Shown in pieces: positions 1 to 64,000 of a stretch of DNA of 64,000 bases; the stretch's first letter is position 1; the number at the start of each line of letters is the position of its first letter. Position numbers and translations under genes: made by a program. Under the pieces are notes generated by a model. The model was not told where the DNA came from, made no database searches, and saw only the letters and a program-made list of their open reading frames with translations. Source of the stretch: Paenibacillus azoreducens (GTDB taxonomy: Bacteria > Bacillota > Bacilli > Paenibacillales > Paenibacillaceae). Location of the stretch: positions 620,001 to 684,000 of the forward strand of contig NZ_AP025343.1 of assembly GCF_021654775.1 (NCBI RefSeq), in the 5' to 3' direction.

Positions 1-827
1 CGACACTGCTATTATTTGCGATTTTCACCGTAATTCCGGTCGTGATGGCACTGTATTTGAGTTTTACGAATTACGATGTCCTGAGCCGGATGGACTGGGT
101 GGCTTTGGACAATTACAAACGGTTGTTTAAAGACAGCCTGTACTGGACCACCTTTAAAAACGTCATCTTTTATTCGATTATTTTCGTACCGCTCAACATT
201 CTGTTTTCCTTGGGACTGGCGATGCTGATGAATTTTAAACGCTTCGGTATCCGTTTGTTCCGTACCTTGAACTATTTGCCGACGCTGACTTCAGCCGTTG
301 CAGCCGCAACGGTGTGGATTTGGCTGCTGCACCCGGAATTCGGTCTGGTGAACAACATCCTCGGCTGGTTTGGGATTACGGGTCCGGCCTGGCTGGCACA
401 AACAGAGACGGCAATGCCTTCCATCATTATGGTGACCCTATGGCAGTCGATTGGCTCCAATATGGTGATTTACATTGCCGGCCTGCAGGGAGTGCCGGAT
501 TATTTGTATGAATCAGCGAAGCTCGACGGCGCCTCCGCTTTTGCGAGATTTCGTTATATTACCTGGCCGCAGCTAAGACCGACGACTTTCCTGATCAGCA
601 CGATGGCGATTATCGGCGCGCTGCAGCTGTTCGACCAGGCTTTCGTCCTCACGCAGGGGGGGCCCGGAAATGTGACCAAAACGCCGGTGTACCTGATTTA
701 CCAGCAAGGCTTCAAGCAGCTGCAGATGGGGTATGCCTCGGCGCAGGCATTCGTTTTGGCAATTGCCATTTTAATATTTTCGCTGATCAACATGCGCATC
801 AATAAAGCGGAAGAACCGGTGGTGTAA
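1..827 (+). CDS. Carbohydrate ABC transporter permease, MalF/UgpA type (5' end outside window)
   Basis: Inner-membrane subunit of a sugar ABC importer. The frame is open from base 3, so the gene starts before the window and about 274 residues are visible. The sequence has several membrane helices and the binding-protein-dependent permease loop 'YESAKLDGASAFARFRYITWP' region near two thirds of the protein, the EAA motif that docks the ATPase. The C-terminal 'GGPGN...T' segment before the last helix is typical of the MalF-like partner. It is followed 13 bases later by the second permease, so the two form a heterodimer. No ATPase is encoded nearby; these systems usually share an MsmX-type ATPase encoded elsewhere. 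Substrate is not determinable from the sequence. Confidence 0.93.
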   Translation, partial: TLLLFAIFTVIPVVMALYLSFTNYDVLSRMDWVALDNYKRLFKDSLYWTTFKNVIFYSIIFVPLNILFSLGLAMLMNFKRFGIRLFRTLNYLPTLTSAVAAATVWIWLLHPEFGLVNNILGWFGITGPAWLAQTETAMPSIIMVTLWQSIGSNMVIYIAGLQGVPDYLYESAKLDGASAFARFRYITWPQLRPTTFLISTMAIIGALQLFDQAFVLTQGGPGNVTKTPVYLIYQQGFKQLQMGYASAQAFVLAIAILIFSLINMRINKAEEPVV

Positions 828-840
828 AGGAGGAAAGACC

Positions 841-1767
841 ATGGATACCACTATTGAACCTAATGCCGGTACAGGAAGGCTTTCGAAACCGCCGGGTGTT
901 GTGTTCGGTAAAGTCGCGGCAGCAGCGCTCTTTTATATTGTAGCCATTTTGATTGCGGCGGCGATGTTTCTGCCTTTTTTCTGGAGCTTGATTACCTCGT
1001 TCAAGCCAAGCGACGAAATCTTCTCGGTGCCGCTGCGCTGGCTGCCGTCGCATTTTACATTAGAGCATTACATCAAGGCGTTTACGACGGTTTCATTCGG
1101 CCTGTATTTCAAGAATTCCGTGATCTTGGCAGTTGCCGGCGTCATTGCGAACCTGTTTTTCGGTTCCCTTGCCGGATATGCTTTCGCCAAGCTGAGTTTC
1201 CGCGGCAATATGCCGATTTTCCGCACGCTTTTGGCTGCGATGATGATTCCGGGCATCGTGACGATGATTCCAAGCTTTTATGTACTGCGTCATTTTCCGC
1301 TGCTGGGTGGCAATGATCTCTTCGGCTCCGGGGGAATGGGGCTGTTGAATTCCTTCTGGGGGATTATTCTTCCGGGAGCCTCCGGAACGTTCGCCGTCTT
1401 TTTTATGCGGCAATTCTTCCTGACACTGCCCTCTGACATGATGGAAGTGGCCCGCATTGAAGGCTGCGGCGAATTCCGCATCTTCTGGAACATTTATCTG
1501 CCGCTGACGAAACCGGCCCTTGCCACGCTCAGTATCTTTACGTTCCAGGCAGGCTGGAACAGCTTCCTGTGGCCGATGATCGTCCTGAACGATCCTGACA
1601 AAGCGACCATTCAGATGGGGCTGCAAGCCTTTTCCTACAATAATCAGACAGACTACGGACCGATGATGGCCGGGGCCCTTATTGCGATTCTGCCGATTCT
1701 GGTTCTGTTCCTGCTGCTGCAAAAGTATTTTGTGCAGGGCATTGCTTTCAGCGGTATTAAAGGCTGA
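841..1767 (+). CDS. Carbohydrate ABC transporter permease, MalG/AraQ type
   Basis: Second membrane subunit of the importer, 308 residues, full length for the family. The ATG follows a strong AAAGGAGG site at 826-833. A hydrophilic N-terminus of about 25 residues precedes the first helix; 'SFKPSDEIFSVPLRWLP' after helix 1 and the EAA loop with 'EVARIEGCGEFRIFWNIYLP' around residues 200-220 are diagnostic of MalG-like permeases. It ends in 'GIAFSGIKG', the usual family tail. It forms an operon with the upstream permease. Downstream lies a decayed carbohydrate-binding protein remnant and then a GH76 enzyme, which suggests import of plant or fungal polysaccharide fragments, possibly mannan-derived; that substrate is inference. 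Confidence 0.94.
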   Translation: MDTTIEPNAGTGRLSKPPGVVFGKVAAAALFYIVAILIAAAMFLPFFWSLITSFKPSDEIFSVPLRWLPSHFTLEHYIKAFTTVSFGLYFKNSVILAVAGVIANLFFGSLAGYAFAKLSFRGNMPIFRTLLAAMMIPGIVTMIPSFYVLRHFPLLGGNDLFGSGGMGLLNSFWGIILPGASGTFAVFFMRQFFLTLPSDMMEVARIEGCGEFRIFWNIYLPLTKPALATLSIFTFQAGWNSFLWPMIVLNDPDKATIQMGLQAFSYNNQTDYGPMMAGALIAILPILVLFLLLQKYFVQGIAFSGIKG

Positions 1768-1831
1768 GGAAGTGAGCCTGACACATGCTGTTACTTTAAT
1801 CCAATTCCATGCGGGAAGGAACGAAGGGTAT

Positions 1832-2211
1832 ATGAGAAAGAACTGGGGAAAATGGGCGCTTGCGGCATAACGGATCGTCAATGAGCGCGTACTCGCCGAG
1901 TTCTGGTTCACATTGAACTTCACAGCCGTTCCGTCGGTATTCCAGCCCGCAACATAACCTCTTCCGGAAAATCCCGGCGAGCTGCTCTCCGTCAGGATAC
2001 CGTAGCAGGAAACGCGAGCCGGTATGTTACGGTGAACGGAAAAGTGGTCCAATCCAACCTGAACTTTCCCGCTACAAGCGGCTGGGGGGACTGGAAGACT
2101 GTGACGATGAACGTAGATCTTCAGGCTGGCTATAACCAAATTATCATCGGCCAGGATACCCCGAAAGGAAACGCTAATTATTTGAACCTTGATAAAATAT
2201 ACGGACTGTAA
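1832..2211 (+). pseudogene. Remnant of a secreted protein with an internally inverted CBM6/CBM35-like module
   Basis: An ATG at 1832 with a GAAGG site starts 'MRKNWGKWALAA', which looks like the beginning of a signal peptide, then stops at 1868. From 2005 to 2211 the plus strand encodes the C-terminal half of a carbohydrate-binding module (starts AGNASRYVTVNG, contains SGWGDWKTVT, ends NYLNLDKIYGL, stop). The missing N-terminal half (ESSSPGFSGRGYVAGW ... SLTIRYAA) is present but on the minus strand, about 2004 down to 1861. Both halves together give one nearly complete beta-sandwich module of the CBM6/35 type. No catalytic domain remains between signal peptide and module, so a deletion is also likely. 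It cannot encode an intact protein as it stands. Confidence 0.75.
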
Positions 2212-2242
2212 GGCTTGGTCTAGAGAAAGAGGAGGAGAGAGC

Positions 2243-3295
2243 ATGCTGTGGTCTGATCGCGCGGAAGCAGCTCAGGAAGCGCTCCGGCAATATTTTTGGA
2301 ACCCGGAGATTGCGATGTACAACATTGAAACCCCTTGCCCGGACGGAGAATGCAACACGATTATTTTTCATTACTGGTGGATGGCCCATGCCGTGGATGT
2401 TTTGGTAGACGGTTTGCTCAGATCGAAGCGGGGGATTTATGACCGGACGCTGGCTGAGCTTCACGAAGGCATTTTGCGCCGCAACGGAGGCGCGTACCCG
2501 AATGAGCTTTATGACGATATGGAATGGATGGCCATTGCCTGGCTCCGCGCTTACAACGCGACCGGACGAGAGACTTACAAGAAAACGGCTCTTTTGCTAT
2601 GGGAAGATATCAAAACAGGTTGGAACGATCATATGGGCGGAGGCATCGCCTGGCAGAAATCGCAGTTGGATTATAAAAATACTCCTGCAAATGCTCCGGC
2701 TGTCATTTTGGCGGCAAGACTGTACCAGTGTTTTGGGAATCAGGAGGATCTCGATTGGGCAAAGAGGATTTATGATTGGCAAAAACGGCACCTGGTTGAT
2801 CCGCAGAGCGGCTTTGTCTGGGACGGGATGAACCGTACTGGTGACGGGAGCATTGATAAGGATTGGAAGTTCACCTATTGCCAGGGTGTGTTTATAGGAG
2901 CAGGAGTAGAGCTGTATCGCGCAACCGGAGAGGTCTTGTATCTGAAGGATGCGCTGCGGACGGCAGAAGCGGCAGAAGCGGAACTTGCGGGACAAGACGG
3001 ATTGTTCCCGGATGAAGAGGATGGCGACGGCGGTCTGTTCAAAGGTATTCTGGTACGTTACTTGGCGGAGTTATGCCTTTGTGTCGGTTCTCCCGGGCAG
3101 CCGGCGGCAGCATTGCTGATCCGCAATGCGGATAGCTTATGGGAACAGGGAAGAGGCGCCGGTTATCTCTTCGGGACGGACTGGAGCAAACCTCCTGCCG
3201 GAAATGTATCGCTCAGCACGCAGCTCAGCGGCATCAAGCTTCTGGAACGGATGGCGGAGCTGGAATGGAAAGGAATCCTCCTTCAAGAGGTTTAA
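2243..3295 (+). CDS. Glycoside hydrolase family 76 protein (alpha-1,6-mannanase-like)
   Basis: 350 residues with an (alpha/alpha)6-barrel type sequence. The family hallmark is the adjacent aspartate pair in 'NELYDDMEWMAIAW' (Asp91-Asp92), the catalytic residues of GH76 endo-alpha-1,6-mannanases. Aromatic-rich motifs such as 'IFHYWWMAHAVDVL' and 'KFTYCQGVFIGAGVELY' fit the substrate cleft. There is no signal peptide, so it probably acts inside the cell on imported oligosaccharides. I chose ATG 2243 because GAGGAGGAG lies just upstream; an in-frame ATG at 2189 falls within the upstream remnant and has no ribosome site. It ends in front of a strong bidirectional terminator shared with the convergent LacI gene. 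Confidence 0.88.
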   Translation: MLWSDRAEAAQEALRQYFWNPEIAMYNIETPCPDGECNTIIFHYWWMAHAVDVLVDGLLRSKRGIYDRTLAELHEGILRRNGGAYPNELYDDMEWMAIAWLRAYNATGRETYKKTALLLWEDIKTGWNDHMGGGIAWQKSQLDYKNTPANAPAVILAARLYQCFGNQEDLDWAKRIYDWQKRHLVDPQSGFVWDGMNRTGDGSIDKDWKFTYCQGVFIGAGVELYRATGEVLYLKDALRTAEAAEAELAGQDGLFPDEEDGDGGLFKGILVRYLAELCLCVGSPGQPAAALLIRNADSLWEQGRGAGYLFGTDWSKPPAGNVSLSTQLSGIKLLERMAELEWKGILLQEV

Positions 3296-3327
3296 GGGCG
3301 GCGCGTAACAGAGAAAGATGCGGGCTT

Positions 3328-3367
3328 GAAAATCGTCCTTCGATAATGACAACGAAGGACGATTTTC
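3328..3367. terminator. Bidirectional rho-independent terminator
   Basis: A perfect 15 bp inverted repeat (GAAAATCGTCCTTCG, 10-base loop, CGAAGGACGATTTTC) sits between the convergent GH76 and LacI-family genes. The A-rich and T-rich stem ends give U-tracts in both directions. Confidence 0.85.
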
Positions 3368-3392
3368 TCTGTTCTGTTCGGCGGCCCAATCA

Positions 3393-4409
3393 TCATGATT
3401 TCTTGATATTATAATTGGAAGAATCCCTGATAAGCAGCTCGGAATCCACGACAAATACCCGTTTATCCTCGAATTGGTTGTCGTTCATCTGATCGATGAA
3501 CTTCTCTACAATAATCGCGCCCATCGTATATTTTGGCTGGTTCACTGTGCTCAGTGACGGCGTGATGTATTTGCTGATCCGGTTGTTGTCGACGCCGACG
3601 ACGGCTAACTGATCCGGGATGGATATCCCATGTTTGGCGCATGCCTGGTATACGCCGAGCGCCATCTCGTCGTTGGCGGCAAAGACAGCGGTGAACGGAA
3701 TCTGCTTCTGAATCAGCCGCTCCATCGCATCGAATCCGCCGGTTTCGTTGAAGTTGCCGTTCTCCACGAGCTCCGGACGGAAAGGAATATGATTGTCCTT
3801 GAGCGCCTTCAAATATCCTTCCAGCCGCTCATAGCTGTCAATCGCCTCCGGGTAACCGTTAAGGAACACGATATCCCGGTGCCCGCATGCCAGCAGATGC
3901 TCCATCACCTGCCTGGAAAATTTGACGTTATCGGTATATATGCAAGGGATTTTTGCATGTTCGATGTGTCGTCCGATCACGGCGATATAGTAGCCTTTGT
4001 CGGCCATTTCGCCGATTTCCTCATCCGGAAGCTGCGGCGTGATCATGATGACACCATCCATCGTGCGGTCCATCAGCATCGTGAGGTATTCGCGTTCTTT
4101 TTCGGGCTGATTCTCGGCATCGCAAATAAAAACCCTGTACTTCTGGGCATAAGCCATATTTTCGATCCCTTTAATGATTTCGGTAAAATATGCATTGTTG
4201 ATATCCTGGGCGATGACGCCGATGTTCATCGTCTTTTGTTGGCGGAGATTTTTGGCGGCCGCATTGGGATGATAGTTCAGCTCATCCACGGCCCGCATCA
4301 CTTTATCTCTCGTTTTGGCCCTTACGCCGCTGGCCTGATTCAGTACGCGGGAAACCGTAGCGGGGGAGACGCCGGCCTTGGCGGCAACGTCGATGATTTT
4401 TGCATCCAT
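3393..4409 (-). CDS. LacI-family transcriptional regulator
   Basis: 338 residues. The N-terminal helix-turn-helix starts 'IIDVAAKAGVSPATVSRVLN' and is followed by the hinge helix 'NYHPNAAAKNLRQQ', then a periplasmic-binding-protein-like sensor domain (about residues 60-330) with 'GVIAQDINNAYFTEIIKGIE' and 'FAANDEMALGVYQA'. It is divergent from the permease/binding-protein/GH30 operon at 4775. Three near-identical palindromes of the LacI type lie between the two genes, so it very likely represses that operon, and perhaps itself, in response to a sugar. The sugar cannot be read from the sequence. Confidence 0.95.
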   Translation of the reverse strand: MDAKIIDVAAKAGVSPATVSRVLNQASGVRAKTRDKVMRAVDELNYHPNAAAKNLRQQKTMNIGVIAQDINNAYFTEIIKGIENMAYAQKYRVFICDAENQPEKEREYLTMLMDRTMDGVIMITPQLPDEEIGEMADKGYYIAVIGRHIEHAKIPCIYTDNVKFSRQVMEHLLACGHRDIVFLNGYPEAIDSYERLEGYLKALKDNHIPFRPELVENGNFNETGGFDAMERLIQKQIPFTAVFAANDEMALGVYQACAKHGISIPDQLAVVGVDNNRISKYITPSLSTVNQPKYTMGAIIVEKFIDQMNDNQFEDKRVFVVDSELLIRDSSNYNIKKS

Positions 4410-4460
4410 ATGATTTACCTACTTTTTATTTTTTTGGCTGAACTTTTTTGAAATTCTCAT

Positions 4461-4489
4461 TTGACAAATGTTTCTTGCGTAATTATAAT
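4461..4489 (+). promoter_or_regulatory. Sigma-A promoter of the LacI-controlled operon
   Basis: TTGACA at 4461-4466, a 17-base spacer and TATAAT at 4484-4489 form a consensus promoter on the plus strand. Its start point would fall at or just before the first palindromic operator, ideal for repression. Confidence 0.85.
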
Positions 4490-4495
4490 TCAAAA

Positions 4496-4509
4496 TGAAA
4501 TCGATTTCA
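4496..4509. promoter_or_regulatory. LacI-type operator 1
   Basis: Perfect 14 bp palindrome TGAAATCGATTTCA with a central CG, seven bases after the -10 box of the promoter. The design matches LacI-family sites. Confidence 0.8.
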
Positions 4510-4600
4510 ATAACTGCTGAGATTCTAAGTTTATGCCTTGGGAAGTCGATATCCAGCCTAATCTTTATTTATTGAGAAGGGCTTTTCTTTTAGAATAAAA

Positions 4601-4614
4601 AGAAATCGATTTCA
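4601..4614. promoter_or_regulatory. LacI-type operator 2
   Basis: AGAAATCGATTTCA, identical to operator 1 except for the first base; the GAAATCGATTTC core is a perfect palindrome. Its centre is 105 bases from that of operator 1. Confidence 0.7.
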
Positions 4615-4679
4615 TTTTTATGTTTAATTAATGTTATTAAGTTGGAATCGGAGGTGTGATACATATTTTTATTCGCATA

Positions 4680-4697
4680 AATGAAATCGATTTCATT
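4680..4697. promoter_or_regulatory. LacI-type operator 3
   Basis: An 18 bp perfect palindrome, AATGAAATCGATTTCATT, the longest of the three sites and the closest to the permease gene. It lies in the presumed untranslated leader, so it could serve as a roadblock or a looping partner. Confidence 0.75.
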
Positions 4698-4774
4698 ATA
4701 GGGGATGATGAACCTTATCATGAGGTTTTGTTCACGTCCTGACGTTATTTTAACGAACCGAGGTGAAGTATTAG

Positions 4775-5689
4775 GTGCGGGAATTTCTCAAGGAGCTGGC
4801 CAAAAACAGAGTACTGTTTCTGATGATCCTGCCGGCGCTGCTGTTCTTTATTGTTTTTAGCTATATTCCGATGGTCGGCGTCTATTATGCTTTTACGAAT
4901 TTCAGCTTTGACGGCGGATTGTTCGGGAGTCCTTTTGTCGGCATGCAGAACTTTAAATTTCTGTTCGAGTCGGGGGCGCTGTACAATCTCACGAAAAACA
5001 CCGTGCTTTACAATTTGGCGTTTATTTTCGTCGGCAACTTGCTGCAGCTCATCTGTGCGGTCTTCCTCAGCGAAATGGCCGGCAAGTGGTTCAAGAAAAC
5101 GACGCAGTCGATTATGTTTCTGCCTTTCTTTATTTCCTTCGTCCTTGTCGGCGCATTTGTCTACAACCTATTTAACTTTGAAACCGGCTCGGTAAACGCG
5201 CTTCTGCGCGGGCTTGGTCTTCAGCCTTATGATTTTTACCTTCATACTGCCCCATGGAAATACATCATCGTTTTCTTCAACGTCTGGAAAGGTCTCGGTT
5301 ACGGCACGGTTATTTACCTGGCAGCCATTATGGGTATCAGCGACGAATATCACGAAGCGGCCAAGATCGACGGGGCCAATATTTTCAAACGTATCCGCTA
5401 CATCACGATTCCGCTGCTTAGGCCGACCTTCGTGCTGCTTATTCTGCTCAGCCTGGGCGGTATTTTGAAAGGGCAATTCGATCTTTTTTGGCAGATTGTC
5501 GGCAACAACGGGATGCTTTATGACGCCACGGATATTATCGATACTTATGTCTACCGTTCGCTTGCCATCAATTTCGATATCGGCATGGGAACGGCGGCCG
5601 GATTGTTCCAATCCTTCTTCGGTTTTGTGCTGGTCGTGACCGTGAATTGGATCGTCCGCAAGGTGCAGAAGGATTATGCGCTTTTTTGA
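4775..5689 (+). CDS. Sugar ABC transporter permease, LplB-like
   Basis: 304 residues with six predicted helices. The N-terminus 'NRVLFLMILPALLFFIVFSYIPMVGVYYAF' is typical of the LplB/YteP branch of MalF-like permeases. The EAA loop 'DEYHEAAKIDGANIFKRIRYITIPLLRP' lies near residues 190-220. I used the GTG start at 4775, which has a GAGGTGA site seven bases upstream. It pairs with the LplC-like permease 96 bases downstream and with the large lipoprotein after it. Such systems import oligosaccharides and usually borrow a shared ATPase. Confidence 0.94.
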   Translation: MREFLKELAKNRVLFLMILPALLFFIVFSYIPMVGVYYAFTNFSFDGGLFGSPFVGMQNFKFLFESGALYNLTKNTVLYNLAFIFVGNLLQLICAVFLSEMAGKWFKKTTQSIMFLPFFISFVLVGAFVYNLFNFETGSVNALLRGLGLQPYDFYLHTAPWKYIIVFFNVWKGLGYGTVIYLAAIMGISDEYHEAAKIDGANIFKRIRYITIPLLRPTFVLLILLSLGGILKGQFDLFWQIVGNNGMLYDATDIIDTYVYRSLAINFDIGMGTAAGLFQSFFGFVLVVTVNWIVRKVQKDYALF

Positions 5690-5696
5690 AGATTGT

Positions 5697-5730
5697 GCCT
5701 TCATCCGTACAATCATTGGTTCAACTTATT
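5697..5730. repeat. Short dispersed repeat, inverted relative to 35862-35895
   Basis: The 34 bases between the two permease genes (starting GCCTTCATCCGTACAATCAT) are nearly the reverse complement of the sequence at about 35862-35895, which forms the left end of a possible MITE. Only one end is present here. Confidence 0.45.
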
Positions 5731-5785
5731 TAGATAAGAGCAGAGTAAGGACGGAATTTTAGAACTTAAAGGAGGTAGCCGTACA

Positions 5786-6667
5786 TTGCGTGCTGAACGC
5801 TCGACCATCGTTTTTAACATTATGGGTTATATCGTCATTTCGGTGCTCGCTTTGCTGTGCCTGCTGCCGTTCTGGCTGATTATTTCCGGTTCGTTTTCAG
5901 CGGAGGATGACATTATACGGGACGGTTTCCGGCTGGTGCCGAATCACTTTTCCATCGATGCCTACAAAGCGGTATTCAGTAATCCGATGCAAATTATCCA
6001 GGCTTACGAAGTTACCGTCGGGCTGACGCTGACCGGAACGATACTGGGGCTCTTTTTTACTTCAATGGCAGGTTACGTCCTGTCCCGCAAAGATTTCAAA
6101 TACCGCGACAAGCTGGCCTTTTTCATTTATTTTACGACCTTGTTCAGCGGCGGCCTGATCCCGTGGTATATCCTGATCGTCAACTATTTGGACTGGAAGG
6201 ACAGCTACCTGGCGCTGCTGGTTCCGGCGCTTATGAGTGCGTGGAATATTATCCTGATGAAGAATTTCATGAAATCGATTCCAGACTCCATCGTGGAGTC
6301 GGCCAAAATCGACGGCGCGGGAGAGTTCACGATCTACTGGAAGCTCATTCTTCCGCTCTCGACGCCGGGGCTGGCTACGATCGGCCTGTTTCTTGGGCTC
6401 TCGTATTGGAACGATTGGTTCTCCGCCAATGTGTTTATTACGACCGAATCCAAATATCCGCTGCAGTTTCTGCTCTATAAAATTTTAGCCAGTGCGGCGG
6501 TGCTCAAAACCGATATCGCCGGCAATTTGGGCGCGGATTTTAAGGCGCCAGCCGAAACGCTGAAGATGGCGGTGGCGATCGTCGTAACCGGTCCAATCAT
6601 TTTTCTGTATCCGTTCGTGCAGCGTTACTTCGTCAAAGGTCTCACCATTGGCGCCGTAAAGGGATAG
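5786..6667 (+). CDS. Sugar ABC transporter permease, LplC-like
   Basis: 293 residues, MalG/LplC type, the partner of the preceding permease. A TTG start at 5786 is preferred because AAAGGAGGT lies eight bases upstream and no ATG is well placed. 'SGSFSAEDDIIRDGFRLVPNHFSIDAYKAVF' follows helix 1, as in the LplC branch, and the EAA loop 'DSIVESAKIDGAGEFTIYWKLILPLSTP' is intact. It ends in 'VKGLTIGAVKG'. A 13-of-14 match to the LacI operator (TGAAATCGATTCCA, 6270-6283) lies inside this gene and might be an auxiliary operator, or chance. Confidence 0.94.
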   Translation: MRAERSTIVFNIMGYIVISVLALLCLLPFWLIISGSFSAEDDIIRDGFRLVPNHFSIDAYKAVFSNPMQIIQAYEVTVGLTLTGTILGLFFTSMAGYVLSRKDFKYRDKLAFFIYFTTLFSGGLIPWYILIVNYLDWKDSYLALLVPALMSAWNIILMKNFMKSIPDSIVESAKIDGAGEFTIYWKLILPLSTPGLATIGLFLGLSYWNDWFSANVFITTESKYPLQFLLYKILASAAVLKTDIAGNLGADFKAPAETLKMAVAIVVTGPIIFLYPFVQRYFVKGLTIGAVKG

Positions 6668-6733
6668 TGCGATCAACGTCTGTCCTGACCGGCAGCCCGA
6701 TGTCAATGAAATCATAAACAGGGGGAGTATTTT

Positions 6734-8317
6734 ATGAAAAAGAGGTTGTTCAAACTGCTGTCCGTCTGTATGGCTGTGGCGATGCTGTCTGTACTCATGT
6801 CCGCGTGCGGCGGCAGTGGAGGAAGCGGAAGCCCGGAGGAAGGCAAAAGCACGGATTCATCCGCGAAAGAGGAATCGGCTGCGGTAGATGACGGCAAACC
6901 GGATACATCCAAAAAGGTAGTGCTGAACTGGTACCTGCTGGGCGATGCGCATGCCGATACACCGAAGGTTGTGGCTGAGTGGAACAAAATGCTAGAAAAA
7001 GACCTTAACGCGACCGTGAAGCTGAACTTCACGACCTGGAACGACTGGCAGACCAAATACAACCTCCTGCTTGCTTCGGGAGAAAAGGTGGATATGCTGT
7101 TTGCGTCGTCCTGGGCCGACTTTTTCAAATTTGCGAAGCAAGGCGCGTTTTTGGATCTCAAGGATCTGCTGCCGAAGTATGCGCCGGAAACTTGGAAAGA
7201 GGTGCCTGAGCAGGATTGGAAGGACGTGACGATCGGGGGCAAAATCCTTGCCGTGCCGAGCACTTATCCCGAATATACGCCGGACGGACTGGTATATCGC
7301 GAAGACTGGCGAGAAGAATTGAACGCTCCTGAAATCACTGATCTGGATTCGATCGAGAAATACCTGGAAGCAGTCAAAACTGTCAAAAAAGTGACGCCGA
7401 TCAAAGGCAAGGCATGGAATGAAGTGAACACCCTTTTCCACAACTATTACGATTTCAAAAACATCGGCGGCGACAGCGGCGTTATCGTGGCCAAATCCTA
7501 CGACACGCCTCGCGATGTGGTGGCTTATCCTTTCACAATGGAATTCGAAGAATGGGTGAAACGGATGAAAACCTGGGCGGATAAAGGATTCTGGACGTCC
7601 AACACGCTTTCGATTCAGCAGGAATCGGGCGATTTCATCAAAACGGGAACCGGTGCGGTCTATTGGCGCAATGCTCCGGGCGCATCGGGCTTTATTGCCG
7701 ACATCGAAAAAAACCATAGAGAGATCAAAAAAATGGGCTATTTCCCGTTCACTCGTTTCCATAACTATGCCGTGCCGAACCTTGGCATCAACAACGGCAT
7801 GGCCATTCCGAAAAATTCGGAAAATCCGGAACGTTCCTTGATGGTGCTTGAAAAGCTCCGCAATGATCCGAAATATTATAACCTGATGACGTACGGCATT
7901 GAAGGCGAAAACTACGTCTTAAACGACAAGGGCGCGATCGTTTCCCCGCCACCGGGCAAAGATCCGAAAAAAGGCTACGGCATTGCCAGCTGGGGCTGGA
8001 GATACAGCAAAAACGAGCATCCATCTTCCAACCGCTGGGAAGGCGAGGATAAATTGATGGAGGAATTCAAAGCGGCATCGAGACCGGATATTTTCGCTCC
8101 GATCCTGATGGACTACCAGCCGGTCAAATCCCAGCTTGCCGCCGTCAACCAGGTGTACCAGCAGTTCGGCATGCCGCTGATGATGGGGCTTGTGCCGGAT
8201 GTGGATCAAGCGCTCGAAAATTACCGCAGCAAGCTGAAAGCGGCGGGCGTAGATGCCGTGCTGGCTTATGTTCAGAAGGAAGTTAACGCATATGCAGATG
8301 AAAAAGGGTTAAAATAG
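6734..8317 (+). CDS. Extracellular sugar-binding lipoprotein, LplA-like (solute-binding family 1)
   Basis: 527 residues. The signal peptide 'MKKRLFKLLSVCMAVAMLSVLMSACGG' ends in a lipobox (MSAC), so the mature protein is lipid-anchored at Cys25 or so, followed by a Gly/Ser-rich linker. The size of over 500 residues and the DUF3502-like C-terminal half match the LplA branch rather than the 430-residue MalE branch. It would capture the sugar for the two permeases upstream. The ATG has a GGGGGAG site. The gene is followed seven codons later by the GH30 gene, in the same operon. Confidence 0.93.
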   Translation: MKKRLFKLLSVCMAVAMLSVLMSACGGSGGSGSPEEGKSTDSSAKEESAAVDDGKPDTSKKVVLNWYLLGDAHADTPKVVAEWNKMLEKDLNATVKLNFTTWNDWQTKYNLLLASGEKVDMLFASSWADFFKFAKQGAFLDLKDLLPKYAPETWKEVPEQDWKDVTIGGKILAVPSTYPEYTPDGLVYREDWREELNAPEITDLDSIEKYLEAVKTVKKVTPIKGKAWNEVNTLFHNYYDFKNIGGDSGVIVAKSYDTPRDVVAYPFTMEFEEWVKRMKTWADKGFWTSNTLSIQQESGDFIKTGTGAVYWRNAPGASGFIADIEKNHREIKKMGYFPFTRFHNYAVPNLGINNGMAIPKNSENPERSLMVLEKLRNDPKYYNLMTYGIEGENYVLNDKGAIVSPPPGKDPKKGYGIASWGWRYSKNEHPSSNRWEGEDKLMEEFKAASRPDIFAPILMDYQPVKSQLAAVNQVYQQFGMPLMMGLVPDVDQALENYRSKLKAAGVDAVLAYVQKEVNAYADEKGLK

Positions 8318-8341
8318 AGGATTTTGCAAGGAGGAACAGCA

Positions 8342-9688
8342 ATGAATCAGCATGCTAACGTATGGCTCAGCACAATCGACCAGCAGCAGAAGCTGCAGCT
8401 GCAGCAGCCGGCGGTTATCGTAGAAACGGCTGCGGCACATAAGGCGGTCAAACGCATTCGGGTTGAAGCGGATAAAAGGTATCAGGAGATGGACGGTTTT
8501 GGAGCCTCTTTTACGGATGCTTCTGCGTACCTGGTGCAGCGGGTGCTGGATGGGAAGTCGCGCCGGGAGGTCATGAAAAAGCTGTTTGATCCGGAAGAAG
8601 GGATCGGGATCAGTTTTCTGCGCCAGCCGATGGGGGCGACCGACTATACGACGGAAATTTACAGCTATGATGACATGCCGGAAGGCGAGGAAGATTTCCT
8701 GCTTGAGCATTTCAGTATCGATCATGACCGTGATTATGTCATTCCGGCGGTGCTGGAAGCACTTAGTATCAATCCGGCCATCAAAGTGATGGCTTCGCCA
8801 TGGAGCCCGCCGGGGTGGATGAAAACCTCGGGGCATATGATAACGGGCAAGCTGCGTCCGGCATGTTACGGCGTCTACGCGCAGTATTTCGTGAAATTCG
8901 TGCAGGCGTATGAAGCGGCGGGCATCCCGATCTATGCGGTATCGATTCAAAATGAACCCGGCTACGAGCCGAAGGAATATCCGGGCATGTTGATGACGCC
9001 GCAGGAGGAGGCTGAATTCATCCGCAACCATTTGGGACCGGCTTTCGAAAAAGCGGGCATACAAGCGAAAATCCTTTGCTACGACCATAACTGGGACGTT
9101 CCCCAGCATCCGCTTGGCATCTTGTCGGATCGGGAAGCCGCCCGTTACATCGCGGGAGTCGCTTGGCATGTATACGGCGGCGAACATGAAGCGATGTCGC
9201 AGGTGAAGGAGGCGTATCCGGACAAGGAAGCGTGGTTCACGGAAGCGTCCGGAGGCAGCTGGATTCCGCCGTTCCGTACCGCGTTTCTGGATCAGATGAA
9301 GCATGTCATCCGCACGACCCGGAACTGGTCCAAGTCGGTGGTGTGGTGGAATCTCGCGCTTGACGAGCGCAACGGTCCGACCGTGCTTTCGAACAGCACC
9401 TGCCGCGGGCTGGTGCAGATCAATCAGGCGAGCGGGGATGTGAAATACGAGCTGGATTACTACACAATGGGGCATATCAGCAAGTTCGTCATGCCGGGCG
9501 CATACCGGATCGGGTCAACCACCTTCCGTGACGAACTGGAAACCGCCGCTTTCCTGAATCGGGACGGCCGGACGGTGCTGATCCTGTCCAACCGCACGGA
9601 GCAGGAGCAAACCGTGGAGATTGACACCGGAAAAGGTTTTTTTGCGCTGACGCTCCCGGGAGGTGCGGCGGCGACGGCGAAGTGGTAG
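8342..9688 (+). CDS. Glycoside hydrolase family 30 protein (glucosylceramidase-like)
   Basis: 448 residues without a signal peptide, so probably cytoplasmic. The (beta/alpha)8 barrel has 'EMDGFGASFTDASAYL' at about 49-64, the acid/base glutamate in 'SIQNEPGY' (Glu205) and the nucleophile in 'WFTEASGG' (Glu301), followed by a small C-terminal beta domain ending 'LPGGAAATAKW'. This is the GH30 beta-glucosidase/glucosylceramidase layout. ATG 8342 follows AAGGAGGAAC; an upstream in-frame TTG would overlap that ribosome site. As the last gene of the LacI-controlled operon it probably cleaves the imported beta-linked oligosaccharide. The exact linkage is not determinable here. Confidence 0.92.
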   Translation: MNQHANVWLSTIDQQQKLQLQQPAVIVETAAAHKAVKRIRVEADKRYQEMDGFGASFTDASAYLVQRVLDGKSRREVMKKLFDPEEGIGISFLRQPMGATDYTTEIYSYDDMPEGEEDFLLEHFSIDHDRDYVIPAVLEALSINPAIKVMASPWSPPGWMKTSGHMITGKLRPACYGVYAQYFVKFVQAYEAAGIPIYAVSIQNEPGYEPKEYPGMLMTPQEEAEFIRNHLGPAFEKAGIQAKILCYDHNWDVPQHPLGILSDREAARYIAGVAWHVYGGEHEAMSQVKEAYPDKEAWFTEASGGSWIPPFRTAFLDQMKHVIRTTRNWSKSVVWWNLALDERNGPTVLSNSTCRGLVQINQASGDVKYELDYYTMGHISKFVMPGAYRIGSTTFRDELETAAFLNRDGRTVLILSNRTEQEQTVEIDTGKGFFALTLPGGAAATAKW

Positions 9689-9723
9689 GAAAGGCGGCAA
9701 GATTGTGACGCATTAAAATATTT

Positions 9724-9907
9724 TAACGGACACAGCTACCGCTATAGGGGGGGATTTCGCCAACTATGAAATCTAACGGACACAGTTGCAACTATTTGGC
9801 GAAAATGCCCCCTTTAGAGATAGTTTTACAGCAATTTAAGTGCTGCGGTGACCATTAGAATTTGAAAATTGCTGCTTTTTGCGAATTAGCGTCCATGGTG
9901 TCCGTTA
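9724..9907 (+). repeat. Mirrored four-unit repeat, TAACGGACAC family, copy 1
   Basis: 184 bp between convergent genes. It opens with TAACGGACACAGCTACCGCT, repeats TAACGGACACAG at about 9779, then carries GTGACCATTAGA and GTGTCCGTTA in inverse orientation at the right. Two direct units are thus followed by two inverted ones. Other copies lie at 28621-28802 and 36171-36352. The rest of the 9689-9949 gap holds nothing else I recognise. Confidence 0.85.
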
Positions 9908-9949
9908 CGTGCGGGTATTTGTTAGAATCGGCTGCACTATTGCTGCCGC

Positions 9950-11116
9950 CTAAGAAGCCATTTGTACCTTTTCCTCAGGCTTGCCCTGCAGCAGCTGCAT
10001 TCCCCCTACGATCATGATCGTCGCAACCAAAACGGACAGCAGGATGAGCAGGAGCGAAGCGGCTGCACTTGTAACGGCAGGCCCGCCGTTTACCATGTTC
10101 ATAATGCCGGTAACCGCATAGGTGGCTGGTGAATATTCACTGACAAAGTGGTAAAAGGATGGCAGCAATTCACGCGGAACCATTGCCCCGGATGTAATCA
10201 GCTGTATGGACAGCAGCGCGATATTGATCCACCCGCCGGCATCGCTGAAGATATAAAATGACAGCTGAGCGACGAACAAAAACGTGATGACGTAGATGAA
10301 CTGGAACAGCCACATGGCGGCAAATCCCTGATCGGAATGGACGCCCATCAGGGTAACCATGCCGGTACCGACGGTTGTCACAAGCAAAGACGCCGCGATA
10401 TTAAGCAGCGACCGGGCCGAGAGCAATGTCCAGCGGCCGTATGTTTGCCTGATCAGCTTGGAAGCCTTGTTCACTTCCATCACGAACAGCATGCAGCCTG
10501 TGAAGGAAGCGAGAACAAGCATCATGGGCACCATCGTCCGTGAAAAGTTGGAGATGGCGTGAATGTTGTTCATGTCCGCCACGACGCGTGAAGACATGGA
10601 TTGCGAAAGATGGAGCGCTTGGGATTTTGGAATATTCGACTGCTCGAGAACGGCGGTAATTCGGGATTGAACCGCTTGATCGTTGAGCGAGGCTGAAATC
10701 TGGTTAACCACGGTTTGCATGACGCTTTTGACCATCGACGGATTGGACTCGTTAACGGAGTACGTCACAACAGCCTTTTGAGCGGGATCTTTTATTGCGT
10801 GAGAGAAGTCCTTCGGAATATGAACGACCATTTGCAGTTTACGTTCGTCAAGCTCGGCCATTGCTTGCTCAAGATTGCTTTCCTGCATCATTTGAAATGG
10901 CAGCTTCGTCATCATTGCCTGCATAGCTTTCGATCCAATGCCCTGATCTTCATTCACAACCGCAATCGTAAACCGGTTCACATTGTTTGTAATATGATCG
11001 TACCCCGTCAGCCAAATCAAGCTGAATAATATTTGGAAGATAAGCGCCGTAATCGTTCCGATGATCACCATTGGAGATTTCAACAAAGCTAACAATGCAG
11101 ATTTAATAGATTTCAT
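9950..11116 (-). CDS. ABC-2 type membrane permease / YhgE-Pip-like exporter
   Basis: 388 residues. One N-terminal helix (about 20-40) is followed by a 180-residue extracytoplasmic part and five or six C-terminal helices, the layout of ABC-2 membrane proteins and the YhgE/Pip group. 'FTIAVVNEDQGIGSKAMQAM' and 'VVHIPKDFSHAI' are characteristic of this group. I chose ATG 11116; the GTG nine bases upstream lies inside the AAAGGAGTG ribosome site. It is divergent-adjacent to nothing but is preceded by a TetR gene on the same strand, and a palindrome resembling the TetR promoter palindrome lies directly upstream. A role in efflux of a toxic compound or lipid is inference. Confidence 0.82.
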   Translation of the reverse strand: MKSIKSALLALLKSPMVIIGTITALIFQILFSLIWLTGYDHITNNVNRFTIAVVNEDQGIGSKAMQAMMTKLPFQMMQESNLEQAMAELDERKLQMVVHIPKDFSHAIKDPAQKAVVTYSVNESNPSMVKSVMQTVVNQISASLNDQAVQSRITAVLEQSNIPKSQALHLSQSMSSRVVADMNNIHAISNFSRTMVPMMLVLASFTGCMLFVMEVNKASKLIRQTYGRWTLLSARSLLNIAASLLVTTVGTGMVTLMGVHSDQGFAAMWLFQFIYVITFLFVAQLSFYIFSDAGGWINIALLSIQLITSGAMVPRELLPSFYHFVSEYSPATYAVTGIMNMVNGGPAVTSAAASLLLILLSVLVATIMIVGGMQLLQGKPEEKVQMAS

Positions 11117-11132
11117 GTGCAGCACTCCTTTT

Positions 11133-11152
11133 TTTATTTATTGATAAATAAA
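11133..11152. promoter_or_regulatory. Putative TetR operator upstream of the ABC-2 permease
   Basis: A near-perfect 20 bp palindrome, TTTATTTAT-TG-ATAAATAAA, ends just before the ribosome site of the permease. A very similar palindrome precedes the neighbouring TetR gene. Confidence 0.6.
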
Positions 11153-11239
11153 TAATGTTGCCAAAAAAATGCGACCTCGGGCAGGAGGCAGCATTTTGAC
11201 GATATTTAATAGAGGGTTTTGCAAAAACCTGAATAAAAG

Positions 11240-11761
11240 CTATTTGTTCGACCAAGGCGAAAGCTCAGGGGCTTCGAGCACTTCTGACATGGTGATGATG
11301 AGTCCCGAGCCGATAAACATGCTGGCTGCAAATTTAGCATTCGGTATTCCCGAACGCTCGAAGCGCAGGATCACCGTCTGGTGAATCGAGGTGAAATGAT
11401 TACGCACAATCGCGCGGATGCCGGGTTCGGAAGTCGTAAATGCTTGCATGGTGACGAGCATTTCATCGCGGTGGGTCTTCATCAGTTGACCGAATGCACG
11501 GCCCATAACCTCAACGAGCTGTTCAGGCGGGGCTTCCACATTGACGAACGCCTCTTCAATTTTGCCTTTGGCACGTTCCAGGACTGCGATAAACAGATCT
11601 TCCTTGGATTTGAAGAAGTGAAAGACGTATGGCTGCGTCACGCCGGCCGCTTTTGCTACATTAGCTGTTGTCGTCTTGTAATAACCATGTTCGGCAAAGG
11701 ATGCCACGGCAGCATCAATGATTTGATCCCTGCGTGACGGTGAAGCTTCTTTTGATGGCAT
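11240..11761 (-). CDS. TetR/AcrR-family transcriptional regulator
   Basis: 173 residues. The N-terminal helix-turn-helix 'RRDQIIDAAVASFAEHGYYKTTTANVAKAAGVTQPYVFHFFKSKEDLF' covers about residues 10-57; the C-terminal ligand domain is all-helical and variable. The gene lies just upstream of the ABC-2 permease on the same strand with a 123-base gap, and both promoters carry similar AT-rich palindromes, so it probably represses itself and the permease and responds to the exported compound. ATG 11761 is in line with the family's usual start, although its ribosome site (AAAGGTGC) is modest. Confidence 0.92.
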   Translation of the reverse strand: MPSKEASPSRRDQIIDAAVASFAEHGYYKTTTANVAKAAGVTQPYVFHFFKSKEDLFIAVLERAKGKIEEAFVNVEAPPEQLVEVMGRAFGQLMKTHRDEMLVTMQAFTTSEPGIRAIVRNHFTSIHQTVILRFERSGIPNAKFAASMFIGSGLIITMSEVLEAPELSPWSNK

Positions 11762-11781
11762 GTTGGATCAGCACCTTTTTT

Positions 11782-11799
11782 ATTTATTAATCAATAAAT
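11782..11799. promoter_or_regulatory. Putative TetR autoregulatory operator
   Basis: ATTTATT-AATC-AATAAAT, 7 bp arms, lies 20 bases upstream of the tetR start codon and matches the palindrome at 11133-11152 over most positions. Confidence 0.6.
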
Positions 11800-11985
11800 T
11801 AATACTCTTCATAGAAATTGTCAATCCTTTTTTGCAATTCTGTTTTTTACGCAATGCTTGAAAAAGGAGAGGTATAATCAAAGAAAACAAAAATTTGGCT
11901 TTATGCCGATTATTTAAGCAAAACACTATTGACCCTCCTCTTTGGTCAGGCTTTAGACTGCTCTCAGAAAGGAGTGAAGCTTATT

Positions 11986-12741
11986 ATGCTATTCACAGTC
12001 AAAGAAGTATCGGATCTGTCCAAGGTGACGATCAAGACGCTGCATCATTATCACAAAATCGCTCTGCTTGAGCCGGCCGAAATCACGGAAGCGGGCTATC
12101 GCTTATACGGAATGAAAGAGCTTGAACGACTGCAGGCGATTTTATTTTACCGCGAGCTCGATTTTTCATTGGAGCAAATCGGCAAGCTGCTGGACCGGGA
12201 GCCGGACCGGATGGCGATGCTGGCGGACCAGGAAAAACTTCTGGAGCAGCGCAGGTTGAGATTGGACCGGGTCATGGACACGCTTAGGAAAACGAAAGCC
12301 GGCCTGGAAAGCGGAAAAACACTGCCGCAGGAGGAATTGTTCACCGGCTTTGAGAGCGAAGAAGAGTGGCGGCAAGCGCTGCAGGAACAAAGCGATTATC
12401 TTAAAGAACAGTACGGGGTAGAGCTTGAAGCGGAGCCGATTGATGTGCAGGAGATGAACGAGCAGGCCGTGGAGGCCGCAGCTTTTATGAAAAATATGTC
12501 CGCTTCCCTGCGTGGGGGGATCAAGCATAACGATCCGAGGGTCCATCAATTGATTCGGGATCATTTGGAATTTATGAACGCGCATGGTCATCAAATATCG
12601 GCTAAGGATTTTACGTCCCAGACATCGTTTTTTCTGCAGGATGATTTTCATCTTGGCATGCTCGAAGGACAGCAAACCGGTTTGGCTTATTACTTGAATG
12701 CCGCTGCGGCGTCGTATGCCGAAGCCGAAACTGAAGCATAA
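11986..12741 (+). CDS. MerR-family regulator with TipAS ligand-binding domain
   Basis: 251 residues. The N-terminal MerR winged helix 'LFTVKEVSDLSKVTIKTLHHYHKIALLEPAEITEAGYRLYG' (residues 2-43) is followed by a dimerisation coiled coil (about 75-115) and a C-terminal TipAS domain (about 130-250). TipAS domains bind thiopeptides and other hydrophobic drugs. ATG 11986 follows AGAAAGGAGTG; a longer frame from 11929 lacks a ribosome site. It stands alone between divergent tetR and the kinase operon. MerR regulators usually act on a promoter with a long spacer, which I could not assign with confidence. Confidence 0.92.
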   Translation: MLFTVKEVSDLSKVTIKTLHHYHKIALLEPAEITEAGYRLYGMKELERLQAILFYRELDFSLEQIGKLLDREPDRMAMLADQEKLLEQRRLRLDRVMDTLRKTKAGLESGKTLPQEELFTGFESEEEWRQALQEQSDYLKEQYGVELEAEPIDVQEMNEQAVEAAAFMKNMSASLRGGIKHNDPRVHQLIRDHLEFMNAHGHQISAKDFTSQTSFFLQDDFHLGMLEGQQTGLAYYLNAAAASYAEAETEA

Positions 12742-12750
12742 AAAAATACA

Positions 12751-12790
12751 GGCAGAGGATAGACGAAACGTTTATCTTCTGTCTTTTTTT
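12751..12790 (+). terminator. Rho-independent terminator after merR
   Basis: GGCAGAGGATAGA pairs, with G-U steps, with TTTATCTTCTGTC around a short loop and is followed by seven T residues. Confidence 0.8.
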
Positions 12791-12900
12791 GTCGATAGAG
12801 ATGATTATTCCAAATTTTTATATTGTGCATCCACAAGGAACTTTTGTCCCTCCATCGAATACATACGCCTAACAGCCAAAGGGAAAGGAGGCTCTGCCGC

Positions 12901-14667
12901 ATGCAAGTACGAGTACCCATTTTGAAGTCGGCATATCGGTATTTCAAGCGAAACCTGCGCGCCAAGCTGTTTTTGTTTTTCTTTATCGCATCGGCTGTCC
13001 CCTTGATGATTCTCGGGTATTTGTCATATTCGAAATCCACGGAGGAAATGCAGTCGCAGACCGTCCAATACGGCCAATCAAATATCACCCAGCTGCAGTC
13101 GCAGCTTGATTCGTATTCGCGCCAAATGAAATCGACCACCCGTTATATCTATTCCTACCTGCTTGATCCGCTTAACGGCACGCTGCATCCGGAAGAGCCG
13201 CAGGACTATGCTGGTTATGTGAGCCAAAAAAACTTCAACCGCTTTCTGGCTGCTCATAAAACAGAGGAAACCTCGGGCATTTATCTCATTACGCCGTCAA
13301 ATATTTATTTCGGATCGCCCCAGATTGATGTGAACAGGCTGAAGCAGCAGCCATGGTGGCAGGCCATTCCCGGGAATTACCGCGGCGAATATTGGACGGG
13401 GCTTCATGACAGCAGCTATTACGTGTCCCGCAACATGAATATTCCAAAGCAGATCATCGGTCTGGTATTTCCGGTGCAAAGCCAATACGGTTACCTGCAA
13501 AACAGCCGGATCGTCGTCGAAATGGACGCAACCAAGCTGCTGGAATCTTTCCGGACGCTCGAAAACAACCTGCATTCCTTCATTACGATCCGGGACAAGG
13601 ACGGCAGGCTGATCTATCAGAGCCCGAACATGGTCGAGGCGAGGGACGATGATCTCGTGTGGAACCGCAGCATTGAGTCCAGCGGGTGGAGCATTGAGGT
13701 AAGAACGCTGTATGAGCCGGTGTACCGCTCGACGATCATGATCCGCTATTTTACGATCGCGCTCATCGGATTTGCTTTTGTGCTTGTCCTGCTGATTTCC
13801 TACTTGTTCTCCGCACGCCTGACGAGACGGATTATTTCCCTAAAAAATAAAATGCAGCTTGTCGGCATCGGCCAGCTTCAATCGCGCATCGAGCCGAATA
13901 CGGAGGACGAACTCGGACGCCTGGGGGCGAGCTTTAATAAAATGGTGGAGCAGATCCGTTTCCTCATCGAGGAGGTGCAGCATAAGGAACAGCTCAAAAA
14001 AGAAGCCCAGCTGCAGGCCTTCCACTACCAGATCAACCCGCATCTGCTGCTGAACACGCTCAACATGATCCAGTGGCAGGCGAAGCTTAAGAGCGACCCG
14101 GAAATCCAGAACATGATCCACTATCTGATCAAGGTGCTGGAGGGTAACCTGGTAATCACGGAAGAGCTGATTCCTTTGCAAAAGGAGCTGCAAACCGTCG
14201 AATATTATTTGAAAATCCAGGAGGTGCGCTACAGCGGGGCCTTTGAGTACAGCATCGACGTGAACGCGGCGCTTGCCTCCTGCCTGATTCCGCGCATGAC
14301 GCTGCAGCCGCTGCTCGAAAATACGTTTTTTCACGGTTTTGAAGACGGCGAAGGCACCATTCGTATCGAAGTGAGGGAGGAAGGGACAGATCTGGTACTG
14401 ACGCTGGAAGACGACGGCGAGGGCATCGAACCGGACAAGCTGGCAACTCTTCTTCATGCGAAACAATCCCCGGCTCGGCTTGGAAAGGGCGGGCTCGGCT
14501 GCTACAATGTCGATCAAAAATTCAAGCTCCATTTTGGGGAAATGTACGGCATGCAGATTCGGTCGAAGCTGGGCGAAGGAACTGCGATTACCATTCGCTG
14601 GCCGAAAACGGAAGGTGCAAACAACCGGATTTTATCTGCGGACAAGGAAGAAAACCGAACAAATTGA
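12901..14667 (+). CDS. YesM-like sensor histidine kinase
   Basis: 588 residues. An N-terminal helix (about 25-45), a 250-residue extracellular sensor, a second helix (about 285-305) and a HAMP segment lead to the His_kinase domain with 'FHYQINPHLLLNTLN' (phosphoacceptor probably His381), then a HATPase with 'LQPLLENTFFHGF' and 'GEGIEPDK...GGLGCYNV'. The usual motif is INPHFLYNTL; here two aromatic residues are replaced by Leu. ATG 12901 follows GGGAAAGGAGG. Its partner regulator is at 17970, separated by the ABC transporter genes; together they probably sense the sugar and switch on this operon. Confidence 0.94.
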   Translation: MQVRVPILKSAYRYFKRNLRAKLFLFFFIASAVPLMILGYLSYSKSTEEMQSQTVQYGQSNITQLQSQLDSYSRQMKSTTRYIYSYLLDPLNGTLHPEEPQDYAGYVSQKNFNRFLAAHKTEETSGIYLITPSNIYFGSPQIDVNRLKQQPWWQAIPGNYRGEYWTGLHDSSYYVSRNMNIPKQIIGLVFPVQSQYGYLQNSRIVVEMDATKLLESFRTLENNLHSFITIRDKDGRLIYQSPNMVEARDDDLVWNRSIESSGWSIEVRTLYEPVYRSTIMIRYFTIALIGFAFVLVLLISYLFSARLTRRIISLKNKMQLVGIGQLQSRIEPNTEDELGRLGASFNKMVEQIRFLIEEVQHKEQLKKEAQLQAFHYQINPHLLLNTLNMIQWQAKLKSDPEIQNMIHYLIKVLEGNLVITEELIPLQKELQTVEYYLKIQEVRYSGAFEYSIDVNAALASCLIPRMTLQPLLENTFFHGFEDGEGTIRIEVREEGTDLVLTLEDDGEGIEPDKLATLLHAKQSPARLGKGGLGCYNVDQKFKLHFGEMYGMQIRSKLGEGTAITIRWPKTEGANNRILSADKEENRTN

Positions 14668-14694
14668 CAGAAAAGTGAAAACAAAATTCCGTTA

Positions 14695-14707
14695 TGAAAC
14701 GCTTTCA
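14695..14707. promoter_or_regulatory. cre-like site upstream of the binding-protein gene
   Basis: TGAAACGCTTTCA is a near-perfect palindrome similar to the CcpA consensus but one base shorter in the centre. It lies between the kinase gene and the binding-protein gene, where catabolite repression of the transporter would make sense. Confidence 0.4.
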
Positions 14708-14759
14708 TTGTTGTTATACTTGGGAAAATTATTGGGTTTCACAAAGGAGGCAGGCAGCT

Positions 14760-16088
14760 ATGAATGCCATGAAACGCATGTCGGCGGCTGTATTATGTTC
14801 GGTTCTCATGTTGACGCTAATTTTGTCAGGTTGTTCCGGCAAAACGGGCGAAAGCAAGTCCGAGGGGGAAGCGGCGGGCAAAAAGACGAAAATTACCGTC
14901 TGGATTTGGGAGGATGCCAAAAACGTCATTGATCTGAACATGCCGGAATTCAAAAAGCAGTACCCGGAGATCGATGTGGATTTGCATGTACTTGCCCAGT
15001 CCGATGTCTATCAAAATTTCCTGATTGCAGCCAGTTCCAGCGATGAGGTTCCCGATGTGGTGAATCTCGAATCGCTCCGCTTGTCGCAAATGATCGAAAC
15101 CGGCGGTTTGCTGGACATTACGGATAAGGTGGCTCCGTATAAGGATAAAATGAATGCTTATAAATGGGCTGACGCCACAAAAGACGGCAAAATTTACGCG
15201 ATGCCATGGGACAGCGGCCCGGTAGTCATGTTCTACCGCAACGATCTGTTCAAGCAGGCGGGGCTTCCTTACAAGCCGGAGGACGTGGCCGCCCAACTGA
15301 AGACCTGGAATGACTATATGAAATTCGCCAAGCAGCTGAAGGAAAAAACGGGCGTCGCGATGCTGGCGGAATCGAAATCGCAGACCGACGGCGTGTTCTT
15401 CCAACAGATGTTGTGGCAGCGCGACCTGTGGATGTTCGGCAAGGACGGTTCGGTTCAGCTGGATAACCCGGAAGTGATCAAGACGGCGCAGTATTTCGTC
15501 GACCTCGTGAAAAACGGCTATGTATATGAGGTGAAGCCATGGAGCGACGCCTGGTACAGCTCCTTCCAGCAAAATAAAGAAGCGACCATCGTAGGCGCCT
15601 CCTGGTACGAAGGACTGCTGCCGACGCTGATCGATCCGGACGCAAGCGGCAAATGGTCGGTGGTGCCGATGCCGAAGTGGTCCGCAGATGATAAATACGG
15701 CAGCGCGATCGACGGCGGGGCGAACCTGGCCATCAACAAAAACTCCAAGCATCCGGAAGAGGCGTGGAAATTCATCGAATTCATGCTCGGCAAAGAAGAG
15801 TCGCAGCTCAAGATGATGAAGGAAGGCGGATTGTTCCCATCCCTCGAGACGACCTACAATGACGAGGTTTTTAAGGGAAAGGTACCTTACTTTAACGACC
15901 AGCCGGTCCGTACCCTGTACATCGATGCTGTGAAGAATGTGGCTCCAATCACCTATACAAAGGATTATCCGCTTGCCAATGAACTGATTACGAACGCCTT
16001 CGCCGAGATCTTCCTTGACAATAAGTCGGTTGAAAGCGTGTTCAAAAAGGCGGCTGCCGAGCTGCGGCAGAAGACGGGACGCAAATAG
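14760..16088 (+). CDS. Extracellular sugar-binding lipoprotein (solute-binding family 1, UgpB/MalE type)
   Basis: 442 residues. The signal peptide has a lipobox 'LILSGCSGK', placing the lipid-modified Cys near residue 26. The mature part has the family pattern 'KITVWIWEDAKNVIDLNMPEFKKQYP' and a hinge region 'KIYAMPWDSGPVVMFYRNDLFKQAGL' around residues 145-170, which contributes to sugar binding. ATG 14760 has a strong AAAGGAGG site. It is followed by two permeases, so it delivers sugar to them. The presence of a GH2 beta-galactosidase later in the operon suggests a beta-galactoside substrate, which is inference. Confidence 0.94.
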   Translation: MNAMKRMSAAVLCSVLMLTLILSGCSGKTGESKSEGEAAGKKTKITVWIWEDAKNVIDLNMPEFKKQYPEIDVDLHVLAQSDVYQNFLIAASSSDEVPDVVNLESLRLSQMIETGGLLDITDKVAPYKDKMNAYKWADATKDGKIYAMPWDSGPVVMFYRNDLFKQAGLPYKPEDVAAQLKTWNDYMKFAKQLKEKTGVAMLAESKSQTDGVFFQQMLWQRDLWMFGKDGSVQLDNPEVIKTAQYFVDLVKNGYVYEVKPWSDAWYSSFQQNKEATIVGASWYEGLLPTLIDPDASGKWSVVPMPKWSADDKYGSAIDGGANLAINKNSKHPEEAWKFIEFMLGKEESQLKMMKEGGLFPSLETTYNDEVFKGKVPYFNDQPVRTLYIDAVKNVAPITYTKDYPLANELITNAFAEIFLDNKSVESVFKKAAAELRQKTGRK

Positions 16089-16193
16089 GCAACCATGAAT
16101 CTGCGTGTAAAGATACCGAAGCCGTCCGCACCCCGAACATACCGGTCAACCCGGGCTCGTAGTGCGAGGCTTCGCTTTCCTGGAGGAATCCCG

Positions 16194-17075
16194 ATGCAAA
16201 ATTTTTACTGGAGATGGCAGTTTAAAACGGCGCCGTACCGGTTTATCGCCCCGTTTTTCATATGTTTTGTGGTGTTTGTATTTATACCCTTCATATTTTC
16301 GATTTACTTGAGCTTCACGAACTGGCATGGCGAGGAAGCGAAAACATTCGTCGGGCTCGCGAATTACAAAACGCTGCTGACGGGCCGCGAGTTCTGGCAG
16401 TCGCTGCTCAACAGCATCATCATTTTTGTGCTGTACGTGCCGGCGATGCTGCTGCTGGCGCTCATTTTCGCTTCCTGTCTCAGCAGCAGCTGGATGAAAT
16501 GGACCGGATTTTTCCGCACGGTGTTTTTTATTCCGAACATTACTTCGGTCGTCGCCATTTCGTTCGTGTTTCTGCTTATTTTCAACTCGACGGGCATTCT
16601 CAATCAGCTGCTGATGAATGCGGGGGTCATCCATGAGCCGATTCCGTTTCTGGAAACGCCATGGTGGGCCCGGATCTCGGTGTCGCTGCTCGTTATTTTT
16701 AGGTGGACCGGTTACAACATGATTCTGCTGCTGGGCGGCATGCAGAGCATCTCGAAATCGCTGTACGAAGCGGCCGAGGTAGATGGAGCCAGCGGCATCA
16801 AGTCGTTTTGGTACATCACCCTGCCCTTGATGAAAAGGCTGCTGGCCTTTTGTACCGTGCTGTCCACGCTCGGGACGTTTTCGCTGTTTACGGAGCCGTT
16901 CATTTTGACCAAAGGCGGACCGAATCTGGCCACGACGACGCCGGTAGTCCTGATCTACAAGGAAAGCTTCCAAAATCTGAACATGGGTTACGCTTCTACG
17001 ATTTCGATCTTTTTCTTTATCGTGATGATGATTCTTTCCTTAATGCAGCTGCGGCTGTTCCGGGAAAACGATTAG
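16194..17075 (+). CDS. Carbohydrate ABC transporter permease, MalF/UgpA type
   Basis: 293 residues with six helices. The start is taken as ATG 16194, preceded by CTGGAGGAAT; an in-frame ATG at 16095 would add 33 residues rich in Arg and Pro that do not resemble the family. 'APYRFIAPFFICFVVFVFIPFIFSIYLSFTNW' forms helix 1, and the EAA loop 'SKSLYEAAEVDGASGIKSFWYITLPLMK' is intact. 'FILTKGGPNLATTTPVVLIYKESF' is the usual MalF C-terminal signature. It is cotranscribed with the binding protein and the next permease. Confidence 0.93.
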   Translation: MQNFYWRWQFKTAPYRFIAPFFICFVVFVFIPFIFSIYLSFTNWHGEEAKTFVGLANYKTLLTGREFWQSLLNSIIIFVLYVPAMLLLALIFASCLSSSWMKWTGFFRTVFFIPNITSVVAISFVFLLIFNSTGILNQLLMNAGVIHEPIPFLETPWWARISVSLLVIFRWTGYNMILLLGGMQSISKSLYEAAEVDGASGIKSFWYITLPLMKRLLAFCTVLSTLGTFSLFTEPFILTKGGPNLATTTPVVLIYKESFQNLNMGYASTISIFFFIVMMILSLMQLRLFREND

Positions 17076-17087
17076 GCGGTGGATGAC

Positions 17088-17915
17088 ATGAGAAAACAAC
17101 ATAAAACCTTATCCATTGTCATGCTTTTGGTATTTCTGGCGCTGGCCGCCGTATTCATGTTTCCGTTTGTCTGGATGCTTAGTTCGTCGTTGAAGGATAA
17201 GAGCCAAATTTTTGCGAGTCCTCCGGTCTGGATTCCACACACTTTTCATTGGGAGAACTTTACGCAGCTGTTTACGGAGCGGCATTTCGGGGCGGTCATC
17301 CTGAACAGTCTGTTTACGGCTGTGACCGGCACGGTAGGAGCTTTGTTTTTCTGCTCGCTGGCCGGGTTTGCTTTTGCGAAATACCGCTTTCGCGGCAAAG
17401 GGCTGCTGTTCGGACTGGTGCTGGCGTCACTGATGATTCCGATGGAATCGAGCCTTGTGCCGCTGTTTGTCATTTACCGCGAACTTGGGCTGATCGACCA
17501 GCTGTGGGGCGTCATTCTACCGCGGCTGACCAGCGCCTTCGGCATCTTTTACATGAGGCAGTATTGCATGTCGATCGAAAATGAGCTGCTTGAGGCGGCA
17601 CGGATGGACGGCTGCTCGGAGAACCGGATTTACTTCCGCATCGTGGCTCCGATTTTGATTCCGGCGTTTGCGAGCCTTGGCATCATCTTTTTCGTGGAGG
17701 AATGGAACAATTTCCTGTGGCCGACGGTCATTCTCCGCAGCGAAGATCATTTGACGATCGCCGTGGCGATTCGCGCGCTTCAGTCCGGAGTCCGGACGCC
17801 GTACAACCTGATTATGTCGGGTTCGGTGATCAGCGTTTTGCCGATGCTTGCCGTGATTTTCATATTCCAGAAGCAGATTTTCGCCGGGCTGACCGACGGA
17901 ACCGTAAAAGGATAA
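17088..17915 (+). CDS. Carbohydrate ABC transporter permease, MalG/AraQ type
   Basis: 275 residues, the second membrane subunit. ATG 17088 is preferred because GGCGGTGGA lies just upstream; a GTG nine bases earlier is the alternative. 'MLSSSLKDKSQIFASPPVWIP' after helix 1 and 'ENELLEAARMDGCSENRIYFRIVAPILIP' (EAA loop) identify the family. The protein ends 'AGLTDGTVKG'. The spacing to the preceding stop is 12 bases, which supports translational coupling. Confidence 0.94.
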   Translation: MRKQHKTLSIVMLLVFLALAAVFMFPFVWMLSSSLKDKSQIFASPPVWIPHTFHWENFTQLFTERHFGAVILNSLFTAVTGTVGALFFCSLAGFAFAKYRFRGKGLLFGLVLASLMIPMESSLVPLFVIYRELGLIDQLWGVILPRLTSAFGIFYMRQYCMSIENELLEAARMDGCSENRIYFRIVAPILIPAFASLGIIFFVEEWNNFLWPTVILRSEDHLTIAVAIRALQSGVRTPYNLIMSGSVISVLPMLAVIFIFQKQIFAGLTDGTVKG

Positions 17916-17969
17916 ATTTGCGTTGCAGTGACCGTTTGGCATAAGGATACGGCAAAAGGAGGCGTGACC

Positions 17970-23110
<5,141 letters not shown>

Positions 23111-23186
23111 ACAGGCGCCTTTTAACATGACAACGAACGGATAAGCATATACGGATCAAAATGGGTTGATAAGGAGAGATGACAAT

Positions 23187-24608
23187 ATGGCACAGCCGAA
23201 ACAAACGGCAATGCATCCCTATATACCGAACATGATCCCGGAAGTGCAGCGCCAGATGCTGGACGAAATCGGGGTGGAACGAATCGAGGATCTGTACCGG
23301 ATCATTCCGGATGAGCTGAAGCTGAAAGAGCAAATGGATTTGCCGCCGGCTTTATCCGAGCTGGAGCTGAGACGTCATGTTGAGAAGCTGCTGAATCGGA
23401 ACCAAAGCACGCAGGATGTCCTCAGCTTTCTCGGCGCCGGCTGCTGGCCGCATTTCATTCCCGCCGTATGCGACGAGATCAACCAGCGTTCCGAATTCGT
23501 AACCGCCTATGCAGGCGAACCTTATGAGGATCACGGCCGTTTCCAGGCTTTGTTTGAATACCAGAGCCTGGTGGCGGAGCTGGTCGACATGGATGTCGTC
23601 AACGTGCCGACCTTTGACTGGGCGCAGGCGGCATCAACCTCACTGCGGATGGCGGCCCGGATGACCGGACGCACGGAGGTGCTGCTGGCGGGGACCATCG
23701 ACAAAGACAAGCTGAAAATCATTGCCAACTACATCACGCCGGATTTGACCTATAGGCTGGTGGATTTTCATCACGAATCCGGGGAATTAAACCTGCAGGA
23801 TCTGCGCAATAAAATGACGGGCAACATCGCAGCGGTCTACTTTGAAAACCCTACTTTCCTTGGCACGATCGAATCGCAGGGACAGCAAATCGCGGACATC
23901 GCGCATGAGGCGGGGGCGATCTGCGTGGTGGGCGTGGACCCGATTTCCCTCGGCGTCCTCAAGCCGCCGAGCCAATACGGCGCGGACATCATTTGCGGCG
24001 ATCTGCAGCCGCTCGGGATGCATATGAATTACGGCGGCGGTCAGGCCGGCTTTATTGCGACGCGGGACGAAGAGAAATACGTCATGGAGTATCCGTCGCG
24101 TTTGTTCGGCATCGCTCCGACCATCGTTGAAGGCGAATACGGCTTCGGGGATGTAGCCTATGAACGGACGTCGTTTCACGACAGGGAAAAAGGCAAGGAA
24201 TCCGTCGGCACCCAAACGGCCCTATGGGGCATTACGGCCGGGGTTTACCTGGCGCTGCTCGGGCCTTACGGCATGCAGGAACTCGGGCAGACGATCATGC
24301 AAAAATCCCAATATGCGGCCACACTGCTCGGGCAGATCGAAGGCGTCACAATTCGGCTGCAGTCCCCGTTTTTCAAGGAGTTCGCGGTGGATTTCTCGCA
24401 AACCGGCCTGACGGTAGAAGAGGTTCTGAAGCAGCTGCGCGCGGAAGGGATACAGGGCGGACGGGATTTATCGTCTGACTTTCCCGAACTGGGCGAAAGC
24501 ATGCTGCTTTGCGTAACCGAGGTCCACAGCCAGGAGGAAATCGAACTGCTGGCGGCAGCGCTTGGGCGCATCTGCAGCCGGGAAACGAAGGGAGTGAACA
24601 GCCGATGA
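23187..24608 (+). CDS. gcvPA: Glycine dehydrogenase (decarboxylating) subunit 1-like protein
   Basis: 473 residues, a fold-type I PLP enzyme related to the N-terminal half of glycine decarboxylase P-protein. 'YIPNMIPEVQRQMLDEIGV', 'FLGAGCWPHFIPAVCDEI', 'TAYAGEPYEDHGRFQALFEYQ' and 'NYGGGQAGFIATRDEEKYV' align with GcvPA features, although many family residues differ (for example AGEP where the usual form has TPYQPE). This half normally lacks the PLP lysine. ATG 23187 follows AAGGAGAG. It lies in a sugar operon, overlaps gcvPB by four bases (ATGA), and no gcvT, gcvH or lpd is nearby, so it may be a paralogue with another job. Confidence 0.82.
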   Translation: MAQPKQTAMHPYIPNMIPEVQRQMLDEIGVERIEDLYRIIPDELKLKEQMDLPPALSELELRRHVEKLLNRNQSTQDVLSFLGAGCWPHFIPAVCDEINQRSEFVTAYAGEPYEDHGRFQALFEYQSLVAELVDMDVVNVPTFDWAQAASTSLRMAARMTGRTEVLLAGTIDKDKLKIIANYITPDLTYRLVDFHHESGELNLQDLRNKMTGNIAAVYFENPTFLGTIESQGQQIADIAHEAGAICVVGVDPISLGVLKPPSQYGADIICGDLQPLGMHMNYGGGQAGFIATRDEEKYVMEYPSRLFGIAPTIVEGEYGFGDVAYERTSFHDREKGKESVGTQTALWGITAGVYLALLGPYGMQELGQTIMQKSQYAATLLGQIEGVTIRLQSPFFKEFAVDFSQTGLTVEEVLKQLRAEGIQGGRDLSSDFPELGESMLLCVTEVHSQEEIELLAAALGRICSRETKGVNSR

Positions 24609-26176
24609 AGCGCATTATCAGAGAGCGGAAGGTACGCAATTTTCATCAGGCCAAATGGGATGAGCCGGTCATATTCGAACTGCATAAACCTGGAGAACGC
24701 GGCGTAGAGGCTCCGCAGGCTGAATCTGCGATAGAGGCGGCCGTTGGAGACGGCATTTCGTCCATCCCGGAAAACATGAAACGGACGGGACTTCCGGCTT
24801 TGCCGGAAATCGGCCAGGCCAAAGTGCTGCGTCATTACCTGCGCCTGTCACAGGAAACGCTGGGCTCGGACTTTAACGTGGAGATCGGCCAAGGCACCTG
24901 CACCATGAAATATATTCCGCGCGTCAATGAGATGATGATCCGTACCCCGAAAATGATGGATCTCCACCCGCTGCAGCATGAGGATGACGTTCAGGGGATT
25001 CTTGAGATCTATCATCGCCTGGATTTGGCCATGCGGGAAATTTCCGGGATGGACCGCTTTTCCTTCCAGCCAAGCAGCGGCACGCAGGCTTTGCTCACGA
25101 TGGCGTCCATTGTCCGGGCCTATCATGATTCCAGGGGTGAGGGAGAGCGGCGCAACGAGATCATCACGACGATGTTTTCCCATCCGTCGCAGGCGGCGAC
25201 CGCTGTCGTCAAGGGTTATAAGATTATCACGGTCATGCCGGATGAAGACGGTTTTCCGGATATCGAGCAGCTGAAACGCGCCGTTTCCGACCGGACGGCG
25301 GGATTTGTGGTCGCGAACCCGGAGGATACCGGCATCTTTAATCCGCGCATCCGCGAATTCACGGATATCGTGCATGCCGCTGGCGGCATCTGTTATTACG
25401 ACCAGGCGAACGCCAACGGCCTGCTGGGAATCACCCGAGCGAAGGAAGCCGGATTCGATATGTGCTTCTTTAATCTTCATAAAACCTTTGCGGCGCCGCA
25501 TATGTGCGGAGGTCCGGCAACAGGCGCGCTCGGCGTCGTCGAAGCGCTCGCCCCGTTCCTGCCAGGCCCCGTCGTCAGCCGTAACGGAGACCGTTATGAG
25601 CTTGAAGAGCCGGGAGATCTCAGCATCGGGAAAGTGCGCAGCTTTCATGGCGTAGCCCAGACCGTGCTGCGGGCGTATGCCTGGATCCGCAGTTTAGGGG
25701 CGGACGGACTGCTGAACGTGGCCCAGGCGGCCGTGCTGAACAACAATTATCTCTATCATAAAATCCTGCAGATTCCCGGAGCTTCTGCGCCTTACATTAA
25801 AGGCAGCCGGCTGGAGCAGGTGCGTTACAGTTGGCAGAAGATGACCGAAGACACCGGGGTGACGACCGAGGATGTCACGCGCCGGATGTGCGATTTCGGA
25901 TTGCATTACTGGACCAGCCATCATCCGTATGTGGTACCGCAGCCGTTTACGCTCGAGCCGACGGAATCTTACTCCAAGGAGGATCTCGACGAGTATATTC
26001 AGGCGCTTGCGCAGATTTCCCGGGAAGCCTACAGCGAGCCGGAGACGGTGAAAAACGCGCCGACGCGCAGCACCGTGCACCGCATCGACGATTCCAGCTT
26101 CGACGATCCCGCCAAGTGGTGCATTACGTGGAGAGCTTATTTGAAGAAAACGGCTTCGCCGCAAACGGAGGCATGA
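24605..26176 (+). CDS. gcvPB: Glycine dehydrogenase (decarboxylating) subunit 2-like protein
   Basis: 523 residues, the PLP-lysine-bearing half of the split P-protein. The Schiff-base lysine is Lys293 in 'FFNLHKTFAAPH'. The next residues read MCGGPATG where housekeeping GcvPB has a glycine-rich GGGGPGSG stretch, a difference close to the active site. 'QPSSGTQALLTMASIVRAYH' and 'VVANPEDTGIFNPRIREFTDIVHAAGG' also match the family. Translation is coupled to the preceding gene by an ATGA overlap. A standard glycine cleavage system would need T, H and L proteins, which are absent from this operon, so catalysis on glycine is uncertain. Confidence 0.84.
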   Translation: MKRIIRERKVRNFHQAKWDEPVIFELHKPGERGVEAPQAESAIEAAVGDGISSIPENMKRTGLPALPEIGQAKVLRHYLRLSQETLGSDFNVEIGQGTCTMKYIPRVNEMMIRTPKMMDLHPLQHEDDVQGILEIYHRLDLAMREISGMDRFSFQPSSGTQALLTMASIVRAYHDSRGEGERRNEIITTMFSHPSQAATAVVKGYKIITVMPDEDGFPDIEQLKRAVSDRTAGFVVANPEDTGIFNPRIREFTDIVHAAGGICYYDQANANGLLGITRAKEAGFDMCFFNLHKTFAAPHMCGGPATGALGVVEALAPFLPGPVVSRNGDRYELEEPGDLSIGKVRSFHGVAQTVLRAYAWIRSLGADGLLNVAQAAVLNNNYLYHKILQIPGASAPYIKGSRLEQVRYSWQKMTEDTGVTTEDVTRRMCDFGLHYWTSHHPYVVPQPFTLEPTESYSKEDLDEYIQALAQISREAYSEPETVKNAPTRSTVHRIDDSSFDDPAKWCITWRAYLKKTASPQTEA

Positions 26177-26189
26177 TAGGAAAGAGGAT

Positions 26190-26266
26190 TGCTGATAAAC
26201 AGGACTGCTGAAAAAGAGGGCTACTGATAAACAGGACTGCTGATAAAGAGGGCTACTGATAAATAG
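26190..26266 (+). repeat. Tandem repeat before the operon terminator
   Basis: Two units of 32-33 bases (each reading CTGATAAACAGGACTGCTGA... then AGAGGGCTA) and part of a third lie right after gcvPB. The AGAGGGC element in the second unit forms the terminator stem. Confidence 0.7.
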
Positions 26267-26280
26267 TGGCCCTCTTTTTT
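26247..26280 (+). terminator. Rho-independent terminator of the kinase-to-gcvPB operon
   Basis: AGAGGGC pairs with GCCCTCT across a 15-base loop and is followed by eight T residues. Confidence 0.8.
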
Positions 26281-26294
26281 TAAATATAAGACTT

Positions 26295-26523
26295 CCATGC
26301 CGCTTCGCGGCACCACTGATGGATGAAAATTTTGTCCATACTGCTACTATGGCTGGCGAAGGTAGGTCGTACTTTCTTGGTGTCTCGAACCCGTATATAA
26401 GACGGACCACAACGACCCGGTGCATCGCAGATTGTTGCTCCTTCGGGAAGCACGCAGGGCAGAATAACCCTTTTTGGTAGTTGCACCAGCCTTAAAATCA
26501 CCCAGTCGTAAGGAGAAGTACGT
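26295..26523 (+). ncRNA. Candidate bridge RNA region of the IS110-family element
   Basis: The non-coding left end begins with a perfect hairpin GCCGC-TTC-GCGGC at 26299-26311 and continues with further short pairings up to the transposase ribosome site (AAGGAG at about 26510). In IS621 and relatives this position encodes the bridge RNA that guides target and donor choice. Assignment is by position and structure only. Confidence 0.4.
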
Positions 26524-27744
26524 ATGGAAGTGTTAATCGAACGTTGCTGCGGTCTGGATGTTCACAAGAAGAGCATCACCGCCTGCATTATCACCCCTCA
26601 AGGAAAGGAGATTCGAACATTTGCTACAATGACCCGAAACCTGATTGAATTGGTAGACTGGGTCAAACAACACCGTTGCACCCATGTCGCGATGGAAAGC
26701 ACCGGAGACTACTGGAAACCGATATATAACCTGTTGGAATTGGAAGAACTCAAGCCCATGGTCGTGAATGCGCAACATATTAAATCTGTCCCTGGACGTA
26801 AAACGGATGTCAAGGATGCTGAATGGATTGCCAAGCTGCTGCGGCATGGTTTGGTGCAAGGAAGCTATATTCCGGACCGAGATCAAAGGGAACTGCGAGA
26901 GGTGATTCGTTACCGGCGAAGCATTATTGAAGAACGAACGCGTGAAGCGAATCGGCTTCAAAAGGTGCTCGAAGGCGGCAACATCAAGCTATCCTCAGTC
27001 GCTTCCAACGTACTCGGGGTTTCCGGACGAAACATGTTGGAAGCCATAATTAACGGTGAAACCGATGTCTCTGTCTTGGCCGATTTCGCCCAAAAGAAAC
27101 TAAAGCTGAAGAAAGAACAGTTGAAACTGGCGCTGGAAGGGCGACTTGGCCCTCATCAACTGCTCATGATCGAGAAGCAGCTCGCCCATATCGATTATCT
27201 GAACGAATTGATCACCGAATTGGATACAGAGATCGATAAACGTATGGCCCCTTTTGCTGAGGACCTGAAGTTATTGGATTCGATCCCCGGTGTCGGTAAA
27301 CGAACTGCCGAACAAATCTTGGCAGAGATCGGTACGGACATGTCGCGGTTTCCAACCCCTGGCCATTTATGTTCCTGGGCAGGGATGACTCCAGGTCACG
27401 ATGAAAGCGCGGGGAAGAAAAGGTCAGCCAAAACACGAAAAGGAAACAAAAAACTGCGAAGTGCCCTAACTGAGGCGGCGCGGGCGGTGACACGTAAAAA
27501 AAATTCGTACCTGGCAGCCCAGTATCATCGTATTGCTGCACGACGCGGAAAAAATAGAGCCGCAGTCGCCGTAGGACATACCATTCTAACGATCGTACAT
27601 ATCTTGTTAACGCGAAAACAAGAATATGTGGAGCTTGGCTTTGATTACTTTGATAAGCGAAAGCGTGACATCTTGATTAACAACTCGATTAAGAGACTAG
27701 AGTCCCTTGGACTTACAGTCAGCATTCAAGAACAAACGGCTTAA
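26524..27744 (+). CDS. IS110-family transposase (DEDD recombinase)
   Basis: 406 residues, apparently intact. The RuvC-like domain has Asp12 in 'GLDVHK', Glu58 in 'MESTGDYW' and Asp95/Asp98 in 'KTDVKDAEW'. A coiled coil (about 130-240) leads to the Transposase_20 domain with 'LDSIPGVGKRTAEQIL' and 'LCSWAGMTPGHDESAGKKR', where Ser295 is the likely nucleophile. The family uses a bridge RNA to join donor and target DNA. A TAAGGAGA ribosome site precedes the ATG. Full length and intact catalytic residues suggest the element may still be active. Confidence 0.95.
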   Translation: MEVLIERCCGLDVHKKSITACIITPQGKEIRTFATMTRNLIELVDWVKQHRCTHVAMESTGDYWKPIYNLLELEELKPMVVNAQHIKSVPGRKTDVKDAEWIAKLLRHGLVQGSYIPDRDQRELREVIRYRRSIIEERTREANRLQKVLEGGNIKLSSVASNVLGVSGRNMLEAIINGETDVSVLADFAQKKLKLKKEQLKLALEGRLGPHQLLMIEKQLAHIDYLNELITELDTEIDKRMAPFAEDLKLLDSIPGVGKRTAEQILAEIGTDMSRFPTPGHLCSWAGMTPGHDESAGKKRSAKTRKGNKKLRSALTEAARAVTRKKNSYLAAQYHRIAARRGKNRAAVAVGHTILTIVHILLTRKQEYVELGFDYFDKRKRDILINNSIKRLESLGLTVSIQEQTA

Positions 27745-28079
27745 GCGGTTCAAACCCATTTTTTAAAAAAGCAAGTTACTGGGGTTAGTTTCGTATTGCC
27801 AAAAACGGCTTTTCTAACGATACTACGAGCTGATAATTTTCAGGGCAGAAAGTATAAGCTGCGCATATCTCTGATCTTATATTTCTCCCGGAATTGCTTA
27901 AAACTTCGCTCTTTAGTGAGTGAGGATAAAACTTTTCCGGATGAGCGTTTGACGTTTCGATACATAGGCTACATCTGAGGATGCGTGTCGTCATCGGCGA
28001 ACGTATACAGTCTTTGAAGAGGCCGACGAAGGCGTTTCTCCTTTAGATATCAAGATTTGCGAAACTCAATTCCAGACGC

Positions 28080-28180
28080 TCCAGGGAACAATATATAGAC
28101 GAACTAAACTGTTGCAATCTATACATTACGCCCCCTGGATCAATATATAGACGAACTAAACCGTTGCAATCTAGACATTG
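28080..28180. repeat. Two-unit tandem repeat of about 52 bp
   Basis: Both units contain AATATATAGACGAACTAAAC followed by a Y-GTTGCAATCTA-ACATT block, the first at about 28090-28126 and the second at about 28142-28178. Each unit is preceded by a CCAGGGA or CCTGGAT box. I see no coding potential. Confidence 0.75.
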
Positions 28181-28209
28181 CTTGATTGAATCCATTTCAT
28201 CATCATCTC

Positions 28210-28392
28210 TAACGAAACGTGACATCGCTATTTGCAACAAAAATGGCCTTTTGAAATTTTAACGAAACAGGGTATTGTTATTAAGCTCAAAGGTGGCTTG
28301 CAAGCCCGATTTTACCCCAAATAACGATCTGTAGTTTCGTTAGATTTCATTTGCTCTTGTTTTTGCGGCAATAACGCTCCGTAGTTTCGTTA
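28210..28392. repeat. Mirrored four-unit repeat, TAACGAAAC family, copy 1
   Basis: 183 bp. TAACGAAACGTGACATCGCT at the left, a second direct unit TAACGAAACAGGGTATTGTT at about 28260, then two inverted units ending GTAGTTTCGTTA at about 28342 and 28392. The plan and length equal those of the TAACGGACAC family. Confidence 0.85.
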
Positions 28393-28620
28393 GAAAAACC
28401 TAGGTGGCAGCTTTTTTCCAAAAAGCTTTCAGCTTCGCTAGAAAATTCCCCTCCCAGGTTCAATTTTCTAACAAGGATCTTCTATAGATGATGAAACCCT
28501 CTTGACTGTTTCTAATCTCTTTCTTTCATTCTACTTATACAGAAGTCGCTTATTGGGTTTTTGCAAAATCCTTGTGAGTTTGGACACGCCGAATAGGGCC
28601 TTGGAATGGAACTATTTTTC

Positions 28621-28802
28621 TAACGGACGCCATGGACGTTATTTCGCTAAAAGTGGCGGTTTTCAAAATGTAACGGACACCACAGCGCTTAATTGCCCCA
28701 AAATCCGCTAAAAATTAGTTTCTTCGCAAAATAGGTGCATCTGTGACCGTTAGAAATCAAAAAGCTCGAAATTTGCCCCGATAGCGGCCGCTGTGTCCGT
28801 TA
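28621..28802 (-). repeat. Mirrored four-unit repeat, TAACGGACAC family, copy 2
   Basis: 182 bp in the opposite orientation to copies 1 and 3. It begins TAACGGACGCCATGGACGTT, has a second TAACGGACACCACAGCGCTT at about 28675, an inverted GTGACCGTTAGA near 28743 and ends GCCGCTGTGTCCGTTA. Confidence 0.85.
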
Positions 28803-29136
28803 GAGTTTTGCAGTGGATTTGGTCCTCCGATGGCGCTGCCTACGCTGGCCGCTTGCATGCAGTTCCCAACGCACGGTGAGCGGAGGTCAACCGCCAAACA
28901 GATTTTTGTGCAATGATTCCATACTGCTGGGATTGTTTTATCTCTGGCATATTTTCGTCAACGTAACGATCATGCCGTGCTTTTTAATCCTGGTTTGCAT
29001 AATTCCATGGTTGAAAATTAAACAGGGGGGAATTTCAAGGGTAGTTAGCAGTGCCTTCCAAATCCAGTATGAAAAGAGGCAAAGACAGGGAAGACTTTTA
29101 AGATTTCAATTCACCTTAAATTCACGCTGTAAGATT

Positions 29137-29165
29137 ATCTGTACCAGTACAGATGGTGTTTTCTT
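29137..29165 (+). terminator. Possible terminator hairpin
   Basis: ATCTGT-ACCAGT-ACAGAT followed by GGTGTTTTCTTTT. No gene is identified directly upstream, so it may belong to a lost gene or a small RNA. Confidence 0.4.
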
Positions 29166-29251
29166 TTATTGAAGCAGAGAGGCAGAGCCCATTAAAATCA
29201 AGGCAAGGACCTTAATGAATTGGCTTTGCATGCAGGCTGGAAGGAATATAG

Positions 29252-29443
29252 ATGATGAATTCAACAACGTATTTTACCTTTGACGAAGGGGCAGCTTCGA
29301 TGATAACAACAAGTATTGGCGAATTCATGCGCAATTGCAACCGAACTGGCAACTGTACTAGGAACTGTACTAGCAAACGTACTGGCAACCGCACTGGCAA
29401 TACTAGCATCTGCCTCCGGAATGAAAGGAAGTGGGGGGAATGA
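29252..29443 (+). CDS. Possible 63-residue leader ORF coupled to the DMT transporter
   Basis: An ATG-ATG start with GGAAGG seven bases upstream opens a 63-codon frame whose TGA stop overlaps the ATG of the transporter (ATGA at 29440-29443). The second half is low complexity, rich in Asn, Thr, Arg, Gly and Cys, because it is encoded by 12 bp tandem repeats (29339-29409). No family is recognised. The coupling geometry suggests a leader peptide, but the repeats could equally keep the frame open by chance. Confidence 0.3.
   Translation: MMNSTTYFTFDEGAASMITTSIGEFMRNCNRTGNCTRNCTSKRTGNRTGNTSICLRNERKWGE
29339..29409. repeat. 12 bp tandem repeat upstream of the DMT transporter
   Basis: Five to six units of the form ACYGYACTRGCA. 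The period is a multiple of three, so the repeat is open in several frames at once. Confidence 0.75.
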
Positions 29444-30342
29444 AAAAGATATCCTACCTGCTTCTTATCAGTATCAGCCTGATTTGGGGGTCGCAATTTT
29501 TCCTGGTCGATCTGGTCATTCACTCGATCCCTCCGGTCACGTTAGCGGCTGTCAAAGCTATCATTGGCGCAGGAACGCTCGCTTTGCTTTATATATTTTC
29601 GGGGCAGGGACGGAAGCGGGAGCCGGTGGGAAGGAAACAAAGCAAGTCGCTCTGGGGAAGCTTCGTTTGGATCGGCCTGCTTGAAGCCGTCATTCCTTTT
29701 ATCCTGATCGGATGGGGACAACAAACGGTAAGCAGCAGCATGGCCGCCATTTTGATGGGGACTATTCCGATTTTTACGATTTTATTCGTCAAGCTGTTCG
29801 TCCCCGGGGAAACCATTTCTGCATCCAAATGGATCAGCGTGATTGTCGGCATGGTCGGCATTGTCATCCTGTTTGCCCCTGATCTTGGTTCCTCTTTTCA
29901 TGCTGGAAATATCGCCGGCGACTTGGCGTTGGTAGGCGCTGCCGTCAGTTTTGCGGGTTCGCTCATTCTGATCAAACGGCTTCCGCCTATGTCCTCCATC
30001 CTTGCGATGCGGAATGTGCTTGCCGCTGCGTCCGTCATCCTGGTGCCGCTTGCGTTTTTGCTGGAAGATCCGCTTCATGTAGCCCTAACGCCGACACAAA
30101 TCCTTGCGGTCATCATTTTGGGCAGCTTCCATGCGGGTATTGTATATATGCTTTACAATCTATTGATTCAGCGGGCAGGTGCCACGTTTGCATCCTTAAA
30201 CAATTATTTAGTCCCCCTCATTGGCATCGTTCTTGGCGTAACTGTTCTGGGAGATTCTTTGACATGGAACGCAGTGGCGGGGTTAGCCGTTATTTTGCTT
30301 TCGCTGGCATTAGGCGGGTTCGAAAAACAAAAAAGGCCGTGA
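29440..30342 (+). CDS. DMT-superfamily (EamA) transporter
   Basis: 300 residues with ten predicted helices made of two EamA repeats (about 5-140 and 150-295). The N-terminal 'LLISISLIWGSQFFLVDLVIHSIPPVTLAAVKAIIGAGTL' and the second-repeat 'LNNYLVPLIGIVLGVTVLGDSLTW' segments are typical of drug/metabolite exporters of the RhaT/YdcZ group. ATG 29440 follows GGAAGTGGGGGG. The stop codon lies inside the stem of a strong terminator. The transported metabolite cannot be deduced. Confidence 0.92.
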   Translation: MKKISYLLLISISLIWGSQFFLVDLVIHSIPPVTLAAVKAIIGAGTLALLYIFSGQGRKREPVGRKQSKSLWGSFVWIGLLEAVIPFILIGWGQQTVSSSMAAILMGTIPIFTILFVKLFVPGETISASKWISVIVGMVGIVILFAPDLGSSFHAGNIAGDLALVGAAVSFAGSLILIKRLPPMSSILAMRNVLAAASVILVPLAFLLEDPLHVALTPTQILAVIILGSFHAGIVYMLYNLLIQRAGATFASLNNYLVPLIGIVLGVTVLGDSLTWNAVAGLAVILLSLALGGFEKQKRP

Positions 30343-30356
30343 TGTCACGGCCTTTC
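30332..30356. terminator. Strong terminator overlapping the DMT transporter stop
   Basis: AAAGGCCGTGA-TG-TCACGGCCTTT is a perfect 11 bp stem. Its A-run and T-run make it functional for both strands, which fits the convergent VOC gene. Confidence 0.85.
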
Positions 30357-30409
30357 CTTGTGCAATGAAAGATAAAGGGATTTCTCTAATACATCTGACC
30401 TTCCTGTAT

Positions 30410-30793
30410 TCACCCGATTTTGATTCCGAATGCGATCCATCTTCTATCGATGTCTTCAATGACGAATTCTTTATTGTTGTAATCCGTGCTTTCTAGTGAG
30501 CGGATGATTTTGACACCGGAGTTCATGAGTTCTTCTTGAAGTTCTTCGTGATTTTTAGTGATAAAATATGCATCATACCCATAGCCGTATAATTCTCTAT
30601 TCGGTATGACCTTTTGCCCGTTGGTTTGGGTTAAAATGATTTCGGTAGCATCGCGGTATAAACAGATATGGGGCTCTCTGGCATCCAAATACCGGACGGC
30701 TCTAAATCCCATATGCTGCTCATAATACTCCGCGGTTTTGATGATGTCGAGTGTCGGGAACACGCAGTGGGACATTAATAATAGATCTTTCAT
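30410..30793 (-). CDS. VOC/glyoxalase-superfamily protein
   Basis: 127 residues, one beta-alpha-beta-beta-beta pair as in bleomycin-resistance and glyoxalase I-like proteins: 'HCVFPTLDIIKTAEYYEQHMGFR' at the start and 'EFVIEDIDRRWIAFGI' at the end. The likely metal ligands (His9-type at the start and the terminal Asp/Glu) are only partly conserved, so it may be a binding protein rather than an enzyme. ATG 30793 has an AGGAGA site. It stands alone. Confidence 0.82.
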   Translation of the reverse strand: MKDLLLMSHCVFPTLDIIKTAEYYEQHMGFRAVRYLDAREPHICLYRDATEIILTQTNGQKVIPNRELYGYGYDAYFITKNHEELQEELMNSGVKIIRSLESTDYNNKEFVIEDIDRRWIAFGIKIG

Positions 30794-30903
30794 TTTAGTC
30801 TCCTTCTATCTGAAACAGGCAGTGTAAAATTTACATTTCAGATCTAAGCCCCGTTTGTTCTATATAGCTCAGTATTTTTGCGCCCCTTGACCCGTCAAAT
30901 CCC

Positions 30904-32217
30904 CTATTGCAGCGCCTTCGGCACCGGAACGGCAATCAGTTTGCCTGTATCTTTGGCTTGAATAATCAGCGTATTGCCTGAACGCAAAGTCGGGCCGTAG
31001 TTACGTGAGCCGGTGTTCACCGTAAAAACGGAAAATGTCGTTTGCAGGTTATATCCATGAAGGACCCCGTCGCTTTGTCCGATGTAAACCCCGTTGCCGT
31101 AAATATCGGTTTGAACGGGCGGGTTGTCTGTCCGGAAGTTGAATGTCATGCTGTCTGCGAGTTTCATGCCCGTAATTTCCGGTTTGCTAGAGTTCTTGAA
31201 AAAGACCCTATTGTCATGCACGGAACCGATGATATCTTTATCGGTATTATCTACATTCCATGTTTTGAGCGGTTTTCCGTCCTTTTTGTAGGCTGTAATG
31301 TCAAATTTCATCACGGCTCTGTCTGTGGCGATATAGAGATCTTTGCCGTTTAGGATTGCAGAACCGCTGCCCCCTTGGTATGGCGGCTGACTTTTCAAGG
31401 TCCAGCTGTAGGTCTGGGTTTCTTTTGTCTTTCCTGTCTTGGCATCCAACACGGCGATGTTCAGTTCGCGTTTGGGATCGGCATCATCAAAAGAATATTG
31501 ATCAGCGATAGAGTATACAAGTCCGTTTTGAATGGTTAATGGTGCATATTGCTTGAATTTCTTCCAGAGTATTTTGCCTGTTTTCAGATCAATGGCGTCC
31601 AGTTGGGAAGAGGTAAGGGCGCCTTGCACCCAATAAGTAACATAAAGGATTCCATCTGCTTCCGTAGCGACCGTCCCCTGATTTTCAGCTTGATCTTCAA
31701 CGGCCTTCCAACGCTGTTTGCCTGTGGCGGCATCCAGTGCAATGAAGGCATTTTTGTTGCTGACAAGCACCGTGTCTTTGATCACAACAGGCGCGTTCGC
31801 ATCGGTGATTCCTGCGGCGCTTTTCCATACCTGTTTGCCTGTTTTTGCACTCACCGCATATACCTGGCCGGAATCGGTCACTCCGTAAACGACTCCATTC
31901 AGATAGGCAGCGCCTGGGCGGAGCTTGGAGCCGTATGTGAACAGCTTCTTGCCGTTTTGGACATTCAAGGCCACCAGTTTCCCGCCCTCAAAGGTGAACA
32001 GGAGACCATCCCCCGATACAACGCTGCTCGCATTTTTATCGAAGGAAGCTGTCCAGAGCGGTTTTTGCAGAGGGGCTTTTATCGGATCTCCTGCCGAGAA
32101 ACTCTCCGAGACGATGGGAGCATCGGCATATATTACAGGCAGATTAAGGCTGCCAATCGAAATGGCCGCAAGCGCAGCGATGATTCCGGCACGGACAGGT
32201 TTGAATTTTGTTGTCAT
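30904..32217 (-). CDS. Secreted PQQ-binding-like beta-propeller protein
   Basis: 437 residues. A signal peptide 'VRAGIIAALAAISIGSLNLPVIYA' leads to a chain of beta-propeller repeats of the PQQ_2 kind: 'GGKLVALNVQNGKKLFTYG', 'SGQVYAVSAKTGKQVWKS', 'KNAFIALDAATGKQRWKA' and 'LDAIDLKTGKILWKK' each carry the A-x-D-x-x-T-G-x-x-x-W pattern. No catalytic residues of quinoprotein dehydrogenases are evident, so a scaffold or binding role at the cell surface is likely. ATG 32217 follows AAAAAGGAGTG; an upstream in-frame start has no ribosome site. Confidence 0.88.
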   Translation of the reverse strand: MTTKFKPVRAGIIAALAAISIGSLNLPVIYADAPIVSESFSAGDPIKAPLQKPLWTASFDKNASSVVSGDGLLFTFEGGKLVALNVQNGKKLFTYGSKLRPGAAYLNGVVYGVTDSGQVYAVSAKTGKQVWKSAAGITDANAPVVIKDTVLVSNKNAFIALDAATGKQRWKAVEDQAENQGTVATEADGILYVTYWVQGALTSSQLDAIDLKTGKILWKKFKQYAPLTIQNGLVYSIADQYSFDDADPKRELNIAVLDAKTGKTKETQTYSWTLKSQPPYQGGSGSAILNGKDLYIATDRAVMKFDITAYKKDGKPLKTWNVDNTDKDIIGSVHDNRVFFKNSSKPEITGMKLADSMTFNFRTDNPPVQTDIYGNGVYIGQSDGVLHGYNLQTTFSVFTVNTGSRNYGPTLRSGNTLIIQAKDTGKLIAVPVPKALQ

Positions 32218-32591
32218 TTTTAGCACTCCTTTTTCCAAAATTTCATTTGTAAGATTCAAGGATGGATTTTAGCATCAACGCTTCATTCTTAAAGGGAACA
32301 ATTTAAGTATGGTTAAATTATTCCAAACATTTATATTAGACGCTAATTAACATGGTAAAGTTTCTGCCAGCCATCGTCCAAATTTCCGGGGAGAGCGAAA
32401 TATTGGATTGTGCAACGGATTGCGGGTGTTTTATGCTATAAGGTGTAAGCTTTAACATATGATGGAGGTGGGCAGGCGCATGCCCATACAACTTGCGTTT
32501 CGGAAATATGCAGCCCTGATGGAACGAAAGCCTCCATATATACGTATCAAAATGACATATGAGTAAATTTAGAAACAGGGGTGGATATAAG

Positions 32592-32804
32592 ATGGGCAAT
32601 GATATGAACGTGATTTTGCTGGAGAAAATGCCAAACGGCGAGCTGCGTGAAATCGAGGAGCGGGGCTGGAGCATGAATATGGTTGCGGCGCTTGAGCATG
32701 TCAATTATCTCGTCGTTCGGGGCGAGGAATATGAAACGCTTGAAGGCCGATTGAATGTGGATGAAGGCAAGCTGGAGCTTTTGCTGGTCCGGATTCGCGG
32801 ATAA
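32592..32804 (+). CDS. Small conserved-looking protein, first gene of the yjfLMC-like cluster
   Basis: 70 residues, not recognised. It is acidic, with 'NVILLEKMPNGELREIEERGW' followed by 'MVAALEHVNYLVVRGEEYETLEGRLNVDEGKLELLLVRI', which reads as an alpha/beta fold with no membrane segment. ATG 32592 follows AGGGGTGGAT; an upstream ATG at 32559 lacks a ribosome site. It is 41 bases upstream of the Ser/Gly-rich protein gene and probably cotranscribed with the four genes that follow. Confidence 0.65.
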   Translation: MGNDMNVILLEKMPNGELREIEERGWSMNMVAALEHVNYLVVRGEEYETLEGRLNVDEGKLELLLVRIRG

Positions 32805-32845
32805 AATCAGCTTGCTTTAGCGAAAGCAAGAAAGGAGGAGCAAAC

Positions 32846-33526
32846 ATGAAGAACGAGCAATCAAAGCAGCAGCAAGACGAGGGAAACCATACATCAAAGC
32901 TGTTTAATCCGGAAGGCAAGCCGGTCAGGGTGCTGTCCACGTCGCTTGGCGTAGCGCTGCTTGCGAACGCGTTTTTGCTTGCGGGCGGCGTGACGGCTGA
33001 GGGCGCTGGTTCCGGCACGGCGGGGGGAACCGCGGAGCAACCCAAGCTGGTGGCCTGGTCCAATGATGAAGTGAAAGCTTATTTTGATCAAAATGCAGAT
33101 TGGAACATCCCGCTTCCCGAAGAAAAGGAAAAGGAAAACGGAACGCAGACCGGGACCGCAGGGAATGCCGGCAGCAGCGGAACAACGGTGGTCAACAATT
33201 ACCACTCCGGTTTTGGCTGGAATGATTTGCTGCTGTATCATTTTCTGTTCAACAGCGGATCGGGTTATCATCCGAGCACTTATTATGACAACCGCCAAAC
33301 TTATTATACCGGCACTTCGCAAAGCTACAAACCGCGTTCCTATTCAAGCGGCGCGTTTCAGAATAAATCTGTCGTCGGATCGAGGGTTACGCCGAAAACC
33401 TCCAGATCGACAGGTTCGATCGTCCGGCGCGGCACATCGGCCAAATCCGGCAGCATCGGGGGCAAATCGAGCGGCTTTAGCTCATCCGGGTCGCATTCCA
33501 GCTCACGGGGCGGGTTCGGCGGATGA
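32846..33526 (+). CDS. Membrane-anchored protein with Ser/Gly-rich tail (YgiB/YjfM-like)
   Basis: 226 residues. After a charged N-terminus, one hydrophobic segment (about 29-48, 'VLSTSLGVALLANAFLLAGG') is followed by an extracytoplasmic part with 'TTVVNNYHSGFGWNDLLLYHFLF' and a long low-complexity tail of Ser, Gly, Arg and Lys ending 'SSSRGGFGG'. The combination of hydrophobic anchor, Tyr/Ser-rich middle and RGGFGG end next to a glutathionylspermidine-synthase-like gene resembles the E. coli YgiB/YjfM (DUF1190) proteins. A GGAGGAG site precedes ATG. The stop overlaps the next ATG by four bases. Confidence 0.7.
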   Translation: MKNEQSKQQQDEGNHTSKLFNPEGKPVRVLSTSLGVALLANAFLLAGGVTAEGAGSGTAGGTAEQPKLVAWSNDEVKAYFDQNADWNIPLPEEKEKENGTQTGTAGNAGSSGTTVVNNYHSGFGWNDLLLYHFLFNSGSGYHPSTYYDNRQTYYTGTSQSYKPRSYSSGAFQNKSVVGSRVTPKTSRSTGSIVRRGTSAKSGSIGGKSSGFSSSGSHSSSRGGFGG

Positions 33527-34719
33527 CAGGCAGCGTATTCGAAGTGCTTGAGCCGGGACGGCATAACCGGCAGGACCGCGTAAAAGAGCTTGGCGAGATG
33601 GGATTTACCTGGGCCAATCTTGAGGATGAAGAGTACTGGCTGGATCAATTGGTTGTCATGAACAGAACTACGTATGAGGAACTTGAAGAGGCGTCCGCCC
33701 GGCTGTGGCGCATTCTGGATCGGACGGTACGTTATGTGCACGGCAACCGGGTATTGTATGAACTTATCGGGATTCCGCCGATTTTATGGGATATGCTTGA
33801 TATTTGCCCGCTACCTGACGAGAATGTGATCAGCCGGTATGCGCGGTTTGATTTTGCCGTCGCGCATGACGGAAGCATCAAGCTGTATGAATTAAACGCG
33901 GATACGCCGACGGGTTACGTCGAAGCCTCAATCGTCACGCCTTGGATGTGCCGGGAGGCCGGCATCGATTCACCCAATGTGCGGATGAAAGACCTTGTCG
34001 CGGCAGCTTGGGGCGTGGAGCGTCCGGATACGGCGGCCTGTGTCGCATATGGCGAACATCTGGAGGATTCGGGGACCATCGATGCGCTTGTCCGGCATAG
34101 CGGCCTGGATATCCGGTGCGTGGATTGTCTGGAGCTTTCGATCGACGAGGGAATCGTCAAGGACGGCAGCGGACGCGAGATCAAGCGTATGTTTGCTCTT
34201 TACCCCAAGGAATGGATGGCGGTTGACGACGGGGGAGATGCGCTTAGCTTTTCGATCGAAACCGGCAAGCTTACGTTATTTAATTCACCGCACAGCATCC
34301 TTTTGCAGTCCAAAGGATTGATTGCCGCCGTTTGGGGGCTGTTCGAGCTAGGGCTGTTATACACCGAAGAAGAACGCCAGACGATTGAAAAATACATTTT
34401 GCCGACCTATAACAAACCGGTTTTCTCGGGGAATTATGTTTCCAAATCCATGTTCGGACGCGAAGGCGGATCCGTGCAAATGTTCGGCAGCGACGGGGAG
34501 TTGGAAATCAAAGACGAGGACGGTTTTGACACCAGCGGGATGTTCCCGTCGGTGTATCAAATGAGGGCCAATCTGCCGGAAATCGCCACAGCTGCGGGCA
34601 GCCGCCGCCTGTTGACGGGGATGTTCGTGATTAACGGGGAGCCCTGCGGGCTGCTGGGCAGAGCCGGCGGTCTGATTACAGGCAATACGAGTCAGTTTAT
34701 AGCGATCGGAGTGAGATAG
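33523..34719 (+). CDS. Glutathionylspermidine synthase-family ATP-grasp protein
   Basis: 398 residues, the synthetase domain only, without the N-terminal amidase of E. coli Gss. 'RFDFAVAHDGSIKLYELNADTPTGYVEASIV' around residues 105-135 and the C-terminal 'KPVFSGNYVSKSMFGREGGSVQMF' are characteristic of the YgiC/YjfC group. This group is thought to form an amide bond between an amine and a peptide carboxylate, but its true substrates are unknown. ATGA overlap with the upstream gene and a directly adjoining downstream gene show tight cotranslation. Confidence 0.88.
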   Translation: MTGSVFEVLEPGRHNRQDRVKELGEMGFTWANLEDEEYWLDQLVVMNRTTYEELEEASARLWRILDRTVRYVHGNRVLYELIGIPPILWDMLDICPLPDENVISRYARFDFAVAHDGSIKLYELNADTPTGYVEASIVTPWMCREAGIDSPNVRMKDLVAAAWGVERPDTAACVAYGEHLEDSGTIDALVRHSGLDIRCVDCLELSIDEGIVKDGSGREIKRMFALYPKEWMAVDDGGDALSFSIETGKLTLFNSPHSILLQSKGLIAAVWGLFELGLLYTEEERQTIEKYILPTYNKPVFSGNYVSKSMFGREGGSVQMFGSDGELEIKDEDGFDTSGMFPSVYQMRANLPEIATAAGSRRLLTGMFVINGEPCGLLGRAGGLITGNTSQFIAIGVR

Positions 34720-35367
34720 ATGAATCATGTGCGGAAAAGCAAACGCCGCCTTGGCGGATCAGGCTTTAGGCTTGCCGCCGTTCTGGCCCTGTCCTTGTTG
34801 GCCATGCTGCTCTTGAATGCCTGTTCCGACAACGAAAGTTCCTCGGAAGAAATGCAGAACGAGTCATCCCGCGTGCCGTGGGATTACCGGGTGATCGAGG
34901 GTACCGTCGGGGATTTGATCGGCAGCGACATGACGATTTTGCCGGATAACGAATTAATACCTAATGATGAAAACTATGCGACAGGGGATAAAATCTGGGC
35001 CCTTCAGTATATGGATGCCGAATTGACGACGGATGCGAACCAGCGCAGCAACGTCCATCTGTCCTCCTGGAGTACGATCAAAACGTTCAAAACGCAGGAA
35101 GATGCCGAAAAAGACATGGCAAACCTGAAAATTCCGGTTACGACGGAAATTGATCTGGTTGGCGTATATAAAACGCAGTATAAAGATAAAACGCGGAACT
35201 TTGCCGTGCTGGAGCTGCCTTCGGGAAACCGGATCAAGCAGCCGATCGATGACGCGCGGTATAAGGAATTGGAGAAGAAAAAGAAAGTTTCGGTCAAGCT
35301 TGAAGAAATACATGATTTTGCCGATTACGATACGGCTTATGCAAAATTCAGGGGGTGGGCGAGTTGA
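34720..35367 (+). CDS. Predicted lipoprotein of the yjfLMC-like cluster
   Basis: 215 residues. A basic N-terminus and 'LAAVLALSLLAMLLLNACSDN' form a lipoprotein signal with the Cys near residue 35. The mature part is hydrophilic, with 'VPWDYRVIEGTVGDLIG' and a Lys-rich C-terminus; no family is recognised with confidence. The ATG starts right after the stop of the ATP-grasp gene, and its own stop overlaps the TTG start of the DUF350 gene. A partner role at the membrane surface for its neighbours is inference. Confidence 0.75.
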   Translation: MNHVRKSKRRLGGSGFRLAAVLALSLLAMLLLNACSDNESSSEEMQNESSRVPWDYRVIEGTVGDLIGSDMTILPDNELIPNDENYATGDKIWALQYMDAELTTDANQRSNVHLSSWSTIKTFKTQEDAEKDMANLKIPVTTEIDLVGVYKTQYKDKTRNFAVLELPSGNRIKQPIDDARYKELEKKKKVSVKLEEIHDFADYDTAYAKFRGWAS

Positions 35368-35756
35368 CCGTCGTTTTAAATCTGGTCGTGAGCGTGGCTG
35401 TGATCATCGTGCTTCAGCTTTTGGGGATGGTGATTTTCAGCTGGATGACGCCATTTAAAGATATGGAGGAATTAAAAAAAGGAAATGTGGCGGTAGGACT
35501 CGCTCTGGGCGGCAGATTTCTGGCTACGGCCATCATCCTTGGCGTTGCGGCGTTTACCAATACATCCATTTGGTTTTTGGCGTTGTGGTTTGCCGTTGGT
35601 TATGTCTGCCTGATCTTGGCATATTGGATTTTCGATCTGGCGACGCCAAGCTTTAAAATCTCCGAATGCCTGCAGCAGGGCAATGTGGCGGTAGCGACGC
35701 TGCTGTGCATGGTGTTTATCGGCACGGCGTTTGCGGTGAGCAGTTTGATTGTGTAG
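35364..35756 (+). CDS. DUF350 (UPF0719, YjfL-like) membrane protein
   Basis: 130 residues with four hydrophobic helices. 'WMTPFKDMEELKKGNVAVGLALGGRFLATAIIL' and the second repeat 'FKISECLQQGNVAVATLLCMVFIGTAFAVSS' show the duplicated GNVAV motif that defines DUF350. The TTG at 35364 overlaps the previous stop (TTGA) and has AGGGGG upstream at 35350-35355; GTG 35355 is the alternative. DUF350 proteins neighbour YgiB- and YgiC-like genes in many bacteria, and that context is the main clue here. Confidence 0.85.
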   Translation: MTVVLNLVVSVAVIIVLQLLGMVIFSWMTPFKDMEELKKGNVAVGLALGGRFLATAIILGVAAFTNTSIWFLALWFAVGYVCLILAYWIFDLATPSFKISECLQQGNVAVATLLCMVFIGTAFAVSSLIV

Positions 35757-35781
35757 CACGTAGCAATGCAAAAAAAGGATT

Positions 35782-35821
35782 CGCCCGGCGGCTTGTGGAA
35801 GCAAGTTGAACGGGCGTTTTT
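35782..35821 (+). terminator. Terminator of the yjfLMC-like cluster
   Basis: CGCCCG and CGGGCG enclose a 23-base loop and are followed by six T residues. Confidence 0.75.
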
Positions 35822-35857
35822 TGCTTGATGGACATCATTTGTTGGCCGCCCTTTAAG

Positions 35858-36099
35858 CTATATAAGTTGAACCAATGATTTGCACGGATGTAGGCAGCCG
35901 GGTGAAATGTTCTTTCGTTCGCTGTTGCTCCCGGATTTCTTTGATTTATACTAAATTCATGGTTGAAATCCGATCACAAAGCGTATGCTTACGATGCTAG
36001 CTTTCCTTCGGAAAGCTTTTAGGCGAACGCTTCGCTTCTCCGTAAATCTTTCTCCCTCTTGCCTATTCCTTATGCTTTTCTTTAGTTCAACTTATATAG
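35858..36099. repeat. Possible MITE bounded by 15 bp inverted repeats
   Basis: CTATATAAGTTGAAC at 35858-35872 and its exact reverse complement GTTCAACTTATATAG at 36085-36099 flank 212 bases without a credible gene. A second inverted copy of the left-end sequence occurs at 5697-5730. No target duplication could be confirmed. Confidence 0.5.
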
Positions 36100-36170
36100 A
36101 CACCGCCCAGACAAGACACCTCCCGGGTAAAAGGCTCTCGCAAAACGCCGTCCTAGACGAAGCCTTCGCT

Positions 36171-36352
36171 TAACGGACACAGCGGCCGCTATTGAGGGCA
36201 ATTCCGGCTAATATGATTTTTAACGGACACAGATGCAGCTATTTCGTGGAAAATCCCGCATTTACCTGTGTTTGGAGCATATAAGCGCTGTGGTGACCGT
36301 TAGAATTTCAAAACGGCTATTATTAGCGAATTAACGTCCGTGGTGTCCGTTA
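36171..36352 (+). repeat. Mirrored four-unit repeat, TAACGGACAC family, copy 3
   Basis: 182 bp ending about 30 bases before the next start codon. Direct units begin at 36171 (TAACGGACACAGCGGCCGCT) and about 36222 (TAACGGACACAGATGCAGCT); inverted units end with GTGACCGTTA near 36302 and GTGTCCGTTA at 36352. Confidence 0.88.
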
Positions 36353-36382
36353 GAAAAATATCAGTATGCGAGGAGGAGTTCG

Positions 36383-36793
36383 GTGGATTTACGTCCTTAT
36401 AAAAACTTGTCGATATTCCTGGCTGCAAACATTTTGATGTTTGGCTCATTTTGTGTCCGCCTGGTTTTGGATATCCAGCTTCAGCTTCTACCGGTACTGG
36501 CATGGCTTTCTTTTCTCGTCTGCTTAGGCAGTTTGACGGGGATTCTGTTCGTGGGAGCCGATTTGGTGACAAGAAAGCAGGACTGCTTTCAGGGGAAAGT
36601 TATCAACAAGGAAGGCCGGATCGTCCATATTTTAACGACGGAAGACAGGCTGAAACGGCTTAGGTTAAACCAGACCTGGGTGCGCGAAAGGCTGGAGGCC
36701 GATCAAAAGGTGGAATTTAGGCTTACCCATTTTACGAAGATGCCGGTGAGCATCTCCATATTGGAGCCGCCTGCGCAGAAAGAAATGGAGTAG
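36383..36793 (+). CDS. Small membrane protein of unknown function
   Basis: 136 residues. Two hydrophobic segments (about 10-30 and 35-58) are followed by a soluble C-terminal part with 'QGKVINKEGRIVHILTTEDRLKRLRLNQTW', which looks like a small beta-barrel. GTG 36383 follows GAGGAGGAG, a strong site that decides the start. No family is recognised. The mirrored repeat immediately upstream would place its promoter inside or very near the repeat. Confidence 0.72.
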   Translation: MDLRPYKNLSIFLAANILMFGSFCVRLVLDIQLQLLPVLAWLSFLVCLGSLTGILFVGADLVTRKQDCFQGKVINKEGRIVHILTTEDRLKRLRLNQTWVRERLEADQKVEFRLTHFTKMPVSISILEPPAQKEME

Positions 36794-36853
36794 ACGCGGG
36801 GTAGAAGGGGAAAAGACATCCCGCCTAATTTTTCTCGAAAGGATGCATGCAGC

Positions 36854-37372
36854 ATGAATCAATCCATATACGAAAACTGGAATGGCCATCGGATCAAGCT
36901 GACCTGGATACCAGGGGAGGAGAAGCCTGGCCCTGCGCTGGTAACAAGTGTACACGGGATTTGCCTGCATCAGGGTCTTGTGCTCGCCGTACATGTACAG
37001 GGCCGAGGGTACAACCTGCCGGGAGGCCATGTGGAGCCGGGGGAGACACCGGAGGAGGCTTTTCACCGGGAAGTATTGGAAGAGGGCAGCGTTAAGGGAA
37101 AGATCGAATATCTCGGAAAAATGGAAGTCAGTCATGAAGAGAATGCGCTGTTTGACCCGAATGGAAAATATCCGATGGTCGGCTATCAGTTGTTTTACCG
37201 GATGGATGTGACCGAGCGTTTGCCTTTCAACCGTGAGCATGAGAGTTTGTCGCGGATTTGGATCGAGCCGGAGGAACTTGGTTATGTCGTAAATGAGCAC
37301 GAATTGATCGGCTTGGTGCTTAAGAAAGCACTGCAACGGGATGTGAATCAGTCGCATTTCCGGAAACGGTAG
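36854..37372 (+). CDS. Nudix hydrolase
   Basis: 172 residues with a Nudix box 'GGHVEPGETPEEAFHREVLEEGS' at about residues 57-79. The catalytic REVxEE core is intact, while the following Gly of the consensus (EExGU) is Ser. Such enzymes cleave nucleoside diphosphates linked to another group. 'GRGYNLPGG' before the box and 'YQLFYRMDVTERLPF' after it fit the ADP-ribose/8-oxo-dGTP branch broadly. ATG 36854 has only a weak AAAGGATG element. The substrate is not predictable. Confidence 0.88.
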   Translation: MNQSIYENWNGHRIKLTWIPGEEKPGPALVTSVHGICLHQGLVLAVHVQGRGYNLPGGHVEPGETPEEAFHREVLEEGSVKGKIEYLGKMEVSHEENALFDPNGKYPMVGYQLFYRMDVTERLPFNREHESLSRIWIEPEELGYVVNEHELIGLVLKKALQRDVNQSHFRKR

Positions 37373-37439
37373 ACAAGCTGTATTACAGACACGCTGGATA
37401 TATTCCAGTCCGCGAGCAAAATAACAACTTTTACGTTAA

Positions 37440-37466
37440 CGGCATGATGATGCCGCTATATTTTTA
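37440..37466. terminator. Short terminator between convergent Nudix and GNAT genes
   Basis: CGGCAT-GATG-ATGCCG followed by CTATATTTTT. It is short, so confidence is moderate. Confidence 0.5.
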
Positions 37467-37486
37467 CTCATTAGGGATTAGGATTG

Positions 37487-37906
37487 TCATTTCTCTATTT
37501 TGCCTGACTGGAATTCATAGTTTCGAATCAGCATCCCCTGTGCTCTTCTCATCCCAAGCCCCTCATAGAATTCCTGAAGATCCGGATCGCACAGCAAGTC
37601 AACCATGTAGATATCTTTCAGCTTGTCGAGCATCTGCCGGGTCAGTTCTTTTCCGATTCCCTGTTTCTGATAGGCTGGAACGACCTCCAGCAAAGGAATA
37701 TAGGCGGTTAGCACCCCATCGGATAACGCTGTAATAAAACCGACAACCTCACCGGTATGGTCATCGATGGCGAGCATGATATGCGCAGCATTTTGAAGAA
37801 TTCGCATGAAAACGGCATTCGAAGGCGGATTGGGCCATCCGTCGAAAAAACCTTCCGCAAAGGATGCTTCGGTAATATTTTGCATATGGTCCTGATATCG
37901 AATCAT
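37487..37906 (-). CDS. GNAT-family N-acetyltransferase
   Basis: 139 residues. The acetyl-CoA motif A is 'LLEVVPAYQKQGIGKELTRQML' (about residues 73-94), with the Q-x-x-G-I-G pyrophosphate loop. 'DPDLQEFYEGLGMRRAQGMLIRN' forms the C-terminal motif B. ATG 37906 follows AAGGAGGAAATC. The acceptor is unknown. It stands alone and is convergent with the Nudix gene. Confidence 0.92.
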   Translation of the reverse strand: MIRYQDHMQNITEASFAEGFFDGWPNPPSNAVFMRILQNAAHIMLAIDDHTGEVVGFITALSDGVLTAYIPLLEVVPAYQKQGIGKELTRQMLDKLKDIYMVDLLCDPDLQEFYEGLGMRRAQGMLIRNYEFQSGKIEK

Positions 37907-38049
37907 AGGGATTTCCTCCTTGAAGATAGGTGATTTTGAAATATTGGGGATAAAAATACGTTTCTCAGAATCTACTACAAATGATTGGAGAAATCAAAAG
38001 CGAAGATACGAGATAATTGGGGATTTTCGCGAGGGCTATCAATGGAAAC

Positions 38050-38065
38050 AACGGTTATAACCGTT
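38050..38065. promoter_or_regulatory. Perfect 16 bp palindrome in the gap upstream of two divergent genes
   Basis: AACGGTTATAACCGTT is followed by TTTT. It could be an operator between the GNAT gene and the NTF2-like gene, or a weak terminator. A partial match to the TGCACTTTTG repeat lies further right at about 38128-38143. Confidence 0.35.
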
Positions 38066-38182
38066 TTTTAGATAGCGGTATGGATTCGTTATTGATATGA
38101 TAAGTAGAATATTATTTGGAAGTTTTTGCACTTTGCACTTTTCGTTTCTTGAAAAAAATATTTTACCTATGGAGTGGATGAT

Positions 38183-38572
38183 ATGTTGGAAGAAGCGATT
38201 GTCGCCGTTGAAGAATACCGCAGAGTGATTAATGAAGGTAATGTAGAGGAGGTAAACACCTGGATTTCAAATGAATTTATCGGTTATTTCGGTTATTACC
38301 CGGACAGGGATTACGAGATTTACCGGTCCGAGTATTATAAAACGGATAATATTGAAACGTTCGCCGCATATGAGGGGAAGCAGCCTCATTGGGAGTATAA
38401 AGACCTTGCCCGGAATATGCGTACAGACAACGAGCTGATCATCTCGGCGATCGTGGATTTCAGCCTTCATGGCAAAAAGGTCGCCAGCGTGCTGGCTATG
38501 GAAGTATACCGCAAGGAAAAAGGAGCGTGGAAGCTGTACAGGCAGCATATGGAGAAATATGCGGAAGTCTAA
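38183..38572 (+). CDS. NTF2-like (SnoaL/DUF4440 type) protein
   Basis: 129 residues, predicted alpha+beta cone fold: an N-terminal helix 'EEAIVAVEEYRRVINEGNVEEVNTWIS', then strands with 'ELIISAIVDFSLHGKKVASVLAMEVYRKEKGAWKLYRQHMEKY'. This is the usual pattern of DUF4440 proteins, which bind small molecules or act as minor enzymes. ATG 38183 has ATGGAGTGG eight bases upstream; GTG 38174 lies within that site. The amidase gene follows 45 bases later on the same strand. Confidence 0.75.
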   Translation: MLEEAIVAVEEYRRVINEGNVEEVNTWISNEFIGYFGYYPDRDYEIYRSEYYKTDNIETFAAYEGKQPHWEYKDLARNMRTDNELIISAIVDFSLHGKKVASVLAMEVYRKEKGAWKLYRQHMEKYAEV

Positions 38573-38617
38573 CCTGGCACAGCTTGGCTCCTCTCAATTC
38601 ATATAGAGGTGATCCGA

Positions 38618-40120
38618 ATGGAACATATAACGAAAATAGAAGATTGGATGATTGAAGTTGACATCCCGCGGATGCAGGCCGCCATGGAATCCGGAGAGAC
38701 AAGCTCCGAGGAAATCGTACGAGCTTACTTGAAGCGGATCGACCGGTATGACGGCAAGCTGAGATCGGTGATCGAAATCAATCCGGAGGCATTAGAGATC
38801 GCACAGGCGCTGGATAAGGAGCGGCGTGAAAAAGGAAGCCGCGGGCCGCTGCACGGCATTCCCCTGCTTCTGAAGGACAATATTGATACTCATGATGCGC
38901 TGCATACGAGCGCCGGTACGCTTGCCTTGGCAGGGAATGTGGCGGCGCAGGATTCGTTTGTGGCGGCACAGCTTCGCAAGGCCGGGGCGGTTTTTCTCGG
39001 GAAGGCGAACATGACCGAATGGGCCAACTTCATGGCCAGCGAGATGTGGGCAGGATATACCACCCGCCGTGGACTTTGCCTGAATCCGTACGGCCCCGGC
39101 GAGCTGTTCGTCGGCGGCTCCAGTTCGGGCTCTGGCGCTGCCGTGGCGGCGAACCTGGCAGCTGCTGCAGTGGGGACGGAAACATCCGGTTCGATCATCA
39201 GCCCGGCGAGCCAGAACATGGTGGTCGGCATCAAACCGACAGTTGGGCTTGTCAGCCGCTCGGGCATTATTCCGATTACGCACACCCAGGATACGGCCGG
39301 CCCGATGGCCAGAACCGTCACCGATGCGGCCATTTTGCTGGGGGGAATGACCGGCCTGGACGAACGGGATGAGGCAACCCAATCGAGCAAAGGGCATTTC
39401 TTAACGGATTATACGCCTTTTCTGGATGCCTCGTTTCTGAAGCAGGCGCGGATTGGCATTCCGCGGTTTTATTTCAGGGATCTTGATCCCGACAGATTGG
39501 GGATTCTCGAAGCCGCCATTGAAGCGCTCCGCAGCGAAGGGGTAACCATCGTCGACCCGGTGGAGCTGCCCTGCCAGGAGACTCAGTGGAGCTGGCATGT
39601 CCTCCATTACGAATTCAAAAAAGGGGTCAACGATTATTTGGCTCCGTTGCCGGATAACATTCCTGTTCATTCATTGTCTGAGGTTATCGCTTATAACAAG
39701 GAACATGCCGAGCAGTGCCTGAAATACGGGCAAAATGTGCTCGAGGCTTCCGAGGCGACCAGCGGAACGCTGACGGAACCGGAATATCAGGCTGCGCTCC
39801 GCCTGAATGAAGAAATGTCGCGGTCCAAAGGCATTGATTATGCGCTTGAAACTTATAACCTGGATGCGCTGCTGTTTCTGGGCTGCGACGAGGGAGACGA
39901 TATCGCGGCCAGAGCGGGATATCCGGCGATTACAGTGCCGGGCGGTTGGGCACAAGAGGGAATCATCGCTCCTGGCGGTTATATCACGAAAGGCCCGGTG
40001 GGAATTACCTTTATCGGGACTGCATACAGCGAGCCGACGCTGATCAAGATCGCGTACGGCTATGAGCAGGCGACGAAGCATAGGGTGCCGCCGGAGATGG
40101 AGAAACTTGTTGAGGCATAA
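38618..40120 (+). CDS. Amidase-signature family hydrolase
   Basis: 500 residues. The Ser-cisSer-Lys triad is visible as Lys86 in 'IPLLLKDNID', the cis-Ser in 'VGGSSSGSGAAVAANL' (about Ser168) and the nucleophile in 'VGTETSGSI' (Ser192). It lacks the GatA-specific features and has no GatB/GatC neighbours, so it is more likely a catabolic or peptide amidase than a tRNA amidotransferase. ATG 38618 is preferred over a GTG nine bases upstream that overlaps the AGAGGTGAT ribosome site. No signal peptide is seen. Confidence 0.9.
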   Translation: MEHITKIEDWMIEVDIPRMQAAMESGETSSEEIVRAYLKRIDRYDGKLRSVIEINPEALEIAQALDKERREKGSRGPLHGIPLLLKDNIDTHDALHTSAGTLALAGNVAAQDSFVAAQLRKAGAVFLGKANMTEWANFMASEMWAGYTTRRGLCLNPYGPGELFVGGSSSGSGAAVAANLAAAAVGTETSGSIISPASQNMVVGIKPTVGLVSRSGIIPITHTQDTAGPMARTVTDAAILLGGMTGLDERDEATQSSKGHFLTDYTPFLDASFLKQARIGIPRFYFRDLDPDRLGILEAAIEALRSEGVTIVDPVELPCQETQWSWHVLHYEFKKGVNDYLAPLPDNIPVHSLSEVIAYNKEHAEQCLKYGQNVLEASEATSGTLTEPEYQAALRLNEEMSRSKGIDYALETYNLDALLFLGCDEGDDIAARAGYPAITVPGGWAQEGIIAPGGYITKGPVGITFIGTAYSEPTLIKIAYGYEQATKHRVPPEMEKLVEA

Positions 40121-40651
40121 CAGTGAATTGGGATATGCTGAAAGAACATTAGGCTGCAAATCCGGTACACCTTCCCGCAAGAGACCTTCCGGCTGTTGCA
40201 GAGATGACCTGATTAGAAATCATTCATACCTATGATGGATGAAAAAAAGAGCGTTAACCTCTGCTATTCCGGAAATGGCCTTCATTTACCGGAAGGCAGG
40301 TTAAGGCTCCTTAAGCCTTATCTATTTGATTCGGTTTTTACGCATTCGCCGTAAAAAAATGATCAAAATAATGGATGCCGATAATAACACGCTTGTATTC
40401 AGCCGCTGAGAGTGCAGCAAAAATAATCAATGGACATTCACTCCATTCCGTAATGGATATTATTTCCATTCCACCTCTTTTTCTCCTGGAACAAAAGAGC
40501 CCTTTGAACAGATTAAGCTCAAGTTCCATCCCCTCATGATTATCGCGGACCGCTATGGTCGTTGCGTCCTCTTTTATTCTCAATTTAGCTTAAGCTGGAG
40601 GTTATCTTCTTATCTTCCCACCCAATGATGATCGGAATGATTTTTTTGTGC
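40121..40651. other. Intergenic region with a long stem-loop
   Basis: No supported gene in about 530 bases. At 40254-40304 TTAACCT pairs with AGGTTAA outside an inner TTCCGG/CCGGAA stem, and a small GGCT/AGCC hairpin follows. It lacks a clear U-tract and may be a weak terminator for the amidase gene or a small structured RNA. From about 40575 the sequence is the left arm of the tandem duplication. Confidence 0.5.
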
Positions 40652-40684
40652 TGTCACATTTTTAGCCCAGTTGTTCGTTGTATA
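40652..40684 (+). promoter_or_regulatory. Putative ECF-type autoregulated promoter, copy 1
   Basis: TGTCAC at 40652-40657, 18 bases and CGTTGTAT at 40676-40683. The same two boxes and spacing are kept in the duplicated copy at 42643-42674 although nearby bases differ. Confidence 0.5.
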
Positions 40685-40706
40685 GAGTGAAAGGGGGGGA
40701 GAGGGC

Positions 40707-41297
40707 TTGAATGACGCGGAGTTAAGTCAGATCATCGCAGAGGTGCTGGATGGGAACACGGCAAAATTTGAGAAGATTATGGAGAAATACCAAAAACCGA
40801 TTTTTCTCTATTGCTATCACATGCTGGGTAATTACACCGAAGCCGAGGATAACGCGCAGGAAGTATTTTTGAAGACATTCCGCAATTTGCGGAAATATCA
40901 GAGTGAGGTCCCTTTTGGAGCCTGGTTGTACAAGATTGCTTATCATCAATGCATCGATATCATCCGCAAGCGGAAGCTGGTGAAATATTTGCCTTTCTTT
41001 TACCGGGACGATAAGGAAAATAAAGATGTCGACTTGCAGATTGAAGCCAACTATTTTGATGAATCCGTGCATCAGGCCATGGCAAAATTAACGGCGGAAG
41101 AGCGGAACTTATTAATTTTACGCTGTGTCGAGGATAAGAGCTACCGGGAGATTGGTTTGATTTTGGGCAAAAGCAGCGCAAGCCTGCGCAAAAAATACGA
41201 ACGTACGGCTGCAAAATTCCGAAAGTATTATGCTCAGGCGAAGGAGGTGGGAGTGTATGAATATGGACAAGGATCGGGATTTGAAAAAACTGTTTAA
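40707..41297 (+). CDS. ECF-family RNA polymerase sigma factor
   Basis: 196 residues. Region 2 includes 'YCYHMLGNYTEAEDNAQEVFLKTFRNLRKYQ' and 'PFGAWLYKIAYHQCIDIIRKRK' (about residues 33-95), region 4 includes 'LTAEERNLLILRCVEDKSYREIGLILGKSSASLRKKYERTAAKFRK' (about 128-175). The TTG at 40707 is preceded by GGGGGGGAGAGGG. The gene overlaps the anti-sigma gene by 41 bases, the normal sign of a cognate pair. Upstream ECF-like boxes suggest autoregulation. A decayed second copy lies at 42698-43003. Confidence 0.93.
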   Translation: MNDAELSQIIAEVLDGNTAKFEKIMEKYQKPIFLYCYHMLGNYTEAEDNAQEVFLKTFRNLRKYQSEVPFGAWLYKIAYHQCIDIIRKRKLVKYLPFFYRDDKENKDVDLQIEANYFDESVHQAMAKLTAEERNLLILRCVEDKSYREIGLILGKSSASLRKKYERTAAKFRKYYAQAKEVGVYEYGQGSGFEKTV

Positions 41298-42207
41298 TGA
41301 CCCGCGCATTCCCGACGCCGACTTGACAGGAAAGGTCATGAGGATTTTGCATACCGAACCTAAAAAAAAGGAGAGATTTTTTGTGAAATATAAAGTTGCT
41401 TTGACTGCGGTTGTAGGGATGATGTTAATGGCCTCCACGGGTTACGCGGCCGTTCAGTATAATTCATTGTCGAATAAGGATGGCGAGGTCGTATATGAGA
41501 CGAAATCGGCGAAAGAGATGGGAACAGAATCGAATGAGGACAGGAAGCATGGCGAAGAATTTTATGCTCTTAAGGAAAAGGTGCTAAAGAGCGGTGAAGC
41601 TGGACTGTTCTATCTGGTTGCCAATAACCCGAATCATAAAACAGATCTTGGGACGAAGATGATGCCATTCCAAAATCTCACTCAATTGCGCGATAAGATT
41701 ACGGATAAATCCGTTAAGATTCCAGACAGTGTCAATGGAAATTATACATTCAAACAAGCGGATGTGATGTTTAGAAATGCTCAGGAAGTAAATCCACCTT
41801 CACCGGAAGAAAAAAAGGCGCTTGCGGAAAAACTGAGAAAGCAGGCGGAAGAATCCAAGCAGGGATATGCCATGATGCCGGTTGAAATGACAAATCAGTT
41901 TTTCATTCTCCATGCTACGTATCAAAATGGAGAGGATGAAATCGGGGTTACTGTCACTAATGTGAGTGGAAAGGACAAGAACGCTGGATTGTATATTGAC
42001 GAGGAAGTTGAGTTTAAGCAGGAGAAGGTTCAAGTGAAGGGAGTAGAAATGCTGTATACAGATTGGGGTCGTTCAAAGACGCATGATCTGAGATGGGTAT
42101 ACCAGAGCCCAGACAAAAAGGTGAAATACGTCTATGATATAAGTGGGGACATAGATAAAGTAAGTAAAGAAGCCTTGATGAAAATTGCTGAAAGCTATTT
42201 GGAATAA
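41257..42207 (+). CDS. Anti-sigma factor with one membrane helix and a DUF4367-like domain
   Basis: 316 residues. A short cytoplasmic N-terminus (about 1-42, 'MDKDRDLKKLFNDPRIPDADLTGKVMRIL') should hold the sigma factor, a hydrophobic segment follows ('VALTAVVGMMLMASTGYAAV', about 45-64), and an extracytoplasmic domain of 250 residues ends with 'KTHDLRWVYQSPDKKVKYVYDISGDI...SKEALMKIAESYLE', a DUF4367-like signature. ATG 41257 has AAGGAGGTGGG upstream. It presumably restrains the overlapping sigma factor until an envelope signal arrives. Confidence 0.85.
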   Translation: MNMDKDRDLKKLFNDPRIPDADLTGKVMRILHTEPKKKERFFVKYKVALTAVVGMMLMASTGYAAVQYNSLSNKDGEVVYETKSAKEMGTESNEDRKHGEEFYALKEKVLKSGEAGLFYLVANNPNHKTDLGTKMMPFQNLTQLRDKITDKSVKIPDSVNGNYTFKQADVMFRNAQEVNPPSPEEKKALAEKLRKQAEESKQGYAMMPVEMTNQFFILHATYQNGEDEIGVTVTNVSGKDKNAGLYIDEEVEFKQEKVQVKGVEMLYTDWGRSKTHDLRWVYQSPDKKVKYVYDISGDIDKVSKEALMKIAESYLE

Positions 42208-42246
42208 AAATTATTAAACAAGCATTTTGCAAAATTCTGAAATAAA

Positions 42247-42291
42247 AAACGGGAACCTGCTTCAAAGCGAATTGGAGCGGGTTCCCGTTTC
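42247..42291 (+). terminator. Terminator after anti-sigma copy 1
   Basis: AACGGGAACC pairs with GGTTCCCGTT around a 24-base loop and is followed by TCTTTT. An equivalent hairpin follows copy 2. Confidence 0.75.
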
Positions 42292-42306
42292 TTTTACATA
42301 TCAAAA

Positions 42307-42498
42307 ACTTCCGGGGTTCCCGCAAAGTAATCGGAATAAGCTTCAAAGGCTACACGTCACTCAGTATTTTTTGCTCCGCAAAAGCGCCTCTCCTCGAGAG
42401 GCGTCGGACTTCTTTCCGATACTCTCAGTACTTTTACTTTGCAAAAGCGCCCTTCAGGCGTCGGACTTCTTTCCGATACTCTTTGTGGGGTTATTTTA
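42307..42498. repeat. CCCCGCAAAG/CTTTGTGGGG element, copy 1
   Basis: 192 bp. Starts ACTTCCGGGGTTCCCGCAAA and ends CTTTGTGGGGTTATTTTA. Inside are two related blocks, each ending GGCGTCGGACTTCTTTCCGA followed by TACTCT. Near-identical copies lie at 43985-44176 and 50189-50379 and a short form at 52843-52910. Confidence 0.85.
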
Positions 42499-42523
42499 AC
42501 CGGTCGGATCCGGGCTGCGCGCC

Positions 42524-42550
42524 TTATGATTGAATCGGTTCAAGAACAAG
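42524..42550 (-). pseudogene. 27 bp orphan tail of ldh left by the tandem duplication
   Basis: The sequence from 42524 to 42550 equals the last nine codons region of ldh (encoding LVLEPIQS and the stop on the minus strand, as at 44201-44227). After it the two copies diverge. It marks the right end of the duplicated unit in copy 1. Confidence 0.75.
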
Positions 42551-42642
42551 GGGGCGGCACGGTCTTTTATCCTTAATTTACCTTAAGCTGCAGGTCGTTT
42601 TTTGTCGTCATATCCCATGATTACCGGAATAATTTTTCATGT

Positions 42643-42675
42643 TGTCACATTTTTGGACCAGCTGTTCGTTGTATA
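42643..42675 (+). promoter_or_regulatory. Putative ECF-type promoter, copy 2
   Basis: TGTCAC at 42643-42648, 18 bases and CGTTGTAT at 42667-42674, as in copy 1. It still precedes the decayed sigma gene. Confidence 0.45.
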
Positions 42676-42697
42676 GAGTGAAAGGTGGGGAGAGGGC

Positions 42698-43003
42698 TTG
42701 AATGACGCGGAGTTAAGTCAGATCATCGTAGAGGGTTTCTCTACTGTTATCACATGCTGGGAAATTGCACCGAAGCCGAGGATCACGCACAGGAGTATTT
42801 TTGAAGACATTCCGCAATTTGCGGAAATATCAGGGTGAGGTCCCTTTTGGCGCCTGGTTGTACAAGATTGCTTATCATCAATGCATTGATATGATCCGCA
42901 AGCGGAAGCTGGTGAAATATTTGCCTTTCTTTTACCGGGACGATAAAGAAAATAAAGATGTCGACTTGCAGATTGAAGCGGGCTATTTTGATGACCTGCG
43001 CAT
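42698..43003 (+). pseudogene. Decayed second copy of the ECF sigma gene
   Basis: It starts like copy 1 (TTG, then NDAELSQII) but has lost 58 bases after codon 12 and one further base before 'FLKTF', so the original frame ends early. Region 2 residues 'FGAWLYKIAYHQCIDMIRKRK' are still encoded in another frame, and everything after 'YFD' including region 4 is missing. A 238-base deletion between ATGA microhomologies joins it to the anti-sigma gene. Confidence 0.85.
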
Positions 43004-43922
43004 TCCCGATGCCGACTTGACAGGAAAGGTTATGCAAATATTGCATACTGAACAAAAAACAAAGGAGAGATTTTTCATGAAATATAAAGTTGCTTTGACT
43101 GCGGTTGTAGGGATGATGTTGATGGGCTCCACGAGTTACGCAGACGTGCAGTATCATTCTTTGAAGAACAAGGATGGCGAAGTCGTATATGAGGTGAAAT
43201 CGACGAAGACGCAAAAGTCCGGAAAAACAGAATCGAAAGATGAAATAGCGCGTTTCAATGCATTTTTTGAACTTAAGGAGAAGGTGCTAAAGAACGGGGA
43301 AGCTGGGCTGTTCTATATGGTTGCCAATAACCCGAATCATCAAACAGATCTTGGAACGAAGTTGACTTCATTCCAAAATCTCTCTCAATTGCGCGATAAG
43401 ATTACGGATAAATCCGTTAAGATTGCAGACAGTGTTAATGGTAATTATAAATTCAAACAAGCGCAAGTGCTCTTTAAAAATGCTCAGGAAGTAAATCCGC
43501 CTTCTCCGGAAGAAAAAAAGGCGATGACGGAAAAGCTGAGAAAGCAGGCAGAAAAGTCCAAAAAGGGATATGCCATGATGCCGGTTGAAATGACAGACCA
43601 GTATTCCAACATCTGGGCCACGTATCAAAATGGAGAGAATACAATCGAGGTTACGATCACTAATCTGATCGAGAAAAAGAATGCAATAAGTCTTATTGAC
43701 GAGAAAGTTGAATTTAAGCAGGAGAAAGTTCAAGTGAAGGGAGTAGAAATGCTGTATACAGATTGGGGGCCTTCAAAGACGCATGATCTGACATGGGTAT
43801 ACGAGAGCCCGGACAAAAAGAAAAGATACGTCTATAATGTCCAGGGAAACATGGATAAAACCAGCAAAGAAAACTTGATGAAAATTGCTGAAAGCTATTT
43901 GGAATTTATAAATAGTAAATAA
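42765..43922 (+). CDS. Hybrid ORF: sigma region 2 fragment fused to a second anti-sigma (DUF4367-like) protein
   Basis: 385 codons are open from a TTG at 42765. Residues about 12-75 are sigma region 2, residues 80 onward equal the anti-sigma factor from 'RIPDADLTGKVMQIL' to the end, with the hydrophobic segment 'VALTAVVGMMLMGSTSYA' and the DUF4367-like end. No ribosome site precedes 42765. An ATG at 43077 has AAAGGAGAG upstream and would make a 281-residue secreted or anchored protein without the sigma-binding part, so this is the more credible start if the gene is expressed. The extracytoplasmic domain has stayed open and about 75 percent similar to copy 1. Confidence 0.6.
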   Translation: MHRSRGSRTGVFLKTFRNLRKYQGEVPFGAWLYKIAYHQCIDMIRKRKLVKYLPFFYRDDKENKDVDLQIEAGYFDDLRIPDADLTGKVMQILHTEQKTKERFFMKYKVALTAVVGMMLMGSTSYADVQYHSLKNKDGEVVYEVKSTKTQKSGKTESKDEIARFNAFFELKEKVLKNGEAGLFYMVANNPNHQTDLGTKLTSFQNLSQLRDKITDKSVKIADSVNGNYKFKQAQVLFKNAQEVNPPSPEEKKAMTEKLRKQAEKSKKGYAMMPVEMTDQYSNIWATYQNGENTIEVTITNLIEKKNAISLIDEKVEFKQEKVQVKGVEMLYTDWGPSKTHDLTWVYESPDKKKRYVYNVQGNMDKTSKENLMKIAESYLEFINSK

Positions 43923-43923
43923 A

Positions 43924-43970
43924 AAAACGGGAATCCCCTTCAAAGCGAATTGGAGAGGGTTCCCGTTTCT
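43924..43970 (+). terminator. Terminator after anti-sigma copy 2
   Basis: AAACGGGAA(T)CC and GGGTTCCCGTTT form the same hairpin as after copy 1, followed by CTTTT. Confidence 0.7.
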
Positions 43971-43984
43971 TTTACATATCAAAA

Positions 43985-44176
43985 ACTTCCGGGGTTCCCG
44001 CAAAGTAATCGGAATAAGCTTCAAAGGCTACACGTCACTCAGTATTTTTTGCTCCGCAAAAGCGCCTCTCCTCGAGAGGCGTCGGACTTCTTTCCGATAC
44101 TCTCAGTACTTTTGCTTTGCAAAAGCGCCCTTCAGGCGTCGGACTTCTTTCCGATACTCTTTGTGGGGTTATTTTA
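43985..44176. repeat. CCCCGCAAAG/CTTTGTGGGG element, copy 2
   Basis: 192 bp, almost identical to copy 1 because both were carried by the tandem duplication. It ends about 25 bases from the ldh stop codon. Confidence 0.85.
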
Positions 44177-44200
44177 ACCGGTCAGATCGGGCTGCGCGCC

Positions 44201-45166
44201 TTATGATTGAATCGGTTCAAGAACAAGACCGGCCATATTGCGGCGGATCAAGTCGCAAGAATCGTTAAACAGCTTGGTTTCTTCCTCATTCAGCCTCAGC
44301 TCCAGCAGCTCCTGAATGCCTTCGCTGCCGATGATCGCCGGTACGCCTGCGCATACGTCGCGCTGACCGTATTCCCCATCCAGGATCGCCGATACGGCAA
44401 TGATTTTATGCTCGTCATTGAGGACGGCGCGGGTAATATGGGCGATTGCGCTGCCGATTCCGAAGTGGGTGGAGCCTTTGCGGGTGAAAATTTCCCAGCC
44501 GGCGTCTTTGGTTTTGCGGGCGATATCGTCCAAATCCAGATGTTTGAAGCGCTCAGGATGCTGCGCCAAAATATCGAGGATAGGTTTGCCGCCGATCGTC
44601 ACATGCGACCAGGCCACAAATTGCGATTCGCCGTGCTCTCCTAACGCATAACCGCTTACGCTGCGCGGATCGACGGAAAAGACATCCGACAGCAGCGTTT
44701 TCAGCCGCGATGTATCGATAGAAGTCCCCGAACCGATGACGCGGTGGCGCGGAAAGCCGGTCAGCTTCCAGATCATATACGTCACGATATCCACCGGATT
44801 CGCGGCCGTAATAAAAATGCCTTGAAATCCGCTTTCCACGATCGGCACGACAATTTGGCGGGTAATTTCCGCGGCTTGCTCGAGTACGTCCATCCGGTTT
44901 TGCCCCGGCTTCGGATTCGCTCCGGCTGTAATGATAACGACGTCCACGTCGGCGCAATCGGCATAGGTGCCTGCATAAATGCTTGTCCGCGTATGGGTGA
45001 AATCAATGCAGTGCGACAGGTCCAGCGCCTGTGCCAGTGCCCGGTCATATGTGCGGTCAATCATCATGATTTCGTCGCAGATCGATTGGTTGATCATGGA
45101 GTAGGCGCAGCTGGATCCGACCATGCCGGAGCCTACGATGGCGACTCTTCTTCTTTTGCGTTTCAT
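44201..45166 (-). CDS. ldh: L-lactate dehydrogenase
   Basis: 321 residues, NAD-dependent lactate/malate dehydrogenase family. The dinucleotide motif is 'VAIVGSGMVGSSCAYSM' at 8-24. Catalytic residues line up as Arg91 in 'PGQNRMDVL', Asp151 and Arg154 in 'GTSIDTSR' and His178 in 'GEHGES'. The mobile loop reads GQNRMD where most lactate dehydrogenases have GETRLD; the Gln at the pyruvate/oxaloacetate-deciding position favours lactate dehydrogenase over malate dehydrogenase. ATG 45166 follows AAAGGAGCG. A Rex-like box lies 113 bases upstream. It regenerates NAD in fermentation. Confidence 0.93.
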   Translation of the reverse strand: MKRKRRRVAIVGSGMVGSSCAYSMINQSICDEIMMIDRTYDRALAQALDLSHCIDFTHTRTSIYAGTYADCADVDVVIITAGANPKPGQNRMDVLEQAAEITRQIVVPIVESGFQGIFITAANPVDIVTYMIWKLTGFPRHRVIGSGTSIDTSRLKTLLSDVFSVDPRSVSGYALGEHGESQFVAWSHVTIGGKPILDILAQHPERFKHLDLDDIARKTKDAGWEIFTRKGSTHFGIGSAIAHITRAVLNDEHKIIAVSAILDGEYGQRDVCAGVPAIIGSEGIQELLELRLNEEETKLFNDSCDLIRRNMAGLVLEPIQS

Positions 45167-45278
45167 ACTTTATCCGCTCCTTTATGAATATTGTACACAA
45201 GAAAATTGCAAAAATCCCATGATGAACAAAAGCAACCCAAAATCAGACAAGGTAATGTTAGGCGATCTGACAAAAACA

Positions 45279-45296
45279 ATGTGTCGAAAATCACAA
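45279..45296. promoter_or_regulatory. Rex-like box upstream of ldh
   Basis: ATGTGTCGAAAATCACAA matches 10 of the 14 defined positions of the Rex consensus TTGTGAA-N4-TTCACAA. Rex represses fermentation genes at low NADH in Gram-positive bacteria, and the site lies in the expected place. Confidence 0.4.
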
Positions 45297-45395
45297 GGAG
45301 GCCCAAGACGCTTTGATACGCTGAAGATGTCAAAGAAAATCAAGGTCAGCAAAGGCTAAAGTCCCTTTATCCCGGCCAAGAAAGGGTGAAGTGAT

Positions 45396-45647
45396 GTGAA
45401 AACTTATACTTGCGTGGACAAGGACACCTGCATCGCCTGCGGCGCTTGCATCGTTGTTGCTCCGGATATTTTTGATTGCGATGATGAAGGGCTGGCTGAA
45501 AATATTCTGCCTGGAGACCAGAATCTCGGCATTGTAGAGGTCCCTGAAGAATTATTGGACAGTCTGGATGAGGCGGAAGATGGATGCCCAACATCATCGA
45601 TTCGAGTATCCGCAAGTCCGTTTCAAGATCCGAAATCCGAAAAATAA
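45396..45647 (+). CDS. fer: Ferredoxin, single [4Fe-4S] cluster
   Basis: 83 residues, Bacillus-type ferredoxin. The cluster ligands are Cys12, Cys15 and Cys18 in 'TCIACGAC' and Cys64 in 'DGCPTSSI', so one [4Fe-4S] cluster is held. The rest is acidic, as expected for an electron carrier. GTG 45396 follows AAAGGGTGAAG; no ATG is suitably placed. It is a stand-alone gene with a shared terminator downstream. Confidence 0.93.
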
Positions 45648-45712
45648 AAAGGGGGATCAACATAAGAAGTTGAAGTTCTACATTTCAGGATCTGAAAAAT
45701 ACACCGCTAAAA

Positions 45713-45747
45713 AAGCCCCGTCCAAATGAAACATCCGGATGGGGCTT
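45713..45747. terminator. Bidirectional terminator between ferredoxin and ndh
   Basis: AAGCCCCGTCC and GGATGGGGCTT enclose a short loop, with an A-run on the left, so it serves the convergent ndh gene and probably the ferredoxin gene. Confidence 0.8.
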
Positions 45748-45759
45748 CGTGCTCGTCTA

Positions 45760-46938
45760 TTAATATGCCAAAGCGAACAGCGCCTTGATGTGGGAAAGGT
45801 AACGGATGTTACTTGCTTCCTTCATCAGGGATGCAGGCATGCCTTTCAGCGAAATGTTGTTTTCGCCAATGGTAGCTACGGCATCTTTGCGGCCAAGGCT
45901 TGCCAGCGTACCGGAGTTCACCGGAGCGAAGGTTTCAAAAGCCTTGTCATTGAGGTAAGCGTAAAGGTTGTAGCCGATCAGCTCGCCCATTTGCCAAGCG
46001 ATTTGAGCCGTTGGAGGGTAAGGACGACCGGTTGGATCAAAGACAACGGCGCTGTCGCCGGCAACGAATACATCTTGATGGGAAGTGGATTGCAGGAATT
46101 CGTTAACGGTTGCGCGTCCGCGGTTCACTTCCAGACCGGATTCGCCAACAAGCGGGTTGCCTTGCACGCCGCCGGTCCATACAAACGTGTTCGTCACGAT
46201 TTTTTGGCCGTCTTTCAGTTCTACGACATTGTTTTCCACGTTCGTGACAGGAAGTCCGGTCAGGAACTTGACGCCGCGGTTCTCAAGACTTGTCGTGGCG
46301 CGCTCGATCAGATGGTCAGGCAGTACCGGCAGGATTTTCGGACCGGCTTCTACCAGAAGCAATTTGATTTCGGCAGGGTTAACGCCGTATTTTTTGGTCA
46401 GGTTCGGCAGAACGTCAGCGATTTCGCCGACAAGCTCAACGCCGGTCAAGCCGCCGCCGCCGATCAGGATCGTTGCGTCAGCTTCGTCTTTTGTTTGCGC
46501 ATAAGCTTTGATGCGTTCTTCGATATGGGAATGAATCCGTTTCGCGTCATCGGCGGACTTCAGCACCATGCTGTATTTGTCCAGCCCAGGAATGCCGAAG
46601 TAAGCGGTGATGCTGCCAAGGCCGACTACAAGTGCGTCGTAAGTCAGCTTGGAGCCGTCGGAAAGTTTTACTTCTTTATCTTCTACGGAGAAAGATTCAA
46701 CCTTTGCGATTTTCAGATCGATATCTTTGCCTTTGAAGAGTTTGCCGAGAGGCATCGTAACTGCTTTTTCAGCCACGCTGCCTGCAGCCAGACGGTGAAG
46801 CTCAGTGATGATTTGATGGGTCGAAAATTGGTTCACCACAGTGACGCGCGCTTGTTCTTTGTCCATATACTTGCGCAGCGTCAGTGCAGAAAGAAGTCCA
46901 CCATATCCTGCACCCAAAATGACAATATGTTTTGACAT
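45760..46938 (-). CDS. ndh: Type II NADH dehydrogenase
   Basis: 392 residues, single-subunit NADH:quinone oxidoreductase. The FAD-binding motif is 'HIVILGAGYGGLLSALTL' at 4-21, the NADH-binding motif 'ATILIGGGGLTGVELVGEIAD' near 157-177, and 'DVFVAGDSAVV' near 297-307 closes the FAD site. The C-terminus is hydrophobic ('HIKALFALAY') and may attach it to the membrane. ATG 46938 has ACGGAGGAA upstream. It is cotranscribed with a DUF1641 gene 39 bases upstream, the same order as yjlC-ndh in Bacillus subtilis. Confidence 0.93.
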   Translation of the reverse strand: MSKHIVILGAGYGGLLSALTLRKYMDKEQARVTVVNQFSTHQIITELHRLAAGSVAEKAVTMPLGKLFKGKDIDLKIAKVESFSVEDKEVKLSDGSKLTYDALVVGLGSITAYFGIPGLDKYSMVLKSADDAKRIHSHIEERIKAYAQTKDEADATILIGGGGLTGVELVGEIADVLPNLTKKYGVNPAEIKLLLVEAGPKILPVLPDHLIERATTSLENRGVKFLTGLPVTNVENNVVELKDGQKIVTNTFVWTGGVQGNPLVGESGLEVNRGRATVNEFLQSTSHQDVFVAGDSAVVFDPTGRPYPPTAQIAWQMGELIGYNLYAYLNDKAFETFAPVNSGTLASLGRKDAVATIGENNISLKGMPASLMKEASNIRYLSHIKALFALAY

Positions 46939-46977
46939 AGTTTTTCCTCCGTCCTTACTGGTAATTATTGAAAAAAA

Positions 46978-47418
46978 TTATTTTTGTTCTTTAGCGCGTT
47001 CGGCAGAAACCTGGAGAAATGCATTCAAGAAGCGGAACATTTTTTGCGCTTGCGGATCTTTCAGCAATTTGAGCAGGCCAAAAACACCGATGACTTCTTG
47101 GCTCTCGTCGGCGCGGTCTTTAGCTTCAATAACGTTGGCTGCAAGATGTTTCGCGGATTTGATGACTGGAGAAGCGATTTCCGAGATAGCTCCGACCGTA
47201 TCGCTTTTCAGTGTTTTGTCCGTTAGAGCGGCTTGGGCGAAATCATAAGACTTTGTCAATACATTCACAAGCTCAGTCAGCTTTGGAAGATTGTCGACCA
47301 GAGTCGTCAAGGATTCCTGAACCTCGGGCTTGAGCAGCTGGTCCAGCAAATCTTTTTGATCTTGACTGACAGGCACGTTTGCTTGTTCAGTCTTTACATC
47401 AGTAATTGTTTCTGACAT
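46978..47418 (-). CDS. DUF1641 protein (YjlC-like), first gene of the ndh operon
   Basis: 146 residues. The DUF1641 domain is seen in 'DLLDQLLKPEVQESLTTLVDNLPKLTELVNVLTKSYD' and 'GLLKLLKDPQAQKMFRFLNAFL'. The family is all-helical, soluble and of unclear role, and is often cotranscribed with redox enzymes. ATG 47418 lies eight bases after AAAGGAG; a longer frame reaching 47643 has no ribosome site and runs through the promoter region. A Rex-like box lies about 190 bases upstream. Confidence 0.87.
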   Translation of the reverse strand: MSETITDVKTEQANVPVSQDQKDLLDQLLKPEVQESLTTLVDNLPKLTELVNVLTKSYDFAQAALTDKTLKSDTVGAISEIASPVIKSAKHLAANVIEAKDRADESQEVIGVFGLLKLLKDPQAQKMFRFLNAFLQVSAERAKEQK

Positions 47419-47604
47419 GTCCATTTCTCCTTTGCGTAAGCAGCAATGCTTATATTTATTTAAAAAGGGCTGATAGACCCTTTTTGGGCAGAGGGGTCTA
47501 CAAGCTTCAGACCTTCCTCGGGGATGAAAAAGGCCGTAATCTAAATCACCATTTCCTATGTTAGCATAACACTCTCCAAAAGGATAACGAGGCTTAGGCA
47601 CAAA

Positions 47605-47622
47605 TTGTGAAGTTTTACACAT
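47605..47622. promoter_or_regulatory. Rex-like box upstream of the DUF1641-ndh operon
   Basis: TTGTGAAGTTTTACACAT matches 12 of the 14 defined positions of TTGTGAA-N4-TTCACAA. In Bacillus subtilis the yjlC-ndh operon is a known Rex target, which supports the assignment. Confidence 0.55.
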
Positions 47623-47971
47623 GTATACGTCTTTTTGGTCCAAAATTCTCTGATTTGCTTCATTTTTACGCCGAAATAGTGATAAAAACTATAGCGAAAA
47701 CTCGAAAAACTGACGATTCTCCTCGCTAAATAGCAATTCTTCACCTAGCTTCTTCCAAATGCCGCCTCCCTATGCATCGTTTGCCTAAAAGATTGACACT
47801 TTAAGGCATCCCAGCTTGGCAAGCCTTCCAGATATACCCAAGAATTGCTACGCTGCTTGACTCCACCTGATGAATTGTTTTCCTAATATTAACTATATGC
47901 GCGTTTCCGTACTTTTCCAATATCCAATTTCGGATTTGTACATATCAATAGGCGATCAATCGGGCACGAAA

Positions 47972-48013
47972 AAACCGCTCTTCCTGCACGCGGGTGCTTG
48001 GCGAGAGCGGTTT
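47972..48013 (-). terminator. Terminator of ccdC
   Basis: AAACCGCTC and GAGAGCGGTTT form the stem; on the minus strand the A-run upstream gives a U-tract. Confidence 0.8.
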
Positions 48014-48026
48014 GGATCATCCGCAA

Positions 48027-48554
48027 TTAAGGTTGGTTCGGCGTCTGCGGCGTGATCGGGTCCGAATTCAGTGCGCCGGAAGCTTCAATGGTCCGATACT
48101 GCTTCAGCATAAAAATTCTCCAGCGGACGATCATGCCGAATGCCAGCAGGAAGAAAAGCGCGCCGGATTGCGGAATCGAAACATATTCATCAATCACTTG
48201 GTGGAGCACCGTGCGAACGATCAGAAGCACAAACAAAATAACGACGAAGCTCTTGGAGCGTTTGGCAAATATGTGGCCTTCGCTCACCTCGAATTTGGTG
48301 CTTCGGATCAGCGGATATGAAAACAAGAACCAGCCGACAAGGAAGGCGATCAAAGCCCAAAGAATGGGGACGCGTACAGCGGGCGCCACGAACATCAGAA
48401 AGCCTGTGGCCATGCCCATCGGCGGGATCAGTATTTTTTTAATGGTAACCGGTTTGTTGCTGGCCTTCAAACGTACAAAGATGACCGCAAGCGCCATAAC
48501 CAGTGCCCCCACGGTGGATCCAATTTGAAGGAATGAGGGACTAATATGAGCCAA
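48027..48554 (-). CDS. ccdC: CcdC family protein (cytochrome c biogenesis)
   Basis: 175 residues with four or five hydrophobic helices. 'ALVMALAVIFVRLKAS', 'KKILIPPMGMATGFLMFVAPAVR', 'AKRSKSFVVILFVLLIVRTVL' and 'GALFFLLAFGMIVRWRIFM' match the CcdC (DUF1453) layout. The Bacillus protein accompanies CcdA, although its exact role is unclear. The start is probably TTG 48554, eight bases after AGGAG; TTG 48560 is the alternative. It stands alone and has its own terminator. Confidence 0.82.
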   Translation of the reverse strand: MAHISPSFLQIGSTVGALVMALAVIFVRLKASNKPVTIKKILIPPMGMATGFLMFVAPAVRVPILWALIAFLVGWFLFSYPLIRSTKFEVSEGHIFAKRSKSFVVILFVLLIVRTVLHQVIDEYVSIPQSGALFFLLAFGMIVRWRIFMLKQYRTIEASGALNSDPITPQTPNQP

Positions 48555-48661
48555 GTTCAAGACTCCTCTCCAAAAAAAGATGTAATTAATCACATATAAC
48601 TATATTATATCACACCCACCAAGAAGTAAACTTGTGCTCCGTTTGAAGTCAAGTTGCCTGA

Positions 48662-49231
48662 TTACCTGCGGTTTTCAGAGTTCATGCCATCCACAAACAT
48701 CCTCAGTACATACCGAAAGCTCTCGTCCAATGGGATATCCATTTGAAAGCCGCCATGCTGCTCAAGCGTCGCAAATCCATGCAAAAGGCTGCGCAGACCG
48801 CGAATGGCATGCAGCGTCTCCTGTTCTCCAAGCCCGAAAGGTTCCATAATCCGGAGAAAGAGATCCAGCAGCTCCTGTTTGGCCTGGTCGAGTTCTTCAT
48901 GCTGCAGCAGGTTTACCTTATAAAATGCTTCGTACAGCCCTGGTCGGGAGCGGGCAAACCGGAGGTATGCTTCGCATAGACTCAAAATGGCTTCATCACC
49001 GGATTTGCCAATAACGGCGTCGCGGGTTGTCTCGACGAGCAGATGCAGGCAGTAAACCGTCAGCGCTGCGCGCAGATCGGGCAGCCCCTTCACATGATTA
49101 TACAGCGAAGGCGAGCGTACGTTTAATTTTTGCGCCAGAGCGGCCAGCGTAAGCGAGTCCAATCCCGATTCGTCGGCAAGCTCGGCGGCGGCAACCAGCA
49201 AGGTGTGGCGGTCAAGTCCTATTTTAGCCAT
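48662..49231 (-). CDS. TetR/AcrR-family transcriptional regulator
   Basis: 189 residues. The helix-turn-helix is 'AAAELADESGLDSLTLAALAQKLNVRSPSLYNHVKGLPDLRAAL' (about 13-56). The C-terminal part belongs to the WHG/TetR_C_33 type, with 'RGLRSLLHGFATLEQHGGF'. ATG 49231 has AAAGGAGGGAAG, which lies inside the last codons of the upstream metallo-beta-lactamase-fold gene, so the two are one operon. Two ACTAAT-N3-ATTAGT palindromes in the operon promoter are the likely autoregulatory operators. Confidence 0.93.
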   Translation of the reverse strand: MAKIGLDRHTLLVAAAELADESGLDSLTLAALAQKLNVRSPSLYNHVKGLPDLRAALTVYCLHLLVETTRDAVIGKSGDEAILSLCEAYLRFARSRPGLYEAFYKVNLLQHEELDQAKQELLDLFLRIMEPFGLGEQETLHAIRGLRSLLHGFATLEQHGGFQMDIPLDESFRYVLRMFVDGMNSENRR

Positions 49232-49234
49232 AGG

Positions 49235-49951
49235 TTACTTCCCTCCTTTAAAAGCTTCGGCTGCGCGTTGGACAGCATGGTTCATCGCATCAACCGGATT
49301 TTCGATCATCGAGCCGTGGCCGACGGCAAGCCAAGAAGGCTGAAGCGCCGTTAAACGGCGGGCGCTCGCGAGAGCAGCCTCTTTGTTCCAGGTCGCCATC
49401 GCCGGAAAAGGGAACAGCAGCCGCATATGGCCGGATACGGCCATTCCGCCCCGGATTTGAAAAGCATCGCCGGCTATCAGCACCTTGCTCCGCGTATCCA
49501 GAAATGCCATATGTCCCGGAGTATGGCCGGGCGAGGCGATGGCCTGCAGCGATCCGATCCGGTCTCCGTCAGCGATCAAATGATCCGGTTTGGTGCGGAT
49601 GTTCTTAGGAACGCTTCCCCGGATAGCCGTCTGCGGCTCGCCTTCTTCGAGAGCGCTGCTGCCGGCCAGAAGGGCCTGGTCACGGCGCGAAATATAGACT
49701 TGTGCGGTTGGAATGGCATCCTTAAGCGCATCCAGAGCGCCAATATGATCTCCATGCGCATGGGTAAGCAGGATGCGGGTAATCGGTTTGCCTAGCGAAT
49801 CGGCTGCTTCACGTATCCCCTTGATGCTGAATGGCATGCCTGCGTCGATTAGAGTAAGGCCGTCATTTTCTTCCACAAGGTACACGTTTACCGGAAACAG
49901 ATTCGGCATAAAGGAAAGTTGGGTTACTTGATGAACTGTCGTCTTTTTCAT
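49235..49951 (-). CDS. Metallo-beta-lactamase-fold hydrolase
   Basis: 238 residues. The metal motif is 'LLTHAHGDHIGAL' (His64, His66, Asp68, His69), with further ligands in 'SPGHTPGHMAFL' and 'LIAGDAFQ', and a final 'LAVGHGSMIE'. This is the glyoxalase II/MBL fold; it could open a lactone, hydrolyse a thioester or act on a drug. ATG 49951 follows GGAGGAAG; an in-frame start at 49969 overlaps that site. It is the first gene of an operon with tetR, suggesting it acts on the compound the regulator senses. Confidence 0.9.
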   Translation of the reverse strand: MKKTTVHQVTQLSFMPNLFPVNVYLVEENDGLTLIDAGMPFSIKGIREAADSLGKPITRILLTHAHGDHIGALDALKDAIPTAQVYISRRDQALLAGSSALEEGEPQTAIRGSVPKNIRTKPDHLIADGDRIGSLQAIASPGHTPGHMAFLDTRSKVLIAGDAFQIRGGMAVSGHMRLLFPFPAMATWNKEAALASARRLTALQPSWLAVGHGSMIENPVDAMNHAVQRAAEAFKGGK

Positions 49952-49976
49952 AATAATCTTCCTCCGCATCTACCAA

Positions 49977-49991
49977 ACTAATGATATTAGT
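49977..49991. promoter_or_regulatory. TetR operator candidate 1
   Basis: ACTAAT-GAT-ATTAGT, a perfect 6 bp palindrome with a 3 bp centre, just upstream of the ribosome site of the metallo-beta-lactamase-fold gene. Confidence 0.65.
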
Positions 49992-49996
49992 ATTAT

Positions 49997-50013
49997 AACT
50001 AATACAATTAGTT
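49997..50013. promoter_or_regulatory. TetR operator candidate 2
   Basis: AACTAAT-ACA-ATTAGTT repeats the same half-sites as candidate 1. The two centres are 21 bp apart, that is two helical turns, so dimers would bind on one face. Confidence 0.65.
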
Positions 50014-50059
50014 TTAACAAGCTTATTTTTATTTTGAAATAAAAAAGCGAGGGAATCAT

Positions 50060-50098
50060 ATGAAAAAACGTTTCCAAAAATACATATTCATACTATAA
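50060..50098 (+). CDS. Possible 12-residue peptide ORF
   Basis: ATG 50060 with GAGGGAATC upstream opens a frame for MKKRFQKYIFIL and a stop. A strong terminator follows 40 bases later (50138-50167), so this could be a tiny transcription unit, a remnant or an attenuator leader. No homologue is known to me. Confidence 0.2.
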   Translation: MKKRFQKYIFIL

Positions 50099-50137
50099 TG
50101 GTTTTGTAAACCCTTTCATATGTCTAATCTGATTTTT

Positions 50138-50167
50138 GGGCCCTTCCTGCGAAGGGCCCCTTTTTTT
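50138..50167 (+). terminator. Strong terminator in the gap before sigma factor 2
   Basis: GGGCCCTTC-CTGC-GAAGGGCCC followed by seven T residues. No ordinary gene precedes it on the plus strand; only the 12-residue frame at 50060 does. Confidence 0.75.
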
Positions 50168-50188
50168 ACATATCAGATAATAGTATAA

Positions 50189-50379
50189 ACTTCCGGGGTC
50201 CCCGCAAAGTAATCGGAATAAGCTTCGAAGGTCATGCGTCACTCAGTACTTTTACTCCGTAAAAGCGCCTCTCTTCGAGAGTCGTCGGACTTCTTTCCGA
50301 TACTCTCAGTACTTTTGCTTTGCAAAAGCGCCCTTCAGGCGTCGGACTTCTTTCCGATACTTTTTGTGGGGTTATTTTA
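50189..50379. repeat. CCCCGCAAAG/CTTTGTGGGG element, copy 3
   Basis: 191 bp, ACTTCCGGGGTCCCCGCAAA to TTTTTGTGGGGTTATTTTAG. It is about 90 percent identical to copies 1 and 2 but lies outside the duplicated unit, so it is an independent copy. Confidence 0.85.
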
Positions 50380-50580
50380 GTAAAAGTGAGAACATCGCTG
50401 GCCTAAGGCCGTCTAATTGTATAGAAGAAAAACGCCAACCGAAGTACCCTTCAAAGAAGACAGACCGCATTTGGCGGAAATTTTTTCTTGCGATTATAAA
50501 ATTACTTAAGCTCCGCTTAAAACTTATATATTCTATAATCTTATAAGATAAGAGTGAAAGAGAGAGCAGGGAGGATCGTC

Positions 50581-51186
50581 ATGATGGACGCGTCACGGGA
50601 TGCTGCGTTGGTCAGGGAAGTACTGGCTGGTCAAAAAGAAAGCTTTACGCAGCTAGTGGATGCACACAAAAACAAAATCTACGGGTTGCTGCGCGGAATG
50701 GGTGCAGGTCCGCAGGATGCCCAAGATTATACTCAGGAGGCTTTTCTCAAGGCATACCGGAAGCTGGGGACTTTTAGGGAGGAATCCAGTTTTGCTTCCT
50801 GGATGTACACGATTGCCGTAAATGTGATGAGGGATGCCAAGCGGAAAAAAAAAGCCGAGCCGGCGGATGATGAGGTCTTGGCCCAAGGGCGTCATCATAG
50901 CGAAACGCCGGAATTCGTTTATTTGCGCAAGGAGACCGGCGGAGAAGTAAGTCGTTTACTGGAGGAGCTTCCGGATAAATACCGCATCGTGCTTCTCCTT
51001 AGATATACAAATGAACTCAGTTATGAAGAAATTGCCGAAATTGCCGGTATTGAAGTGAATCAGGTGCGCAACCGGCTTCACCGGGCCAAGAAGTCCTTAT
51101 ATAAGAAAATCAAGGATAAGGAGGGGATGAAGAATGAAATGCTGGAAGCTATCGCAAACGAAAAAGTACATTCAATCTGGAAATGA
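50581..51186 (+). CDS. ECF-family RNA polymerase sigma factor
   Basis: 201 residues. Region 2 covers 'YGLLRGMGAGPQDAQDYTQEAFLKAYRKLGTFREESSFASWMYTIAVNVMRDAKRKK' (about 34-92), region 4 covers 'LPDKYRIVLLLRYTNELSYEEIAEIAGIEVNQVRNRLHRAKKSLYKKI' (about 130-180). ATG 50581 follows GGGAGG by six bases. It overlaps the downstream anti-sigma gene by 53 bases, the typical arrangement for a cognate pair. Regulon unknown. Confidence 0.93.
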   Translation: MMDASRDAALVREVLAGQKESFTQLVDAHKNKIYGLLRGMGAGPQDAQDYTQEAFLKAYRKLGTFREESSFASWMYTIAVNVMRDAKRKKKAEPADDEVLAQGRHHSETPEFVYLRKETGGEVSRLLEELPDKYRIVLLLRYTNELSYEEIAEIAGIEVNQVRNRLHRAKKSLYKKIKDKEGMKNEMLEAIANEKVHSIWK

Positions 51187-52744
51187 TGGAGACGATGAGC
51201 TGAAGTTCCATATTGAGATATGTCCGGAGTGTCAGACATTGGTACGTGAAGCTGAAGAAGAGGAAAAGCTTTGGATGGACCTGCTGTATTCGGAATCCCT
51301 GCCCGAAGGTTTCACGGAGCGGGTTATGTCTGCACTCGAAGGGGTGGAAATCGAACAGACTGAGCCAATCCATTCGGCTGCAGCAAGCAAACGTATTCGA
51401 AAAACACGGCGGCTGTTGAAAAAAAGCGCCTTATGGATCGCATCGTTGTTCATTGTTACCGCAGCCTTTACACTATACGCCCAGCCGTCTATTGCCGATT
51501 GGGTAAGATCCATTTTTTCGAATGAGACAACGGACAGCGGCATGATGGACGCCCGCCAGGTCGGGCTCCTGCAGAACCCCCACGTAAAGGTTGAGGATAA
51601 GGGGTACATCCTTGAAATCAATGAAGTGATTGCGGATGCCACCAGACTCGTGATGGGAGTCAAAGTAACAGATCCTGAAGGGAAACCTCTAGTTTATCAA
51701 GTGAACTGGAATAACTTGCATATCAGAGATGCGAACGGAAAAGAAGTGGCAGAGCTCAGGGGCATTGAAGGCACGGATACCATCGAAAAGCTGACATTTA
51801 CTTTTACGCAGGAAATCAATACGGATGAGTTGGATGTGGAAGGACATGTGGATCGCATTGCGATCCCGTTCTCGGAGCAGTATGTGGAAGGGAAGTGGGA
51901 TTTCAGCTTCAAGCTCGACATGAGGAAGGCAAACGAGCTGACGGTTGTCACTCCGCTGCATCAGCAATATACAACCCCTGAAGGTATGCACATTGAAATG
52001 GAAAAGCTGGTCCGGACACCAAGCGGGGTACGTCTGGAATTAAACACCAGCCTAAGGGGCAAGGCTGCGGAACTTTCTCCGGAAGAACTCGAAGGACAGC
52101 AGCAGCTCATGTTTCATTTTGAAAACGAGCAAGGAGAAGTCATCTCTAACGTGGACAGTTATAAAGTTGGCCATGCCCGAACGATCATTTCGCAAATCAG
52201 CGAGATGAATGCGGGCAAACTCCATTGGACCTATACATTTAACTATCTCCCTTATGACCATCAGAAGCTTCGTTTTGTATTCGATGGATATTCGATTCCC
52301 GTAAAAAGCGGCGGGTCGGTAGAGCTGATATCCAAAGATTTCAAAAAGAGTCCGATTATTTTTAAAGATCAAGGGGATGAATTTACCTTAAACGATTTCA
52401 GGGTTCATCAGGATCCCAACCTGAAAGAAGATGAGGAGCCGAGGGAAAGCATCATTCAGGTGACAGGAAAGATGTATAACCGGTTCAATAATGATACTTG
52501 GGTTGTGAAGGATCAGGACGGCAAGGAATATCAGGTAGGTTTTAAAGGATCCGTTCGATGGGGCGAGGTCAACCTGGTATCCGGAGAACCTGGTTTTATC
52601 GTGTACGGAATGGGGAAACTTCCGGAAAAAGCAACCTTGATCCGCACAGTTACTGATAAGTTTTACGATAATGTGAAATGGTCCTTTGAAATTCCTAAAG
52701 CCAAGTCCATACCCGGCCTGGAAAATGCGGATCCGCAGAACTAA
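51134..52744 (+). CDS. Anti-sigma factor with zinc-finger-like N-terminus and DUF4179 domain
   Basis: 536 residues. The N-terminus has 'LKFHIEICPECQTL' (His-x3-Cys-x2-Cys), the ZAS zinc motif of anti-sigma factors. One helix 'SALWIASLFIVTAAFTLYA' (about 97-115) crosses the membrane, and a DUF4179 domain (about 130-230) begins with 'VEDKGYILEINEVIADATRLVMGVKV' and is followed by DUF5643-like beta domains. It probably sequesters the overlapping sigma factor and releases it on an envelope signal. The hairpin after the stop ends the operon. Confidence 0.9.
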   Translation: MKCWKLSQTKKYIQSGNDGDDELKFHIEICPECQTLVREAEEEEKLWMDLLYSESLPEGFTERVMSALEGVEIEQTEPIHSAAASKRIRKTRRLLKKSALWIASLFIVTAAFTLYAQPSIADWVRSIFSNETTDSGMMDARQVGLLQNPHVKVEDKGYILEINEVIADATRLVMGVKVTDPEGKPLVYQVNWNNLHIRDANGKEVAELRGIEGTDTIEKLTFTFTQEINTDELDVEGHVDRIAIPFSEQYVEGKWDFSFKLDMRKANELTVVTPLHQQYTTPEGMHIEMEKLVRTPSGVRLELNTSLRGKAAELSPEELEGQQQLMFHFENEQGEVISNVDSYKVGHARTIISQISEMNAGKLHWTYTFNYLPYDHQKLRFVFDGYSIPVKSGGSVELISKDFKKSPIIFKDQGDEFTLNDFRVHQDPNLKEDEEPRESIIQVTGKMYNRFNNDTWVVKDQDGKEYQVGFKGSVRWGEVNLVSGEPGFIVYGMGKLPEKATLIRTVTDKFYDNVKWSFEIPKAKSIPGLENADPQN

Positions 52745-52767
52745 TGAGTTTTTGATATGTCAAAATA

Positions 52768-52818
52768 AGCGTACCTCCTAAATGGCCTGATGCCAGGAAG
52801 GAGGTACGCTATTTTTTA
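52768..52818 (+). terminator. Terminator after the sigma/DUF4179 operon
   Basis: AGCGTACCTCCT and AGGAGGTACGCT form a 12 bp stem followed by ATTTTTT. Confidence 0.88.
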
Positions 52819-52842
52819 GCAGTATAGAATTTATAAGTTTTT

Positions 52843-52910
52843 TTGGGGGTCCCCGCAAAGTATTTGGAATAAGCATCGAAGCATAGGCTCCACTTTGTGG
52901 GGTTATTTTA
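52843..52910. repeat. CCCCGCAAAG/CTTTGTGGGG element, short copy 4
   Basis: 68 bp. It keeps both ends (GGTCCCCGCAAAGT and ACTTTGTGGGGTTATTTTA) and GGAATAAGC but lacks the inner blocks of the full copies. Confidence 0.75.
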
Positions 52911-52971
52911 GAGTCTTTATTGTAGTCGATGTATCCGCATGGGATGGGTAAGCATTGCTGCCGCAAAGCCG

Positions 52972-54003
52972 TTAATCATGCTTTATATAGATTTTCCGGT
53001 ATACAGCCGGCGTCAGACTTTCGAATTTTTTGAAGGTTTTGATAAAATATCCCGGATCGGCAAAACCCATCTCGTCGCTGATCTGATTGACGGACAAATC
53101 GGTTGTTTCCAGGAGCTGCTTGGCCCATTCGATTTTGAGCCGGGGGACGAATACGGAGAAATTCTCGCCCGTCTCCCGGGTAAAGATGCGGCTGAAATAG
53201 CTTGGGCTGACATGGCAAAGATTTGCCATATCCCGTAAATGGACGTTTTCGCGCTTATGCCGGTAAATATAATCGAAAGCGGGCTGCAGCGTCAGGTTGC
53301 TCGAACGGTACGCATTGGCCATGCTTTTTTGGATCTTCGTGTCGATGAGGGTGCTTGAAAGTTCGTTTTGCATCGCCTGAAGATGTTCATAGGCCGGCGC
53401 TGCAGGGGGGATGGAAGTTGTAGTGTTAGTCGGCTCCAGAGATAACGTTTTTCTGTACATATCGATCGTTGCGTTTTTATGGATAGCCTCTTCAACGATA
53501 TAATTGCATAAATGAAACAACATTTCGGCAATCGTCGACACTTCTTCGGAGGACAAGATCGGCAGGGACCGATATTCGTTTTTGAGCGCCTTAAACTTCC
53601 GGTCTGTTTCAGCGTTCGCCGGCCGGGTTACAATTTGTTCAAGCGGAAGATCCGAGTCCCGAAGTTTGATTTGCCCCGCCATGATCGCGCCGATGTATTG
53701 GTTATCTATAATGATCGGAATCGCGATGTCGATAATGCCGAAATGGCATTTGTAGACATAAGGTTTGTTCGTGCGGACGGCTTCCAGCCCTCCCCGCGCA
53801 TCGCATTTCTGACAGTAGGAAGACAGGGCATCATCTTGGCGCACCGCTTGGCAGAAGGCCTGGCAGTGGCTGTGCTTGGTGACGGGCACTCCTTTGTAAT
53901 CGACTGTGATAATCGCCATCCGGGTAACCAGGGAAAGCGAGTCCTGCAGTTTATGCCATTTATCGATATCAATGATCCGGTGCAGATCAAATCTTGAGTT
54001 CAT
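52972..54003 (-). CDS. PocR-domain AraC-family transcriptional regulator
   Basis: 343 residues. The N-terminal PocR ligand-binding domain (about 5-165) has the family cysteine pattern 'SHCQAFCQAVRQ...SSYCQKCDARGG' and 'PYVYKCHFGIIDIAIPIII'. The C-terminal AraC domain (about 240-340) has 'VHLRDMANLCHVSPSYFSRIFTRETG' and 'SVNQISDEMGFADPGYFIKTFKKFE'. ATG 54003 follows GGAGCGAAC. It is divergent from gldA and the dihydroxyacetone kinase gene, so it probably activates them in response to glycerol, dihydroxyacetone or a propanediol. Confidence 0.93.
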   Translation of the reverse strand: MNSRFDLHRIIDIDKWHKLQDSLSLVTRMAIITVDYKGVPVTKHSHCQAFCQAVRQDDALSSYCQKCDARGGLEAVRTNKPYVYKCHFGIIDIAIPIIIDNQYIGAIMAGQIKLRDSDLPLEQIVTRPANAETDRKFKALKNEYRSLPILSSEEVSTIAEMLFHLCNYIVEEAIHKNATIDMYRKTLSLEPTNTTTSIPPAAPAYEHLQAMQNELSSTLIDTKIQKSMANAYRSSNLTLQPAFDYIYRHKRENVHLRDMANLCHVSPSYFSRIFTRETGENFSVFVPRLKIEWAKQLLETTDLSVNQISDEMGFADPGYFIKTFKKFESLTPAVYRKIYIKHD

Positions 54004-54074
54004 CTTGTTCGCTCCAATTCGCATGGGAATCATATTTTTATGCCATTTTGATTATACTAAAATGTTGGTTTTCA

Positions 54075-54111
54075 GGACAAGATAGTACAATTTTGGCGGT
54101 AATGGACAAGA
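54075..54111. promoter_or_regulatory. Direct GGACAAGA repeats, AraC-type binding candidates
   Basis: GGACAAGA occurs at 54075-54082 and 54104-54111, 29 bases apart, between the divergent regulator and gldA. Direct repeats spaced by near-integral turns are usual for AraC-family activators. Confidence 0.4.
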
Positions 54112-54121
54112 AAATTCCATC

Positions 54122-54135
54122 GGAAAGCGCTTTAA
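54122..54135. promoter_or_regulatory. cre-like CcpA site upstream of gldA
   Basis: GGAAAGCGCTTTAA matches the cre consensus TGAAAGCGCTTTCA at 12 of 14 positions, consistent with glucose repression of glycerol use. Confidence 0.5.
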
Positions 54136-54211
54136 ATGGACTTTGAAGTGCAATGATCCTGCGATGCATCCAAAGTATAATGGACGTGAGAATATGAAGG
54201 AGGGAATCATG

Positions 54212-55351
54212 ATGAGAAAGGCTTTTATTAGTCCAAGCAAGTATGTACAAGGAGAAAATGAATTATTGAATTTGGGTTATTTTATCCGGACATACGGAGA
54301 TTCCGCTCTGCTGATCGCCCATCCGGAAGATGTGGAACGGGTTAAGGACAAGCTGGATGTTACAATAAATAAATTTAATGTTACACTGGTTGAAAGCGGA
54401 TTCCATGGTGAGTGCACCCGGGATGAAATAAAGCGGCTCAAGGAGCTGGCCCGCGAGAAGAAATGCTCTTGCACCATCGGACTTGGCGGAGGCAAAGCGA
54501 TCGATACCGCCAAATGCGTAGCGGAAGGCGATGCGTTGATCATTGTGCCGACGATTGCGGCTACGGATGCGCCAACAAGCCATTCGGCCGTCATTTATAC
54601 CGAAGAAGGGGCTTTTGAGGACTACGCCTATTTCAAACAAAGTCCAAGCGTGGTGATGATCGATACGACGGTGATCGCCAATGCGCCTACGCGTTTTCTG
54701 GTATCCGGCATGGGGGATGCCTTATCGACATATTATGAAGCGAGAGCAACGTCGCGTTCTTTTACAAAAGTGAATGCGGGCTTGCCTTGCGGCGTTCATG
54801 AGGGGGCTGCTCCGGTGGCGCGGGGAACCAAAGCGGCGCTTGCGCTTGCCAAACTGTGTTACGAAACATTGCTGGAAGACGGGGTTAACGCCAAAATCGC
54901 CTGTGACAGCAATCAGGTTACGCCTGCGCTTGAAAATATCATCGAAACCAACATCCTGCTGTCCGGACTGGGTTTTGAAAGCGGCGGTCTGGCTGCGGCC
55001 CATGCCATTCACAATGGCTTGACGGTGCTTCCTGGAACGCATCATTATTTCCATGGGGAAAAGGTAGCTTTCAGCACCATTGCCCAACTGGTTCTCGAAA
55101 ATGCGCCGCAGGCAGAGCTGAATGAAGTGCTGGAGTTTTGTTCGGCCATCGGTTTGCCGGTATGTTTGGCGGACATCGGCGTAAACAGCATCACGCAGGA
55201 GGAACTGCTTAAGGTTGCGCAAATCGCCTGCATTCCCGAAGAATCGATTCATGCGATGCCATTCCCGATTACCGAGGAAGCCGTTGCGTCCGCGATTGCG
55301 GTTGCGGACCAAATCGGCCGCGAATTCAAAAAAAGTAAGGGTGCTTTGTAA
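54212..55351 (+). CDS. gldA: Glycerol dehydrogenase
   Basis: 379 residues, iron/zinc-containing alcohol dehydrogenase family. 'IGLGGGKAIDTAKCVAEG' binds NAD, 'IAATDAPTSHSAVIYTEEG' contacts substrate, and the metal ligands are seen in 'SGMGDALSTYYEAR', 'AAHAIHNGL' and 'HHYFHGEKVAF'. It oxidises glycerol to dihydroxyacetone with NAD. The GAAGGAGGGA site fits ATG 54212; ATG 54209 directly before it is equally possible. The stop overlaps the dihydroxyacetone kinase ATG by one base (TAATG), so the two steps are coupled. Confidence 0.94.
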   Translation: MRKAFISPSKYVQGENELLNLGYFIRTYGDSALLIAHPEDVERVKDKLDVTINKFNVTLVESGFHGECTRDEIKRLKELAREKKCSCTIGLGGGKAIDTAKCVAEGDALIIVPTIAATDAPTSHSAVIYTEEGAFEDYAYFKQSPSVVMIDTTVIANAPTRFLVSGMGDALSTYYEARATSRSFTKVNAGLPCGVHEGAAPVARGTKAALALAKLCYETLLEDGVNAKIACDSNQVTPALENIIETNILLSGLGFESGGLAAAHAIHNGLTVLPGTHHYFHGEKVAFSTIAQLVLENAPQAELNEVLEFCSAIGLPVCLADIGVNSITQEELLKVAQIACIPEESIHAMPFPITEEAVASAIAVADQIGREFKKSKGAL

Positions 55352-57111
55352 TGAAAAAAATTATGAATCAGCCGGAGACGCTGGTCAGAGAGATGTTGAG
55401 CGGCCTGGTGCTGGCGCATCCGGAGCTGGAGTTCAACAGCAAATATAAAATCATCAAGAAAAAACAAATCAATCCGCAAAAGGTGACGCTGATCAGCGGA
55501 GGCGGCAGCGGGCATGAACCGGCGCATGCAGGATTCGTGGGCAAAGGAATGCTGGATGTGGCTGTCTGCGGCGACGTGTTCGCTTCCCCGTCCCAAATCC
55601 AGGTGTACCAAGCGATCCGTTCATCGGCAAGCGAAAAGGGAACCCTGTTGATCATTAAAAATTACAGCGGCGACATCATGAATTTCAAAAATGCGGCCCA
55701 TTTGGCCGAAGAAGACGGTATTCGCGTCGATTATGTGAAGGTTGACGACGATATTGCCGTGGAAGACAGCTTGTATACGGTAGGTAAAAGAGGCGTTGCC
55801 GGGACCGTACTCGTGCATAAAATCGCCGGAGCGGCTGCGGAAGCCGGCATGTCCTTGGAGCAGGTGAAGGCTGCGGCGCAGCATGCCGTAGACAACGTGA
55901 AAAGCATCGGATTTGCACTGACCTCCTGCACCGTGCCTGCTAAAGGTACGCCAACCTTCTCCCTCGGCGAACAGGAGATGGAATACGGCGTAGGCATCCA
56001 CGGCGAGCCGGGTATCCGGCGGGAGCAGATGATCTCAGCCGACGAGCTGGCGGGCAGAATGGTGGCGGAATTGCTGCAGAGCCTGCAGATCAGCGGCGGT
56101 GCATCCGCCGAAGTGGCCGTATTGGTGAACGGTTTTGGGGGGACTCCGCTTCAGGAACTGTATCTGCTGAACAATTCGGTGATGCGGGAGTTAAGCTTGC
56201 GGGGAATCCAGGTGTACAAAGGTTTTGTCGGCAATTACATGACAAGCATCGACATGGCCGGCGCTTCGGTCTCCATCATGAAGCTGGATGATCAGCTTAA
56301 GGAGCTGCTGAGCGATGCATGCAACACGCCTGGGCTGACCATCAGCGGTCCGTTTGAACCTGTGCAATACAGCGAAGTGGTTGTCAAAGAGGATGAAGGC
56401 GGCAAGTCTGTGTCTTACGGTATGACAACAAGCGATGAGTATGCGGTTATCCGTGACGGCAAATTGTCGCTGAACAATATGATTTACCTGGTCGATAAAA
56501 TGAGCGAGATCATTATCGAAAATGAGGTTCCTTTCTGCGAATTGGATTCCCATGCTGGCGATGGCGATTTTGGGATGAGCGTGGCCAAGGGCTTCAAGCA
56601 GTTAAAAACCGAATGGGATGAAGTCATCGCCCAAGGAACGGATATCGGAAGATTCCTGGACGCCTGCTCGCTGATCATCATGGAGCATTGCGGCGGCGCT
56701 TCCGGCCCGATCTGGGGCTCGGGCTTCCGTGCTGCTAGCAAATATGCGGCGGATCGAGTGGAATTGTCTGTTTCGGAAATTGCGGATATGCTGAGCGCGG
56801 TTGTTAAAGGGATTCAGGACACGGGCGAAAGATCCTTTGGCCGGGGGGCGGTAGTCGGAGACAAGACGCTGGTCGATGCACTTGTGCCTTACGCGGATGC
56901 TTGGGCCGTTAGCGCCCGTAATGGCGACGATTTGAAGTCGGCCGGCATCAAAGCCGCCGAAGCGGCTGTGGAAGGCGCCAAGAAAACCGAAACGATCGTT
57001 GCGCGCATGGGAAGAGCGGGAACGGTCGGCGAGCGCAGCATCGGATACCCGGATGCCGGGGCGTATGCACTGGGAGTTATCTTTACAGGGCTTGCGCAGG
57101 CGCTTAAATAA
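55351..57111 (+). CDS. dhaK: Dihydroxyacetone kinase, DhaK-DhaL fused single chain
   Basis: 586 residues. The N-terminal DhaK domain (about 1-330) carries the substrate-binding His217 in 'GVGIHGEPG' and 'LISGGGSGHEPAHAGFVGKGMLDVA'. The C-terminal DhaL domain (about 370-586) holds the nucleotide-Mg motif Asp399, Asp404, Asp406 in 'LDSHAGDGDFG'. This is the ATP-dependent one-chain type as in Citrobacter and eukaryotes, not the phosphotransferase-dependent DhaKLM. It converts dihydroxyacetone from glycerol dehydrogenase into dihydroxyacetone phosphate. Operon partner of gldA. Confidence 0.94.
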   Translation: MKKIMNQPETLVREMLSGLVLAHPELEFNSKYKIIKKKQINPQKVTLISGGGSGHEPAHAGFVGKGMLDVAVCGDVFASPSQIQVYQAIRSSASEKGTLLIIKNYSGDIMNFKNAAHLAEEDGIRVDYVKVDDDIAVEDSLYTVGKRGVAGTVLVHKIAGAAAEAGMSLEQVKAAAQHAVDNVKSIGFALTSCTVPAKGTPTFSLGEQEMEYGVGIHGEPGIRREQMISADELAGRMVAELLQSLQISGGASAEVAVLVNGFGGTPLQELYLLNNSVMRELSLRGIQVYKGFVGNYMTSIDMAGASVSIMKLDDQLKELLSDACNTPGLTISGPFEPVQYSEVVVKEDEGGKSVSYGMTTSDEYAVIRDGKLSLNNMIYLVDKMSEIIIENEVPFCELDSHAGDGDFGMSVAKGFKQLKTEWDEVIAQGTDIGRFLDACSLIIMEHCGGASGPIWGSGFRAASKYAADRVELSVSEIADMLSAVVKGIQDTGERSFGRGAVVGDKTLVDALVPYADAWAVSARNGDDLKSAGIKAAEAAVEGAKKTETIVARMGRAGTVGERSIGYPDAGAYALGVIFTGLAQALK

Positions 57112-57340
57112 TAGGTTGCGGTTGCGACAAAAACAGTAGTTTATCTCTATGAACGCATAAATAATGCTCCAACATGTAAGAATGCTCAAACGCAAGAATG
57201 CTCCAATTGATATAAATGATGGCGGCTTGAGTTTGTTTTTCAGCCAGGATGGACAGTTTCTAATGGGGAACATTGGGAATGCTCTTGAATGGCACGGACG
57301 ACGCATAATCCCCGGCTGCCGCTGTGCTAGGGCACAAATA

Positions 57341-57368
57341 GCCAACCAGGCTTCTGGTTGGCATTTTT
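57341..57368 (+). terminator. Terminator in the gap after dhaK
   Basis: GCCAACCAG-GCTT-CTGGTTGGC is a perfect 9 bp stem followed by ATTTTTTAT. It lies 230 bases after dhaK and may end its transcript or that of an unrecognised small RNA. Confidence 0.7.
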
Positions 57369-57667
57369 TATGGGCAGAGTCTCCGGGGAGGTGATGAGGA
57401 TGATGTGAGCAGAGCCGGATGACTAGGGGAGAAGTAAAGCAGGGGGATGGATGGGATCCTTATCTCGAAAGACATCTGATTGTTAGATAGGGGCTTCACA
57501 TTGTGGGAGCAAGCCATTGCGTAATTAGAGATGCATTATGGTGAACAAACAATTATGTGGTCAGGTGCTGGATAGTGCAAAAAAGTAGTCTAGCTAGAAG
57601 GCGAGAATTAAGAGATGAAGTATTTGGTAGCAAAGATGCTGCATCGAGAACCCCATCATGGAAAAAA

Positions 57668-57841
57668 TGCAAAAGTGCAGTTATTTACCTTTGTTTTGCT
57701 GGATTATTAGGGAATTGTTGCTAAAGTGCATCCTTTTTTTCGATTTGGAATCTTTTATCACTATATGACTTGAAAAGGTTGCACTTTTGAAAGCTTTTCC
57801 AGTAAAAATTCCTTTTTGTCTTAAAAAACTGCACTTTTGCA
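57668..57841. repeat. Mirrored four-unit repeat, TGCAAAAGTGCA family
   Basis: 174 bp. Direct units TGCAAAAGTGCAGTTATTT (57668) and TGCTAAAGTGCATCCTTTT (about 57719), then inverted units GGTTGCACTTTTGAAAG (about 57778) and AACTGCACTTTTGCA (57827-57841). The plan repeats that of the two TAACG families. Confidence 0.75.
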
Positions 57842-58183
57842 ACTTTCACCGGTACAATGCTTCATTTTAGGCTCCGGGTTAGGATTGCACCCCCCTTCGA
57901 ATACGTTTTCGGGTAGGGGTAGCGATGATACGGACGACTGATCGTCGTGTTTTTTTCCAAACATCTGGTTGGCGATCTGGGATACGACCGTTTCCTAACC
58001 ACATAAATAAGTGGACCTCCGTCATGCAAACGCCATACCGTGCGCTGGGAGCGCGGTGAGAGCAGCACAAATGGCACAAACGGCACAAACAGCACCGTCC
58101 GCAGCCGACATGAGATAAAGGGTGAGGGAATCGACGATCATAGCGAGGAGTGCACAAGCAGTTTTCTCTTCAGCTAGAAAAAA

Positions 58184-58363
58184 GGAGCGTAGCACCAGAA
58201 ATAAGGAGCATATCACCACAGATAAGGAGCATATCACCAAAAAAAGGAGTATATCACCAAAAAAAAGGAGCATATCACCAAAAAAAGGAGCATTTCACCA
58301 AAAAAAAGGAGCGTAGCACCAGAAATAAGGAGCATTTCACCACAAATAAGGAGCGTACCAATA
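58184..58363 (+). repeat. Nine-unit AAGGAG-containing tandem array
   Basis: Nine units of 20-22 bp, each AAGGAGYRTAKCACCA or AAGGAGCATTTCACCA followed by A-rich bases. Units 1 and 7, and units 3 and 5, are the same sequence. Each unit carries a ribosome-site-like AAGGAG but no start codon at the right distance. The array lies just 50 bases past the stop of the convergent rRNA methyltransferase gene. Confidence 0.8.
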
Positions 58364-58414
58364 AATGAACATTTTGGCACGCCCCATTAAATTACTGCAT
58401 ACATTTATTCGCTG

Positions 58415-59311
58415 TTATTTTTCAGCCCATAAAATATAAAAATCAAATGTGAGCTTCAAGGATTGACGTGCCAGCAGCAGTTGCTTGTCTTCCTCCGGGG
58501 CATGCCAGGATAACGGCGTCATTTCCAGCATGGCTTGCAGATGCCGTTGAGGCAGCTCTTTTTCATAACGAACGCGTTCCGGGTTCATCTTCGGAAAATG
58601 CTTCGCAAATAATGCTGCAGTTTCTTCAAAGGCAGCCTGCCGCCGAGGGGCGCCGTTTCCGTGCAGGAGCTGCCTGAATTCCTGTAAATACTGCGGTCCG
58701 GGGACGACTTTGACGAGGAGCCCGTTGGGCATCAGCAACCGCTGAAATTCCCCGTAATTGGATGGGGACAAAATGTTGAAAATGATATCGAAAGTCCGGT
58801 CCTGAAAGGGACTACGGGCCAGATCTGCCACACACCAGATAATCTGCGAGCTTCCTTTGGCAGCCGTCATGATGCCTGCTTTGGCCAGATCGGCTCCTAC
58901 CGCTAGAACCTCCTGACCCCAAGGGCCGGATAGTTTGTCCCGGAGGAATGCTAGCTGCGATCCTTCCCCACAGCCCGCATCCAGCATGGACAAAGGAGAT
59001 GTGCCGGACAGGGGCCAAGGCCTGCTCTTGGCGATTCCGGAAACAAGAGCTTCCAGCAAAGGCGAAAAATAACCGCTGGCATGGATCAGCCTGCGCGCTT
59101 CAAACAGCCTTTTATCGTATTTGGTCGGCTTGGCGTTGGGAAGCAGGTGAAGATATCCGTCCTTGGACAAATCGAAGCCGTGATTCGCCGAACAAACCAA
59201 ACCTTGTTTGCCTTTCATTTTCATAACGCCGGAGCAAACCGGACAGCGAAAAATATGCCCATAAAGCGCCATCAAGTCTGCACGCATGGATGCAATTTCT
59301 TTTCTGAACAA
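58415..59311 (-). CDS. RlmA-type 23S rRNA (guanine-N1) methyltransferase
   Basis: 298 residues. The N-terminal zinc finger 'FRCPVCSGVMKMKGKQGLVCSANHGFDLSKDGYLHLL' (about 20-57) is diagnostic of RlmA enzymes. The SAM-binding motif I is 'MLDAGCGEGSQLAFL' (about 108-122) and 'NILSPSNYGEFQRLLMPNGLLVKVVPG' is the catalytic region. RlmA methylates G745 or G748, and the latter modification alters tylosin sensitivity. TTG 59311 is preferred, eight bases after GAGGTG. It is a single gene. Confidence 0.88.
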   Translation of the reverse strand: MFRKEIASMRADLMALYGHIFRCPVCSGVMKMKGKQGLVCSANHGFDLSKDGYLHLLPNAKPTKYDKRLFEARRLIHASGYFSPLLEALVSGIAKSRPWPLSGTSPLSMLDAGCGEGSQLAFLRDKLSGPWGQEVLAVGADLAKAGIMTAAKGSSQIIWCVADLARSPFQDRTFDIIFNILSPSNYGEFQRLLMPNGLLVKVVPGPQYLQEFRQLLHGNGAPRRQAAFEETAALFAKHFPKMNPERVRYEKELPQRHLQAMLEMTPLSWHAPEEDKQLLLARQSLKLTFDFYILWAEK

Positions 59312-59646
59312 TGTTAAAACACCTCAATCATTCGTTTTTGGTTGAATGAAAAAAGGCACAGAAAAATAAACCCGGGGCCTCAAGTTTCAAAAAAATCAGC
59401 CGGGCTAATTCATCCTGCACCCTCATTAACGCAAACGAATGAAATGAATCATGATCAGCGTTTCAACTCCTTTTTCAGAAAAAACCGGAAGAATAACCTC
59501 CGTGAATCTATTGTAACAGAAACCCGATTCGGGATAAAATCACTGTTGGAGGTTTATCTTAACCAAGGATAGTCACACTAGAAAATAAAGCGTTTAACAA
59601 AAGGCCGATTGCGGCCTTTTAGCAAAATATAAAAGAGGTTCGAAAG
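59312..59646. other. Gap between rlmA-like gene and Rrf2 gene
   Basis: About 335 bases without a supported gene. It contains the start region of the methyltransferase gene and a terminator-like hairpin at 59599-59620 just before the Rrf2 promoter. I recognise nothing else. Confidence 0.6.
59599..59620. terminator. Terminator-like hairpin before the Rrf2 gene
   Basis: AAAAGGCC-GATTGC-GGCCTTTT, with A and T runs on either side, would stop transcription in both directions. Confidence 0.65.
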
Positions 59647-59676
59647 GTTGACATCGTCAACTGTTAACCATATAAT
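59647..59676 (+). promoter_or_regulatory. Promoter and operator of the Rrf2 gene
   Basis: TTGACA (59648-59653), 17 bases and TATAAT (59671-59676) form a consensus sigma-A promoter. The palindrome GTTGAC-ATC-GTCAAC (59647-59661) covers the -35 box and the inverted ACTGT/ACAGT pair surrounds the -10 box, both good candidates for autoregulation. Confidence 0.8.
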
Positions 59677-59698
59677 TACAGTATAAGGAGGAGCAAAG

Positions 59699-60133
59699 AT
59701 GAATAGTGAGTTTAACATTGCCGTCCATTGTTTAACCCTTCTTAGCTTAAAAGAGGATCATATGGCTAACAGTGAGGAGATTTCCAAAAGCGTTTGCACG
59801 CATCCTGCCCGTATCCGCAAAGTGCTTGGCCTTCTGCGCAGGCATGGATATGTAGCGACCAAAGAAGGGGTCGGCGGAGGATATCTGCTGAATCCCGACA
59901 CCGAAAATGCGACGCTTGGAGACTTGTACCGTTTGCTTGCCCGAGGTTCCCTGAAGCCTGGCTGGTGCTCCGGCGGCGAAGAGCTGCCCTGCGAGGTTGC
60001 GTCCAATATCCAGGGGATTATGGATCAAATATACGGCGGTGGGGAAACGGCGCTTGAGCGTTATCTTGACGGAATTACGATGAAGGATATCAAACGCCAG
60101 ATCGAAGCGGCTGGGACCGCTGACCCGGTCTAA
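59699..60133 (+). CDS. Rrf2-family transcriptional regulator
   Basis: 144 residues. The winged helix is 'EFNIAVHCLTLLSLKEDHMANSEEISKSVCTHPARIRKVLGLLRRHGYVATKEGVGGGYLL' (about 4-63). Cysteines in 'PGWCSGGEELPCEVASN' are fewer than the three clustered cysteines of IscR and NsrR, so an iron-sulfur cluster is uncertain and the protein may be closer to YwgB/CymR-like members. ATG 59699 has AAGGAGGAG. A terminator follows at 60154. Confidence 0.92.
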   Translation: MNSEFNIAVHCLTLLSLKEDHMANSEEISKSVCTHPARIRKVLGLLRRHGYVATKEGVGGGYLLNPDTENATLGDLYRLLARGSLKPGWCSGGEELPCEVASNIQGIMDQIYGGGETALERYLDGITMKDIKRQIEAAGTADPV

Positions 60134-60153
60134 GATCCGATCATAAATGATGT

Positions 60154-60187
60154 AAAGCAGCTTCCGTGCAAAGGAGCTGCTTTTTTT
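60154..60187 (+). terminator. Terminator after the Rrf2 gene
   Basis: AAAGCAGCT and AGCTGCTTT around an 11-base loop, followed by seven T residues. Confidence 0.85.
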
Positions 60188-60302
60188 CATGCGAAAAAAA
60201 TAAAAACCGTTTATGCGTCTGTGCCGTCCTATATTTCGAAATCTTTTACAAAATATTTTCCAGTAGGTAGAACCGCAGAGAAACAGGAAAGGGGCCAGAC
60301 CT

Positions 60303-60833
60303 ATGCAACATGACCCGGAACTTTCCGCAGCTGCGTGCCAAGGAGATGAAGAAGCGTTTTACACCCTGGTTTCCGGAATGAAAAGAAAGCTGTTCGGCAT
60401 CGCGTACAGTTATTTGGGCAGCGAGACCGATGCGCTGGAGGCGGTGCAGGAAGCAATCTGCCGAGCCTGGATGAAATGCGGCAAGCTTAAAGATCCGGCG
60501 GCGTTTCATGCATGGCTGATTCGCATTTTGATCCATTGCTGCATCGATGAGCAGAAACGCAGGAAACGTACGCTGCCTCTAAATAGCGATACCCGGGATG
60601 AACGGGTGGCGGTGATGGTAAGCGACAGCAGATTGGATTTGCAGCAGGCCATGCAGAGGCTGAAACCCAAATACAGGCATGTGCTTATGCTCAAATACTA
60701 CCAGGATATGACGCTCACCGAAATCGCAAGGGTGCTGGGGAAACCGGAGGGGACGGTTAAAACGTGGCTGCATCAAGGCTTAAAGCAGCTTCGCGGCAAA
60801 ATGGACGAAGGAGGCGAATTGTATCATGGCTGA
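60303..60833 (+). CDS. ECF-family RNA polymerase sigma factor
   Basis: 176 residues. Region 2 includes 'IAYSYLGSETDALEAVQEAICRAWMKCGKLKDPAAFHAWLIRILIHCCIDEQKRRK' (about 30-88) and region 4 'RLKPKYRHVLMLKYYQDMTLTEIARVLGKPEGTVKTWLHQGLKQLRGKM' (about 118-168). It resembles the SigV/YlaC-like group. ATG 60303 follows GAAAGGGG. It overlaps the DUF4179 anti-sigma gene by eight bases. Confidence 0.92.
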   Translation: MQHDPELSAAACQGDEEAFYTLVSGMKRKLFGIAYSYLGSETDALEAVQEAICRAWMKCGKLKDPAAFHAWLIRILIHCCIDEQKRRKRTLPLNSDTRDERVAVMVSDSRLDLQQAMQRLKPKYRHVLMLKYYQDMTLTEIARVLGKPEGTVKTWLHQGLKQLRGKMDEGGELYHG

Positions 60834-62199
60834 CGAACAAGGGATGTTGGAACAGTTCTACCAGTCGGCGGCTATCGCGGAAAGGCGCATATCGGAAGAA
60901 AGGCTGGATGCAGCGCTGAGAAATGGAATCGCACGCGGCAAACAAGCCAAGAGCCGGCAGAGAATGAAGAGAATAACAGTCTCCTGTGCAGCGGCAGTCC
61001 TGCTGATGATTGGCGGCGCGTTCGCTATGAATGGATTGCATTTTGGAAACGGGATTGAATCGGCGTCAGTGCATACTGCGGTTAACAACCAGATTCCTGC
61101 ATATGTATATCAGCTTGCTGGCGATAAGGGCATGCTGCGTGAAGCATTGGATCAGGGGAAATATCAGGTTGTTGAAAAGAGCGCGGCTTATGATGGATAC
61201 CAGGTGACCGTGGATGGAATGGTAATGGATCGAAAGCATCTGGTGTTGTTTTACACTTCCAAAGGCGGAAGCAGCGGCCCGATCATACCTGAGACACCGG
61301 GGCTGTTTACGTCAGCCTACGACAAACTGGAATTCGCACCTTTTATCCGTTATGAAAACCGAATTACGGGTTATTATGATGGGGAAAATTATCACGACAT
61401 GCTGGTTTTTGATACAACCGGAAACGAAAGTCTGCCCGATGAATTTTATTTCGCAGGCAAATGGGGCAGCGGCGGGCCGGGGAGTGTTCAAAAGTTTTTG
61501 GAGATTAAAATTCCGGCAGACACTTCCAAGCTGGCTATGCTGGAGCAGACGATGAAAGTAGACAAGACCCTTGATTTCGAAGGACAAAAGATAAAGGTTC
61601 AAAGCGTTGTACAAGTACCGCTGCGATTAAATCTGAACTTGGATATCGATACCGCAAACAGCAAAAAAATAGAACAGCTGCTTGATTGGAAACTGTATAC
61701 GGATAGCAGTGGTAAAAAACCGTTAGAGACAATGGAGGTAGTCCCTGATCAATGGATGATGAGTTTCTTGGCACCGGATTATGTGAAGGGAGAAAAGCTG
61801 GGGCTGCGTGGCTCCTGGATTGTAACGGAATATACTGGCAGCAAAAAGTTAGTCATCAATACGAAAGAAAGGAAAATCCTCAATGCCCCCGATGGGCGGA
61901 TGAAGCTGCACAATATCGAAAAAAAGAACGGTTTTTTGCGAATCGAATTTTCATTTCCAAAGATTGAACCGCAGATGAGCGGGTTTGTAAAGAATGACGG
62001 CCTGTTAGTGGATGGAAAAGGAATAAAACATTTTGTATATGATGAGAGGGGGCGTAAGGAGGATCGTGAGGATCTGAACAAATTGGACTTGTATGTGATA
62101 AATATCGAAAACTTATCCTATCCGCAGCCGCTCACGTTTGATTTCTACGAATATCCCGGAGATTTTATCCAACATCCGTTTGATTTGACCATTCAATGA
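60826..62199 (+). CDS. Anti-sigma factor with DUF4179 domain
   Basis: 457 residues. The N-terminus (about 1-45) is charged and cytoplasmic, and a hydrophobic helix 'VSCAAAVLLMIGGAFAMNG' (about 50-68) crosses the membrane. The DUF4179 part begins 'YQVVEKSAAYDGYQVTVDGMVMDRKHLVLFYTS' (about 112-145), and a second beta-rich domain ends 'LTFDFYEYPGDFIQHPFDLTI'. No zinc motif is visible, unlike the copy at 51134. ATG 60826 has GGAGGCGAATTG upstream. It presumably holds the overlapping sigma factor inactive. Confidence 0.88.
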   Translation: MADEQGMLEQFYQSAAIAERRISEERLDAALRNGIARGKQAKSRQRMKRITVSCAAAVLLMIGGAFAMNGLHFGNGIESASVHTAVNNQIPAYVYQLAGDKGMLREALDQGKYQVVEKSAAYDGYQVTVDGMVMDRKHLVLFYTSKGGSSGPIIPETPGLFTSAYDKLEFAPFIRYENRITGYYDGENYHDMLVFDTTGNESLPDEFYFAGKWGSGGPGSVQKFLEIKIPADTSKLAMLEQTMKVDKTLDFEGQKIKVQSVVQVPLRLNLNLDIDTANSKKIEQLLDWKLYTDSSGKKPLETMEVVPDQWMMSFLAPDYVKGEKLGLRGSWIVTEYTGSKKLVINTKERKILNAPDGRMKLHNIEKKNGFLRIEFSFPKIEPQMSGFVKNDGLLVDGKGIKHFVYDERGRKEDREDLNKLDLYVINIENLSYPQPLTFDFYEYPGDFIQHPFDLTIQ

Positions 62200-62216
62200 C
62201 AGGCTGAAGCAAATTG

Positions 62217-62256
62217 AAACAGACCGAATAGGGAATAACCCGGGCGGTCTGTTTTT
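62217..62256 (+). terminator. Terminator after the third sigma/anti-sigma operon
   Basis: AAACAGACCG and CGGTCTGTTT form a 10 bp stem followed by TTT. Confidence 0.85.
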
Positions 62257-62350
62257 CAATGTAAACTTTCATGCCACATTTTGGCGAATGAGCAAGATAA
62301 AATTCGTGTGACTTATCGCAATGAGTACGAGAACGCCCCCTGAATGCCGC

Positions 62351-62534
62351 TAACGAAACTGAGACACGCTATATCGGCAAAATCGAAGCCAAACAAAATC
62401 TAACGAAACTAAAAGATCGTTATTCGGGCGAAATTCAGCTATTTTCCCAATTATTGTGGTCAATAGCGATACCCAGTTTCGTTAAAATTTCCGGAGGTCT
62501 AAAATTGCCCAAATAACGATTGTGAGTTTCGTTA
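62351..62534. repeat. Mirrored four-unit repeat, TAACGAAAC family, copy 2
   Basis: 184 bp. Direct TAACGAAACTGAGACACGCT at 62351 and TAACGAAACTAAAAGATCGT at about 62401, inverted units ending CCCAGTTTCGTTA at about 62484 and GTGAGTTTCGTTA at 62534. Confidence 0.85.
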
Positions 62535-62590
62535 GCCTGTTCCGAGTTCCGCAATGCAGCTGAGGTGTATGGATTCCTTACTGCAAGTCC

Positions 62591-62765
62591 AACATACGGG
62601 ATTCAGAATGCAAAGGCACAGCATACGGATTCAGAATGCAAAACCGCAGCATACGGATTCAGAATGCAAAGCCGCAGCATACGGATTCAGAATGCAAAGC
62701 CGCAGCATACGGGATTCAGAATGCAAGGCTGCAGCATACGGGATTCAGAATGCAAGGCTGCAGCA
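62591..62765. repeat. Six-unit 28-29 bp tandem array
   Basis: Units of the form CATACGG(G)ATTCAGAATGC followed by AAAGCCGCAG or AAGGCTGCAG repeat head to tail without spacers, so it is not a CRISPR array. Frames through it are open by repetition only. It sits directly after the mirrored repeat at 62351. Confidence 0.85.
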
Positions 62766-62911
62766 TATAATGCCAGAACGAATGGGCAGCATGCGAGTTG
62801 CCATCCGTGAAGATACGTCGGTAGACGTTTTTTCTTACGTCATTTAGGGTTGCCCGGTATCTTTTCTTTTCGATTTTTCAAATTTCATCTATCTTCATGT
62901 TTCTTCTGGTT

Positions 62912-63496
62912 TTAGGTTTGATCCGGCTTCTTCAGGTAAGTCTTAACGGCTGGCGGCTCATAGGCGGCAAATTGATCGAGCAAACGGCCGGGATCGGTAT
63001 CGACTAGGGCCATGGTGAGATATTTTTCATGCAGGAACTGCTCGCGGGCCATATGCTGGAAAAATGCCAGCAGAGGATCATAATAGCCGTTGATATTCAG
63101 AAAACCGAGCGGCTTGCGGTGCAGGCCAAGCTGGGCCCAGGTATAGATTTCAAAAAATTCCTCCATCGTGCCCGGTCCGCCGGGCAGGACCATGAAACCT
63201 TCGGCCAGTTCGGCCATTTTGGCCTTCCGTTCATGCATGGAGTCGACAATAAACAGTTCGGTCAAATGCTTATGGGATATTTCCTTTTTGTCCAAAAAGC
63301 CGGGCATCACCCCGATAACCTTCCCGCCTTCCGCCAGAACGGCATCCGCCACGGCACCCATAATGCCGACGCTGGAGCCTCCGTACACCAACGTGATTCC
63401 GCGATGCGCCAGCTCCTTGCCGAGCAGTTTCGCCTTATCCGCATAAACTTCCGAGGCCCCCATGCTCGACCCGCAAAATACAGCTACCGATTTCAA
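62912..63496 (-). CDS. LOG-family nucleotide phosphoribohydrolase (TIGR00730)
   Basis: 194 residues. 'VAVFCGSSMGASEVYADKAKLLGKELAHRGITLVYGGSSVGIMG' (4-48), 'MHERKAKM' (88-95) and the catalytic 'PGGPGTMEEFFE' (105-116) are the LOG hallmarks. Members cleave cytokinin riboside or other nucleoside 5'-monophosphates to base and ribose 5-phosphate. The TTG at 63496 lies seven bases after GGAGGAGGAG, which decides the start; an upstream in-frame ATG at 63520 has no ribosome site. The bacterial substrate is uncertain. Confidence 0.92.
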   Translation of the reverse strand: MKSVAVFCGSSMGASEVYADKAKLLGKELAHRGITLVYGGSSVGIMGAVADAVLAEGGKVIGVMPGFLDKKEISHKHLTELFIVDSMHERKAKMAELAEGFMVLPGGPGTMEEFFEIYTWAQLGLHRKPLGFLNINGYYDPLLAFFQHMAREQFLHEKYLTMALVDTDPGRLLDQFAAYEPPAVKTYLKKPDQT

Positions 63497-63555
63497 TCGA
63501 ATCTCCTCCTCCAGATGCATGTTTCATTTTGTCTGTACATTTTTTTGTTGGATCT

Positions 63556-63843
63556 TTACATAAGCCAGTTGTTGTCCTCATTCGCTTCAAGGAGCTCCTT
63601 TAGTCCATAAGAGGCATAATCCCCGTCTTGATTGAAGGGATCGCTTTCCATGATCGCTGTCGCTTCGCCGAAATGATCGCAGATCAAAATTCGGATCGCC
63701 TGACTGCTGTCCCGGAAGGTCCGCACAACTGCAGCTTGCCTTTCAGCCTGAAATTTTCGCAGTTGATCGACGTGGCGCCGCAATAAATGTTCGGAAAGTT
63801 CCCCTGTTCTTTTCTCTTTCAGGATTGCCACAAATTTCTTCAT
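63556..63843 (-). CDS. YciI-like (YCII-related) protein
   Basis: 95 residues, ferredoxin-like fold of the YciI group: 'FVAILKEKRTGELSEHLLRRHVDQLRKFQAERQ' is followed by 'AIRILICDHFGEATAIMESDPFNQDGDYASYGLKELLEANEDN', where the E-x-DPF motif is typical. Members form dimers with a small cavity and unknown substrates. ATG 63843 follows GGGAGGAATTC; a longer frame to 63957 lacks a ribosome site. It is upstream of the LOG gene on the same strand with a 59-base gap, so the two may be cotranscribed. Confidence 0.7.
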   Translation of the reverse strand: MKKFVAILKEKRTGELSEHLLRRHVDQLRKFQAERQAAVVRTFRDSSQAIRILICDHFGEATAIMESDPFNQDGDYASYGLKELLEANEDNNWLM

Positions 63844-64000
63844 GAATTCCTCCCTGGTTCGGGTAAATGAGGAACTAACGTTCTTGTTTTCATTATAATG
63901 TTTGCAGCAGCGAATAGAAAGAACTTGAAAATTTGAGTTATCATTGCTGAAAAACAAATAAACCCTTATTGTAAGAATATGGACAGAATTTTTTCGTCAG

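Follow-up and report, generated by a model that had tools for sequence, protein, structure and literature searches.

The 64,000-nucleotide stretch of Paenibacillus azoreducens DNA analyzed here (the window) carries six repeat elements built on one plan, which raises the question of what these elements are and whether a dedicated protein goes with them. A sequence-only reading had described three unrelated families sharing two direct followed by two inverted units. The elements and their plan were confirmed at all the places it named, with spacings of 50/82/50 or 51/74/50 bp, and a motif-free scan (a unit, the same unit 40 to 61 bp further on, and two inverted copies) recovered exactly the six named elements, with 0 matches on 20 local shuffles of the window. 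Reversal preserves the four-unit plan, so that a run of the scan on the reversed sequence is no control. None of the six elements is overlapped by an open reading frame of at least 100 amino acids, in agreement with their description as intergenic. The span assigned to them stopped at 57841 and left out the element at 62351. The families are called GG (TAACGGACAC box) and GA (TAACGAAAC box), both of TAACG type, and TG (TGCAAAAGTGCA box), of TGCA/TGC type; strands follow our own convention, with the CCA-type arm first.

9724-9907, minus strand: GG-family four-unit element, TAACGGACAC box, between convergent open reading frames
28210-28392, plus strand: GA-family four-unit element, TAACGAAAC box, units at 28210, 28260, 28342 (minus), and 28392 (minus)
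28621-28802, plus strand: GG-family four-unit element, TAACGGACAC box, 229 bp beyond the GA element at 28210
36171-36352, minus strand: GG-family four-unit element, TAACGGACAC box, between co-directional open reading frames
57667-57842, plus strand: TG-family four-unit element, TGCAAAAGTGCA box, spacing 51/74/50
62351-62534, minus strand: GA-family four-unit element, TAACGAAAC box

The single units are imperfect dyads of ~21 bp, TAACG-N11-CGYTA. Since TAACG, the 11-bp gap, and CGYTATT are common to GG and GA at fixed offsets, these two families are not unrelated as had been claimed. Aligned on its YTATT-like box, the TGCA family has by arithmetic the same 46-bp center geometry as the TAACG families, its outer box sitting 4 bp nearer. 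The variable box is concordant across the four units of one copy (77% versus 41% when shuffled), and the arm order L-L-R-R is kept in 49 of 51 GG, 31 of 33 GA, and 16 of 18 TG copies, a near-constancy on account of which site-specific inversion was dropped.

In the P. azoreducens genome, exact half-elements number 112, 127, and 63 for TAACGGACAC, TAACGAAAC, and TGCAAAAGTGCA, respectively, GA being the richest family, and the pattern read backwards gave 0. Among the collected loci, exact four-unit chains made up 51 of 71 (GG), 33 of 56 (GA), and 18 of 43 (TG), the remaining chains having other unit numbers, some of them a single element cut in two by our script. Of 295 Paenibacillaceae genomes, with 0 to 147 exact TAACG-type copies apiece, 124 have at least one, and the reversed pattern occurs in none of the 295. 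Copies group into families of close relatives. The contig scan for elements listed 80 of 118 loci, and our statements on distribution concern the Paenibacillaceae. Elements were also seen at four loci on viral contigs. That the elements make up a superfamily, non-autonomous and dispersed, with a common architecture and differing end boxes, is thus supported far beyond the window: in the material searched, copies genome-wide do have the four-unit structure and did not come out as parts of one ordinary transposon. No published description of the superfamily was found in the open-access literature, consulted mostly as titles and listings, and among the matches listed for the literal repeat sequence no title concerned these repeats.

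The same reading had also proposed structured RNAs. Twelve copies folded as RNA gave -41 to -65 kcal/mol, as expected of inverted repeats, but agreement between the left and right arms does not exceed what column composition alone would give (51 GG, 33 GA, and 18 TG copies): one GA position fell below 0.01, and compensatory changes were absent in the 102 copies. Moreover, no Rfam family reaches threshold within the window, and the elements lie between genes in every relative orientation (raw counts of 40 convergent, 59 tandem, and 18 divergent among 117 gaps with a gene on each side). We consider a structured or cis-regulatory RNA family extremely improbable.

It had further been suggested to look for a protein gene with ends matching the box. 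None was found, but a protein family with genes adjoining matching elements was. This candidate partner family comprises two clades, A and B, with a Vsr/homing-endonuclease-like (DUF559) domain and a winged helix. The P. azoreducens genome has three matches to it, two of them identified (one A, one B); one member lies 217 bp ahead of a TAACGGACAC element and the other ~509 bp ahead of a TGCA element. No partner was found here for the TAACGAAAC family, so that GA looks like an orphan that would have lost its nuclease gene.

Elements lie within 309 bp downstream of 44 of 70 clade A genes, an overestimate since the 70 combine the 30 best scores with 40 genes picked by hand from the next rows, a selection favoring element-bearing genomes: rows were left out, several from element-free genomes (G182, G043, G186, G217, and G129), and G263, with its 147 copies known beforehand, was added. 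Among the 30 best-scoring genes, 17 have an element downstream. Within 600 bp, 4 of the 70 genes have one upstream and 26 have none downstream; for 6 of the 70, less than 783 bp of sequence was available there. At the genome level, computed for clade A and TAACG-type elements, elements occur in 109 of the 164 genomes that have clade A (E < 1e-50) and in 15 of the 131 that lack it; stricter thresholds gave 97 versus 62.8 (1e-60) and 91 versus 60.3 (1e-75), with 0/5000 each. Exceptions are found on both sides: 55 of the 164 clade A genomes have no exact element, genus g7 has fewer than three elements in 17 of its 18 A-bearing genomes, and one of the 15 genomes bearing elements without clade A has 21 copies. 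Protein and box distances are correlated (Mantel r 0.54, 0/2000), and this co-divergence is concentrated in the recognition helix, the limits of which come from the model of the L220 protein, with the column ranking known beforehand. Paralogues within one genome go with differing boxes.

The structural models predict a nuclease fold of Vsr/DUF559 type at the N terminus and a MarR-like winged helix at the C terminus. In fold searches, the predicted catalytic domain agrees with the EDxHD homing endonuclease I-Bth0305I (PDB 3r3p), the matches being taken from listings that leave room for other fold families; sequence search against solved structures gave weak matches, nearly all on winged-helix segments, and a PADLOC search gave no match. 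The clade B protein P0121, on which model B was built and which stands in for the 99% identical protein of P. azoreducens, scores 22.6 bits against Pfam PF04480 (cut-off 20.6), and three clade A proteins tried against the same model went undetected. We take the fold class of DUF559 (PF04480) to be Vsr-like PD-(D/E)XK. Clade B keeps D-X12-E-X-K (D-X12-E-I-K in P. azoreducens), whereas six clade A sequences read D-X12-E-X-Q/H, with Q or H where PD-(D/E)XK has K as its third catalytic residue, which makes cutting by clade A doubtful. Source annotations call clade A "transcriptional regulator" and clade B "DUF559" or endonuclease, labels that are no proof either way.

A further reading takes the copies as ordinary MITEs that a conventional transposase would mobilize, the nuclease gene being no more than a frequent neighbor. 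Such elements would likewise have inverted ends and be dispersed in intergenic DNA; the similarity of many copies in genome G343 stops near the outer TAACG, and the C/G adjoining the outer TA is conserved, as would also suit them. However, target duplication shows no clear excess for k of 2 to 12 and offsets of 0 to 7 (51 GG, 33 GA, and 18 TG copies), with the proviso that a TA duplication within the box would look identical. The 1.5 Mb of loci contain 351 TAACG half-elements, of which 317 are paired at the standard distance and 3 more likely are; among the other 31, several are register artefacts or locus ends, and the solo half L396 stands apart along with some others. The sole 1.4-kb half-element pair in the lists of this genome comes from an IS4/IS231-like element lying within a copy. 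Together with the gene-repeat links (co-occurrence, downstream position, and helix/box co-divergence), these observations make ordinary MITEs a highly improbable explanation. No autonomous element with the same ends was recognized in the 1.5 Mb of loci or among the half-elements listed for this genome, and a larger autonomous transposon found no support there, the far-apart half-elements among those listed, gone through by eye, having given the IS-split copy.

In the comparison of relatives' loci, neither an excision product nor a cleanly readable empty site turned up. The GG element at 36171 is absent from a much shorter syntenic gap in the relatives G302 and G340, where divergence is too high for a junction to be read. 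In one orthologous gap, where G343 carries a GA array supplemented by further inverted units, the position of the GA middle is taken by GG sequence in P. azoreducens; two further sites in G343 have no exact unit and likewise unclean junctions. Some copies share ~10 to 80 bp of flank and may be old segmental duplications. Shared flanks without target duplication would also follow from break repair templated by the element.

Altogether, we propose that the repeats are probably non-autonomous dispersed four-dyad arrays for a cognate protein with a nuclease fold and a winged helix, paralogues being matched to boxes. This proposal builds on the arrays and their geometry, the co-variation of the boxes, the downstream position, the co-occurrence, and the parallel divergence of helix and box, and the repeat and its partner gene appear to form a paired system of a novel kind. 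In the proposed model, the rigid array of four dyads would provide the sites of the protein, clade A going with TAACG-type and clade B with TGC-type elements, and an altered recognition helix in a paralogue would go with an altered box. The protein would bind the dyads, the fixed spacing allowing dimers to assemble on looped or bent DNA, and could then nick or cut DNA, the element spreading as template in break repair. More tentatively, and with somewhat less than even confidence, we see here a new class, selfish or domesticated, in which a nuclease-like winged-helix protein drives the copying of a four-dyad array via double-strand-break repair, with repeated speciation into protein-box pairs by recognition-helix change, as a convergent double-stranded counterpart of REPIN-RAYT.

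The main rival is a host DNA-binding regulator or chromosome-organizing factor involving neither nuclease nor copying, for which the arrays would serve as dispersed operators or as anchors, the copy downstream of its own gene acting in autoregulation or termination. The winged helix, the annotation of clade A, its printed sequences lacking the catalytic K, the gap orientations counted above, and the ~10-bp recurrence of A/T-rich columns between units are all in line with such a factor. A copy number running from 0 to 147 across genomes of one family, boxes that vary among paralogues of one genome, the clustering of copies as close relatives, and the D-X12-E-X-K retained in clade B argue against it, and we consider it unlikely. 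Under the preferred reading of cognate arrays, this superfamily now has a candidate partner protein, together with its structural model and the residues predicted to set specificity. If the partner acts as proposed, unrelated enzymes gave rise in bacteria to dispersed repeats that have a protein of their own, and the natural series of paralogues and boxes would be a ready-made set for a DNA-recognition code.

Among known systems, BOX, ERIC, and Correia-type repeats are likewise modular, dispersed, and intergenic, some with variable unit number; they are not known to have a dedicated partner of such a kind. The elements have virtually no chance of being known REPIN-RAYT elements, despite the same logic of a repeat with an adjoining partner gene: the consensus has no GTAG tag and four units instead of two, and the flanks read around the five Y1 transposase (Y1_Tnp) genes of this genome, one of these flanks being masked, contain no four-unit element of the three families, so that a RAYT partner was dropped. 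The likeness is one of working, not of membership: as REPIN-RAYT systems appear in the available portions of PMC3116915, PMC3733652, and PMC8266576, they too comprise palindromic repeats scattered between genes, with several families to a genome, each family by its own partner gene, and with repeat and protein co-diverging. They differ, in the same portions, by an HUH tyrosine transposase where the partner here has a predicted Vsr/DUF559-type fold and winged helix, and by two GTAG-tagged hairpins where we find four dyads at rigid 50-bp spacing; the element here lies mostly 3' of the gene and is found in Paenibacillaceae. Compared with I-Bth0305I (PDB 3r3p), as presented in the accessible part of PMC3943268, the targets here would be high-copy dispersed arrays, and the DNA-binding part is a predicted MarR-like winged helix. 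Finally, clade B resembles DUF559/Vsr-like PD-(D/E)XK proteins in passing the PF04480 cut-off and retaining the catalytic motif, whereas clade A goes undetected by PF04480 and shows Q/H instead of K in the six sequences read, and both clades are set apart by combining the winged helix with a repeat partner.

Six intergenic elements of the window follow the plan put forward in the sequence-only reading (two direct units, then two inverted ones), and the same six were recovered by a motif-free scan, which found no element in 20 local shuffles of the window. Unit-to-unit spacing is rigid across the TAACG-type families GG and GA and the TGCA-box family TG: among the full copies collected, it is 50-82-50 in 29 and 50-81-50 in 19 of 51 GG elements, 50-82-50 in 29/33 GA elements, and 50-74-51 in 14 and 51-74-50 in 3 of 18 TG elements, and some copies carry additional tandem units at the standard spacing, up to eight in total. 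The unit is an imperfect dyad of ~21 bp (TAACG, 11 bp, CGYTA, then TT). In a profile of 135 elements from the GTDB and viral contig loci described below, whose TAACG columns are invariant by the search pattern, column 6 is mostly purine and column 7 mostly A/T, columns 17-24 are conserved as C-G/C-Y-T-A-T-T-T, and A/T-rich columns (~30-33, 41-42, 46-50) recur about once per helical turn between two units. The three families had been called unrelated; once aligned on the YTATT-like box they have the same distance of 46 bp across the centre (calculated from the spacings), with the outer box of TG 4 bp nearer than in the TAACG families, and for this reason we read them as variants of one design.

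The suggested count of copies across genomes gave the exact four-unit pattern (TAACG-N45-TAACG-N71..75-CGTTA-N45-CGTTA) in 124 of 295 Paenibacillaceae genomes and 15 of 19 genera, with 0 to 147 copies per genome (102 in the P. azoreducens genome), while the pattern read backwards was absent from every genome listed. A scan of GTDB contigs yielded at least 118 loci with an element, the 80 listed belonging to Paenibacillus, Cohnella, Fontibacillus, Saccharibacillus or Paenibacillaceae; four viral contigs each carry a TAACG four-unit element. Letters 6-10 of the unit, the box, vary between genomes yet match from unit to unit across all four within a copy (identity 77.4%, versus 40.8% with units shuffled between copies and 43.5% in the highest of 1000 shuffles). 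Identity at positions 11-15 is mildly raised (47% versus 37%), and that of three spacer windows is not raised over the shuffle, which disfavours common descent of the units alone, since the spacers would then be expected to be raised too. Palindromic arrays with a 50-52 bp period and very different boxes (loci L178, L234, L244, L261, L278, L280, L305 and L324) are possibly further families with other partners.

The proposal that the elements are structured RNAs was not supported: agreement between left and right arms is no higher than column composition predicts, one GA position excepted. An ordinary transposon was disfavoured as far as tested, given that no short target duplication stands out in the element copies and that half-elements (one pair of units) are mostly paired: in 1.5 Mb of loci, 317 of 351 are accompanied by the other half at the standard distance (3 more probably, 31 not). 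Arm order is kept among the copies. By eye, near-identical copies share ~10-80 bp past the outer units and then diverge; TG copies are embedded in a longer repeat. Among 117 elements with genes on both sides, 40 lie in convergent, 59 in tandem and 18 in divergent gaps, and a greedy ORF of at least 90 aa overlaps 19 of the 135 elements. An IS4/IS231-like insertion sequence (family assigned by eye), with a 370-aa transposase and an apparent ~13 bp target duplication, interrupts one GA element (L131:1494-2922; P. azoreducens 5333793-5335221) close to the centre. In one orthologous gap (L389 against L017), the GA array of the relative G343 includes additional inverted units, and P. azoreducens has GG sequence where the middle of that array would be.

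The window also holds other repeats:

42298-42371, 43976-44049, 50180-50253 and 52831-52904: dispersed repeat of CCCCGCAAAGTAATCGGAATAAGC type
35909-36039: second dispersed intergenic repeat, adjoining the element at 36171
58157-58365: tandem array of ~21 bp units
62571-62770: tandem array of ~28 bp units
26181-26260: tandem array of ~16 bp units

A repeat resembling the CCCCGCAAAGTAATCGGAATAAGC type has more than 40 matches in G343, and the second has numerous matches in the relatives G343, G340 and G302.

ORFs were clustered from 122 loci, all fetched by the element pattern. In one small cluster, whose members come from five species, 5/5 lay 0-272 bp from an element; the cluster with the most near cases, ABC-transporter-like, was near an element in 7/16. 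This led to a candidate partner family combining a Vsr/DUF559-type nuclease-like domain with a winged helix, in two branches, clades A and B. Three members of clade A (~218 aa) gave no match over the cut-off in Pfam or NCBIfam; among 993 relatives, the 120 listed are named 'transcriptional regulator' or hypothetical protein. Clade B has 762 relatives, many of the 120 listed being named DUF559 or very-short-patch-repair endonuclease. A search of the P. azoreducens genome counted three matches, two of which were located:

5582156-5582815: clade A gene, a full GG element beginning 217 bp past it
5554377-5555066: clade B gene, a full TG element ~509 bp past it

GA elements have no neighbouring gene of either type among the fetched loci and are the most diverged (median pair identity 75%, versus 80% and 89% for the other two families), as expected of an orphan family.

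The link between gene and element was tested by position, co-occurrence, specificity and residue differences. A four-unit TAACG element lies -6 to 309 bp downstream of 44/70 clade A genes (17 of the 30 picked by the tool, the other 40 being hand-chosen in favour of element-bearing genomes) and within 600 bp upstream of 4/70. Elements occur in 109/164 genomes with clade A versus 15/131 without, and at 10 or more copies in 70/164 versus 1/131; at least three copies accompany clade A in 98 genomes, versus a mean of 64 when clade A was shuffled within genera (0/5000). Contrary to this co-occurrence, 17 of the 18 A-bearing genomes of genus g7 have fewer than three TAACG elements, and this may be a domesticated or re-targeted branch; its 18 genomes mostly have clade A as a single match. 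Across 44 genes, protein identity correlates with box identity (r = 0.54, 0/2000), and boxes can differ between paralogues within a genome (AATCT/GAACT in G209, AATCT/GTTGC in G187, GAACG/CTTGT in G044). Comparing different-box with same-box pairs of proteins 66-90% identical, the recognition helix (182-198) has a mean excess difference of 0.239 (0/200 permutations), versus -0.017 to 0.046 for other regions, the top box-associated residues being 188, 34, 184, 75, 78, 185 and 183. For clade B, the motif-free scan placed a four-unit element downstream of 14/30 genes versus 0/30 shuffled, probably an underestimate because it missed the known P. azoreducens element; units contain TGC in 12 of these 14 (exceptions L484 and L489).

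We propose a model in which one winged-helix dimer would bind each dyad, as the dyad symmetry and the recognition-helix residues suggest, and the constant spacing of about five turns between the dyads, two of them direct and two inverted, would place four dimers for assembly of a looped complex. The nuclease domain would nick or cut either the element itself or a target site, and element-templated repair would spread copies with ragged flanks, which fits the lack of clear target duplication and the 10-80 bp of shared flank. The gene retains one copy on its 3' side, and new specificities probably arise via recognition-helix change with matching boxes, as the sequence comparisons support. The chief competing explanation is a protein that only binds DNA, as a regulator or organiser, rather than a cutting and copying enzyme.

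The nearest comparison is REPIN-RAYT, for which excerpts of one report describe three repeat groups of a genome, each adjoining one of three RAYT genes (PMC3116915). Our system shares this logic of a repeat with an adjoining partner protein but differs in enzyme fold, repeat form and unit number, and in the P. azoreducens genome the repeats were not seen to adjoin a Y1 transposase gene, which together rule out membership. The literature searched held no description of such a repeat-protein pairing; because no known system was found to pair dispersed repeats with a Vsr/DUF559-type and winged-helix protein, we rate the system as categorically new, within a general logic of repeat and partner protein that is already known.
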